Assembly: GCA_016782425.1 (NCBI GenBank)
Contig: JADHYN010000009.1
Span: 1 to 41,353 of the forward strand
Direction of reading: 5' to 3'
Source: Candidatus Omnitrophota bacterium
GTDB lineage: Bacteria > Omnitrophota > Gorgyraeia > JABMRN01 > RBG-13-46-9
Length of the DNA: 41,353 nt
Positions 1 to 41,353 of this stretch are shown here, piece by piece. The position numbers and the translations under genes were made by a program. A model generated the notes under the pieces. It saw only the letters and a program-made list of their open reading frames with translations. It did no database searches and was not told where the DNA came from. Positions within the stretch are counted from its first letter, which is position 1; every line of letters starts with the position of its first letter.

Positions 1-1
1 A

Positions 2-346
2 CCCGTTATAAGCATCGCAAAAGCCGAAGAACTCATATATACGGAAAACAAATCCACCCCGCTAAAGCTTGCCCGCAGTTCACCGGCGCTTAAGCTAATC
101 ATGAGAATAAGGGACGAAACACACAGGTTTGCGATTTCTTACCATAAACTTTTAAGAGGGAAGGATCTCTTGCGTTCAGCCTTGGACGAAATCAGTGGAG
201 TGGGAGAGAAAAGAAAGAAGGCCCTCATAAACCATTTCGGCTCGGCGGGAGATGTGAAAAAGGCAAACCTCGATGAGCTAAAGAGCGTAAAGGGAATGGA
301 TGAAAAAACATCCGAAAAAATTCTACGATATTTTGGAAAAAAATAA
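2..346 (+). CDS. uvrC: UvrABC excinuclease subunit C, C-terminal fragment
   Basis: Only the last 114 codons are present; the reading frame is open from base 2 and the start lies before the window. UvrC makes the dual incision in nucleotide excision repair together with UvrA and UvrB. The visible part covers the end of the RNase H-like nuclease domain (RDETHRFAISYHK, with the conserved Asp-Glu and His) and the C-terminal tandem helix-hairpin-helix DNA-binding domain (ISGVGEKRKKALINHFGS and VKGMDEKTSEKILRYF). It ends with the usual short basic tail. The next gene starts 47 bases before its stop, so the two are probably translationally coupled. Confident by motif; the size of the missing part is unknown. 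Confidence 0.93.
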   Translation, partial: PVISIAKAEELIYTENKSTPLKLARSSPALKLIMRIRDETHRFAISYHKLLRGKDLLRSALDEISGVGEKRKKALINHFGSAGDVKKANLDELKSVKGMDEKTSEKILRYFGKK

Positions 347-620
347 AACGCTAACCCCGTTTCAAAAGCGCGTTTACAGGACCGTTTCCGCGATCCCGCT
401 CGGCCAAACGCGTTCATATAAATGGGTGGCGCAAAAAATGGGCTCTCCGCGCTCATGCCGCGCCGTAGGCCGGGCGCTTAATAAAAATCCATATCCGGGG
501 ACCATACCCTGTCACCGTGTTATAAAAAACGACGGTTCCTTAGGCGGATTTTCAAAGGGCAAAAAAGCCAAAATGAAACTCCTAAAAAGAGAAGGCCTTG
601 ACGTTGCATGCCCTATTTAG
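300..620 (+). CDS. ogt: Methylated-DNA--protein cysteine methyltransferase (DNA-binding domain only)
   Basis: This 106-residue protein has the MGMT/Ogt catalytic domain: the active-site motif IPCHRVI near residue 70 with the acceptor cysteine intact, the arginine-finger helix SCRAVGRALNKNP before it, and GGFSKG after it. It transfers alkyl groups from O6-alkylguanine to its own cysteine. The N-terminal ribonuclease-like domain of longer Ogt/Ada proteins is missing, so it is a single-domain form. Because the motif is PCHR it is not an alkyltransferase-like (ATL) protein, in which the cysteine is replaced. The ATG lies inside the end of uvrC, pairing two DNA repair genes. The prfB promoter begins in its last codons. 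Confidence 0.88.
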   Translation: MKKHPKKFYDILEKNKTLTPFQKRVYRTVSAIPLGQTRSYKWVAQKMGSPRSCRAVGRALNKNPYPGTIPCHRVIKNDGSLGGFSKGKKAKMKLLKREGLDVACPI

Positions 621-626
621 TATAAT
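598..626 (+). promoter_or_regulatory. Sigma-70-type promoter for prfB
   Basis: TTGACG at 598-603 and a perfect TATAAT at 621-626 are separated by exactly 17 bases. The -35 box lies inside the last codons of the ogt-like gene. Transcription would start near 633 and give a leader of about 20 bases before the prfB ATG at 654. This suggests prfB-secA-lnt has its own promoter. Confidence 0.72.
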
Positions 627-653
627 TACCGTATTATATACGAAAGGAGTTCA

Positions 654-1770
654 ATGAAAACGATAGAAGACTTGAAATCAGAATTGGAAAACCTGAAAAA
701 GAGGCTCGACACCTTAGGAGGTTATCTTTGACTTGGAGAAGAGCCGTAAAAGAGTAAAAGAATTAGAATCCGAGATTTCAAAAGAAGATTTCTGGAAAGA
801 CAAGGAAAGAAAAGACCCCACGCTTAAAGAGCTGAAGCGCCTGAAGCAGTCTCTCGAGCCTTTTACCGGAGTCTCTTCCGAACTCGACGAGACAAAAGAA
901 CTCCTCTCTATTACGGATTCAGGTGACAGCGCTTCTTTATCCCACCTCGGGGGAGCGCTAAAAAAAGCAAAAAAAGAAATAGACCGCCTTGAATTCAAAT
1001 GTCTTTTAAATAACGAAGGCGATACGCTTAATGCTATAATAAGCGTTAACGCGGGCGCCGGCGGGACAGAATCATGCGATTGGGTCGGAATGCTTTACCG
1101 CATGTATACTAAATGGTCCGATAAGAAAAAATTTACAATAGAGAGAATTGATTATCTTTCGGGTGAAGAAGCCGGCGTAAAAAACGTAACGTTCATCATA
1201 AAGGGTGAACACGCATACGGTTATCTGAAATCCGAAAGCGGGGTGCACAGGCTTGTGAGGATATCGCCCTTTGACTCCAACAAAAGGAGGCATACATCCT
1301 TTGCGTCCGTGGCCGTTACCCCGGAGGTAGACGAAAACATAAAAATAGACATAAAAGAATCCGATCTAAGAATCGATACCTATAGAGCAGGCGGCAGGGG
1401 CGGACAGCACGTAAACGTAACCGATTCGGCAGTTAGAATAACGCATCTTCCTACAGGGATAGTTACCCAGTGTCAGAACGAGCGCTCCCAGCACAAAAAT
1501 AAAAAAACCGCGATGAAGGTTCTCAAATCCCGGATTTACGAAAAAGAACTGAAAAAGAAAAAAACTGAACTTGCAAAACAACATGAAGAAAAAAAGCTCA
1601 TTGAATGGGGAAGCCAGATACGTTCGTATGTACTTCACCCCTATTCCATGGTCAAGGATCACAGGACGGGCTGCGAAACTTCTGCGGCGCAAAATGTTTT
1701 AGACGGAGACCTGGACATTTTTATAGACGCTTATCTTAGAATGTCAGCCGGCGGCGGACGGAAAAAATGA
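654..1770 (+). CDS. prfB: Peptide chain release factor 2 (programmed +1 frameshift)
   Basis: RF2 releases finished proteins at UGA and UAA codons. The gene is read as 654-728 joined to 730-1770: the first 25 codons (ATG at 654, preceded by AAAGGAG) end in CTT followed by an in-frame TGA at 729-731, and a +1 shift continues as GAC TTG GAG. The full product is about 371 residues, normal for RF2 (E. coli 365). Downstream motifs are diagnostic: SPF (in VRISPFDSNKRR) for stop-codon recognition and GGQ (in YRAGGRGGQHVNVTDS) for peptidyl-tRNA hydrolysis. The 3' end overlaps secA by 4 bases (ATGA). Taking the TTG at 733 as the start would lose the N-terminal helix. Confidence 0.96.
716..732 (+). promoter_or_regulatory. 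Programmed +1 frameshift site of prfB
   Basis: An internal Shine-Dalgarno-like AGGAGG (716-721) is followed by TTAT and the slippery CTT TGA C (726-732). Known RF2 autoregulation works here: when RF2 is scarce the ribosome pauses at TGA and slips by +1. The zero-frame peptide before the stop reads LGGYL, against LRGYL in E. coli. AGGAGG lies one base further upstream of CTT than the AGGGGG of the E. coli site. Confidence 0.93.
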
Positions 1771-4700
1771 AATTTATTCTAAACAAAATTTTTGGTTCAC
1801 AAAATAAAAAAGAACTGGCTAAAGTCGAGCCTGTAATTGAAAAGACAAATAAGCTTGAGAGTGAAATATCTAAACTCTCCGACAGCCAGCTTCGCCAAAA
1901 AACAGATAAATTCCGAGAATATATAAAAAACGAAAAAGAAAAATTTACCTCAGCAATAGAAGGTCTTGAATCTCGCATAGAGACGGCGGCTTTTGCCCAG
2001 GAAAAAGACAAGCTAAAACTTCAACTCAAAGTCTTAAGGAATAGGATCTTTGACGGTATCTTGCCGGAGGCATTTGCCGTCGTAAGGGAAGTAGCCCGTC
2101 GCACTGTCGGCATGAGACACTTTGATGTGCAGCTTGTAGGCGGGGTTGTTATGCACGAAGGGAAGATCGCGGAGATGGCAACCGGAGAAGGTAAAACCCT
2201 TGTTGCCACGCTTCCTGCTTATCTAAACGCTCTTACCGGGGAAGGGGTACATATCGTTACGGTAAACGATTATTTAGCCAAACGTGACAGTGAATGGATG
2301 GGGCCTATTTATAAATTCCTCGGACTCTCAGTAGGTGTAATACAGCACGATATGTCACCGGAAGCCAGGCAAAAAGCATATGCCTGCGACATCACCTACG
2401 GAACAAATAACGAATTCGGGTTCGATTACCTGCGCGACAATATGATTATCCGCAGGGAAGATATTGTCCAAAGAAAATTCAATTTTGCAATTGTTGACGA
2501 GGTAGATAGCATTTTAGTAGACGAATCAAGAACACCGCTTATCATATCCGGCCCGACCAATACGACAAATACCGCTTACGTGGAAATGAAACCCGTAGTT
2601 GACCATATCTCCAGATTACAACGCCGCCTTGTTGAAGAACTCCTGTTAAAACTTAAAAACATAGTAGATGACGGGGAAAAAGAAGAGGAAACAAAAAAAC
2701 TTCTTTACCTTATACACAAAGGTTCGCCAAAAGAGAGGCAATTCCTTGATCTTGTTTTGAAGAACACTAAGATAAAGGTTCTTTTTGACAAGGCAACGAA
2801 TACTTACGACAGCAAAATGATGGAAGGAGATCGGGTTACGCTTCTGGAGGGGTTGTATTTCATATTCGACGAAAAAACAAGAGAAGTTACTTTTACCTCC
2901 AAGGGCGAAGATGTCATGTGCCAAAAATTCAACGTAGAATTTATAATCGAGGACCTGGAAACGAAGCTTTCGAACATTACCGGTGACAAAAACCTTACCG
3001 AAGAGCAGAAGCTCGTAAGGGAGAGCGAGATTACCGCGCAGTATGTGGAGCAACAAAAGCGCGTTGACAGCATAAAACAGCTTTTAAAGGCTTACATCTT
3101 ATTCAGAAAAGACGTTGATTACGTTATCCATGAGAACAAAATTATAATTGTCGATGAATTTACGGGCCGCATGATGCCGGGCAGAAGATTTTCAGACGGC
3201 ATACACGAATCTATAGAGGCAAAAGAAGGGGTAGAAGTCCAGAGGGAGTCGCAGACTTTGGCCACTGTTACGCTTCAGAATTTTTTCAGGATGTACGGAA
3301 AGCTTGCCGGCATGACAGGGACAGCGGTTACGGAAGCCGATGAATTTGAAAAAATATACGGCCTGCACGTCATTGCAATACCTACAAATAAACCATTAGA
3401 AAGAACAAACCTTTCCGATGTAATTTACAAAACGGAAAAAGAAAAATTCACCGCCATATGTGACAAAATTGCGGATTTATGCGAAAAAGGAAGGCCCGTT
3501 CTCGTGGGCACGATTTCTATCGAGAAATCCGAGACCTTGGGCGAAATGCTTAAAAGGAGAAATATTCCGCACTTTGTCCTTAATGCGAAATACCATGAAA
3601 TGGAAGCGCATATAGTAGCGCAGGCAGGAAGGTTTAAGGCCGTCACGATTGCGACAAATATGGCCGGGAGAGGAACGGACATTCTCCTGGGAGGCAATCC
3701 GGAATATCTCGCCGAAGACGCCTTGAATAATCTTTCAATCGAGTCAGCCGAAGAACGCGCCTCCGTCAAAAATAAATATCTGGAAGAATATAGAACAAAA
3801 ACACGCCAGGAACACAATAAGGTCGTGGAACTTGGCGGGCTCCACGTAATAGGAACAGAGCGCCATGAATCAAGAAGGGTAGATAACCAGTTAAGGGGAA
3901 GAGCCGGCAGGCAAGGAGACCCGGGCTCTTCAAGATTTTACCTTTCTCTTGAGGATAACCTGATGAGAATTTTCGGTTCAGACAGGATAAAAATGATTAT
4001 GGAGCGTCTCGGCATGGAAGAAGGCCAGGAGATAGAACATCCGCTTGTTACCCGCGCCATACGGACAGCGCAAAAAAGAGTGGAGACACAGAACTTCGAA
4101 ATAAGAAAGCAACTTCTTAAATACGACAACGTCATGAACCAGCAGAGGGAGCTCATATATTTCAGGAGGCGGCACGCGATTCTTGAAGACAGTTTAAAAG
4201 AAGATATTTTTGCGATACTCGAGGGAATTCTGGAGGGGAGGCTCGCCAATCCTTCGGAAAACGAAGAGTATTTAAAAAATTTCTGCAGAAACTTAAGATT
4301 TAAATTTTTGTTGAACTTTCATCCGGAAAATTTTTCAGGACTTTCAAAAGAGGAAATAATCAAAAAAGTTATCGAACTTTCAAAGTTACATTATGCAAAA
4401 AAGGAAAAAATACTGGGTGAGGAAAAAACGCAAAACCTTGAAAAAATGATTACGCTCGGCGTAATTGATTCAAACTGGAAAGATTATCTTTTCAGCATGG
4501 ACCAACTGCGCGAAGGCATAATGTGGCGCTCTTACGGCCAGAAAGATCCGCTGGTGGAATATCAGCACGAAGCATTTGCGATGTTTGGCAACCTTATAAA
4601 CACAATCGATGAGGACATCGTAGAAAGGCTTTTCAAGACATTTGCCATAGAGGAAAAGTTTACGCAAAGAGTGTTTAAAAGCGAAGAAGAAACATTCATA

Positions 4701-4898
4701 CATGAGGAGTATTCCGCCTTAGAAGGGCTACCGCAGCCGCTTGGCGAAGGCCCGCCTAAACCACCCATGCCCGATGCGATGCCGGATACAAGACCCGGCC
4801 GGGATGCCACGCATCGAAGAAAAACCCCTAAAGTCGGAAGAAATGACCCCTGTCCCTGCGGAAGCGGGCGTAAGCATAAGAAATGTTGCGGAAAATAA
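1767..4898 (+). CDS. secA: Protein translocase ATPase SecA
   Basis: SecA drives post-translational protein export through SecYEG by ATP hydrolysis at the inner membrane. The 1043-residue product has Walker A MATGEGKT (residues 137-144), Walker B/DEAD-like DEVDS (244-248), the motif IIVDEFTGRMMPGRR near 460-475, the second helicase half (ATNMAGRGTDI; QLRGRAGRQGDPG) and a C-terminal zinc/SecB-binding motif CPCGSGRKHKKCC. It is longer than E. coli SecA (901 residues). Extra sequence is seen before Walker A (about residues 50-95, helical and charged) and between DEVD and the VDEFTGR motif (about 270-440). It starts in the last bases of prfB and overlaps lnt by 16 bases, so it is part of one operon. 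Confidence 0.97.
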   Translation: MKFILNKIFGSQNKKELAKVEPVIEKTNKLESEISKLSDSQLRQKTDKFREYIKNEKEKFTSAIEGLESRIETAAFAQEKDKLKLQLKVLRNRIFDGILPEAFAVVREVARRTVGMRHFDVQLVGGVVMHEGKIAEMATGEGKTLVATLPAYLNALTGEGVHIVTVNDYLAKRDSEWMGPIYKFLGLSVGVIQHDMSPEARQKAYACDITYGTNNEFGFDYLRDNMIIRREDIVQRKFNFAIVDEVDSILVDESRTPLIISGPTNTTNTAYVEMKPVVDHISRLQRRLVEELLLKLKNIVDDGEKEEETKKLLYLIHKGSPKERQFLDLVLKNTKIKVLFDKATNTYDSKMMEGDRVTLLEGLYFIFDEKTREVTFTSKGEDVMCQKFNVEFIIEDLETKLSNITGDKNLTEEQKLVRESEITAQYVEQQKRVDSIKQLLKAYILFRKDVDYVIHENKIIIVDEFTGRMMPGRRFSDGIHESIEAKEGVEVQRESQTLATVTLQNFFRMYGKLAGMTGTAVTEADEFEKIYGLHVIAIPTNKPLERTNLSDVIYKTEKEKFTAICDKIADLCEKGRPVLVGTISIEKSETLGEMLKRRNIPHFVLNAKYHEMEAHIVAQAGRFKAVTIATNMAGRGTDILLGGNPEYLAEDALNNLSIESAEERASVKNKYLEEYRTKTRQEHNKVVELGGLHVIGTERHESRRVDNQLRGRAGRQGDPGSSRFYLSLEDNLMRIFGSDRIKMIMERLGMEEGQEIEHPLVTRAIRTAQKRVETQNFEIRKQLLKYDNVMNQQRELIYFRRRHAILEDSLKEDIFAILEGILEGRLANPSENEEYLKNFCRNLRFKFLLNFHPENFSGLSKEEIIKKVIELSKLHYAKKEKILGEEKTQNLEKMITLGVIDSNWKDYLFSMDQLREGIMWRSYGQKDPLVEYQHEAFAMFGNLINTIDEDIVERLFKTFAIEEKFTQRVFKSEEETFIHEEYSALEGLPQPLGEGPPKPPMPDAMPDTRPGRDATHRRKTPKVGRNDPCPCGSGRKHKKCCGK

Positions 4899-6421
4899 CC
4901 CCTTATTTGAAAACAAATATTATATATCAGCTCGCGCTACCTTTTGTATCCGCTTTTCTTTTAGTTTTATGCTATCCGAACTTTAACCTCGGATTTTTAG
5001 CCTGGATCGCGCTCATCCCGTTATTTTTTGCCATTGAAAATAAGAAATCAAAGGCCCGGTTTCTTACAGGTTATCTTTTCGGTATTATATTTTTTGCAGG
5101 TATTTTATATTGGCTCGCTAACGTAACCGTACCGGGAACGATTGCTACGGTACTGATACTTGCCCTTCTACCTGCGATATTTTGTTTATTATCCCCTCCG
5201 TCTATTGCGTCACATCCGGGGACGATTATATTTTTACCGTGCGCGTGGGTCCTTACCGAATACCTGCGCACATATATTTTTAGCGGTTTCCCGTGGGCGT
5301 TTTTAGGATATTCCCAAAGCCTTAATCTTCCGGTAATACAAATAGCGGACATAACAGGCGTATACGGTGTTTCCTTTTTAATTGTTCTTGTAAATGTCGG
5401 AATATATCTGGCGTTACTAAAGAAGTCAAAAAGATTCTACATTTTGTTTTTTATAATTGTTTTATTTGCTTTGGTTTTAGTCTACGGTGACAATAGAATT
5501 AAGCGCATTTATCCTGCCAAGCGTCTTCTAGTTGCCGTTATACAGGGAAATATTCCGCAAGAGACGAAGTGGGACCCGCGGTATAGAGAATTTATCCTGA
5601 ATAAATATAAAATGCTTACGCAAGCGGCGTTAAAAGAACGACCGGGCCTTGTAGTTTGGCCCGAGACGGCCGTGCCCGGTTATTTGGATGAACCGGATTT
5701 GGAAAAACAAATAATGAACCTTGCAAAATCCGGTAATACACATCTTTTAGTAGGTACGCTTAAAGGGGTAGGGGCGAAAGTCTTTAATAGCGCCACGCTT
5801 ATTTCCGATAAAGGCGAAATTCTGAAAAGCTATAACAAGATTCATCTTGTTCCGTTCGGCGAATTTATTCCGTTTGAAAAAGCATTCTTGTGGATGCGCG
5901 GGGTTATTGATAAACCCATAGGAAATTTTGCGCGCGGAAATGAATTTACCGTATTTAAATTTAGTTTAGAAAAAGTTACGCGCGAAACCGACAGGATCCA
6001 AAAGAGCAGGGAGTTTCATAGCTTTTCGACCCTTATATGCTTTGAAGACATTTTTCCCGATCTTTGCAGGAATTTCGTTAAAAAAGGAGCGAGATTTCTT
6101 GTGAACATAACAAATGATGCCTGGTTTGGGAAAAGCCCCGCGCTTTATCAACATGCACAAGGCTCTATTTTCAGGGCAGTGGAAAACCGTGTCCCGGTTA
6201 TACGCGCCGCAAATACCGGTTTTTCATGCATCATAGACCACAGGGGGGAAATTTTAAAATCCGTCAGGGTCGGAAAAGACGAAATATCCGTAGACGGTTA
6301 CGCCGTGGAAACGATAATGCCTACTTTTGGGAAAACGATTTACACGCGCTTCGGAGACATGTTCAGCTGGCTGTGCATAGCTTTCGTGCTTTTTGGGCTC
6401 GCATTGCGCAGGAGGTCGTAA
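4883..6421 (+). CDS. lnt: Apolipoprotein N-acyltransferase
   Basis: Lnt adds the third acyl chain to the N-terminal cysteine of lipoproteins in the inner membrane, the last step of lipoprotein maturation in diderm bacteria. The 512-residue protein has several N-terminal membrane segments (about residues 14-205), a periplasmic carbon-nitrogen hydrolase domain and a final membrane helix. The nitrilase-type triad is visible: Glu261 in WPETAVPG, Lys319 in SYNKIHLVPFGEF and Cys386 in TLICFEDIFP. NITNDAWFG and ENRVPVIRAANTG are further family blocks. It overlaps the secA end by 16 bases. Its presence fits the Lol genes at 16167-18118. Confidence 0.95.
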   Translation: MLRKITPYLKTNIIYQLALPFVSAFLLVLCYPNFNLGFLAWIALIPLFFAIENKKSKARFLTGYLFGIIFFAGILYWLANVTVPGTIATVLILALLPAIFCLLSPPSIASHPGTIIFLPCAWVLTEYLRTYIFSGFPWAFLGYSQSLNLPVIQIADITGVYGVSFLIVLVNVGIYLALLKKSKRFYILFFIIVLFALVLVYGDNRIKRIYPAKRLLVAVIQGNIPQETKWDPRYREFILNKYKMLTQAALKERPGLVVWPETAVPGYLDEPDLEKQIMNLAKSGNTHLLVGTLKGVGAKVFNSATLISDKGEILKSYNKIHLVPFGEFIPFEKAFLWMRGVIDKPIGNFARGNEFTVFKFSLEKVTRETDRIQKSREFHSFSTLICFEDIFPDLCRNFVKKGARFLVNITNDAWFGKSPALYQHAQGSIFRAVENRVPVIRAANTGFSCIIDHRGEILKSVRVGKDEISVDGYAVETIMPTFGKTIYTRFGDMFSWLCIAFVLFGLALRRRS

Positions 6422-6422
6422 A

Positions 6423-7082
6423 ATGCCGAGAGAAAGAATTACAAGAAGGCAAAAGAACGTATCAAGGTTGGTGCGTGAGAGGAAACAGGGCCGCAAGGAT
6501 AAATTGAAAGCGTTCAAGAAAAAAGGCAAACAGCTATTCCCTATAATTTTAGCGTTAATTCTTGCTTCTTTATCTTTTGCCGCTAACGGCCAGGGCAAAA
6601 CGTATTCTCTGGGAAAATTCCGATTTACCCTTCCATTCGGTAAAAAATACAGTTATGACGACATACTTGTAACAAGAGTCATTGACGGCGATACCGTAGA
6701 ACTTGCAAACAGAAAAAGGGTGCGTTTTATAGGGATAGATACCCCTGAATCACGCTATAATTCAAAACTTAAACGAGACGCAAAGCGTTCTAAAAAAGAT
6801 TATAACACCATAATCGCGATGGGCAAGAAGGCCACAGTCTTTACACGATCTTTAGTAGGCGGCAAGAGGGTAAGGCTTGAGTTTGATATCGAAAAAAAAG
6901 ATAGATACGGAAGGCTTCTTGCTTATGTGTATCTTCCGGACGGCAGAATGCTTAATGCCGAGCTCTTAAAAGAAGGCTACGCCCAGGTTTATACTTTTCC
7001 CCCCAACGTAAAGTACATCGCCAAATTTTTAAAACTACAAAAAGAAGCCCGGGAACAAAATAAGGGCCTCTGGAAAGAATAA
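6423..7082 (+). CDS. Thermonuclease-family (SNase-like) exported nuclease
   Basis: The 219-residue product has a staphylococcal-nuclease fold domain at about residues 75-219. Its key residues match the family: Asp in RVIDGDTVEL, Arg, Asp and Glu in RFIGIDTPESR, and the second Arg in DRYGRLLAYVY. Such enzymes cut DNA and RNA using calcium. Unusually, a highly basic stretch of about 38 residues precedes the hydrophobic segment LFPIILALILASLSFAANG, which looks like a signal peptide or anchor. I chose the ATG at 6423 because AGGAGG lies just upstream, overlapping the lnt stop. It closes the prfB-secA-lnt run. Whether it is secreted, periplasmic or membrane-bound is not decided by the sequence. 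Confidence 0.85.
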   Translation: MPRERITRRQKNVSRLVRERKQGRKDKLKAFKKKGKQLFPIILALILASLSFAANGQGKTYSLGKFRFTLPFGKKYSYDDILVTRVIDGDTVELANRKRVRFIGIDTPESRYNSKLKRDAKRSKKDYNTIIAMGKKATVFTRSLVGGKRVRLEFDIEKKDRYGRLLAYVYLPDGRMLNAELLKEGYAQVYTFPPNVKYIAKFLKLQKEAREQNKGLWKE

Positions 7083-7083
7083 A

Positions 7084-7151
7084 GGATTCAAGTCTCTACG
7101 ACGAGTTCGGGATTAACTAATAGTCCTTATACCGTTTCAAAAGTTGAATCC
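7084..7151 (+). repeat. Long-range inverted repeat after the nuclease gene
   Basis: GGATTCAA at 7084-7091 is complementary to TTGAATCC at 7144-7151, enclosing about 52 bases with no open reading frame. It could close a small structured RNA or be chance. No run of T follows, so it is not a standard terminator. Confidence 0.3.
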
Positions 7152-7169
7152 AATCCGCCCCTTTTCCGG

Positions 7170-7198
7170 TTTACACTCCTTTAACATATTGCTATAAT
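7170..7198 (+). promoter_or_regulatory. Sigma-70-type promoter with extended -10
   Basis: TTTACA at 7170-7175 and TATAAT at 7193-7198 have a 17-base spacer that ends in TGC, the extended -10 motif. It would drive the lipoprotein gene at 7295 and the three small genes after it. Confidence 0.75.
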
Positions 7199-7227
7199 AT
7201 ACCTACTCTACAAAGGAGTAGGTATAT
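7197..7227 (+). promoter_or_regulatory. 12-bp hairpin at the transcription start
   Basis: ATATACCTACTC (7197-7208) and GAGTAGGTATAT (7216-7227) form a perfect 12-bp inverted repeat around a 7-base loop. It covers the end of the -10 box and the expected start point. In DNA it could be an operator; in RNA it would sit at the extreme 5' end and protect the message. Which applies is unknown. Confidence 0.5.
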
Positions 7228-7261
7228 ATATTATCGATGAAAGGATGAATCTGGAGGTGTT

Positions 7262-7282
7262 AAAAGACTAACGTCTTTTTTT
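7262..7282 (+). terminator. Possible attenuator hairpin before the lipoprotein gene
   Basis: AAAAGAC (7262-7268), loop TAAC, then GTCTTTT (7273-7279) continuing into a run of T to 7282. The stem is short and AT-rich, so termination would be weak. It lies between the promoter at 7170 and the Shine-Dalgarno AAGGAGG at 7284. An 8-codon ATG-TAA reading frame runs into it (ATG at 7244, stop at 7268-7270). Confidence 0.3.
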
Positions 7283-7294
7283 CAAGGAGGAATG

Positions 7295-7861
7295 ATGGAT
7301 AAGAAGAGTGTAATAATTGGTTTTATAACTATCTTTTTGGTTATGTCCATTTTTGCATGCAGCTGTGGAAAAACAACCATTTCTAAAGGGGATTTGTATT
7401 ATCACAAAAATTTAGGCATAGAAATAATTCCACCAGTTGGATGGATGGTTCGTGAACTGAATAACCCATTACTTGGCGGAGTCTCTTTTTATCCCCCAAA
7501 TTCAAAAAATGCAACATTCTACTTTACCAGCAAAACAAAACTGACTGAATCGAAGTTACCTAAATCTCAAAGAAGAAATAATTTAGAAGACCATTTCAAT
7601 GAGTATAGAGGTAAACTCGAAAGATTGCCAAAAAGTAAAATTTTAAAGGAAGAAAAGGGGATGTTAAGCTCAATACCGGCTTATGTTATTGATATATCTT
7701 ATATGTCAGACGGAGTAACTCCGGCAGAAGATAAATCTTTCTATCTCGAGCATAATAACAGATTTTATCGTGTAGGTTATTGGATTTTCAAAGACCAAGA
7801 TTACCATAAGAACATCAATCTAATCCAAGAAAGCCTTAAAACACTAAAGTTTAAAAACTAA
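7295..7861 (+). CDS. Putative lipoprotein, PsbP/DcrB-like
   Basis: The 188-residue product begins with a signal sequence (KKSVIIGFITIFLVMSIFAC) that ends in a plausible lipobox cysteine, with a second cysteine two residues later (ACSCG). The mature part has a pattern seen in PsbP/DcrB-like proteins: a short strand with IIPPVGWMV, an FYPPNSKNATFYF segment, a helix containing LEDHFNEYRGKLERL, then AYVIDISYM and a closing helix LIQESLKTLKF. That assignment is tentative and the function is unknown. I prefer the ATG at 7295 to the one at 7292 because AAGGAGG ends at 7290. It is the first gene behind the promoter at 7170. Confidence 0.6.
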   Translation: MDKKSVIIGFITIFLVMSIFACSCGKTTISKGDLYYHKNLGIEIIPPVGWMVRELNNPLLGGVSFYPPNSKNATFYFTSKTKLTESKLPKSQRRNNLEDHFNEYRGKLERLPKSKILKEEKGMLSSIPAYVIDISYMSDGVTPAEDKSFYLEHNNRFYRVGYWIFKDQDYHKNINLIQESLKTLKFKN

Positions 7862-7907
7862 ATGTTATATTTTACCTCACCCGCCCCAGAATAAATGAGA
7901 TGTTTAG

Positions 7908-8027
7908 GTGAAAAAGTGTACAGTGTGCAATAAAATTTACGATGATAGTTGGGAAATCTGCTTAGATGACAAGTCTACTCTAATTGAAGTTAGCGCGGGA
8001 AGTAGCAAAAAAGAAAAAACGGTATAA
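7908..8027 (+). CDS. Very small zinc-ribbon-like protein
   Basis: A GTG-started frame of 39 residues reads MKKCTVCNKIYDDSWEIC and then LDDKSTLIEV. The CxxC pair, the DDSW segment and a third cysteine resemble the short zinc-ribbon motif (CPxCGxxYxDxxxxC) found at the N-terminus of many bacterial proteins. The fourth ligand is not obvious; an Asp follows. The stop is two bases before the ATG of the next gene, supporting real, coupled translation. The Shine-Dalgarno is weak (TTAGG touching the GTG). It may be a stand-alone ribbon or a remnant. Confidence 0.5.
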   Translation: MKKCTVCNKIYDDSWEICLDDKSTLIEVSAGSSKKEKTV

Positions 8028-8029
8028 AG

Positions 8030-8503
8030 ATGAGTAATACCTTATCTATTATTAAAGGCACGGTTATTTTACTACTCTTGGTTATCTTCGGGACATTAAG
8101 TGTTTCGGCAGATACGATTGAATTAAAAAACGGTAAAACTGTTTCCGGTACGATAACAGAGGAAACAGAAAAGTATGTTGTAGTAGCCTACTACGGCGAT
8201 CAAAGTCTTATATGTACCATATCAAAGGAAGACATTCGAAATATTAAAAAAACATCTCAAGAAGAATACCCGCTACAAAAAGAAGGCTTTCCCATAAAAA
8301 AGGAAAATTTTTGGCAGAAGATTGTCAATAAATTTAAAAAGACAGGCGTTAGCACAAAAAAAGACGAGGATTACTTGTTGAAAAAGTACGAATGGGAGGT
8401 TGAAAAAGCCAAAAGACGAAAGCCGGAGAAGGAGGCTGAAGAAAAAGAATCAGAATTTAGGGATTTTAAAAAACGTTACCGAAAGTGTCCGTACGCAAAG
8501 TAA
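8030..8503 (+). CDS. Exported protein of unknown function with a small N-terminal beta domain
   Basis: The 157-residue product has a clear signal peptide (KGTVILLLLVIFGTLSVSA, likely cut after SVSA). It is followed by a beta-rich segment DTIELKNGKTVSGTITEE then YVVVAYYGDQSLICTISKEDIRNI, a pattern of small SH3/Sm-like domains found in exported proteins of PVC bacteria. The C-terminal 70 residues are very rich in Lys and Glu and probably form a helix or coiled coil. The function is not recognised. It follows the small zinc-ribbon gene by two bases and lies in the same run as the lipoprotein at 7295. Confidence 0.55.
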   Translation: MSNTLSIIKGTVILLLLVIFGTLSVSADTIELKNGKTVSGTITEETEKYVVVAYYGDQSLICTISKEDIRNIKKTSQEEYPLQKEGFPIKKENFWQKIVNKFKKTGVSTKKDEDYLLKKYEWEVEKAKRRKPEKEAEEKESEFRDFKKRYRKCPYAK

Positions 8504-8520
8504 CCCACCCCAAAGTAAAG

Positions 8521-8540
8521 CCTGCCTGCCGGCAGGCAGG
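8521..8540. repeat. 20-bp perfect palindrome (dispersed repeat type)
   Basis: CCTGCCTGCC followed by GGCAGGCAGG is a perfect 20-bp palindrome. The flanks AAAGCCT and AGGCTTT (to 8548) can extend or replace it. A near-identical copy, differing at one base, is at 26587-26606. Here it directly precedes the GGAAGG Shine-Dalgarno and ATG of the next gene. When translated by chance such repeats give peptides like CLPAGR. Confidence 0.8.
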
Positions 8541-8549
8541 AAGGCTTTT

Positions 8550-8852
8550 ATGAATAAGATATCGTTAGTGGTTGCGCTTTTTATCTGTATATCTCTTATG
8601 CTCGTTTGTGAAATGGCTGAAAGCCAACAAGGACAACTTAAGCCCAAAAAGGTGGAGGTGGATTCCAATTATGACGGCGCAGTTGACCGTATCGAATTTT
8701 ATGATAATAACGGGCAAATTGTAAAAGTAGAATCTGATACGACGGGCGATGGTAAAATAGACGAGTGGGTAATCTACAAGGACGGACAACCGTCTAGTGT
8801 TAAGAAAGATACGAACGCAGACGGTAAGCCGGATGTTTGGATGGAATATTAG
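8550..8852 (+). CDS. Exported Asp/Gly repeat protein (possible calcium-binding loops)
   Basis: The 100-residue product has a signal peptide (SLVVALFICISLMLVCEMAES) and three consecutive repeats: DSNYDGAVDRIEFY, DTTGDGKIDEWVIY and DTNADGKPDVWMEY. The DxNxDGxxD pattern resembles calcium-binding loops of EF-hand, dockerin or thrombospondin-3 type, so calcium binding is a reasonable inference but is not shown. I chose the ATG at 8550, after GGAAGG; the open frame extends upstream only through the palindromic repeat. The gene ends the small-gene run that starts at 7295. Confidence 0.6.
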   Translation: MNKISLVVALFICISLMLVCEMAESQQGQLKPKKVEVDSNYDGAVDRIEFYDNNGQIVKVESDTTGDGKIDEWVIYKDGQPSSVKKDTNADGKPDVWMEY

Positions 8853-8924
8853 AATCTAAACTATGTATTGTGAAAGGAATGCTTTAAATGGCCCTTTCCA
8901 CAAAACGAAAAATAATAAACCCTA

Positions 8925-9029
8925 CTACATCATCCAGAAATCCCTGTCCAAACTCCTATGTGATATTGCCTCGGCTATGTTACCTGCCTCGATGCTTTCT
9001 TTCGCTTCAATATCCGCTATAGCCCTTGC
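8925..9029 (-). pseudogene. Degraded second copy of the comM 3' end
   Basis: On the minus strand this segment reads ARAIADIEAKESIEAG, then NIAEAISHRSLDRDFWMM and a TAG stop. It matches the end of ComM (ARTIADLDEKETIEAG, HISEAISYRSLDRDFWMM). Base by base it aligns without gaps to 9866-9970, with about 77 of 105 bases identical by hand count. Similarity stops abruptly at 9029. There is no upstream comM coding sequence next to it, so it is a fragment. It is the outer repeat flanking the ORF6N module. Confidence 0.88.
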
Positions 9030-9256
9030 TTGTAATATACAATGTCATATGGTTGGCCTTTCATAGTTTGGCAGAGCGAGCAATCATCTTCCAGATCATT
9101 GTCAATCTGGCCATCGAGCACTTCTTTAATTCTCTGTTTTATCTCGTTGTCCGTAGGATTATCTAAATGGATTATGTTATAACCGTTTACCCGCGAAATC
9201 ATGACGTTTTTCCCGTACACTTTTATCAACTGTGATAAATGCGTAGCGCAACTCAT
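9017..9256 (-). CDS. Small protein of unknown function in the ORF6N module
   Basis: A 79-residue frame starts at an ATG preceded by GAGGAGG, a strong ribosome site, so translation is likely. The sequence includes KVYGKNVMISRVNGYNIIHL, an acidic stretch, and a CSLC pair near residue 60; I do not recognise the family. The last few residues (YYKQGL) are read from the comM fragment in another frame, so the original C-terminus may have been cut off where the module joins the repeat. It lies 27 bases after the ORF6N gene on the same strand and probably shares its transcript. Confidence 0.55.
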   Translation of the reverse strand: MSCATHLSQLIKVYGKNVMISRVNGYNIIHLDNPTDNEIKQRIKEVLDGQIDNDLEDDCSLCQTMKGQPYDIVYYKQGL

Positions 9257-9865
9257 TTTGCCACCTCCTCGTGTCTGGTAAATTTAATCATTATGCAAAT
9301 GGAAACCGATTCGTCGCTTCGGTTTCTCCAGCGGTGTTAAAAGTTGTCTTATTGCATCAAAGACAACTTTAAATTGCTTATCGTATTTTCTCTCCATAGT
9401 CTCGATTTTTCGCCTTAAATCCTCATGGATTAGCAACATTTTCCTCAATTTTGTAAACGTTCTTACAATCTGTATGTTAACCAGTATTGCCCGTTTGCTA
9501 TTAAGTACGCTTGATAACATCGCGACACCTTGTTCGGTGAAGGCATACGGGAGATACTTAGCGTGCGTGCCTCTTTTTAAGGTGCCAAAATGGCGCCTTA
9601 AAGCCAAATATTCCTCTCCGGTAAGTTTGAACATAAAATCATCGGGAAATCGTTCAATATTTCGATTGACCGCGCGCTTGAGTTGCTTCGTTTCGACATT
9701 GTATAACAAGGCAAGATCGCTATCCAACATCCCTTTCTCACCTCGCAGCAAAAGTATCTTACTTTCTATGGTTTTATGTGGAACCGAAGGCCTTGCAGAT
9801 ATCTTCTTTTTTCGTTTCATAAATTTACTCCTTTCTGTACCATGAACCCTGTTCCTGGCTCCCCG
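9030..9865 (-). mobile_element. Candidate small inserted module at the comM 3' end
   Basis: This 836-bp segment holds two genes (ORF6N protein, small unknown protein) and lies exactly between two direct copies of the last 105 bases of comM (9866-9970 intact, 8925-9029 fragment). That arrangement is what remains when an element inserts at a gene's 3' end and supplies a replacement end. No integrase, transposase or terminal inverted repeat was seen, so the mode of entry is inference. A tandem duplication with later loss would look similar. Confidence 0.5.
9284..9820 (-). CDS. ORF6N domain-containing protein
   Basis: The 178-residue product has an ORF6N-type domain at about residues 15-100: ILLLRGEKGMLDSDLALLYN, VETKQLKRAVNRNIERFPDD, FMFKLTGEEY and the AFTEQGVAMLSSVL motif. 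A helical C-terminus follows (LRRKIETMERKYDKQFKVV). ORF6N proteins are related to phage antirepressor/KilA-N-type regulators and are common in bacterial genomes next to mobile DNA. The role is unknown; DNA binding is inferred from the family. It starts 45 bases beyond the comM stop in the same direction. The TCCTTT complement before the ATG gives an AAAGGA ribosome site. Confidence 0.85.
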   Translation of the reverse strand: MKRKKKISARPSVPHKTIESKILLLRGEKGMLDSDLALLYNVETKQLKRAVNRNIERFPDDFMFKLTGEEYLALRRHFGTLKRGTHAKYLPYAFTEQGVAMLSSVLNSKRAILVNIQIVRTFTKLRKMLLIHEDLRRKIETMERKYDKQFKVVFDAIRQLLTPLEKPKRRIGFHLHND

Positions 9866-9970
9866 CTACATCATCCAAAAGTCGCGATCCAAACTCCTGT
9901 ATGAGATGGCTTCTGATATATGCCCTGCTTCGATGGTTTCTTTTTCGTCGAGATCCGCGATGGTTCGGGC
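9866..9970 (-). repeat. Intact copy of the 105-bp direct repeat (comM 3' end)
   Basis: The last 34 codons and stop of comM. It aligns without gaps to 8925-9029 at about 73% identity. The divergence means the two copies are old or came from different comM alleles. Confidence 0.85.
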
Positions 9971-11401
9971 GACTTTTAAGATTTTATCGTATGCCCTCGC
10001 CGATATACCGAGTTCCAGAATCGCCATCTTAAGCAGCTCTTCGCCTTCTTTATCGAGCACACAGTGTTTTTCAAGGTGCTTCGACTCAAGGTGCGCGTTA
10101 AAAAGGACCGAATCGGCTTTATAGCGTTTCATTTGAATCTTCCGCGTCTTATTGACGCGCTTGCGTATCGCCTCGGATGTGTCGCCCTTTCTTCTCTGCG
10201 AGAGTTCTTCGTAGTTTAACCGTGGAACGTTTAGATGTATGTCAATTCTATCAAGTAACGGCCCCGAAATTTTGCTAAGATACCTTTGTATCTGATATGG
10301 GGTGCAGTGGCACTCTTTTTTCGGGTCAGTAAAGTAACCGCACGGGCAGGGGTTCATCGCCGCGATCAGCATGAAACGGCAGGGATATACATTGGTCCCC
10401 CTTATCCTCGAGATTCTTATTTTTCCGTCCTCTATCGGCTGGCGCAGTAACTCCAAAACATTCCTTTTAAATTCCGGAAACTCGTCTAGAAACAGGACTC
10501 CGTTATGCGCGAGGCTTATCTCGCCCGGCATCGAATTTGCCCCTCCGCCTGCAAACGCCGCGTCAGAGATATGATGATGCGGATCCCTGAAGGGCCTATT
10601 GGTAACGAGCCCTTTATTCGGGGAGAGGAACCCCACTACACTGTGTATTTTTGATGTTTCGAGAACTTCATCTATAGTCATTTCAGAGAGTACGGTCGGA
10701 ACCCTTTTTGCCAGCATACTTTTTCCCGAGCCGGGCGGACCTATAAGAAGGACATTGTGCCCGCCCGAGGCAGCAACCTCCAGGCCGCGCTTTACGTGCT
10801 CCTGGCCCTTGACATCGGTGAAGTCTATTTTATATTTACTTTTGTATTTTAACTTGATGCCTGCATTTTTATTTTGCGGTTCGATTTCTAAATCATTATC
10901 AAGAAAATTTACCACCTCGTTTATACATTCGAAAGTATATATTTTTATGCCGTTTATATTTGATATTTCGATCAAATTCTTTCTCGGCAGAATTAATTTA
11001 CGAACGCCCTTTTCCTTTAACCCGATAGACATGGGAAGGGCGCCTTTTATTTCTTTTAGTTTCCCGTCCAGAGATAGTTCACCGCAAAAAGCAAATTCCA
11101 ACATTTTCTCTTGTTTTACAATGCCCATGACAGAGAGTAGCGATAGAGCGATCGGCAGGTCAAACCCGGAACCCACTTTTCGAATATTCGCGGGAGCAAG
11201 ATTTACGGTTATTTTCCCTCTCGGAAATCTGTGTCCGGAATTCTTTATCGCGAATTTTATCCTGTCTCTCGATTCCCGGATAGCCGTATCCGGGAGGCCG
11301 ATTATATTGAAAGCGGGCAAGCCTTCCGCGATATCAACCTCAACATCTACTTTATAAGCCTCTATACCTATTACAGTACACGATAATGACTTTGCGATCA
11401 T
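9866..11401 (-). CDS. comM: YifB/ComM family Mg-chelatase-like AAA+ ATPase
   Basis: The 511-residue protein has the ComM architecture: an N-terminal Lon-protease-like domain (PAFNIIGLPDTAIRESRDRI), an AAA+ core with Walker A GPPGSGKSMLAKR and Walker B-like VLFLDEFPEF, a cysteine cluster (MNPCPCGYFTDPKKECHC) and a C-terminal lid (ARAYDKILKVARTIADLDE). ComM is a helicase that aids branch migration of DNA taken up by natural transformation. It is 19 bases downstream of yraN. comM is a known target for genomic islands in Acinetobacter, and here its 3' end also borders an apparent insertion. Confidence 0.93.
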   Translation of the reverse strand: MIAKSLSCTVIGIEAYKVDVEVDIAEGLPAFNIIGLPDTAIRESRDRIKFAIKNSGHRFPRGKITVNLAPANIRKVGSGFDLPIALSLLSVMGIVKQEKMLEFAFCGELSLDGKLKEIKGALPMSIGLKEKGVRKLILPRKNLIEISNINGIKIYTFECINEVVNFLDNDLEIEPQNKNAGIKLKYKSKYKIDFTDVKGQEHVKRGLEVAASGGHNVLLIGPPGSGKSMLAKRVPTVLSEMTIDEVLETSKIHSVVGFLSPNKGLVTNRPFRDPHHHISDAAFAGGGANSMPGEISLAHNGVLFLDEFPEFKRNVLELLRQPIEDGKIRISRIRGTNVYPCRFMLIAAMNPCPCGYFTDPKKECHCTPYQIQRYLSKISGPLLDRIDIHLNVPRLNYEELSQRRKGDTSEAIRKRVNKTRKIQMKRYKADSVLFNAHLESKHLEKHCVLDKEGEELLKMAILELGISARAYDKILKVARTIADLDEKETIEAGHISEAISYRSLDRDFWMM

Positions 11402-11420
11402 TTGTTCCTCCCTTTATCCT

Positions 11421-11804
11421 TTAATACGAGTCCTCATTCTCGATAGCGTCCTCAAAATGTTCTATTTTATTTACATTCCCGGTAAATTCGTCGATCTCTA
11501 TAGAAATAATGTCAATGCGCCGGGGGATTTCCGTGATACCCTTCATTTTTAAATAACAAAGAGCGCATTGAACAAGTTTTTTCCGTTTTTTTACTGTTAT
11601 AGCTAAGTACGGCGGACCGAAAAGAGAATTCCTGCGGGTTTTAATCTCGGCAAACACAATTAAAGATTTTTTTCTCGCGATAATGTCAATTTCTCCTACA
11701 AAGGTTCGCGTATTTCTCCCGATTATTTCATATCCCTTACGGGAGAGAAACCGCGCCGCGATATCCTCGCCCACTTTGCCTAAAGCACGGTTTCCCACAC
11801 CCAT
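11421..11804 (-). CDS. yraN: YraN family endonuclease-like protein (UPF0102)
   Basis: The 127-residue product has the UPF0102 pattern: an N-terminal GEDIAARFLSRKGYEIIGRN followed by FVGEIDIIARKKSLIVFAEI and KTRRN. The Glu-x-Asp and Glu-x-Lys residues form a restriction-endonuclease-like core. The biochemical role is not settled. It lies between spoVG and comM, and pairing with comM is common. Full length for the family. Confidence 0.9.
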   Translation of the reverse strand: MGVGNRALGKVGEDIAARFLSRKGYEIIGRNTRTFVGEIDIIARKKSLIVFAEIKTRRNSLFGPPYLAITVKKRKKLVQCALCYLKMKGITEIPRRIDIISIEIDEFTGNVNKIEHFEDAIENEDSY

Positions 11805-11816
11805 TTTTTACCCCGC

Positions 11817-12095
11817 CTACTCGCCCTCGCCCTGGGCCCGATAGGCCTGGAGCACGGTTTCAGATATGTATTCCTTTATTTCGGTTGTCGCAGGAAGGAA
11901 TATACTGAACCACTTACCTTGCTTGCTTTGCTGCTGCGGCATGCCTACAAACATGCCCTTCTCACCTTCAACGATTCTGAATCCTTTAACCAGAAACAGG
12001 TCCCCGAAAACGAGGTCACAGAAAGCCTTTACCTTGCTTTCACCGTCAAGCTTGGTCATTCTGTCAACTTTCAAGTTTAGGACTTCGCTAACCAT
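11817..12095 (-). CDS. spoVG: SpoVG-family regulator
   Basis: The 92-residue product reads VSEVLNLKVDRMTKLDGESK, VKAFCDLVFGDLFLVKGFRI and VEGEKGMFVGMPQQQSKQGK, ending with ISETVLQAYRAQG. This matches SpoVG, a small nucleic-acid-binding regulator known in Firmicutes and spirochaetes to affect septation, virulence genes or RNA levels. I chose the ATG at 12095, eight bases after GGGAGG; a GTG at 12104 is in frame but overlaps that ribosome site. The 38-bp box at 12112-12149 ends just upstream, the same box that precedes the anti-sigma gene. It leads the spoVG-yraN-comM run. Confidence 0.88.
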   Translation of the reverse strand: MVSEVLNLKVDRMTKLDGESKVKAFCDLVFGDLFLVKGFRIVEGEKGMFVGMPQQQSKQGKWFSIFLPATTEIKEYISETVLQAYRAQGEGE

Positions 12096-12111
12096 TTTTT
12101 TCACCTCCCCT

Positions 12112-12149
12112 CATATATATAGACAACTGAAAGCGCGATTTTGCTGCAT
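12112..12149 (-). promoter_or_regulatory. 38-bp box upstream of spoVG (copy A)
   Basis: Read on the minus strand the box starts ATGCAGCAAAATCGCGC and ends GTTGTCTATATATATG, directly before the ribosome site. It matches 13249-13286 at 36 of 38 positions. A GCAAAA block and a GTCTA block about 15 bases apart look like a two-part ECF promoter. That reading is inference. Confidence 0.6.
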
Positions 12150-12202
12150 GTATTTTCGAATTTTCTTTGAATAAGAAAATTGTAATAGTTTTGTATCAGG
12201 GG

Positions 12203-12231
12203 TTTACACGGGGAACCCGGAGTGCTATAAT
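12203..12231 (+). promoter_or_regulatory. Sigma-70-type promoter with extended -10
   Basis: TTTACA at 12203-12208 and TATAAT at 12226-12231, 17-base spacer ending in TGC. The hexamers and spacer length are identical to those of the promoter at 7170. It points at the gene at 12254, with its ribosome site at 12241-12246. Confidence 0.75.
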
Positions 12232-12253
12232 ATGGTTATCGGGAGGAAGCATG

Positions 12254-12517
12254 ATGCAGAAAATCGCACTTATAGCAGCAATAGTATTACCGTTCTGGAA
12301 TATACCACTTATAGTCAGGATCATTAAAAGGAAATCCTCCGACGACATAAGCATATTCTGGGTACTTGGCGTATGGACATGCTTTTTACTCATGGCACCG
12401 GAAGGATTTCGTTCTCCTGACCCGGTTTGGCGGACATTTAATATAGTTAATATGGTGCTTTTCAGCGCTGTTGCCATTACGGTATTAGCGTATAAAGGAA
12501 AAGGCAAAAAAAAGTAG
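12254..12517 (+). CDS. Small PQ-loop/SemiSWEET-like membrane protein
   Basis: The 87-residue product has three hydrophobic segments: IALIAAIVLPFWNIPLIV, ISIFWVLGVWTCFLLMA and FNIVNMVLFSAVAITVLAY. The first ends in a proline-containing turn followed by RIIKRKSSDDIS, like the PQ-loop of SemiSWEET-type half transporters (P-Q-I then K-x-K-S). The glutamine is absent (NIPLIV), so family membership is tentative and no substrate can be named. ATG codons at 12251 and 12254 both follow GGGAGG; the second has the better spacing. It has its own promoter and is followed after 27 bases by the gene at 12545. Confidence 0.6.
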   Translation: MQKIALIAAIVLPFWNIPLIVRIIKRKSSDDISIFWVLGVWTCFLLMAPEGFRSPDPVWRTFNIVNMVLFSAVAITVLAYKGKGKKK

Positions 12518-12544
12518 ATACGAAAAAGAGGAGCTTATTTTCAG

Positions 12545-12808
12545 GTGAAGCTATCTACGCAGCTTATCGTGTTTTGGGTTACGCTTGGCCTTATGGTGAT
12601 ATTTTTAGGGTTGGATCGGGAAAGTTCCGTATCATCGGAGGTTAATAATACCCCGACACTGTTTCCGCTTACTCTTTACGGATTCAATCTTTATAGCCCG
12701 GGAACGGATAAAACCATGCCCATCGAGCCCTGGGAAGAAACCGAAGAAGATCCGAAAGACCGTTTAGATTTTCCCGATATCCGCATAGAGGAGAGCTGGG
12801 GTATTTAG
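12545..12808 (+). CDS. Small single-pass membrane protein, unknown
   Basis: A GTG-started frame of 87 residues with one N-terminal hydrophobic segment (LIVFWVTLGLMVIFLGL). A polar, acidic, proline-rich tail follows (EPWEETEEDPKDRLDFPDIR). No family recognised. GAGGAG lies 11 bases before the GTG. Its stop overlaps by four bases the stop of the convergent anti-sigma gene. Confidence 0.45.
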   Translation: MKLSTQLIVFWVTLGLMVIFLGLDRESSVSSEVNNTPTLFPLTLYGFNLYSPGTDKTMPIEPWEETEEDPKDRLDFPDIRIEESWGI

Positions 12809-13236
12809 CGGCTAAAGCGGTCGTCTAAGTTCCTGAAAATGTTGGAAGCTTCTTTTTCCCCGCCTTTTTTCCACGCATCGTAAATCATTATAAGGATACG
12901 CGCGTTTACGCTGTCAAATATCCACTTCGTCCCCATAAGGATTGTGGCAACGAGGAGTTGTATGAAATAACGAGGCGCTAAGAACGAAAGGGTAAAGGTT
13001 AGTATAGCCCCGAATAGCCAGAGATTCTTTTTCCACATAGATTTCATAGATTTTTCTCCTTTGTGTTTTTTTCCGGAAAATTCTTCGACTGTTTTGTAGG
13101 CAAACGCCAGTTTTTCCAGGCAACCACCGCAGTCTTTCAAGTGGCGCTCCATCTCCGCTTTTTTTTCTTCCGAAAGTGACCCGCTTAAGTAGTCATTTAT
13201 TTCAACATCACCGAGGCATGTACCGAGATTCTTCAT
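12805..13236 (-). CDS. Zinc-finger anti-sigma factor (zf-HC2)
   Basis: The 143-residue product begins with a zf-HC2 domain: CLGDVEINDYLSGSLSEEKK, then the HxxxCxxC core HLKDCGGCLEKLAFAYK. Two hydrophobic segments follow (WLFGAILTFTLSFLAP and FIQLLVATILMGTKWIF), then a basic tail. Membrane-anchored zf-HC2 proteins hold ECF sigma factors inactive. The adjacent upstream gene is an ECF sigma factor, as expected for a pair. The ATG at 13236 follows GGAGGG with an eight-base gap; an in-frame ATG at 13263 would lie inside the upstream box. Confidence 0.82.
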   Translation of the reverse strand: MKNLGTCLGDVEINDYLSGSLSEEKKAEMERHLKDCGGCLEKLAFAYKTVEEFSGKKHKGEKSMKSMWKKNLWLFGAILTFTLSFLAPRYFIQLLVATILMGTKWIFDSVNARILIMIYDAWKKGGEKEASNIFRNLDDRFSR

Positions 13237-13248
13237 GTTAGATCCCTC

Positions 13249-13286
13249 CATATATATAGACAACGGAAAGTGCGATTTTGCTGCAT
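13249..13286 (-). promoter_or_regulatory. 38-bp box upstream of the anti-sigma gene (copy B)
   Basis: Second copy of the box at 12112-12149, differing at two positions. It begins at the last base of the sigma-factor stop codon and ends right before the GGAGGG of the anti-sigma gene, filling the gap between the two. Confidence 0.6.
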
Positions 13287-13867
13287 CATTTTTTAAAATA
13301 TTTTATTTTTGCTCTCATCCGCGTAACTGCGGATGACACTGTACCGACGGGAGAGCGTATTATTTTGGCGATATCTTCTAAGCCGAGGCCTTTCTTGAAA
13401 AAAAGATCGAAAATGATTTTTTCTTTCGAAGAAAGACGATTACAAAACCGTTCTATTTCTTTGCGAGCATCCAGGGCGCGATCAATCCTTTGCGCGGAAC
13501 CCGGGGCCTGTAACTTCTCAAAAAACAACTCATCAGTGACGAGAACCTCTTTTTGAAAGGCTTTTAAATGATTAATGGTTGCGTTTCTGGCGGTAACCAC
13601 AAGCCAGTAGTCTATGTTATCCCTATTTATTACCTCAGCCAGCTTGTTTTTACCCCAGAGGGAAGTCATTATGTTCTGGTGTATGTCCTTCATGTCTTCT
13701 TGGGCCCTGCGAAAATCAATGGAATATTTTGACAACGATTTTTTTATCGAAAATGAAATAAGAGGCGAAAATCTTTTTATAAATTCAGCCCACGCCAGGC
13801 CGTCCTGTTCAACGCATTTTTCGATTAGGGAGGAAGTTGCAAGATCCTTATATCTCATGATGGGCAC
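13286..13867 (-). CDS. ECF-type RNA polymerase sigma factor
   Basis: The 193-residue product has sigma region 2 (about residues 25-110, with QEDMKDIHQNIMTSLWGKNK and YWLVVTARNATINHLKAFQK) and region 4 (about 140-190: RLSSKEKIIFDLFFKKGLGL followed by EDIAKIIRSPVGTVSSAVTR). It would direct RNA polymerase to a specific promoter set and be restrained by the anti-sigma factor downstream. The GTG at 13867 overlaps the stop of the deacetylase gene by one base; an in-frame ATG at 13858 is the alternative. The shared 38-bp box is the candidate target site. Confidence 0.88.
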   Translation of the reverse strand: MPIMRYKDLATSSLIEKCVEQDGLAWAEFIKRFSPLISFSIKKSLSKYSIDFRRAQEDMKDIHQNIMTSLWGKNKLAEVINRDNIDYWLVVTARNATINHLKAFQKEVLVTDELFFEKLQAPGSAQRIDRALDARKEIERFCNRLSSKEKIIFDLFFKKGLGLEDIAKIIRSPVGTVSSAVTRMRAKIKYFKK

Positions 13868-14589
13868 TAGCTCAACTTTTTTATCGCATCCTTTTGCGTT
13901 AAAACCGTTATGCCTTTAGACACGATATAATCGATATGTTTTTTGAAGTCATCTATGTGCATGAAAAATCTGTAAGGCTTTGGCCTGTGGGCGCTTCGGG
14001 TATTTTTTTTACCTACCAGATGAAACGCCTCTACTAACCAGAGATCTTTCTCCCGGGTGTAATCAACCAATTTTTCCAAAAACGGAAGAGAATGTTTTCC
14101 CGTGACGGCAAAACCCCCGACGGAATAAGGGGCTTTTAAAGGGATTTTATTGAAGTTCGGTGTATTAGAAGTTATCCGCGCAGATTTATAATAAGGTTTC
14201 GTTTTTAATCTCAAGACCTTCGATTGATTTTTATTTATATACGGGAATACAAAAGAGTCCACCCGGCAGTTTAGAAGGCGCTCGATGCGCGTTTTAGAAT
14301 CGGCAATCTCATCGGTTGCCGCTTTTTTATCTTTTGCGGCTAAACGGAAAAGGTTGGGATGGCTACTAGTATGCGAAGCAATTTCATGACCCGAGCTAAT
14401 AATATCTTTAAGTTCTTTTAATCCGACAACAGGCCTCTTCTCAAATGTTTTTCCGATAAAGAATGCCGGTAGCGCAATGGTAGATTTGATTTTTAGCTTA
14501 TCAAGATACTTTATCGCATACCTATATGTATCCAGATACGCATCATCAAAGGCAATGGTGATAACGCCTTTTTTGACCGGCTTTCGCAT
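13867..14589 (-). CDS. Polysaccharide deacetylase (NodB-like)
   Basis: The 240-residue product has the carbohydrate-esterase 4/NodB pattern: ITIAFDDAYLDT (metal-binding and catalytic Asp pair), SGHEIASHTSSHPN (His-x3-His metal site) and FVFPYINKN. Members remove acetyl groups from N-acetylated sugars in peptidoglycan or surface polysaccharides. No signal peptide is visible at the chosen start, so the location is unclear. The ATG at 14589 lies only six bases after the -10 of the promoter at 14596-14624, with no room for a ribosome site, so the message may be leaderless. It heads the deacetylase-sigma-anti-sigma run. Confidence 0.85.
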   Translation of the reverse strand: MRKPVKKGVITIAFDDAYLDTYRYAIKYLDKLKIKSTIALPAFFIGKTFEKRPVVGLKELKDIISSGHEIASHTSSHPNLFRLAAKDKKAATDEIADSKTRIERLLNCRVDSFVFPYINKNQSKVLRLKTKPYYKSARITSNTPNFNKIPLKAPYSVGGFAVTGKHSLPFLEKLVDYTREKDLWLVEAFHLVGKKNTRSAHRPKPYRFFMHIDDFKKHIDYIVSKGITVLTQKDAIKKLS

Positions 14590-14595
14590 GTCATA

Positions 14596-14624
14596 AGTGT
14601 AATAAAAACATGAGGTTGTGTCAA
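14596..14624 (-). promoter_or_regulatory. Promoter for the deacetylase-sigma operon
   Basis: On the minus strand TTGACA (14624-14619) and TACACT (14601-14596) are 17 bases apart. The -35 is perfect. The ATG begins six bases after the -10, close to the expected start point. Confidence 0.65.
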
Positions 14625-14680
14625 TACAATTTTAACGTAAATTTAACGTGAACAAAAGGCTTTCCGATATATTAATACAT

Positions 14681-14709
14681 TTGACATTATAGTCCCCATT
14701 ATATATAAT
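14681..14709 (+). promoter_or_regulatory. Consensus sigma-70 promoter for lysS
   Basis: A perfect TTGACA (14681-14686) and a perfect TATAAT (14704-14709) with a 17-base spacer. This is the strongest promoter by sequence in the window. Transcription would start near 14716; AAGGAG (14733-14738) and the ATG at 14749 follow. It is divergent from the deacetylase promoter. Confidence 0.85.
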
Positions 14710-14748
14710 TATATAGCTATAATAGCACCATAAAGGAGACCTAACGCT

Positions 14749-16167
14749 ATGAGCAATATAAGCGATATCGAAAAACAGAAAAGAGAAAAATTAAAAGAGA
14801 TAGAAGCGCTTGGCGTATATCCCTTTGGCGAAAAGTACGACGTGGATTGCGCGATAGGGAAGCTGAAAAGCGATTTCGAGGAAGGCAAAGCCGTATCTGT
14901 GGCGGGCCGTATCATGGCTGCGAGGGAACACGGGAAAACCGCATTTTTGGACCTGAGAGACTCTACTGGGAAAATCCAGCTTTACGCCGGACAAAAAGTG
15001 CTCGGTGAAGAAAAATTTGCGTTCCTGAAAAAACTGGATGTCGGGGACATAATAGGCGTAAAGGGGGAACTTTTCAAAACAAGAACCGGTGAGGAAACGA
15101 TAAAACTCACGGAAGTTAAAATCCTCGCAAAGTCTCTTCGCCCGCTTCCCGAAAAATGGCACGGCCTTAAAGACGTGGAGACGCGGTACAGGCAGCGATA
15201 CGTAGATTTAATTATAAACGAGGATGTGAAGAAAATATTTAAAACAAGAAGCGCTGTTATAAGCAAGATAAGAGAAATTCTGGACGAGAAAGGTTTCATG
15301 GAAGTCGAAACGCCCATGATGCATCCTATTCCGGGGGGCGCCGCGGGCAAACCCTTTAAAACACATCACGAAGCCCTGCATAGGGATTTATACCTGCGCA
15401 TAGCGCCCGAACTTTATTTGAAAAAATTACTTGTAGGCGGATTCGAAAAAGTATATGAAGTTAACCGCTCTTTCAGGAACGAGGGGATTTCGGTTAGGCA
15501 CAACCCCGAATTTACAATGCTGGAAGTTTACGAGGCCTTTTCTGATTGCAGCGGCATGATGAAACTTGTCGAGGAAATCATCCGAAAATCAGCAAAAGAC
15601 ATTTTAGGCAAGGAAAAAATAGAATATCAGGGGAAAACAATCGACCTTACAAAGTGGGAAAGGGTTTCATTTGCGGAACTAATGGAGGACAATTACGGAA
15701 TAAAACCTACTGATGACGAGAAAACCTGGGTCAAGAAATTGAAGCAAAAAGGCATCAAGTTCGAGAAGGAGCAGGTTTCGCGCACGCAGATCATTAACAT
15801 TATCGGCGAACTTGTTGAGCCGAAGGCAGCCGACCATCCGGTATTCGTGGTGGACATATTCAAAGAACTTTGCCCTCTTGCGAAGGCCAAAAAAGAAAAC
15901 CCGAACCTTACCGATAGATTTGAATTGTATGTAGGCGGGATTGAAATTGCCAACGCCTATTCGGAGCTCAATGACCCGATCGAGCAGAGGAAGAGGTTTG
16001 AAGAAGCCGGGGGCCAGATAGACGAAGATTTCGTACGCGCGCTCGAATATGGCATGCCGCCCGCAGGCGGGCTCGGCGTGGGCATAGACAGGCTTGTTAT
16101 GATATTGACGAATTCGGCTAATATCCGTGAAGTAATATTTTTCCCACAACTTAAAGAGGAAAAATAG
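14749..16167 (+). CDS. lysS: Lysyl-tRNA synthetase, class II
   Basis: This enzyme charges tRNA(Lys) with lysine. The 472-residue protein has an N-terminal OB-fold anticodon-binding domain (about residues 40-145, AREHGKTAFLDLRDSTGKIQ) and the class II core. Motif 2 is visible as VNRSFRNEGISVRHNPEFTM, and motif 3 as GGLGVGIDRLVMILTNSANI with IREVIFFP at the end. EVETPMMHPIPGGAAGKPF is a LysRS block. It is slightly shorter than the E. coli enzyme. It has its own consensus promoter and overlaps the next gene by one base (TAGTG). Confidence 0.96.
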   Translation: MSNISDIEKQKREKLKEIEALGVYPFGEKYDVDCAIGKLKSDFEEGKAVSVAGRIMAAREHGKTAFLDLRDSTGKIQLYAGQKVLGEEKFAFLKKLDVGDIIGVKGELFKTRTGEETIKLTEVKILAKSLRPLPEKWHGLKDVETRYRQRYVDLIINEDVKKIFKTRSAVISKIREILDEKGFMEVETPMMHPIPGGAAGKPFKTHHEALHRDLYLRIAPELYLKKLLVGGFEKVYEVNRSFRNEGISVRHNPEFTMLEVYEAFSDCSGMMKLVEEIIRKSAKDILGKEKIEYQGKTIDLTKWERVSFAELMEDNYGIKPTDDEKTWVKKLKQKGIKFEKEQVSRTQIINIIGELVEPKAADHPVFVVDIFKELCPLAKAKKENPNLTDRFELYVGGIEIANAYSELNDPIEQRKRFEEAGGQIDEDFVRALEYGMPPAGGLGVGIDRLVMILTNSANIREVIFFPQLKEEK

Positions 16168-17390
16168 TGAACTGGAAACTGTTTGTAAGCTTGCGATATT
16201 TAACACGACGAAGCAAGGAGCGTTTTATCTCCATGATAAGCGTTATCTCTGTTTTTGGCGTTGTTGTAGGGGTAGCTGCGCTAATCGTTGTCATATCGAT
16301 AATGACCGGCTTTGACATAGAAATCAAAGAAAAAATTATCGGTACATATTCACATATAGTTTTACTAAAAGAAGGTGGCATAGAAAACGAAGAAGATACG
16401 ATGCGTGTTTTGAGCAAAAATAAACACGTTGTAGCAAGTGCGCCTTTTATTGATGAACCGGCCTTTATTAAATACGAAAGAGGGGTCATAGGAATCCTTT
16501 TGCGCGGCCTGGATGAAAAGCGCGAAGGCGCGGTAAGCAACGTAAAAGAATACGTCGATGGCGGGACGCTTAATTTTGGAGAAAACGGGATCATTCTCGG
16601 AAGAGAACTTGCGAAAGCCCTAAGGCTTAAAAAGGGCGATGAGATTACGGTCTTTTCTCCGTATCCGAATGAAAAATTCCCGTATGACCAGAAAAGAGGC
16701 AAATTTACAATGGTCGGTACATTTGTTTCAGGAAGATATGATTACGATGCGAACCTTGCTTTCGTAAGCCTGGAATCGGCAAAAGCGCTCTTTGGCAAAA
16801 ATTCTGTTTCCGGCATCGGGATAAAGGTTGATAACGAATTTAACGTGAACAAAATAAAACGTTCGTTGCAGGGAACGTTCCGATATCCGTTTACAATAAA
16901 AAGCTGGATGGATTTGGACAAAAATCTAATGAGGGCTTTGGCAATAGAAAAAAAGATGATGTTTATTATTTTAGCGCTAATAATTTTAGTCGCATGCTTT
17001 AACATAGCAAGTTCGCTTATAATGCAGGTACTGGAGAAGACAAAAGACATAGGCATCCTCCGGGCCATAGGCGCAACAGCCGGCAGCATAAGAATGATAT
17101 TTATTTTTCTCGGATTTATGACAGGCATTTTAGGCGTTTTTTTGGGATCATTGTGCGGAATTTTTATAGCGGGCAACATAAACGTTATTGCCGATCAGGT
17201 AGAGAAGATAACGGGCTTTTCGCTTTTTCCAAGCGACATTTATTATTTAAGCGAAATACCCGCCAAGATCGTGCCGGGTGATATTGCCTTTATAGCGGTT
17301 TTTGCGCTTTTTCTGGCGGTTTTAGCGTCACTTTATCCGGCGTGGAAGGCCTCGCGCCTTAACCCAATCGAAGCAATCAGGTATGAATAA
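16167..17390 (+). CDS. lolC: Lipoprotein-releasing permease, LolC/LolE family
   Basis: The 407-residue protein has the MacB/FtsX-like layout: one N-terminal membrane helix (ISMISVISVFGVVVGVAALI), a large periplasmic domain (about 45-270) and three C-terminal helices (from IILALIILVACFNIASSLIM). The LolC/E blocks MTGFDIEIKEKI and EKTKDIGILRAIGAT (the coupling helix contacting the ATPase) are present. It ends in WKASRLNPIEAIRYE, typical of the family. Lol releases outer-membrane lipoproteins from the inner membrane. Only one permease gene is present, so a homodimer (LolF-like) is possible; LolC versus LolE cannot be separated here. GTG start at the lysS stop. Confidence 0.9.
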   Translation: MNWKLFVSLRYLTRRSKERFISMISVISVFGVVVGVAALIVVISIMTGFDIEIKEKIIGTYSHIVLLKEGGIENEEDTMRVLSKNKHVVASAPFIDEPAFIKYERGVIGILLRGLDEKREGAVSNVKEYVDGGTLNFGENGIILGRELAKALRLKKGDEITVFSPYPNEKFPYDQKRGKFTMVGTFVSGRYDYDANLAFVSLESAKALFGKNSVSGIGIKVDNEFNVNKIKRSLQGTFRYPFTIKSWMDLDKNLMRALAIEKKMMFIILALIILVACFNIASSLIMQVLEKTKDIGILRAIGATAGSIRMIFIFLGFMTGILGVFLGSLCGIFIAGNINVIADQVEKITGFSLFPSDIYYLSEIPAKIVPGDIAFIAVFALFLAVLASLYPAWKASRLNPIEAIRYE

Positions 17391-17392
17391 AC

Positions 17393-18118
17393 ATGATAAA
17401 AGCGGTAAATTTAAACAAAACGTATTTTCAGGGGAAAACGAAGATAGAAGCGGTTAAAACAGCAAGCCTTGAGATATTCAAGAAAGAATCTGTTCTTATT
17501 GCAGGCCCTTCCGGCGCGGGTAAATCGACCCTTTTGCATTTACTCGGCGGCCTTGATAAGCCTACGAGAGGAAAACTTTTTTTTAGCGGGTCGGATTTTT
17601 ACGCTTTATCCGACAAGGCCCGTTCTGAAATAAGAAATGAAAAAATAGGATTTGTATTTCAGTTTTATCATCTGTTGCCTGAATTCACGATTTTAGAAAA
17701 CGTTATGCTACCGGCGCTCATGAAAAAAAGGCCGCGGCGAAACGCCCGTGATATTAAAAAAAGATCTGAAAATCTATTGAATCTGGTTGGTTTAGGCCGT
17801 AGAATAGGGCACAGGCCGAGAGAACTCTCCGGCGGGGAATCGCAACGAGCCGCAATCGCAAGGGCTCTTATAAATTTCCCGGAAGTTCTTTTATGCGACG
17901 AACCCACGGGTAATCTCGATTCAAAAATAGGCCACGAGATAATAGATTGTCTTTGGGCTATGAAAGAGAAAGAAAATATGGCCTTAGTTATCGTTACACA
18001 TGACGAACAAATGCAGAGCGACTTTGACAAGAGATTCGCAATGCGCGACGGAATCATAGGGGAGCAAAAATATGGAACGCAAAGTTTATCTGAACGGCAA
18101 GTTTGTAGACAAAAGTAA
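17393..18118 (+). CDS. lolD: Lipoprotein-releasing ABC transporter ATPase LolD
   Basis: The 241-residue ATPase has Walker A GPSGAGKST, Q-loop VFQFYHLLPEFTILENVMLP, signature LSGGESQRAAIARAL, Walker B VLLCDEPTGNLD and switch His in VIVTHD. It powers the LolC/E permease encoded two bases upstream. The final 15 codons overlap the start of the next gene by 47 bases, so the tail (after about GIIGEQKYG) may be an extension without function. Confidence 0.93.
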   Translation: MIKAVNLNKTYFQGKTKIEAVKTASLEIFKKESVLIAGPSGAGKSTLLHLLGGLDKPTRGKLFFSGSDFYALSDKARSEIRNEKIGFVFQFYHLLPEFTILENVMLPALMKKRPRRNARDIKKRSENLLNLVGLGRRIGHRPRELSGGESQRAAIARALINFPEVLLCDEPTGNLDSKIGHEIIDCLWAMKEKENMALVIVTHDEQMQSDFDKRFAMRDGIIGEQKYGTQSLSERQVCRQK

Positions 18119-18944
18119 GGCAAAAATTTCTGTTTTTGACCATGGCCTTCTTTACGGTGACGGCGTGTTCGAGGGAATACGTTCCTACAGCAGGCTTGTG
18201 TTTAAACTGCGCGAACACATGGATAGGCTGTATAGTTCAGCCGCCGCTATAAAGCTTAAGATACACATGAGTAAGTCCTCACTGACTAAAGCGGTTTTGG
18301 ATACGCTTAATAAAAATGATCTGGACAACGCATACATAAGGCTTGTTGTTACTCGCGGGCCCGGAGACCTGGGGCTGGATCCGCGTAAATGTAGGAGGGG
18401 CGGGTGCATTTTCATCATAGCAGATAAGATAGCGCTTTACCCGAGGAAATGTTATGAAAAAGGGCTTCATATCGTTACGGCGAAAACAAGAAAGAATTAT
18501 GTGGGCGCCATCAACCCGAACATAAAATCACTGAATTACCTGAATAACATCCTGGCTAAAATAGACGGCATAAAGAAAAAAGCACCCGAAGCGATAATGT
18601 TGACGGATAATAACTATGTCGCAGAATGCACAGGGGATAACATATTCATCGTGAAAAGAGGCGCTCTTTTTACGCCTCCTAGAAATATCTCATTAAGAGG
18701 CATAACGCAACAGGCGGTCATGGAAATAGCAAAGACCAAAAAGATAAAAGTTAAAGAGAAAAACATGCGGTTAAATAAAATATATGCCGCGAACGAATGT
18801 TTTCTCACAGGTACAGCCGCAGAAATCATACCCGTCACAAAGGTTGACGGCCGAATTATCGGAAACGGAAAACCCGGACGCATGACGTGTGAACTTCATG
18901 CGGCGTTTCACGAATTAACGAAAAAAGACGGCAAACGATATTGA
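18072..18944 (+). CDS. ilvE: Branched-chain amino acid aminotransferase (PLP fold type IV)
   Basis: The 290-residue enzyme has the class IV aminotransferase pattern: VFDHGLLYGDGVFEGIRSY near the N-terminus, the catalytic lysine in NPNIKSLNYLNNILAK, and VAECTGDNIFIVKRG followed by ISLRGITQQAVMEIAK. ECFLTGTAAEIIPVTKVDGR is a typical C-terminal block. It is most like IlvE, converting 2-oxo acids to Val, Leu and Ile with glutamate, but D-amino-acid transaminase or aminodeoxychorismate lyase activity cannot be excluded by reading alone. The ATG lies inside lolD. Confidence 0.85.
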   Translation: MERKVYLNGKFVDKSKAKISVFDHGLLYGDGVFEGIRSYSRLVFKLREHMDRLYSSAAAIKLKIHMSKSSLTKAVLDTLNKNDLDNAYIRLVVTRGPGDLGLDPRKCRRGGCIFIIADKIALYPRKCYEKGLHIVTAKTRKNYVGAINPNIKSLNYLNNILAKIDGIKKKAPEAIMLTDNNYVAECTGDNIFIVKRGALFTPPRNISLRGITQQAVMEIAKTKKIKVKEKNMRLNKIYAANECFLTGTAAEIIPVTKVDGRIIGNGKPGRMTCELHAAFHELTKKDGKRY

Positions 18945-18962
18945 TTAGAAAGGGAGAAAAGA

Positions 18963-19526
18963 ATGCAATGCGATATATGTCATAAAGAAGAAGCCAGTGT
19001 GCATCTTACCGAAATTATCGATAACAAGGTGACGAAGCTTCATCTGTGTGAAAATTGTGCCAGAGAAAAAAGCACCGAAATGGAAGAGCATTTCGGACTG
19101 GCGGATTTATTATCGGGGCTGGCAGATCTCGTGCCGGTTACTACGAAAAAAGGAAAATTCCCCTCCCTTAATACCGGAGTAGACATAGATGTCGGCATTA
19201 AATGCCCTGGTTGCGGTTTTACATTTCAAAAGTTCAGAAAAATAGGACGCCTTGGCTGCCCCAACTGTTATGATGCGTTCAGAAGCCAGCTTAGCCCGCT
19301 CCTCCGAAAAATACACGGCTATGACAGGCACACAGGCAAGACTCCGGACAAAAAAAGAGTTGTGAAAGACGCAACTGTGCTACTTGGAGATTTGAAAGCA
19401 AGGCTTGCAAAAGCGATAGAGCATGAAGAATTTGAAGAAGCCGCGCGTCTGCGTGACCAGATCAGGTCGATTGAAAAGAACGATAAGTCCGAAAGTAAAG
19501 AAAATACCGGAAAAAAGAAGACGTAA
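18963..19526 (+). CDS. mcsA: McsA, activator of the protein arginine kinase McsB
   Basis: The 187-residue protein has two zinc-finger-type cysteine pairs at the N-terminus (QCDICHKEE and LHLCENCAREK), another two in the middle (IKCPGCGFTF and LGCPNCYDAF), and a C-terminal UVR motif (LKARLAKAIEHEEFEEAARL then RDQIRSIEK). In Firmicutes McsA binds and activates McsB. AGGGAG precedes the ATG. mcsB follows directly. No ctsR gene precedes it as it does in Bacillus; an aminotransferase gene is there instead. Confidence 0.92.
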   Translation: MQCDICHKEEASVHLTEIIDNKVTKLHLCENCAREKSTEMEEHFGLADLLSGLADLVPVTTKKGKFPSLNTGVDIDVGIKCPGCGFTFQKFRKIGRLGCPNCYDAFRSQLSPLLRKIHGYDRHTGKTPDKKRVVKDATVLLGDLKARLAKAIEHEEFEEAARLRDQIRSIEKNDKSESKENTGKKKT

Positions 19527-19535
19527 GGAACGAAG

Positions 19536-19559
19536 GATACCACGCGCGGAAGCGTGTGG
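19536..19559 (+). promoter_or_regulatory. GATAC hairpin leader of mcsB
   Basis: GATAC is followed by the stem CCACGCGC (19540-19547), loop GGAA (19548-19551) and GCGTGTGG (19552-19559), including one G-T pair. AGGAGG begins at 19560, touching the stem. The same layout is found before tsaB and alr with different but complementary stem bases. Confidence 0.7.
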
Positions 19560-19576
19560 AGGAGGTTAAGGATAAC

Positions 19577-20626
19577 GTGAACCTGGAAGAACTGCTACAC
19601 AAAAAAAGCGAATGGCTAAAAGGGACGGGCCCGAAGTCCGATATAGTAATTTCAAGCAGGGTCCGGCTTGCCCGGAATATCGATAAATTTCCGTTTTTCA
19701 ACTGGGCTAAACCAAACCAAAAAGAAGGGATCCTGGCACTCGTAAAAGATGCTGCCTTAAAGAGTAAATTTTTGAAGAAAACCATGTTTTTACAAATGAA
19801 AGATCTATCGGAAATCGATAGGCAATTCCTTGTTGAAAGGCATCTTACTAGCCCGGAACACGTAATTGATCCCGAGTATAAAGCGGTTCTGATAGACGAC
19901 CGGGAAATCGCCAGTATCATGATTAACGAGGAAGACCATGTGAGGCTCCAGGTATTGCAATCCGGCTTTAACATAATAGAAGCCTGGCGCATGGCTGACG
20001 AAATCGACACTGACCTCGGGACAAGGCTTTCTTACGCGTTTTCTGACAGGTGGGGATATCTTACAGCGTGCCCTACGAACACGGGCACAGGGCTTAGAGC
20101 GTCTATAATGCTGCACATGCCGGCTCTTGTAATGACAAACCAGATCGGTAAGGTTTTTCAGGCAATATCGAAGCTGGGGCTTACAATGCGCGGCTTTTAC
20201 GGAGAAGGCACAGAAGCCATAGGTAATTTTTTTCAGATTTCAAACCAAGTTACGTTAGGCCGCAGTGAAAACGATTTAATAGACAAAATCGGTAGTATCG
20301 TAGATAAGCTTGTAGGGCGCGAAGAGTCAACGCGTAATATTCTCATGGCGAAAAACAAAGATGAAATATCCGACAAAATATGGCGCGCATACGGTACGTT
20401 AAAAAGCGCCCGCATCATTACAAGCTCCGAAACAATAAAGCTGCTTTCAATCATTCGATTAGGAGTGAATTTAAGCGTAGTGACCGGTATTGATGGAACT
20501 CAAATAAATGAGCTTTTCATGCTAACGCAACCGGCGCACCTACAGAAAATAGAGGGTAAGATTCTTAACCCGAACCAGAGGGACTACAAAAGAGCTGACA
20601 TTATAAGAGAAAAATTAAAGGGATAG
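19577..20626 (+). CDS. mcsB: Protein arginine kinase McsB
   Basis: McsB phosphorylates arginine residues, marking proteins for ClpCP degradation. The 349-residue product has the phosphagen-kinase pattern: SDIVISSRVRLARNIDKFPF, INEEDHVRLQ, the catalytic-cysteine loop TACPTNTGTGLRAS (Cys165), and GFYGEGTEAIGNFFQISNQV. I chose the GTG at 19577 because its product (MNLEELLHKKSEWLKGTGPK) aligns with known McsB N-termini; an in-frame GTG at 19556 lies inside the leader hairpin. AAGGA precedes it by four bases, with AGGAGG further upstream. clpC follows after a 190-bp palindrome-rich gap. Confidence 0.93.
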   Translation: MNLEELLHKKSEWLKGTGPKSDIVISSRVRLARNIDKFPFFNWAKPNQKEGILALVKDAALKSKFLKKTMFLQMKDLSEIDRQFLVERHLTSPEHVIDPEYKAVLIDDREIASIMINEEDHVRLQVLQSGFNIIEAWRMADEIDTDLGTRLSYAFSDRWGYLTACPTNTGTGLRASIMLHMPALVMTNQIGKVFQAISKLGLTMRGFYGEGTEAIGNFFQISNQVTLGRSENDLIDKIGSIVDKLVGREESTRNILMAKNKDEISDKIWRAYGTLKSARIITSSETIKLLSIIRLGVNLSVVTGIDGTQINELFMLTQPAHLQKIEGKILNPNQRDYKRADIIREKLKG

Positions 20627-20630
20627 ATGA

Positions 20631-20677
20631 GGACACGACTTATGTCAACCACGGTGGTTGACATAAGTCGTATGTCC
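20631..20677. repeat. Palindrome 1 of the mcsB-clpC gap
   Basis: ACGACTTATGTCAACCAC (20635-20652) and its exact complement (20654-20671) are separated by one base, forming a perfect 37-nt palindrome. Outer GGAC (20631-20634) and GTCC (20674-20677) extend it past a two-base bulge. It starts four bases after the mcsB stop. No run of T follows. Confidence 0.9.
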
Positions 20678-20683
20678 GAATTT

Positions 20684-20720
20684 ACCCAGCACCAATTTTG
20701 GTGCAAAATTAGTGCTGGGT
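20684..20720. repeat. Palindrome 2 of the mcsB-clpC gap (two alternative folds)
   Basis: Long fold: ACCCAGCAC/GTGCTGGGT (9 bp), a C-A mismatch, AATTTT/AAAATT (6 bp), loop GGTGC; 37 nt in all. An inner fold, GCACCAA (20689-20695) with TTGGTGC (20698-20704), uses the same bases and excludes the long one. Confidence 0.85.
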
Positions 20721-20756
20721 TCAATTCACACGTTCATGGAAGAAAATCATCGAAGA

Positions 20757-20792
20757 CACATTTATGAAAATCTATAGATTTTCATAAATGTG
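20757..20792. repeat. Palindrome 3 of the mcsB-clpC gap
   Basis: CACATTTATGAAAATCTA (20757-20774) is followed immediately by its exact complement (20775-20792): a perfect 36-nt palindrome. It ends 12 bases before the GGAGGG ribosome site of clpC. Confidence 0.9.
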
Positions 20793-20816
20793 GTGCTCAT
20801 TGAAGGAGGGTAAAAC

Positions 20817-23300
20817 ATGGCAATGTTCAATAGGTTTACAGAAAGAGCGCGCAAAGTCATTCTTCTAGCTAAAGAGGAAGCCAAGCGCTTCAACCACGAT
20901 TACATAGGCACCGAGCACATTCTCCTGGGCCTTGTTCGCGAGGGTGAAGGTGTTGCCGCCGCGGTTTTAGCAAGTCTTGGCTTAAGCGCGGATAAAATAA
21001 GATTTGAAGTGGAAAAACTTGTTCAACCCGGGCCGGCTACCATTGTATCCGGCGATATACCTTTTACACCGAAAGCGAAGAAGGTTATAGAGCTTGCGAT
21101 GGAAGAAGCCAGGAACCTGGGGCACAACTATATTGGCACAGAACACCTGCTTCTTGGCCTGATACGCGAAGGCGAAGGAGTTGCCTCCCAGGTTCTCATG
21201 AATCTAGGTTTGGAGCTGGATAAAGTCAGGATGGAGGTCATGAGCCTTCTCGGGTCTTCTATACCGGGTTATGGCCCATCGCCAAAAGCTAAAAAAGGAA
21301 AAACACCGGCGCTTGACGCTTTCGGAAGGGATCTTACTAAGTCTGCCAAGGAAAATAAACTTGACCCTGTTATAGGAAGACAGAAAGAGATAGAAAGAGT
21401 TATACAGATTTTATCACGCCGCACAAAAAATAATCCTGTTTTGCTGGGGGAAGCGGGTGTAGGAAAAACAGCTATCGTAGAAGGCCTTGCCCAGAAAATT
21501 ATTTCAAATGACATACCGGAGTTACTCAAAAACAAGAAGCTCATAATACTTGATCTCGCCCTCATGGTGGCCGGCACGAAATACAGGGGCCAGTTTGAGG
21601 AACGCATCAAGGCCATAATGGACGAGATAAAAAATTCTCCGGATGTAATCGTTTTTATAGACGAACTCCACACCTTAGTCGGCGCTGGCGGAGCAGAAGG
21701 AGCGATCGACGCTTCGAATATACTTAAGCCATCACTTTCGCGTGGCGACATTCAGTGCATAGGCGCGACGACTCTAAACGAATACAGGAAGCATATAGAA
21801 AAAGACGCTGCCCTTGAAAGAAGGTTTCAGACTATTATTGTAGAGCCAAACAGCGTGGAAGAGACATTTGAAATTCTTAAAGGCTTGAGAGACAGATACG
21901 AAGCCCATCATAAAGTGAAGTTTTCGGATGAGTCATTGGAAGCAGCGGCAAAACTTTCTGACAGATACGTGAGCGGTCGTTTCCTGCCCGATAAAGCCAT
22001 TGACTTAATGGATGAAGCCGGTTCGCGCGTGCGACTCTCCACGATGACTGTACCGCCTGACATAAAGGATATGGAAAACAAGATAAAAGACTTGAGAAGC
22101 CAGAAAGAAGACGCTGTAAGAGATCAGGATTTCGAAAAAGCGGCAAAATTCAGAGATGAAGAAAGGAAGGCGAAAGAATCCCTGGTGAAAACAAGAAAAC
22201 ACTGGAAAGAAGCCCAGGGAAAGAAAATTCTTACTGTTACCGAGGAAGATATAGCTACCATCGTGTCCAATTGGACGGGGGTACCTCTTTTTAAGCTTGA
22301 AGAAAAAGAGTCTACGAAGTTTTTAAAGATGCAGGAAGATCTAAATGCGCGAGTCATAGGACAGCCCGAAGGCATAGCCGCTATTGCAAGCGCTGTAAAA
22401 CGCTCACGCGCAGGCATAAAAGACCCAAAAAGGCCCATAGGCTCTTTTATCTTCATGGGGCCTACCGGTGTCGGCAAAACACTACTCGGCAGAAAGCTCG
22501 CCGAATTTATGTTCGGCGACGAAGACGCTGTTATCCAACTCGACATGTCTGAATACATGGAAAAATTCAATGTTTCCAGGCTTGTAGGGGCGCCTCCCGG
22601 CTATGTAGGCTATGAAGAGGGCGGGCAGCTGACCGAGAAGGTAAGGCGAAAGCCCTACTCGGTTGTGCTTCTGGATGAAATAGAAAAAGCCCACCCGGAT
22701 GTTTTTAACATACTTTTACAGGTTCTCGAAGAAGGGCGCCTCACGGATTCGTTCGGAAGAAAGGTCGATTTTAAAAATACAATTCTTATCATGACATCTA
22801 ATATCGGCGCAGAGATGCTGAAAAAACAGGGCTCCATAGGATTCCGTTCCGAAGAAAAAGAAGAAGAAACCTATAAGGACATGAAAGCAAGGCTTCTTGA
22901 AGCGGTTAAAAAGGTTTTTAAACCCGAATTCTTGAACAGGGTTGACGACATAATCGTATTCAGGAGCCTTACCAAGAACGATCTGCAAAAAATCGTGAAT
23001 ATTGAAATCCAGGAAGAGCAATCGCGGCTTAAGGACCAGGATGTAAAATTAGAACTTACAACCCAGGCCAAGGATTTCCTGATTGAGAAAGGATTTGATA
23101 AAACATTCGGTGCCCGCCCGCTAAAAAGAACTATTCAGCGATTTCTCGAAGATCCCCTGGCCGAAGAAATTATTGCCGGAAACTTCAAGGGCGGCGCAAG
23201 CATAAAAGTTATCGTAAAAGGCGATCATCTCGAATTTACGCGTGTTGCGAAACCCGTAAAAAAAGATAAAGAAAGCACTAAGCAAGAAAAGGTAAAATAA
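20817..23300 (+). CDS. clpC: ATP-dependent Clp protease ATP-binding subunit ClpC
   Basis: The 827-residue AAA+ unfoldase has two N-terminal Clp-N repeats (FTERARKVILLAKEEA and FTPKAKKVIELAMEEA, residues 1-150). The first ATPase has Walker A GEAGVGKTAIVEG and Walker B VIVFIDELHTLVG. A UVR-type middle domain follows (EDAVRDQDFEKAAKFRDEE), which separates ClpC from ClpB and ClpA, then a second ATPase (GPTGVGKTLLGRK). It would unfold arginine-phosphorylated proteins for ClpP. No clpP gene is in the window. GGAGGG precedes the ATG; the three palindromes lie upstream. Confidence 0.96.
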   Translation: MAMFNRFTERARKVILLAKEEAKRFNHDYIGTEHILLGLVREGEGVAAAVLASLGLSADKIRFEVEKLVQPGPATIVSGDIPFTPKAKKVIELAMEEARNLGHNYIGTEHLLLGLIREGEGVASQVLMNLGLELDKVRMEVMSLLGSSIPGYGPSPKAKKGKTPALDAFGRDLTKSAKENKLDPVIGRQKEIERVIQILSRRTKNNPVLLGEAGVGKTAIVEGLAQKIISNDIPELLKNKKLIILDLALMVAGTKYRGQFEERIKAIMDEIKNSPDVIVFIDELHTLVGAGGAEGAIDASNILKPSLSRGDIQCIGATTLNEYRKHIEKDAALERRFQTIIVEPNSVEETFEILKGLRDRYEAHHKVKFSDESLEAAAKLSDRYVSGRFLPDKAIDLMDEAGSRVRLSTMTVPPDIKDMENKIKDLRSQKEDAVRDQDFEKAAKFRDEERKAKESLVKTRKHWKEAQGKKILTVTEEDIATIVSNWTGVPLFKLEEKESTKFLKMQEDLNARVIGQPEGIAAIASAVKRSRAGIKDPKRPIGSFIFMGPTGVGKTLLGRKLAEFMFGDEDAVIQLDMSEYMEKFNVSRLVGAPPGYVGYEEGGQLTEKVRRKPYSVVLLDEIEKAHPDVFNILLQVLEEGRLTDSFGRKVDFKNTILIMTSNIGAEMLKKQGSIGFRSEEKEEETYKDMKARLLEAVKKVFKPEFLNRVDDIIVFRSLTKNDLQKIVNIEIQEEQSRLKDQDVKLELTTQAKDFLIEKGFDKTFGARPLKRTIQRFLEDPLAEEIIAGNFKGGASIKVIVKGDHLEFTRVAKPVKKDKESTKQEKVK

Positions 23301-23303
23301 TAG

Positions 23304-24401
23304 ATGAAACGTTCCAGATCCGCAAAGTTAAAAAAGATTTATCTTTTTAACATTCTTCTTCTCGCTTCTGTATTCCTTTTTCAGGAAGCGCGGACAAACT
23401 TTTTTGTTAGGGAACTAAGCCAGTGGCAGCTTCAAAGGCTCTTTCCCAGTGGCACCGTGGTTGAAATAGGGAATACAGGAGGAGGCATTTTTAGTAATCT
23501 CGTTTCAGAAAATGTAAGCATCCTACCCCCCGAAGAAATCTGGCAGGATGCGCCGGGCTTTAACATAAAGCGGGTGGAGGTGAATTACAGGTTATGGTAT
23601 CCGCTTTTTGGTAAAATGCCGACCCTGCCCGATGGCGAAAAGTCGCATTTGCATATTGTCCAGGGGAAAGGCTCGATAAGCGCGGAAATAGAAAGAGAAA
23701 ATAATAAATTTACGATAAACGGCAAAATCAATCACCTTAAAATTGACGGGATGGATTTTATAGGAGAATACAACGCTATCGTGGACACAGGTGATAAGGG
23801 TTCTGTGAATACCCGCATTGCCTTTAAAAACATAATCATAAATTACACCCCGTTCAGCAAGGATATAGAAGTCGCTACAAGCTATAATAGGATCAAAGGC
23901 CTTTTAGGCATAGATGATTTTAAAATCGGAAAAGAAATTAAAGGACATGGACATATTGGTTTAACCAGCCCATACGACATGTTTCTAAAATGGACAATTA
24001 CGGATCTAAATTTGAAAGATTATTTTCCGGCCGAAAACACTAACGAGAATATTTCCGGGAAAGTAAACGGAAATTTTATTTTAGAGGGCCCCGCCAGGGA
24101 AGCAGCGCTTCTCGCGCACATGGATGTCCAGGACGGAGATTTTAACGGTTTCACTTTTGATTCCGCCATGGGTGACCTAAAAGGAAAAGGCTCTTTAATT
24201 TCGATATTCGATTCGAGGATTCGTACGGAAGACACCCATTTCATATTCGGCGGTGAAATCGACCTTGCAAGGCTTAAAGATAATAACGTCTTTGACGGGC
24301 TTTTTCTTAAAGTAGACGAAAGCGCCTATGGCCAAAGCGGAGCCGGCGCTATCGGCAAATACCCGGATTCGACACGAAAAATTTTAATAGAAAAACTATA
24401 A
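23304..24401 (+). CDS. Exported AsmA/TamB-like protein of unknown function, next to mlaEFD
   Basis: The 365-residue product has an N-terminal hydrophobic helix (IYLFNILLLASVFLFQEA) and then a long beta-rich region with alternating motifs such as GKGSISAEIERENNKFTING, NISGKVNGNFILEGPAREAA and GDLKGKGSLISIFDSRIRTE. This style is typical of AsmA/TamB-like bridge proteins that move lipids between membranes, and the mlaEFD genes downstream fit such a role, but this is inference. It begins three bases after clpC and ends 13 bases before mlaE. No catalytic motif is seen. Confidence 0.55.
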   Translation: MKRSRSAKLKKIYLFNILLLASVFLFQEARTNFFVRELSQWQLQRLFPSGTVVEIGNTGGGIFSNLVSENVSILPPEEIWQDAPGFNIKRVEVNYRLWYPLFGKMPTLPDGEKSHLHIVQGKGSISAEIERENNKFTINGKINHLKIDGMDFIGEYNAIVDTGDKGSVNTRIAFKNIIINYTPFSKDIEVATSYNRIKGLLGIDDFKIGKEIKGHGHIGLTSPYDMFLKWTITDLNLKDYFPAENTNENISGKVNGNFILEGPAREAALLAHMDVQDGDFNGFTFDSAMGDLKGKGSLISIFDSRIRTEDTHFIFGGEIDLARLKDNNVFDGLFLKVDESAYGQSGAGAIGKYPDSTRKILIEKL

Positions 24402-24414
24402 CCGGAAAAGTATT

Positions 24415-25206
24415 ATGCTAAACATCAAAAAAGGAATCACAGTTTTAGGCACCAAGGCTGTGGAATTTATACGATATATCGGCGCCCTTACGATATTTGT
24501 GGGAGAAATAGGTTTTTGGCTTTTCCATCCGCCTTTCAGGTTTAAACAAGTTATGAGGCAAACTGCGAGAATGGGCGCCAGCAGCCTTCCTATAATATCG
24601 CTGATAAGCCTTTTTATTGGTATGGTTCTTGCCCTGCAGAGCGCCTATCAGATGCAAAAAATACAGGCGGAAATGTACATAGCCTCTCTTGTTGCCCTTT
24701 CCGTGATAAGAGAAATAGGGCCGGTTTTGACAGCGCTAATTGTTGCCGGAAGGTGCGGCGCAGCCATAACCGCGGAAATCGGAACGATGAAAGTAACCGA
24801 ACAGATAGACGCGCTGGAGACACTGGCGACTAACCCGATAAACTATCTTGTTGTTCCGAGATTTTGGGCACTTTTAATTTCACTTGTAACACTGACTATT
24901 TATGCGAACTTTATCGGAATGGTAGGCGGATATATTGTAGGAGTGGCAAAGCTTCGTATACCGCATCACATGTATATAAAAATGACTTTCGAACCCTTAA
25001 GACAGAGCGATATGCGAAACGGATTGTACAAAAGTTTTGTTTTTGCCATTGTAATATGCATTATAGCCTGTTTTGAGGGAATGCGCGCCAAGGAAGGAGC
25101 CGAGGGTGTCGGAAAGGCCACCACATCAAGCGTGGTAAGAAGCTTTGTGCTTATAATTGCCTGCGACTGCTTCCTTACGGCACTTATGTACTTTATCGGG
25201 AGATAG
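24415..25206 (+). CDS. mlaE: Phospholipid ABC transporter permease MlaE
   Basis: The 263-residue permease has about five membrane segments and the MlaE blocks LISLFIGMVLALQSAYQM, GPVLTALIVAGRCGAAITAE and IGTMKVTEQIDALETLATNP. With MlaF and MlaD it forms an inner-membrane complex that moves lipids between the inner and outer membrane. ATG start; four bases separate it from mlaF. The order permease-ATPase-MCE protein is the standard one. Confidence 0.95.
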   Translation: MLNIKKGITVLGTKAVEFIRYIGALTIFVGEIGFWLFHPPFRFKQVMRQTARMGASSLPIISLISLFIGMVLALQSAYQMQKIQAEMYIASLVALSVIREIGPVLTALIVAGRCGAAITAEIGTMKVTEQIDALETLATNPINYLVVPRFWALLISLVTLTIYANFIGMVGGYIVGVAKLRIPHHMYIKMTFEPLRQSDMRNGLYKSFVFAIVICIIACFEGMRAKEGAEGVGKATTSSVVRSFVLIIACDCFLTALMYFIGR

Positions 25207-25210
25207 TTTT

Positions 25211-25972
25211 ATGATAGAAATAATTAATTTATGCAAAAGTTTCAACGGACGAAAAGTACTAAACAACTTAAATCTCACCATAAATACGGGTGAGACAACT
25301 GTTATAATCGGAAGAAGCGGATGCGGCAAAAGTGTTCTTTTAAAGCACATAATAGGCCTATTGAAACCGGACGAAGGCCAGGTTTTTGTAGACGGAAAAG
25401 ACATAACAAGATTAAGCAATAAGGCTTTAAGCCAGATAAGAATGAAGTTTGGAATGCTCTTTCAGGGGTCCGCTTTATTTGATTCGCTTTCTGTATGGGA
25501 AAACGTGGCTTTTGGAATGTTGGAGCACGATAATAAAAAGAAAAGCGACGTTATAGGCAGGGTGAGAGAATGTCTTAGCATCGTGGATTTAAGAAACGTG
25601 GAAGAATTTAAACCGGCAGAACTTTCAGGAGGGATGCGTAAAAGAGTGGGTCTTGCCAGGGCCATATGCATGAAGCCCGAAATCATCCTTTACGATGAGC
25701 CAACTACGGGTGTTGACCCGATAACAGGAGACGCCGTAAACGACCTTATCAGGAACCTTCATGATAAATTGAAAGTTACCGCTCTGGCTGTCACTCATGA
25801 CATGACAAGCGCTTATAAAATAGCCGATAAAATAGCGATGCTTTATGACGGAAAAATTATTACCGTAGGGACTCCGGACGAAATAAAAAATACAAGCGAC
25901 CCTGTTGTAAAACAATTTATTAGCGGAGAAGCAGAAGGGCCGATTACCAGAGGGGGGGAAGATCATGGCTGA
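25211..25972 (+). CDS. mlaF: Phospholipid ABC transporter ATPase MlaF
   Basis: The 253-residue ATPase has Walker A GRSGCGKSV, Q-loop MLFQGSALFDSLSVWENVAF, signature LSGGMRKRVGLARAI, Walker B IILYDEPTTGVDP and VTHDM. The FDSLSVWENVAF segment is characteristic of MlaF. I chose the ATG at 25211 (MIEIINLCKSFNGRKVLNNL); the longer frame from 25157 runs inside mlaE. It overlaps mlaD by eight bases. Confidence 0.95.
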   Translation: MIEIINLCKSFNGRKVLNNLNLTINTGETTVIIGRSGCGKSVLLKHIIGLLKPDEGQVFVDGKDITRLSNKALSQIRMKFGMLFQGSALFDSLSVWENVAFGMLEHDNKKKSDVIGRVRECLSIVDLRNVEEFKPAELSGGMRKRVGLARAICMKPEIILYDEPTTGVDPITGDAVNDLIRNLHDKLKVTALAVTHDMTSAYKIADKIAMLYDGKIITVGTPDEIKNTSDPVVKQFISGEAEGPITRGGEDHG

Positions 25973-26585
25973 ATCAGATAACAAGGTTTTTGAATTAAAG
26001 GTCGGGATTTTTATAGCTGTCGGAATACTTATTTTCTTCATAGTAGCCCTTTCCATAGGAGACGTGTATCTGGTGAGGAAGGGATACCATATAAACGTTC
26101 TTTTTAATTTTGCAAACGGTATCTCAGAGAGCGCTCCTGTGAGGGTGGCAGGCGTTGACGTGGGCCAGATTGACAAGATTGATATATTTTTCGACGAAGA
26201 AGAAAAAAAGACAAAGGTGAGGCTCCTGGCATGGATAAAGGACGAAAAAATAAAAATTACCAAAGATTCAATGGCTGTTATTAACACGCTCGGACTCTTG
26301 GGAGAGAAGTACCTGGAAGTTTTTCCGGGTAAGGATACGGAGCATTTTCTTGTTTCCGGAGAGGAAATAATAGGCCACGATCCTATCCCCACCGAGCTTA
26401 TTGCGGAAAAGGTGAATAATATTGCCGATTCTGTCAATATCATTATGACACGGCTTGAGGAAGGTGAAGGTACCATCGGAAAACTATTGGTCGAAGAAAA
26501 AGTTTATGATGACCTGGAGGCATTTGTGGAAGACATTAAGAAACACCCGTGGAAACTTCTGCGCAAGTCAAAGGGAAGTAAATAA
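25965..26585 (+). CDS. mlaD: MCE-domain lipid-binding protein MlaD
   Basis: The 206-residue protein has one N-terminal membrane helix (VGIFIAVGILIFFIVALSIG) and an MCE domain with VLFNFANGISESAPVRVAGV, DVGQIDKIDI, and TLGLLGEKYLEVFPG. The C-terminal part (VNNIADSVNIIMTRLEEGEG) is helical. MlaD rings bind phospholipid on the periplasmic side of the MlaFE transporter. No other Mla components (MlaA, B, C) are in the window. Confidence 0.93.
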   Translation: MAESDNKVFELKVGIFIAVGILIFFIVALSIGDVYLVRKGYHINVLFNFANGISESAPVRVAGVDVGQIDKIDIFFDEEEKKTKVRLLAWIKDEKIKITKDSMAVINTLGLLGEKYLEVFPGKDTEHFLVSGEEIIGHDPIPTELIAEKVNNIADSVNIIMTRLEEGEGTIGKLLVEEKVYDDLEAFVEDIKKHPWKLLRKSKGSK

Positions 26586-26586
26586 G

Positions 26587-26606
26587 CCTGCCTACCGGCA
26601 GGCAGG
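26587..26606. repeat. 20-bp near-palindrome, second copy of the CCTGCC repeat
   Basis: CCTGCCTACC followed by GGCAGGCAGG; one base differs from the copy at 8521-8540. It starts one base after the mlaD stop, and its last bases form part of the ribosome site (CAGGGAG) for the gene at 26617. Confidence 0.78.
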
Positions 26607-26616
26607 GAGCAAGAAA

Positions 26617-27636
26617 ATGACTGTTATTTTTGTGCGATTATTTTTTGTATTTTTAAGTTCTATCGTCGGGTACTATGTCGGATCTCTTTTGGGAAATTTT
26701 AACGTTACGCAGGGCCTGATAGGCATGGCTATAGCCTTTTTCGGGGCAATGCTTGTAATTTTACTGGAGATAAGGCTCAAGAAACTCTCCATAAGGAATT
26801 TATCGGCAGCTGTATTCGGCCTCATATTCGGATTCTTCATGGCCTGGATACTGACGCTTGTAATAAAACTCATCCCCATGGATGAGCGGATATACTCTTC
26901 TTTAAACATTATATTGATCCTCGTATTTTGCTACCTGGGCATGGTTATAGCCATGAGAGGAAAAGACGAGTTTAACTTGATAATACCGTATGTCAGATTT
27001 ACGCGTCAGGCAGAAAGCGATGAAATCATTGTCCTGGATACGAGCGTTATCATAGACGGCCGGATTGCCGACATGGCCCAGACGCATTTTATCCAGGGAA
27101 GATTTCTCGTTCCCCGTTTTGTTTTAAGAGAACTGCAGCAAATAGCCGATTCGCAGGATGCGCTCAAGCGAAATCGTGGAAGGCGCGGGCTCGACGTTTT
27201 AAACCGACTTCAAAAGAACTCGCGTCTTACCGTTAAGATTCATGAGGAAGATTTTCCGGAAATAAAAGATGTTGATAGTAAAATTGTCAAACTCGCAAAG
27301 GTTCTGGACGCGAAAGTATTTACCAATGATTTTAACCTGAATAAAATTGCCGAACTTCAGGGGGTGAAGGTTTTAAATATAAACGACCTCGCAAATGCCT
27401 TAAAGCCCGTAGTTCTGCCGGGCGAGGAGATGGTCGTAAGGGTTACAAGGGAAGGAAAGGAATACAACCAGGGCGTGGCGTATCTGGATGACGGAACGAT
27501 GATCGTAATTGATAACGCCAGGCGCATGATAGGCCAGACCACAAAAGTTGTCGTTACAAGCGTATTGCAAACCTCTGCAGGAAGAATGATTTTTGCAAAC
27601 AAGGTTGAAGAAAATAATAGGCGAAGATCCGGATAG
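26617..27636 (+). CDS. Membrane protein with PIN and TRAM domains (YacL-like)
   Basis: The 339-residue product has four N-terminal membrane helices (from VRLFFVFLSSIVGYYVGSLL to NIILILVFCYLGMVIAM), a PIN ribonuclease-like domain (IIVLDTSVIIDGRIADM; LVPRFVLRELQQIADS; VFTNDFNLNKIAELQGV) with its acidic residues in place, and a C-terminal TRAM RNA-binding domain (VRVTREGKEYNQGVAYLDDG). The layout matches B. subtilis YacL, which in Bacillus lies between radA and ispD. Its exact RNA target is not known. I chose the ATG at 26617, after CAGGGAG. ispD starts directly at its stop. Confidence 0.9.
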   Translation: MTVIFVRLFFVFLSSIVGYYVGSLLGNFNVTQGLIGMAIAFFGAMLVILLEIRLKKLSIRNLSAAVFGLIFGFFMAWILTLVIKLIPMDERIYSSLNIILILVFCYLGMVIAMRGKDEFNLIIPYVRFTRQAESDEIIVLDTSVIIDGRIADMAQTHFIQGRFLVPRFVLRELQQIADSQDALKRNRGRRGLDVLNRLQKNSRLTVKIHEEDFPEIKDVDSKIVKLAKVLDAKVFTNDFNLNKIAELQGVKVLNINDLANALKPVVLPGEEMVVRVTREGKEYNQGVAYLDDGTMIVIDNARRMIGQTTKVVVTSVLQTSAGRMIFANKVEENNRRRSG

Positions 27637-28317
27637 ATGAAAGTAGCGTGTGTCGTTCCCTCAGCCGGCAAAGGCAAGAGGCTCGGTTCCGGAGAAGATA
27701 AGCCATTTATGCTCCTGGGCGGGAAACCGATATTGGCCCATACCTTGGGGGCGTTGGATGGTTGTAAGTTTATAGATAACATCGTTTTAGTCGCCTCGCG
27801 CAATAAATTAAAGACCTGTGGGAGGCTTGTTAAAAAATATAAATTCAGAAAAGTTTGCGCTATCGTTCCCGGGGGGAAGAAGCGTTTTGATTCCGTAAAA
27901 AATGGGCTTTCGAAAGTAAAAGACGCAAATTTCGTTTTAATACATGACGGGGCGCGTCCTTTTATAAGCCGGGAATTAATAAAGAAGGTTTTCGTTGCGG
28001 CAAAAAAACACGGAGCGGCGCTTTGCGCCACCGCTTCCAAGCAAACCCTTAAGTCCGTAAACAAGAATTTATTTATAAAAGATACCCCGGAACGAAAATT
28101 CATATGGGAAGCGCAGACGCCTCAGGCTTTCAAGAAAAGCCTGATCACAAAAGCGTATAAAAAATCAAAAAACAGAAACGCTACTGACGATTCGTACCTC
28201 GTTGAAAAATTGGGACATAAAGTAAAAATCGTTAAGGGCTCATATCGGAACATAAAAATTACAACACCCGAAGATCTGACTCTGGCAAGGGTGCTTATTA
28301 AAAAGGTTGGTTTATGA
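27637..28317 (+). CDS. ispD: 2-C-methyl-D-erythritol 4-phosphate cytidylyltransferase
   Basis: IspD makes CDP-methylerythritol in the non-mevalonate isoprenoid pathway. The 226-residue product has the nucleotidyltransferase signature PSAGKGKRLGSGEDKPFMLL, then GGKKRFDSVKNGL, LIHDGARPFIS and WEAQTPQAFK followed by ATDDSYLVEKLG. Its ATG follows the stop of the PIN-TRAM gene with no gap, and it overlaps ispF by four bases. Confidence 0.95.
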   Translation: MKVACVVPSAGKGKRLGSGEDKPFMLLGGKPILAHTLGALDGCKFIDNIVLVASRNKLKTCGRLVKKYKFRKVCAIVPGGKKRFDSVKNGLSKVKDANFVLIHDGARPFISRELIKKVFVAAKKHGAALCATASKQTLKSVNKNLFIKDTPERKFIWEAQTPQAFKKSLITKAYKKSKNRNATDDSYLVEKLGHKVKIVKGSYRNIKITTPEDLTLARVLIKKVGL

Positions 28318-28787
28318 GAGTAGGCATAGGATACGACATTCATAGATTGATGGAGGGTAAAAAGCTTGTTTTGGGCGGCATAGAGATACCTTTTATAAAG
28401 GGACTTGTAGGCTATTCCGACGCGGACGTATTACTGCATGCAATAGCCGACGCCATGCTGGGGGCCGCAAGCTTGGGGGATATCGGCTTGCATTTTCCGG
28501 ATACAGATCCGGGCTATAAAGGCGCGAGAAGCGCAGATCTTTTAAAAAAAGTAAATGATTTAATCAATAAAAATGGGTATCGACTTAACAATACGGATGT
28601 TGTTTTAGTAGCTGAAGAGCCCAAAATAAGCCCATTTGTTGCCGATATGAAAAAGAAGATTTCAGGTATTTTAAATGTTGACGAGTCGCAAGTAAGCATA
28701 AAGGCCACTACGAACGAAGGCGTAGGTTCAATCGGAAGAGGTGAAGCGATTGCGAGCTACGCTGTTGCGACGCTGGAAAAGCTTTAG
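28314..28787 (+). CDS. ispF: 2-C-methyl-D-erythritol 2,4-cyclodiphosphate synthase
   Basis: IspF catalyses the cyclisation step of the same isoprenoid pathway as IspD. The 157-residue enzyme begins [12 protein letters not shown] (metal-binding Asp and His), followed by [20 protein letters not shown] and [37 protein letters not shown] is the C-terminal signature. IspE is not in the window. Confidence 0.96.
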
Positions 28788-28803
28788 AATAATAGGGGGA
28801 AAC

Positions 28804-29529
28804 ATGCCTTTTTTAATGTTTATACTTTTTGTTTTGATTGTCGTTCTCGTGTATTTTGTGTTTGTGAGCCTTGTGTTTAGAGGGGAGATAAAAGCGACTT
28901 TTGATCGCGACCCGGCCGCCACAAGCTTTCTTGAAGTTTTGCTGACGTATGCGGGGCTTCACGCGATAATTGCTTATAGAATTACGCATAAACTCCGGGA
29001 AATAAAAATACCCTTCTTCCCGCGCCTTATTTCGCAGCTTGCAAAGTGGTTTACGGGAATAGAGATTCACCCGGGCGCCTCAATAGGCCAGGGACTTTTT
29101 ATAGACCACGGCATGGGTGTTGTAATCGGTGAAACATCTATCATAGGCGAGAATGTAACCCTCTTTCAGGGTGTGACCCTGGGCGGAACCGGCAAAGAGC
29201 GCGGTAAAAGGCACCCAACACTGGGAAACAATGTTGTCGTCGGTGCCGGAGCAAAAATTCTGGGAAACGTAAAAATAGGCGATAATGTTCAGATAGGCGC
29301 CAATGCCGTAGTAATAAAGGATGCCCCTCCAAACTCCACTGTCGTAGGCGTTCCGGGAAAAATCGTGAAAAAAGAAGGAAAAAAGATTTCCGGGGTAAGC
29401 CTTGACCACACCTCTTTACCCGACCCCATAACGCAAAGGCTTGACAGGCTTCAGAAAGAAATAGACCACATCGAAGCCGAGATCAAGGACCATCACGACA
29501 AAAAACGCCAAGAGAATGAGAATATATAA
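28804..29529 (+). CDS. cysE: Serine O-acetyltransferase with an N-terminal membrane segment
   Basis: CysE acetylates serine for cysteine synthesis. The 241-residue product has the hexapeptide-repeat domain ([59 protein letters not shown]) with the catalytic His and Asp, and the RDPAA segment close to the N-terminus as in short EpsC-type enzymes. Oddly, its first 26 residues are strongly hydrophobic ([20 protein letters not shown]), suggesting a membrane anchor. I chose the ATG at 28804; a longer frame runs inside ispF. It overlaps cysS by 14 bases, linking cysteine synthesis with its use on tRNA. Confidence 0.92.
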
Positions 29530-30958
29530 TACGCTCACAAGGAATAAAAAAGATTTCCAGCCCATTAAAAAAGGCGAAATCAGCATTTATGTATGCGGGC
29601 CGACTGTCTACGATGAACCTCACATCGGGCACGCAAGAAGCGCCTATGTGTTTGACGTCATAAGACGTTACCTCAAATACAAAGACAAAGGCTGCAAGAT
29701 AAAATTCGTAAGAAACGTAACCGATATCGACGATAAAATAATCAATAAGGCAAAAGAGGCATGCGCGAGCGGGGATCTTAAAACCGCCGTTAAAGAAATT
29801 TCACAAAAATACCTTGCCTCATATACCGAGTGCATGGATCGGATGGGTATTTTAAAGCCTTACAGGGAACCGAAGGCAACGGAATATATAGAAAAAATGA
29901 AAAAGTTTATCGCTCTCCTGATTAAGCGGAAAGCCGCTTATGTTGCGGACGGCGACGTTTACTTTGATATAAAAAAGGCGAAAAATTACGGAAAACTATC
30001 CAATCAAAACCTGGAAAAGATGGAAGCCGGCGCAAGAATTGCTTCAGGGGAGAACAAAAAGGACCCACTTGACTTTGCTCTCTGGAAAAAAGCCAAAGTC
30101 GGCGAACCGTCCTGGCCGAGTCCGTGGGGAGAAGGGAGGCCCGGCTGGCATATAGAATGTTCGGTAATGAGCTCGGATATTTTCGGAGGCGAATTTGATA
30201 TCCACGCAGGAGGGATAGATTTAATATTTCCCCATCACGAAAATGAGATAGCGCAGTCAGAAGGCGCGGGCAAGAAATTCGCTAAACTCTGGATGCACAA
30301 CGGGCTTTTAACGATAAATGCAGAAAAAATGGCCAAGTCTTTGGGTAATTTCATAACGATAAAAGATTTCGAGACGAAATATAAAGACCTGGATTTGCTG
30401 AAACTACTTTTTATAAACAGCCACTATAGAAGTCCCGTAGATTACACCGAGGAAAAAATTAAACAGATTAAAAAAGCGAAAGAGAGGATTAAAATATTTG
30501 TGAAGTTTGCAAATAAAACAATGGAAAAAATTGAAAGAGATAAGGGTAAGCCCAATGTTAACTATCAAGGCCACTCAGGACTACCGTGGGCAAATAAATA
30601 CAAATTAAGATTTGAAAGCGCAATGGACGACGACTTTAATACACCGAAGGCCCTTGCCGAGATATTTAGCATGATTCACGAAGGTAATTCTCTAAAGGTT
30701 GAAAATACAGCCGACACTTACTTAAAACTTAAATGTTTTCGAGATGTTCTAACTGAATTATTAGCAGGCATATTCGGTTTATCAATAAAAGAAGACTCCT
30801 TTGGCGAAGTAGAAAAAATCTTGATGAAAGAATATGAAGAATTCCGGAAACAAAAAAATTTCAAAAAATCAGATGAATTCAGACACATTTTGCTGAATGA
30901 ATATAATATCATTGTAGAGGATACGAAAGAAGGCCCGGTATGGCGAAAAAAACTTTAA
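29516..30958 (+). CDS. cysS: Cysteinyl-tRNA synthetase
   Basis: The 480-residue class I enzyme charges tRNA(Cys). It has [20 protein letters not shown] (zinc-binding Cys and HIGH motif), a second zinc-site block [21 protein letters not shown] and the KMSKS-type loop [13 protein letters not shown]. The C-terminal part from about 390 is helical and ends in [13 protein letters not shown]. The ATG at 29516 is inside the cysE end, and its own end overlaps tmk by 19 bases. Confidence 0.96.
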
Positions 30959-31593
30959 AAAAAGGAATATTCATTACTTTTGAAGGGCCCGAGGGGTGCG
31001 GCAAAAGCACGCATTCTAAATTAGCGGCTAATCTCTTAAAAAAAGAAGGATACGAAGTTATCTACACCAGAGAACCGGGCGGAACCAAGCTTGGGAATAG
31101 AATAAGGGAGACCCTATTAAATTTGAAAAAGATTGATATTCCGCCTCTTATTGAGATGCTACTTTTTGAAGCAAGCCGCGCAGCGCTTGTGAAGAAAGTC
31201 ATAAAGCCCGCTCTTCTTAAAAAGAAAATTGTCATAAGCGATAGATTCAACGACGCGACCCATGCATACCAGGGCTACGCCGGCAATATACCGCTAAAAG
31301 ACATATATAAGGTAGAGACAGCATGTCTCGGAGGCATCAAACCCGATCTTACGATTATTTTAGACATCGATGTAAAAGCAGGCCTAAATAAGACACGCAG
31401 GAGTAAAAGAGACAGGATGGAGTCTAAAAAACTTTCTTTCCATAAAAAGGTAAGAAAAGGTTATCTGGCCATAGCCAGGCGGGATAAAAAAAGAGTAAAA
31501 GTAATAAGGACGAAAAAAACTAAGCGCGAAACTTTTAAAGAAGTTAAACATGAGGTTCTGAATGTCATTCGAAGATATAAAAGGGCAGGATAG
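30940..31593 (+). CDS. tmk: Thymidylate kinase
   Basis: Tmk phosphorylates dTMP to dTDP. The 217-residue enzyme has the P-loop ITFEGPEGCGKSTHSK, then YTREPGGTKLGNRIRETLLN, the DRF motif in VISDRFNDATHAYQGYAG, and a lid region RDRMESKKLSFHKKVRKGYL. Adjacency to holB is conserved across many bacteria. It overlaps holB by 32 bases. Confidence 0.94.
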   Translation: MAKKTLKKGIFITFEGPEGCGKSTHSKLAANLLKKEGYEVIYTREPGGTKLGNRIRETLLNLKKIDIPPLIEMLLFEASRAALVKKVIKPALLKKKIVISDRFNDATHAYQGYAGNIPLKDIYKVETACLGGIKPDLTIILDIDVKAGLNKTRRSKRDRMESKKLSFHKKVRKGYLAIARRDKKRVKVIRTKKTKRETFKEVKHEVLNVIRRYKRAG

Positions 31594-32584
31594 GGCTATC
31601 CGGATACTGCGCGCCAGCCTCCGGAGTAACCGAATTTTTTCAAGTTACCTGTTTGTGGGGCCGGACGGTATAGGTAAATTTGAAACCGCAAAAAATTTCG
31701 CAAAAGCCGTCAATTGCTCAAGCGAAAAAAATCCCACGGATGCCTGCGAAACATGCCCGTCGTGTAAAAGGATAAATTCAAGGGCCCACCCCGATATCTT
31801 CTTCGTAACACCGAAAGGGATATCGTCCTCGATCGGCATTGACGAGATAAGAAGCGTTATATCAAAAGCGAACCTAAAACCCTATGAAGCGAAGAAAAAA
31901 GTATTTATTATAGACAATGCCCATTCCATGAATAACGCATCATCAAACGCTTTTTTGAAAACCCTGGAAGAAGCGCCTAAAGACACGATATTTATACTCA
32001 TAAGCCGATCAAAAGAGCTTTTACTTTCCACGATCGTATCGCGGTGCCACATTATAAAGTTTTTTACAGCGTCTCCTCAAGAACTTTTAAATGTTCTTGA
32101 GGAAAAATTTAACGTCAAAAAAAATGAGGCAAAAATTTTAAACAATTTCTCAAGCTCCAGGATCGGGGAAGCCATAAGGATGAAAGACAGAGACTTGATT
32201 AAAAGGAAAAATCGGGTAATAGATAGCTTATTAGGTATAGGCGAATCTGCGTCCGATTTTTCGGAAGAAATTGCAAATTACAATACGAGAGACGAATTTA
32301 AGGAGAATCTGGAGTTTATTATTTCGTTTTTTAGAGACGTGTTCCTGTATAAAACAATGAGTGATGAAAATGCGCTTTTTCACGCAGACAAAATCGCAGA
32401 AATAAAAAATGAATGCGAAAAATTTACATTAGAAAATCTCGATTATCTTATAAAAAAAGTGATCACGCTCTCTTCGTATATAGACTATAATGTAAATCCG
32501 AAAATTATCGTCGATGTTTTAACCAACGAACTAAGGAGTTATTATGCACGAGGTAGTACAGGTAAGGCTGCGCGAAGCCGGTAA
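31562..32584 (+). CDS. holB: DNA polymerase III delta-prime subunit
   Basis: The 340-residue clamp-loader subunit has the DnaX-like fold: DIKGQDRAIRILRASLRSNR, a P-loop-like GPDGIGKFETA, a four-cysteine zinc module (first Cys in AVNCSS, then ACETCPSCKRI), VFIIDNAHSMNNASSNAFLK and the SRC motif in STIVSRCHIIKF. The usual Thr/Ser after GK is replaced by Phe, so ATP binding is probably lost, as is usual for delta-prime. The SRC arginine completes the neighbouring ATP site. It overlaps tmk and, by 41 bases, ricT; the final residues may be unimportant. Confidence 0.92.
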   Translation: MSFEDIKGQDRAIRILRASLRSNRIFSSYLFVGPDGIGKFETAKNFAKAVNCSSEKNPTDACETCPSCKRINSRAHPDIFFVTPKGISSSIGIDEIRSVISKANLKPYEAKKKVFIIDNAHSMNNASSNAFLKTLEEAPKDTIFILISRSKELLLSTIVSRCHIIKFFTASPQELLNVLEEKFNVKKNEAKILNNFSSSRIGEAIRMKDRDLIKRKNRVIDSLLGIGESASDFSEEIANYNTRDEFKENLEFIISFFRDVFLYKTMSDENALFHADKIAEIKNECEKFTLENLDYLIKKVITLSSYIDYNVNPKIIVDVLTNELRSYYARGSTGKAARSR

Positions 32585-33347
32585 AATTTCGTATTTTTTA
32601 ACAGGCGGCTTGAAATTCAAGATAAGCGAATACGTAATTGTCGAACAGGGCAGGGGCCTGGAATACGGGCAGATTGTGTCCGAGCCGGAAACGGTCCTCG
32701 ATACCGAAATCGAACGTCCCCTTCGCAAAATCATACGAAAAACAAATCCGTGGGACCATCACCAGATAGAGAAGAATAAGAAGAAAACAAAAGAGCTTAT
32801 TCAAATTTGCGGCAAAAAAATATCCGAACATAAACTTCCCATGAAACTGGTAGAGGCGGAATATTCTTTTGACCGTTCTAAGATCATATTTTATTTTACC
32901 GCAGAAGAACGTGTTGATTTCAGGAATCTCGTAAGAGACCTGGCCAATATTTTCAAGGCAAGAATTGAGCTCAAGCAAATTGGTGTCCGGGATGAAGCGA
33001 AGCTTATGGGCGGATACGGTCCTTGCGGAAAAGAGTTGTGCTGCGTGAAGTTTTTGAAGGATTTTGAACCGGTAACCATAAGAATGGCAAAGGACCAGAA
33101 CCTGCCTTTAAACCCTACGAAGATATCAGGCCTATGCGGAAGGCTTATGTGTTGCCTGAGTTACGAAAACCAAACCTATAAGGAGTTCATGAAAGGGCTG
33201 CCTAAAATAGGCCAGGAAATAAAAACGGAAAAAGGCAAGGGTAAGGTCGTGGGCATAAACCCGCTTAAAAGAAGCGCTATGGTAGAGATAGGAGAAGGTA
33301 AGCGCATAGAGGTTAAATTCGAGAAACATAGGCCAAATAAGCCGTAA
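32544..33347 (+). CDS. ricT: PSP1-domain protein RicT (YaaT)
   Basis: The 267-residue product has a PSP1 domain and the conserved cysteine segment GGYGPCGKELCCVKFL followed by GLCGRLMCCLSYENQTY. In Bacillus RicT (YaaT), RicA and RicF form an iron-sulphur complex that assists RNase Y in mRNA processing. RicA and RicF genes are not in this window. The AAGGAG before the ATG at 32544 lies within the holB end. tmk-holB-ricT is a conserved order. A C-terminal extension (GQEIKTEKGKGKVVGINPLK) resembles a small KOW-like domain. Confidence 0.92.
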   Translation: MHEVVQVRLREAGKISYFLTGGLKFKISEYVIVEQGRGLEYGQIVSEPETVLDTEIERPLRKIIRKTNPWDHHQIEKNKKKTKELIQICGKKISEHKLPMKLVEAEYSFDRSKIIFYFTAEERVDFRNLVRDLANIFKARIELKQIGVRDEAKLMGGYGPCGKELCCVKFLKDFEPVTIRMAKDQNLPLNPTKISGLCGRLMCCLSYENQTYKEFMKGLPKIGQEIKTEKGKGKVVGINPLKRSAMVEIGEGKRIEVKFEKHRPNKP

Positions 33348-33373
33348 GCTTTAAGCCATAAGCCTTAAACAAG

Positions 33374-34939
33374 ATGAAAAAAAGAAAAACATACATAACA
33401 ACACCGCTATATTATGTAAACGCTAAACCGCATATAGGGCATTCCTATACCCAGATAATATGTGATGCTGTTAGTCGCTTCCGCAAGCAATGCGGCGAAG
33501 AAGTTTTTTTCATGACGGGGACTGATGAGCACGGCGAAAAGATAGAAAAGGCCACCTTGGAAGCGGGTTTTGAAAAGGGCCAAGAAAAAAAGTTTGTAGA
33601 CACTATCGTACCGCATTTTAAGGAACTATGGAAAAAGCTTGATATAGAATACGATCGCTTTATACGCACCACAGACGGGGTGCATGAAGAGACCGTAAAA
33701 AGGGTTTTATCGATATTATATGAGAAAGGGAAAATATATAAAAAGCTTTATAAGGGGTGGTTTTGCACTCCATGTGAAATGTTTTGGTCGCATGTGCATG
33801 CCCCGGACGGGATATGCCCGGACTGTAAAAGAAATTTAGATAAGCTTGACGAAGAAAACTACTTTTTTAAAACTTCCGAATATCAAAACGTATTAATCAA
33901 GCATATAAAAGAAACCAATGGCTTTATTATTCCCGATATAAGAAAAAATGAAGTCTTAAGTTTTCTCGAAAAGAATGAGCTCCAGGATCTTTGTATATCC
34001 CGGCCAAAAACACGACTCTCATGGGGCATTGAACTTCCTTTCGACAAAAATTTTGTAACTTATGTATGGTTTGACGCCCTTTTAAATTACATATCCGGGA
34101 TCGGATATCTGGATGACAGAAAGCGCTTTGATTCGCTCTGGCCGCACGCTATCAATGTGATAGGAAAGGATATATTGCGTCACCACGCGATTTATTGGCC
34201 GATTATGCTTTTGGCCATTGATGAAAAGCCTCCCAAATGCGTTTGCACGCATGGCTGGTGGATGACTGAAGGCGAGAAAATGTCCAAGTCTAAGGGAAAC
34301 ATAGTCGACCCACTAAAGATTATAGCTAAATACGGGGTCGATGCGTTCAGGTATTATCTTTTGAGCGCCGTTCCATTTGGTTATGACGGGACCTTTTCAG
34401 AGAAGCTCTTCATAGAGAGATACAATAATGACCTCGCAAATGATTTAGGAAACCTTTTAAACAGAACCCTTACGATGCTTGATAACTATTTTGAGAAAAT
34501 TATTCCGGAGGTCAAACTTCCTTGTGACAAAGATATGAAAAGCGCCATAAAGAACCTTCCGGGAGAATTCGGCGCTTTCTTTACGCATTTTAATTCATCC
34601 TTCGCGCTTAAAGCAATATGGAGCCTGGTAAAAAAAGCGAATAAACATATAGAAGATAAAGCGCCATGGAAACTCGCGAAAGAAAATAAAGAAGAACTGC
34701 GCGCAGTTATGTACGAATTGATACAAGCGATAGGGATTATAGCGGTACTACTCTATTCTTCCATGCCGGATACCGCGCGTAAAATGTGGAAGCAGCTTGG
34801 CATGAAATCAGACATAGCTTCTGTGAATATACGCATGCCAAATAGGTCAGAAAAAGAAGAAAAATTTTGGGGAATTATACCTTCGGGAACAAAAACCGCT
34901 AAAGGCAAGCCCCTTTTTCCGCGAATTCTTTTGAAATGA
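33374..34939 (+). CDS. metG: Methionyl-tRNA synthetase
   Basis: The 521-residue class I enzyme charges tRNA(Met). It has ITTPLYYVNAKPHIGHSYTQ (HIGH motif), a zinc knuckle with two cysteine pairs (WFCTPCEMFW and GICPDCKRN), FDALLNYISGIGY and the KMSKS loop GEKMSKSKGNIVDP. The C-terminal dimerisation/tRNA-binding domain of longer MetG proteins is missing; it ends soon after the helical anticodon domain. It overlaps tatD by four bases, matching the Bacillus metS-yabD order. Confidence 0.96.
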   Translation: MKKRKTYITTPLYYVNAKPHIGHSYTQIICDAVSRFRKQCGEEVFFMTGTDEHGEKIEKATLEAGFEKGQEKKFVDTIVPHFKELWKKLDIEYDRFIRTTDGVHEETVKRVLSILYEKGKIYKKLYKGWFCTPCEMFWSHVHAPDGICPDCKRNLDKLDEENYFFKTSEYQNVLIKHIKETNGFIIPDIRKNEVLSFLEKNELQDLCISRPKTRLSWGIELPFDKNFVTYVWFDALLNYISGIGYLDDRKRFDSLWPHAINVIGKDILRHHAIYWPIMLLAIDEKPPKCVCTHGWWMTEGEKMSKSKGNIVDPLKIIAKYGVDAFRYYLLSAVPFGYDGTFSEKLFIERYNNDLANDLGNLLNRTLTMLDNYFEKIIPEVKLPCDKDMKSAIKNLPGEFGAFFTHFNSSFALKAIWSLVKKANKHIEDKAPWKLAKENKEELRAVMYELIQAIGIIAVLLYSSMPDTARKMWKQLGMKSDIASVNIRMPNRSEKEEKFWGIIPSGTKTAKGKPLFPRILLK

Positions 34940-35703
34940 TTATAGATACGCACTGCCATCTCGATTTCGACCAGTTCCGCGCTGACAGAAACTCTGTTAT
35001 AGAGCGGGCGGAAAAAGCAGGCGTTAGATATTTCATAAACGTAGGCTCAAGCCTTAAAGGTTCACGGAAAAGCATAGAGCTTGCTTCAGAACATGATAGT
35101 GTTTTTGCTTCGGTGGGCATTCATCCCGACGACGCCGACGGCATAACGGAAGAAACCTTTACTGAAGTCGAGAGGCTTCTGGAAAATAAAAAAGTTATAG
35201 CAATCGGCGAGGTCGGACTTGATTTTTTTAAAAAACGCTCTACGCCGGATAAACAAAAAACGCTATTCACAAGATTTATAGATATCTCTAAAAAACGTAA
35301 CCTTCCTTTGATTATCCATAACCGCGACGCCGCGCGCGATACGGTAGATATTTTAAAAAAGAACGGCACTCACCCGATTTTGGGCGTCATGCATTGCTTC
35401 TCCGGAGATGAGAAGCTTCTCGGCGAAGTCCTGGAGATGGGTTTACATGTTTCGTTTACGTGCAACCTGACCTTTAAAAATGCCAAACGCCTAAGAGAGA
35501 TCGCCAAAGGCGTTCCGCTTGACCGGCTTCTTCTGGAGACAGACGCGCCGTTTTTGGCACCCCAAGCATATAGAGGGGAAAGAAACGAACCCGCGTATAT
35601 AACCGAACTTCGTGACGTGCTATCGGAGATTTTGAACGTATCAAAAGAGGAAATAGAAAAAGTAACTACGGAAAACGCTAAGAAACTATTTAAAATACCA
35701 TAA
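34936..35703 (+). CDS. tatD: TatD-family metal-dependent hydrolase/DNase
   Basis: The 255-residue TIM-barrel protein has DTHCHLDFDQF (first metal His pair), AIGEVGLDFFKK, LIIHNRDAARDT, GVMHCFSGDEKL and LLLETDAPFLAP, the full TatD set. TatD proteins are magnesium-dependent nucleases linked to DNA repair or quality control. It starts inside the metG stop. TYRGERNEPAYI-like sequence near residue 210 is also typical. Confidence 0.94.
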   Translation: MIIDTHCHLDFDQFRADRNSVIERAEKAGVRYFINVGSSLKGSRKSIELASEHDSVFASVGIHPDDADGITEETFTEVERLLENKKVIAIGEVGLDFFKKRSTPDKQKTLFTRFIDISKKRNLPLIIHNRDAARDTVDILKKNGTHPILGVMHCFSGDEKLLGEVLEMGLHVSFTCNLTFKNAKRLREIAKGVPLDRLLLETDAPFLAPQAYRGERNEPAYITELRDVLSEILNVSKEEIEKVTTENAKKLFKIP

Positions 35704-35715
35704 GAGGGAGCATTG

Positions 35716-36834
35716 ATGATAAAAGATTTCGTTAAAAGAAACCGGATATACATAACACTCTTTTTTCTCATCGTAACTATAAACGTTGCGCCTATGTTTA
35801 TGAAGGAAGAAAAAGTCCGGGATAAAGTCAAAACTGAAGTCGGAGTAGAAGAAGAAAAAGATGAAAGCCCCACTCTCTTTATGGAGTTTGACGAAGCGCA
35901 GGACCGCAGCAAAAAAATAGAAAATATATTAAAAAATAATATCCCGCTTTATCTTTTTTACATATGCTGTAATCTCCTCATCGTATTTATGTTTTTCTCG
36001 GGTCTTGCGCTCGATGGGTATTTCCTCTTTAACAAATTAAAGAAAAAAGACGTTTTACAAAAAACCGACGGTACAGATCCTCCGAGATGGAAGATAGGCG
36101 ACGTTTTTAAGATAGTTATTTTAGCATTTACGTTTGGCTATCTATTTTTTATGGCACTTAGCTTCTGTCTGGGGGCCCTACAAAGCGTAATGAAAACGAA
36201 ATTTACATTTTTCAAAAATAATAATATTAGAATGATTCTTGATACAGTCGTACTGGACTTTATCGCGCTCTTGATTATCCTAAAGTTTATGCGCAAAGTT
36301 TACAAAAAGAAATTTGCAAGCCTCGGTTTTGTAAAGAAAAACATCAAAAAAAATATCCTCTACGGTATTTGCGGTTACGTGGCGATCGTACCGGTAATAC
36401 TTATTCTCGGTATTTTAGTGTATATTCTTCTTAATATCTTACAAATCAAGCCCCCTCCGCAACCGATAGTCGGACTTTTTCTCGCTGAGAAAAATATCGC
36501 ACTCATATTCACTTCCAGCATAATTGCGGCTATCTTTGGGCCGGTGATAGAAGAAATATTTTTTAGAGGAGTCATGTATAACGCCGTAAAAAGGAAGTTC
36601 GGCGTTTTTGCGGGTATTTTTATAACAAGTATCCTTTTTTCTTTTTTACATACGCATGCTATGACCTACTTTTTGGTAGGTTTTATACCAATTATGATAT
36701 TGGGCATGACGCTTGCCTATTTGTATGAAAAAACAGGTAGCCTTATCCCGTCGATAACACTTCACATAATGAATAACGTTGGGAGTGTTTTTATGGTGTT
36801 TTTATTCAGATATTTTAATAACCTGGTTAAGTAA
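35716..36834 (+). CDS. CPBP-family intramembrane protease
   Basis: The 372-residue product has about eight membrane segments. The CAAX-protease/bacteriocin-processing motifs are in the C-terminal half: VIEEIFFRGVMYNAV (EExxxR), SILFSFLHTHAM (FxxxH) and SITLHIMNN (HxxxN). The N-terminal 125 residues hold one early membrane helix and a charged loop (KVKTEVGVEEEKDESP), not part of the core. Substrates are unknown. I chose the ATG at 35716, after GAGGGAG; a TTG at 35713 is adjacent. Confidence 0.88.
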   Translation: MIKDFVKRNRIYITLFFLIVTINVAPMFMKEEKVRDKVKTEVGVEEEKDESPTLFMEFDEAQDRSKKIENILKNNIPLYLFYICCNLLIVFMFFSGLALDGYFLFNKLKKKDVLQKTDGTDPPRWKIGDVFKIVILAFTFGYLFFMALSFCLGALQSVMKTKFTFFKNNNIRMILDTVVLDFIALLIILKFMRKVYKKKFASLGFVKKNIKKNILYGICGYVAIVPVILILGILVYILLNILQIKPPPQPIVGLFLAEKNIALIFTSSIIAAIFGPVIEEIFFRGVMYNAVKRKFGVFAGIFITSILFSFLHTHAMTYFLVGFIPIMILGMTLAYLYEKTGSLIPSITLHIMNNVGSVFMVFLFRYFNNLVK

Positions 36835-36851
36835 GAGGGTGGTTTAATAAA

Positions 36852-37883
36852 ATGCCGGTGCCAACAATAGAATGGAAACAAAATAAGGTAAAAATAATCG
36901 ACCAGAGCGCCCTTCCCGCTAAAATGCGTTTTATCTATTGCGCCTCGGCGCAGTCGATTTGGAATATTATAAAATACATGAAAATACGCGGGGCACCGGC
37001 CATCGGTATTGCGGCCGCGTTCGGAGTATATCTAGGTGTTAGAAATTCAACCAACAAAAATTTCGCCAAAGACTTAAGCAAAACTATAAATTATTTAGCA
37101 ACCTCAAGGCCAACAGCAGTAAATCTTTTTTGGGCGCTTGAGAGGATGGGTAAAATTGCGCGCAAGCATAAAGGTGAGCCCGTTACAAAGACAAAGAAAA
37201 TCTTATTAAAAGAAGCGAAAAACCTTCTTAATGAGGATAAAGCAATCTGCAGAAAAATGGGTAAGTTCGGAAGCGCGCTTATAAAAAGTAAGGATAATAT
37301 CCTCACGCATTGTAATGCAGGCGGGCTTGCTACTGCTGATTATGGTACGGCGCTAGGTGTAATTTTTGCGGCCCACAGCCAGAAAAAGAAAATAAAAGTT
37401 TATGCTGACGAGACACGGCCCGTTTTACAGGGTGCGCGCCTTACGGCGTGGGAGCTTATGCGCGAAGGCGTAGATGCGACTCTTATCTGCGATAACACCG
37501 CCGCAAGTTTAATGGCAAGCGGCAAGATTGACAAGATAATCGTCGGAGCCGATAGGATAGCCGGAAACGGCGACACAGCGAATAAAATCGGGACATATAA
37601 CCTGGCTGTTTTAGCCCATCATCACAAAGTGCCTTTTTATGTCGTCGCGCCCACCTCAACCATTGACACGAAGATAAAAACAGGTAAAGCCATACCCATC
37701 GAAGAACGCAATCCCGATGAGGTAAGAAAAATAAAAAACATTTATGTATCCCCTAGAAATGTAAAAGTTTTTAACCCTGCTTTTGACGTGACGCCGAATC
37801 GCTTTATAACAGCGATTATTACAGAAAAAGGTATTTTACGAAAACCTTTTTTACGCAGCATAAGGAAAGCATGCGCGAACTAG
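36852..37883 (+). CDS. mtnA: Methylthioribose-1-phosphate isomerase
   Basis: MtnA converts methylthioribose 1-phosphate to the ribulose form in methionine salvage. The 343-residue protein has MKIRGAPAIGIAAAFGVYLG, the catalytic-cysteine loop THCNAGGLATADYG, DETRPVLQGARLTAWEL and the aspartate in VGADRIAGNGDTANKIGTY. Related eIF2B-like sugar-phosphate isomerases share the fold, but these motifs fit MtnA. No other methionine-salvage gene is nearby. It overlaps thiL by 13 bases. Confidence 0.92.
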   Translation: MPVPTIEWKQNKVKIIDQSALPAKMRFIYCASAQSIWNIIKYMKIRGAPAIGIAAAFGVYLGVRNSTNKNFAKDLSKTINYLATSRPTAVNLFWALERMGKIARKHKGEPVTKTKKILLKEAKNLLNEDKAICRKMGKFGSALIKSKDNILTHCNAGGLATADYGTALGVIFAAHSQKKKIKVYADETRPVLQGARLTAWELMREGVDATLICDNTAASLMASGKIDKIIVGADRIAGNGDTANKIGTYNLAVLAHHHKVPFYVVAPTSTIDTKIKTGKAIPIEERNPDEVRKIKNIYVSPRNVKVFNPAFDVTPNRFITAIITEKGILRKPFLRSIRKACAN

Positions 37884-38761
37884 AATTTATTCGATATATT
37901 ACCCGCAGATTCAAAATAAAAAGGCCGGTCGTAAAGGGCATAGGCGACGATTGCGCCGTTATCAAGTATAAAAAGAATAAATTTTTGCTTTTCACATGCG
38001 ACATGATTATAGAAGGCACGCATTTTACGAAGAAAACTCACGCATTCGAAATCGGCTGGAAGGCCATGGCGGTCAATATAAGCGATATCGCTTCAATGGG
38101 CGGTATTCCGAAATACGCATTAGTAGCAGCCGCGGTTCCCCGGGGGAAAAATATAAGATTCTTAAAAGAAATTATTCGGGGAATAGAAAAAATTTCGAAA
38201 AAATTTAATATATCTATTATAGGCGGCGATACAAATAATTCCGAAAAAATAGTTTTAAACGTTACATTAATAGGCGAGGCCGAGAAAAAACACCTTACAA
38301 AAAGAGACGGGGCTAAGCCCGGAGACTTAATATTTGTAACAGGGGCGCTGGGCGAGGGAAAATCCAAACACCTTAATTTTTTACCACGCCTCCGGGAATC
38401 AAGAATATTAGTTAAAAACTTTAAAATAAACTCTATGATAGATTTATCAGATGGCTTAGCCATGGATTTAAATAGGCTCGCCCGGGCAAGCAATGTCGGG
38501 GCGTGCGTTTACAAGAGCTTGATACCGCTTTCAAAAAAATCAGAGCCACTCGAGAAAAGTATTTTTGCAGGTGAAGATTTCGAACTTCTTTTCACAGCCT
38601 CTATCGCGGAATCAAAAAAGATAATGAAGCGCATGGGCAAGAAAGAAGATCTCCCCATAACGCTTATAGGCGAGATCGTTAAAAGGCCCCTAGGCGTCGG
38701 GCTCATCGAGGATAACGGAAAACTAACGCCGCTTAAACCGAAAGGATACGCGCATTTTTGA
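37871..38761 (+). CDS. thiL: Thiamine-monophosphate kinase
   Basis: ThiL makes thiamine diphosphate from thiamine monophosphate. The 296-residue product has GIGDDCAVI, the metal-binding Asp in TCDMIIEGTHF, AVNISDIASMGGIPKYAL, IIGGDTN, MIDLSDGLAMDLNRLA and AGEDFELLF, all expected of the family. It starts inside mtnA. Its stop codon overlaps the TTG start of tsaE (TTGA), so translation is coupled. Confidence 0.93.
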   Translation: MRELEFIRYITRRFKIKRPVVKGIGDDCAVIKYKKNKFLLFTCDMIIEGTHFTKKTHAFEIGWKAMAVNISDIASMGGIPKYALVAAAVPRGKNIRFLKEIIRGIEKISKKFNISIIGGDTNNSEKIVLNVTLIGEAEKKHLTKRDGAKPGDLIFVTGALGEGKSKHLNFLPRLRESRILVKNFKINSMIDLSDGLAMDLNRLARASNVGACVYKSLIPLSKKSEPLEKSIFAGEDFELLFTASIAESKKIMKRMGKKEDLPITLIGEIVKRPLGVGLIEDNGKLTPLKPKGYAHF

Positions 38762-39186
38762 AGACGCAATATATAACAAAGAGCCCGAAAGAAACCTTTG
38801 ATTTAGGGGCTAAATTCGGAAAGGGCTTGAAACCCGGGACAGTCGTAGCGCTCATAGGAGAGCTTGGTACCGGGAAAACACTCTTTACAAAAGGAATTGC
38901 CAAGGCGCTGGGCGTTAAAGAATATAAATATGTGAATAGCCCTTCCTTTGTTATTGTGAAAGAATATAAGTCAAAAAAAGCGCCACTTTATCATTTTGAT
39001 TTTTACAGATTAAAACCCATAAGCGGCTTAGATACAATAGGTTATGAAGAATATTTTTACTCCGGCGGCATAAGCGTCGTAGAATGGGCGGATAGAGCGA
39101 TGGATCTTCTGCCGGATAAATATATTTGCCTGAAATTCAGGCATCTCGGGAAAGATAAGAGAAAAATAACGGTAAGCAAAGAATAA
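38758..39186 (+). CDS. tsaE: tRNA t6A biosynthesis ATPase TsaE
   Basis: TsaE is the ATPase that works with TsaB and TsaD in making the threonylcarbamoyl modification of A37 in ANN-decoding tRNAs. The 142-residue product has Walker A GELGTGKTLFTKG, SPSFVIVKEY, YHFDFYRL and VVEWADRA. The start is TTG, overlapping the thiL stop. tsaB follows after a 100-bp gap filled by two hairpins. tsaD is not in the window. Confidence 0.93.
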   Translation: MKTQYITKSPKETFDLGAKFGKGLKPGTVVALIGELGTGKTLFTKGIAKALGVKEYKYVNSPSFVIVKEYKSKKAPLYHFDFYRLKPISGLDTIGYEEYFYSGGISVVEWADRAMDLLPDKYICLKFRHLGKDKRKITVSKE

Positions 39187-39236
39187 CCCCATGCTTCCCC
39201 TCCTACGCCAAGGCTTCGGAGGGCAGGCGCATGGGG
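39187..39236. repeat. 50-nt hairpin repeat between tsaE and tsaB
   Basis: CCCCATGC (39187-39194) pairs with GCATGGGG (39229-39236). Inside, CCCTCC (39198-39203) pairs with GGAGGG (39218-39223) and GCC with GGC. It begins at the first base after the tsaE stop. The copy at 39948-39997 shares the inner sequence (GCCAAGGC, CGGAGGGCAGGC). Confidence 0.75.
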
Positions 39237-39254
39237 AATGCGCGACCAACGAAA

Positions 39255-39278
39255 GATACCACACACGGAAGTGTGTGG
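39255..39278 (+). promoter_or_regulatory. GATAC hairpin leader of tsaB
   Basis: GATAC, then stem CCACACAC (39259-39266), loop GGAA (39267-39270) and GTGTGTGG (39271-39278); all eight pairs are standard. AGGA follows at 39279 and the ATG at 39287. The preceding AACGAA is shared with the mcsB copy. Confidence 0.7.
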
Positions 39279-39286
39279 AGGATGAT

Positions 39287-40015
39287 ATGAAACTGCTAGC
39301 TATAGATACCTCTACTAAATATTTAAGTGTAGCTATAACAGAAAACGATAGTATTCTTGCTCGTTCCCACGAAAAAGAAGAGCTAAGACATTTCGACTTT
39401 CTTATGCCCACAATTGATAAACTCCTCAAAAAATGCCGCTTGAAATTAAAAAACATCGATGCCATAGCTTTAAGCATAGGCCCGGGATCTTTTACGGGTT
39501 TACGGATAGGGGTCGCAACGTGCAAGGGAATAAATATGGCCCTGGGGATACCCATAGTAGCCCTACCTACCCTTCGGGTCATAGCCGAGAATTTCTCAGA
39601 TGAAAAAGATTACATGCTTTGCCCGCTTTTAGACGCAAAAAAGAAGAAAGTTTACGCCTGTTTATTCGACGGCAAGAGAGGCTTAAGGAGGCTTACCGAT
39701 TACATGCTGCTCGATATAGACAGCCTCCTTAAAAAAATAAAAAAGCCAACGCTTGTTTTCGGGGACGCTGTTAAGCTATATAAAGATTCGTTAGAAAAAA
39801 ATCCTTATGTTAACATTTCGACGAAAAACTGGTATCCGCGAGCGGAGGTCGTAGCAGCGCTCGGGCTTACAAAGGCTAAACAAAGAAAATTCACGAATCC
39901 CGATAGGCTGGCGCCGATGTACCTGCATTCAAAATATTGCCAGATAACCCCACGCTTACCATCCTTCGCCAAGGCTACGGAGGGCAGGCGTGCGGGGAAT
40001 ACACGAAAACACTAA
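39287..40015 (+). CDS. tsaB: tRNA t6A biosynthesis protein TsaB
   Basis: TsaB is the scaffold partner of TsaD in t6A synthesis. The 242-residue product has the ASKHA-type start MKLLAIDTSTKYLSVAITEN, then IDAIALSIGPGSFTGLRIGV, and GINMALGIPIVALPTLRVIA. I chose the ATG at 39287 after GGAGG; the frame open further upstream reads only through the repeat hairpins. The last 20 or so residues (from PRLPSFAKATEGRRAG) are encoded by the second 50-nt hairpin repeat, so the C-terminus appears to have been lengthened or replaced by it. Confidence 0.92.
   Translation: MKLLAIDTSTKYLSVAITENDSILARSHEKEELRHFDFLMPTIDKLLKKCRLKLKNIDAIALSIGPGSFTGLRIGVATCKGINMALGIPIVALPTLRVIAENFSDEKDYMLCPLLDAKKKKVYACLFDGKRGLRRLTDYMLLDIDSLLKKIKKPTLVFGDAVKLYKDSLEKNPYVNISTKNWYPRAEVVAALGLTKAKQRKFTNPDRLAPMYLHSKYCQITPRLPSFAKATEGRRAGNTRKH
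39948..39997. repeat. 50-nt hairpin repeat inside the tsaB 3' end
   Basis: CCCCACGC (39948-39955) pairs with GCGTGCGGGG (39988-39997) with one bulged C. The centre CCTTCGCCAAGGC then CGGAGGGCAGGC resembles the copy at 39187-39236. In frame it codes for PSFAKATEGRRAG, a peptide typical of such repeats when translated. Confidence 0.75.
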
Positions 40016-40016
40016 A

Positions 40017-40040
40017 GATACTACAGGCGTAAGCCTGTAG
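40017..40040 (+). promoter_or_regulatory. GATAC hairpin leader of alr
   Basis: GATAC, then stem CTACAGGC (40021-40028), loop GTAA (40029-40032) and GCCTGTAG (40033-40040); all eight pairs are standard. AGGAG follows at 40041 and the ATG at 40051. Stem bases differ from the mcsB and tsaB copies at several positions but remain paired. Confidence 0.7.
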
Positions 40041-40050
40041 AGGAGTGAAA

Positions 40051-41178
40051 ATGGTATCATACCGCCCCACATGGGCCGAGATCGATTTAGACGCCATAAA
40101 GTATAATTGCCGAAGGATACAGGATGTCGTAGGCAGGGATACCGAAATAATGGCGGTCGTTAAAGCCAACGCTTATGGGCACGGTATCGTCGAGGTATCC
40201 AGGGTTCTCTATAAGATAAAAATAAAATATTTAGGCGTTGCCACATTGGATGAGGCGCTCGTGCTGCGCAAAGCGAGGGTGAAGCTACCCGTACTAATTC
40301 TGGGATCAATCATGCCGGAAGAGGCGGAAATCGCGATTAAAAACAATGTTACGATAACCCTCTGCAACAGGGAATTATTGAAGGCCCTTAAAGATCTCGC
40401 CAGGAAAAAAATCGAATCAAAAGTGCACATAAAAGTGGATACGGGAATGGGAAGAATCGGTGTCTGGCACGAAGATGCGATAGAATTCGTAAAAGACGTA
40501 AAGAAAAATAAAAACATAAAAATAGAGGGGATTTATACGCATTTTTCTATCGCCGCCCGGGATAAATTTTTTACCCAATATCAAATCGATTCTTTTGAAA
40601 AAATATTATCCGATCTAAAGAGTCTAAAAATAGAGATCCCGCTTAGACACGCGGCTAATTCCATAGCTTGCGTGGATTGGAAAAAATCGCGCCTCAACAT
40701 GATAAGGCCGGGGATTATCATTTATGGAATTTATCCAAAAAGAAATTTCCCCCGACTTTTAAAATTAAAACCGGCATTTTCCCTCAAAACAAAAATAGCT
40801 TTCATGAAAAATACCCCGCCCGGCCGTTCAATAAGCTACGGCCGGACCTACATAACGCAAGTTCAGACGAAAATCGCAACCCTTCCGATAGGGTACGCTG
40901 ACGGTTACGGGCGAATCCTATCAAACAAAGCCGAGGTTCTTGTTGGGGGCCACCGCGCGCCCGTTGTCGGGAAGGTGACCATGGACCAGACAATGGTGGA
41001 TGTTGGGCATCTCAAGAACGCAAAAGTCGGCGACGAAGTCGTGCTCATAGGAAAGCAGAAAAAAGAAGAGATAAGAATAGAGAGGCTTGCCCGCCTTGCC
41101 GGCACCATCCCCTACGAAATAGTAACCGGCGTAACAAACCGCGTTCCACGAGTGTATAAATATCCTGCCAAGCGCTAA
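40051..41178 (+). CDS. alr: Alanine racemase
   Basis: Alr makes D-alanine for peptidoglycan. The 375-residue PLP enzyme has the catalytic-lysine block MAVVKANAYGHG, KVDTGMGRIGV, THFSIAARDKFFTQYQIDSF, RPGIIIYGIYP, the second catalytic residue in SISYGRTYIT, TLPIGYADGYGR and MDQTMVDVG. I chose the ATG at 40051 after AGAGGAG; a GTG at 40045 overlaps that site. It is the last gene of the long plus-strand run and starts 35 bases after tsaB. Confidence 0.95.
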   Translation: MVSYRPTWAEIDLDAIKYNCRRIQDVVGRDTEIMAVVKANAYGHGIVEVSRVLYKIKIKYLGVATLDEALVLRKARVKLPVLILGSIMPEEAEIAIKNNVTITLCNRELLKALKDLARKKIESKVHIKVDTGMGRIGVWHEDAIEFVKDVKKNKNIKIEGIYTHFSIAARDKFFTQYQIDSFEKILSDLKSLKIEIPLRHAANSIACVDWKKSRLNMIRPGIIIYGIYPKRNFPRLLKLKPAFSLKTKIAFMKNTPPGRSISYGRTYITQVQTKIATLPIGYADGYGRILSNKAEVLVGGHRAPVVGKVTMDQTMVDVGHLKNAKVGDEVVLIGKQKKEEIRIERLARLAGTIPYEIVTGVTNRVPRVYKYPAKR

Positions 41179-41255
41179 AAAGTGTACACCATCTACTCAT
41201 AACTCATTTATTTTGAGTCTGTTGCCGAACTCTCTCTCGATTTATTTATTTTTCT

Positions 41256-41287
41256 CGTCGGAGAATTTCCGAATCTCCGTCGGAGAA
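41256..41287. repeat. Direct repeat and palindrome before the last promoter
   Basis: CGTCGGAGAA occurs at 41256-41265 and 41278-41287, 22 bases apart. TCTCCGTCGGAGA (41274-41286) is a palindrome around its central base, five bases before the -35 at 41292. It may be an operator. Upstream, 41179-41255 shows no gene; ACTCA and TGAGT form only a weak hairpin. Confidence 0.45.
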
Positions 41288-41291
41288 GCGC

Positions 41292-41320
41292 TTGTTTTCT
41301 CGTCAATAATATGGTATACT
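41292..41320 (+). promoter_or_regulatory. Promoter reading out of the window
   Basis: TTGTTT (41292-41297) and TATACT (41315-41320) with a 17-base spacer. The transcribed gene lies beyond 41353. An ATG at 41339 after TAGG is too close to the edge to be judged. Confidence 0.55.
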
Positions 41321-41353
41321 AATTCTGTAACTTAGGTAATGACAATATGTTAC

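Follow-up and report, generated by a model that had tools for sequence, protein, structure and literature searches.

The hairpin element and its copies in the window

The window, that is the whole 41,353-nt stretch analysed, is the forward strand of contig JADHYN010000009.1 (assembly GCA_016782425.1) from a Candidatus Omnitrophota bacterium. It carries three copies of a hairpin element, each directly preceding a gene, and all the window features listed below lie on the forward strand. The first copy lies between a gene for a UvrB/UvrC-motif, McsA-like protein (18963-19526, with its stop codon at 19524-19526, 13 nt 5' of the hairpin) and mcsB, which encodes an ATP:guanido phosphotransferase (PF00217; 19577-20626, GTG start). 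A GATA box (19536-19539) is followed by a hairpin, termed B, of sequence CCACGCGC-GGAA-GCGTGTGG (19540-19559) and then by AGGAGG (19560-19565), which adjoins the stem and forms the Shine-Dalgarno sequence of mcsB. Read with its next base, the box is GATAC, which matches the C-terminal codons of IS200-type tnpA genes in other genomes. The search models R1 and R2 match this locus at 19503-19567.

At the other two loci a second hairpin, A, which the earlier note on this DNA had overlooked, lies 5' of hairpin B; it is missing at mcsB. The tsaB copy starts immediately after the TAA stop codon (39184-39186) of tsaE (38758-39186). Its hairpin A, CCCCATGC-TTCC-(28-nt palindromic insert)-GCGCATGGGG, occupies 39187-39236, the inserted 28-nt palindromic repeat (39199-39226) sitting inside the loop right after TTCC, a position that is identical in copies G000:C13 and G001:C5. 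Hairpin B follows at 39259-39278 (CCACACAC-GGAA-GTGTGTGG), with AGGA (39279-39282) adjoining its stem as the Shine-Dalgarno sequence of tsaB (39287-40015). The tsaB reading frame itself continues across hairpin A of the third copy, CCCCACGC-TTAC-(28-nt insert)-GCGTGCGGGG (39948-39997; palindromic insert at 39960-39987, right after TTAC), and ends just 5' of the corresponding hairpin B, CTACAGGC-GTAA-GCCTGTAG (40021-40040). The adjoining AGGAG (40041-40045) is the Shine-Dalgarno sequence of alr, the alanine racemase gene (40051-41178).

The earlier note had placed the element at these three genes, and the stems, loops and AGGA-type sequences that it gave are all correct, as are the covarying stem pairs, namely pair 2 (C-G or T-A), pair 6 (C-G or G-C) and pair 7 (G-C or A-T). 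Its layout of GATAC plus 8 bp stands for the length of the stem and not for the box, the C being the first stem base, so that the arrangement is GATA plus 8 bp. In the mcsB copy, pair 5 is G-T. GATA, an 8-bp stem, a tetraloop and AGG occur together at exactly three sites in the window and at none in 200 dinucleotide shuffles: the three copies are real and their number is far above chance.

Anatomy of the element

The full element consists of hairpin A (ACCCC-stem-TTMC-stem-GGGGAATG), a short spacer, and hairpin B (GATA-stem-GNRA-stem-AGGA). The ends of the copies read ACCCC...GAGG, with variable bases 5' of ACCCC, and GATA precedes B. Copies consisting of A alone, 3' of stop codons, or of B alone, 5' of start codons, also occur. 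The spacer sequence is common to copies within one genome. The occurrence of ATG in GGGGAATG raised the idea of a leader peptide, or of a conserved frame through the element, which was dropped because the spacer changes the frame from copy to copy.

In the stems 97.8% of positions are paired and two-sided changes are seen in 10 of 16 pairs, a result matched in none of 500 shuffles. The B loop is GNRA in nearly every copy, and the four-base loop of A is usually the reverse complement of that of B (TTAC with GTAA, TTCC with GGAA). Position 3 of the A loop covaries with position 2 of the B loop (28 A-T and 16 C-G combinations with three exceptions, among A/C x T/G; p=1.6e-9), and in genome G089 the inner arms of A and B are inverted copies. 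G-U outnumbers A-C among stem mismatches by 26 to 14 but at p=0.08 only, and a reading of selection at the RNA level from this excess was rejected.

Distribution and empty sites

R1 and R2 give eight or nine matches in the window's own genome, at eight loci. At a threshold of E<=1e-5, matches were present in 20 of 384 sampled Omnitrophota genomes, in a patchy manner and with most genomes of the phylum lacking the element; copy number ranges from 1 to about 34 per genome, the maximum being the roughly 34 loci of G089. These searches of the own and other genomes thus yielded further copies with covarying stems upstream of start codons, as the earlier note had envisaged. No element was found in plasmids, phages or IMG/VR viral contigs. 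Rfam has no match in the window at gathering score, the only signal being a sub-threshold one to ClpQY_promoter (13.9 bits vs 42). The suggestion that no named RNA class has this layout holds for Rfam; viewed as DNA, however, the element is similar to REPINs and to MITEs derived from IS200/IS605.

In comparisons between different genera or species, relatives have empty junctions at alr and tsaB (G003 and G004), at sis (G003 and G004) and at pyrF (G000); near-identical strains showed no transposition event. In the relatives L029 and L030 the tsaB-alr junction is an ATGA-type overlap or a very short gap, again without the element. A conserved alr leader was rejected, the element being missing 5' of alr in other Omnitrophota. 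An occupied orthologous site is seen at cooC, filled in both G132 and G210, with different B hairpins.

The downstream genes are unrelated core genes and no conserved gene set emerges. Recurrence at one gene in several genomes was seen for argG, ahcY and the gene of the 2-oxoacid oxidoreductase gamma subunit, three times each; by our estimate this is about as much as roughly 100 random picks among several hundred core genes yield, and therefore no signal is claimed. Since the genes are unrelated, junctions are empty in relatives and spacers are shared within genomes, we take the element to be an interspersed, apparently mobile repeat and not a regulator of the genes downstream.

Orientation and the Shine-Dalgarno sequence

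Among the 91 copies that were inspected, 88 are in sense orientation just 5' of a gene, one is inverted and two have no gene nearby, a bias with p of about 3e-25 against 50:50. Copies usually span the whole gap from the upstream stop codon to the next Shine-Dalgarno sequence or start. An ORF of at least 60 amino acids begins no more than 48 nt 3' of hairpin B in 66 of 68 cases, and the AGG adjoining the B stem is the best Shine-Dalgarno sequence in 39 of the 68; in some copies this sequence lies further 3'.

A Shine-Dalgarno sequence adjoining a covarying stem would suit a translational regulator whose stem masks the ribosome-binding site, such as an RNA thermometer or a riboswitch-like leader, and the earlier note had supposed that folding would limit ribosome access. 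That expectation survives only for those G residues that belong to the stem. The core, AGG(A), lies outside it and, in partition-function folds of 11 copies, was mostly unpaired in most of them, so that sequestration by the stem is not supported. As the genes are in addition unrelated, the element is not conserved at orthologous genes and Rfam offers no match, we regard such a regulator as very improbable.

A stronger case may be made for an intercistronic RNA element, mobile in origin and kept for its function, in which A would protect the 3' end of the upstream mRNA and B would protect the downstream message or set its translation; a nuclease might cut between the two hairpins. The strict sense orientation, the strong compensatory changes, the near-invariant GNRA loop, the placing of solitary A copies after stops and solitary B copies before starts, and the filling of the cooC site in two genomes with differing B hairpins would all fit. 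Its sites, however, vary by genome and are empty in close relatives, its genes are unrelated to one another, it is missing from most genomes of the phylum, and the mismatch counts give no clear preference for pairing at the RNA over the DNA level. On balance we consider this reading unlikely, though the least so of the alternatives.

Kinship with IS200-type tnpA

Three IS200-type tnpA genes, in G089, G196 and G389, carry both hairpins. Hairpin A lies inside the tnpA ORF in all three. Hairpin B overlaps the stop codon in two of them, G089 and G389; in G196 it is contained in the ORF. In the tnpA frame A codes for TPHLRVGN or TPRFRVGN, and AGAGG stands at the right edge. The encoded protein belongs to the IS200/IS605 transposases (NF033573, 90 bits against a cut-off of 55; PF01797, 97 bits) and aligns over its full length with TnpA of ISDra2, the A-coded segment being of usual length; the HUH and catalytic residues H48, H50 and Y114 are invariant in the TnpA alignment. 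The spacers of several G089 copies also match tnpA codons, reaching 15/18 to the left of the gap and 12/13 to its right. Other G089 spacers match tnpA poorly, and in shorter-spacer copies elsewhere the likeness is limited to the hairpins, GGGGAATG and GATAC. From the conservation of coding we argue that descent would have run from tnpA to the element. In the sequence 5' of tnpA, no left-end hairpin was found that the gene shares with the miniature copies.

In G389 a full tnpA lies directly 5' of fabF, whose Shine-Dalgarno sequence is the AGAGGA of hairpin B. At the tnpA locus of G089 the AGAGG edge is again present, although B is there followed by an apparent convergent gene and no clear start; AGAGG would therefore be part of the element. 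This bears on the idea of a target-specific mobile element, inserting only beside a Shine-Dalgarno sequence and on one strand, with position and orientation both fixed by target choice. IS200/IS605 transposases do insert in a strand- and sequence-specific manner, the sense orientation is near-absolute, and at alr the empty site (AGGTGAAAATATG) is similar to the sequence that follows B (AGGAGTGAAAATG). Against it stand three observations: AGAGG is present beside the tnpA of G089, no target sequence is shared among the 5' flanks of the copies in that genome, and some copies have their Shine-Dalgarno sequence further downstream. We think it rather improbable, a shade more so than the intercistronic RNA element.

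This TnpA was found in two of the 384 genomes first searched, that of G389 coming from a further sample, compared with 20 of the 384 for the element. With the transposase far rarer, most copies would therefore be relics or have been moved by something else. No viral contig contained this TnpA, and plasmids yielded only the general IS200 family, at less than 60% identity. Y1 transposase genes, many RAYT-like in length, are present in 19 of the 20 genomes tested. The element also shares with REPINs (PMC3116915) its two short palindromes in inverted relation, its spacer and its compensatory changes, and both points together might suggest a classical REP/BIME/REPIN family moved by a RAYT. Yet R1 detected no element at 30 Y1 transposase loci of these genomes other than the IS200-type tnpA of G089 and G196, nor is there one at the two such loci of the window's genome, whose own RAYTs were rejected as mobiliser for want of nearby hairpins. 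The lack of a GTAG tag at the palindrome foot, the few copies and the strict orientation also count against a RAYT-moved family, which we judge quite improbable.

Proposed origin and significance

We consider that the element is probably a miniature mobile repeat of Omnitrophota, non-autonomous and REPIN-like, related to the 3' third of tnpA and carrying its own Shine-Dalgarno sequence. Its counterpart would be the last third of an IS200/IS605-type tnpA after removal of the stretch between A and B, the parent gene having A in its reading frame, B normally across its stop codon and AGAGG at the right edge. TnpA would recognise A and B as single-stranded hairpins and move the unit. Copies are found at junctions between the stop of one gene and the start of the next. 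In a sense copy the right-edge AGAGGA would act as a Shine-Dalgarno sequence, so that translationally coupled genes could be separated while the second stays expressed. Copies in the inverted orientation would disappear, and selection of this kind, rather than target choice, may thus account for the one-sided orientation.

The earlier note had offered a mobile hairpin bearing a ribosome site, an RNA thermometer and a general translational control element. The mobile hairpin is favoured because the element is copied within genomes, is absent from the orthologous junctions of relatives, has kinship with IS200 tnpA and in most copies supplies the Shine-Dalgarno sequence from its right edge. Thermometer or riboswitch function is not supported, given that there is no conserved gene set and no sequestration, and general translational control may be a by-product of the mobile hairpin.

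More tentatively, and at somewhat less than an even chance, an IS200-type clade may have evolved REPIN-like units from two hairpins in its own coding sequence and specialised them for operon junctions, as a portable stop-to-start spacer with an exposed Shine-Dalgarno sequence in an insulated two-hairpin setting. If so, the unit would spread cheaply through essential operons and may re-tune translation downstream. A mobile element would then be able to live in dense essential operons by carrying the very signal that the host junction needs. The repeat family is tied to a visible source gene, with hairpins within the transposase frame, an uncommon arrangement among IS200/IS605 and REP systems, and it presents a testable case of selfish DNA that could reset ribosome-binding sites across many core genes in a little-studied, uncultured phylum.

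Comparison with known systems

Literature searches returned no paper linking Omnitrophota to REP elements and no described element combining an operon-junction position with this Shine-Dalgarno anatomy. Two short inverted palindromes with a spacer, compensatory changes, an intergenic position and the link to a Y1 (HUH) transposase are features shared with REPINs (PMC3116915, PMC2817692), whose associated Y1 transposase need not move itself (Bertels and Rainey 2011, PMC3116915; Nunvar et al. 2010, PMC2817692). REPINs are reported to be randomly distributed in extragenic space (PMC3116915; PMC2817692) and usually exceed 100 copies per genome, whereas the Omnitrophota element has 1 to about 34 copies, positioned one-sidedly in sense at stop-to-start junctions with a Shine-Dalgarno sequence at the edge. 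Its palindromes also lack a GTAG or similar tag at their 5' foot, and its hairpins lie inside and at the end of the tnpA ORF instead of in the flanks. The GTAG- and CGTC-tagged REPs (PMC3733652) are likewise short palindromes, often between unidirectional genes, sometimes within genes and plausibly transcribed, but the present element is untagged and much more tightly coupled to start codons and to one orientation.

IS200/IS605-derived MITEs and the Borrelia IS605B stem-loops (PMC2775950) are IS200/IS605-type ends left beside genes as transcribed stem-loops, a description that may suit the present element too, and as with such MITEs the putative partner transposase has the HUH motif and catalytic Tyr. 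In Borrelia, however, the stem-loops derive from non-coding sequence flanking the transposase gene and are located 3' of the stop codons of lipoprotein genes (PMC2775950), while both hairpins here would derive from coding sequence in the 3' third of tnpA, and they stretch across operon junctions and supply the next Shine-Dalgarno sequence. Both hairpins do occur with an IS200-type tnpA, and several G089 spacers match its codons, but a classical IS200-derived MITE would differ in sharing a left-end hairpin with the region 5' of tnpA, where none was found, and hairpin A lies in coding sequence.

RNA thermometers and other Shine-Dalgarno sequesterers resemble the element in the hairpin directly beside the Shine-Dalgarno sequence, but its core is here unpaired and its distribution not gene-specific. 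Integron attC sites are imperfect hairpins located between the stop and start of successive genes in one orientation. The element shares with them its hairpins, its stop/start junctions and its single orientation, and differs in having ends that read ACCCC...GAGG rather than RYYYAAC...GTTRRRY and in accompanying core operon genes rather than cassettes.

Anatomy and covariation of the element

The three hairpins reported by the earlier note upstream of mcsB, tsaB and alr are all present, and the stem pairs named as covarying among them were correctly identified. The hairpin of the claimed GATAC-plus-8-bp layout stands while its box is shortened, the C being the first stem base, to give GATA, 8 bp, a GNRA loop and AGG. 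Such sites number three in the window against none in 200 dinucleotide-preserving shuffles. At tsaB and alr a second repeat of 63 nt, 84% alike between copies, lies upstream of this hairpin (B) and folds as a hairpin of its own (A, CCCC...GGGGAATG), starting beside the tsaE stop codon in the tsaB copy and within the end of tsaB in the alr copy. Most of the other copies found likewise have hairpin A ahead of B. Hairpin A is missing at mcsB, at rpmE (G000:C7, own genome) and at the sis gene of genome G002; the argJ copy in G001 consists only of hairpin A, and among the G089 copies several have just A and two just B.

Nested inside the hairpin A loop, always right after TTMC, is a 28-nt palindromic repeat of the CCTCCTACGCCAAGGCTTCGGAGGGCAG type (window 39199-39226 and 39960-39987; G000:C13, stretch L170; G001:C5, L171), and the pyrF hairpin B of G001 holds another palindrome at the mirror position, before GTAA. 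The palindrome CCTGCCTGCCGGCAGGCAGG, repeated at window positions 8518-8543 and 26584-26609, recurs in a version inserted in A or B loops of G036, G132 and G210.

Across 43 copies, 97.8% of stem cells are paired, 10 of 16 stem pairs show two-sided changes, and the covariation score exceeds those of 500/500 shuffles and all slid controls. The hairpin B loop is nearly always GNRA, and position 2 of that loop covaries with position 3 of the A loop (28 A-T and 16 C-G against three exceptions; p=1.6e-9, uncorrected for relatedness). Predicted folds show both hairpins in nearly all the copies examined, with the Shine-Dalgarno core mostly unpaired; for the mcsB copy, read directly from its fold, the AGG core lies outside the stem. 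The main rival to a mobile DNA unit is that the element may have an added role as RNA, protecting message ends or insulating translation. Stem and loop covariation is expected of RNA hairpins and equally of DNA palindromes recognised as single-stranded hairpins; the excess of G-U over A-C mismatches in the stems is weak.

Distribution and gene context

A pattern search allowing one mismatch, together with covariance models R1 and R2 built for the element, put the number of loci in the own genome at eight: mcsB, tsaB, alr, asd, argJ, tyrS, ahcY and rpmE. Within the family, strong matches occur in four of eight genomes, and none in G003, which shares its genus with G004. Matches at E<=1e-5 occur in at least 20 of 384 Omnitrophota genomes, scattered across many families, a floor since few candidates were scored per genome; fuller scoring of G089 gave 50 matches, or about 34 loci once both-strand matches were merged. 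Searches of plasmids, phages and IMG/VR found no copy of the element.

Using an ORF-overlap rule and inspection by eye, the next gene downstream was found on the same strand in 88 of 91 copies; one is inverted (G347:C97), and near the remaining two, both in G089, there is no gene. The rule is a crude one and a few of the 91 rows are ambiguous; the sense bias does not depend on these. As a rule the preceding gene terminates no more than about 10 nt away from hairpin A, so that the stop-to-start junction is filled by the element. Among 68 B-bearing copies, 66 are followed by an ORF of 60 aa or more that starts within 48 nt (median distance from the stem, 11 nt); in 39 of the 68 the best Shine-Dalgarno is the AGG touching the hairpin B stem. 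The downstream genes are core genes, mutually unrelated. Upstream of a cooC-like gene the orthologous site is filled in both genera (L224, G132:C18; L362, G210:C65), that of G210 with a different palindrome in place of hairpin B.

Empty sites are also seen. In L029/L030 tsaB runs directly into alr; G003 and G004 lack the element at tsaB and at sis; the pyrF site is filled in G001 and empty in G000; and a uracil-DNA-glycosylase-like gene has the element in G004 and none in G003. At the argJ, asd, ahcY and mcsB junctions some other genomes have different palindromes, and the orthologous junctions of G003/G004 (L264, L278, L272, L287, L290, L292) hold unrelated ones (e.g. CCCGTTAGACCTCC...), so that several palindromic-repeat families collect at the same operon junctions. 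The own assembly has two asd genes (G000:C11:1846-2211 and G000:C44:77156-77524; 98% and 82% to the query), possibly reflecting a paralogue or a foreign contig in the MAG.

Other repeats were seen in the window: a minus-strand leader (TGCAGCAAAATCGC...TATATATATGGAGGG) before several genes (12106-12167, 13243-13304), with similar stretches in L136 near 1020-1070 and upstream of the G089 tnpA in L311, and a 101-nt direct repeat (8920-9020 and 9861-9961; 75% alike, 941 nt apart).

Relationship to IS200-type tnpA

Y1 transposases sought in element-bearing genomes yielded two tnpA genes overlapping the element, in G089 and G196, and a later search added a third, in G389. That of G089, encoding a bona fide IS200/IS605 transposase, is intact, with hairpin A within the reading frame and B across the stop codon. 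The G196 gene, between a gene end and gltX, has one internal stop and carries A and a B copy, both in frame. In G389 the gene is intact, A is at the same place, B again spans the stop codon, and fabF follows directly with the AGAGGA of hairpin B as its Shine-Dalgarno. Further relatives of IS200 type occur in the phylum (against the G089 protein, 26-32% identity among those aligned and 27-33% in the search); in the genes checked hairpin A is absent, and several have hairpins outside the gene, in the usual places. The segment encoded by A, TPHLRVGN, needs no insertion to align with ISDra2 TnpA or with relatives, so hairpin A looks native to tnpA.

Spacers of G089 copies match tnpA just after A (codons ..YNPKH) and just before B (codons SQRIL), the intervening stretch of ~75 bp being missing. 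The best copies match at 14-15 of 18 and 10-12 of 13 positions, one retains a slightly longer tnpA stretch, and some other spacers match poorly. By these matches, the GATAC box corresponds to codons of the tnpA C-terminus and AGAGG to the right edge of the gene.

A 215-aa Y1-transposase-like ORF in the own genome (L137; G000:C35, around 63.5 kb) is flanked on both sides by a different palindrome, TTGGCGACCGCGTCGGTCGCCAA, the two likely forming a separate REP/RAYT pair.

Proposed mechanism and comparison with known systems

In the most likely mechanism TnpA, or a lost relative, recognises the single-stranded hairpin forms of A and B and moves the two as one unit, presumably with cleavage by TnpA and with descent running from tnpA to the element. 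Insertions would survive at operon junctions, where they do least harm, and selection would favour the orientation in which the element's right edge gives the next gene its Shine-Dalgarno. Such action resembles that on REPINs, which RAYTs are thought to mobilise. Palindromic miniature elements with a link to Y1 transposases are a kind already known. The novelty lies in three features: a proposed derivation from hairpins within the coding sequence of an IS200 tnpA, the pairing of complementary loops, and a near-absolute sense placement that brings a Shine-Dalgarno along.
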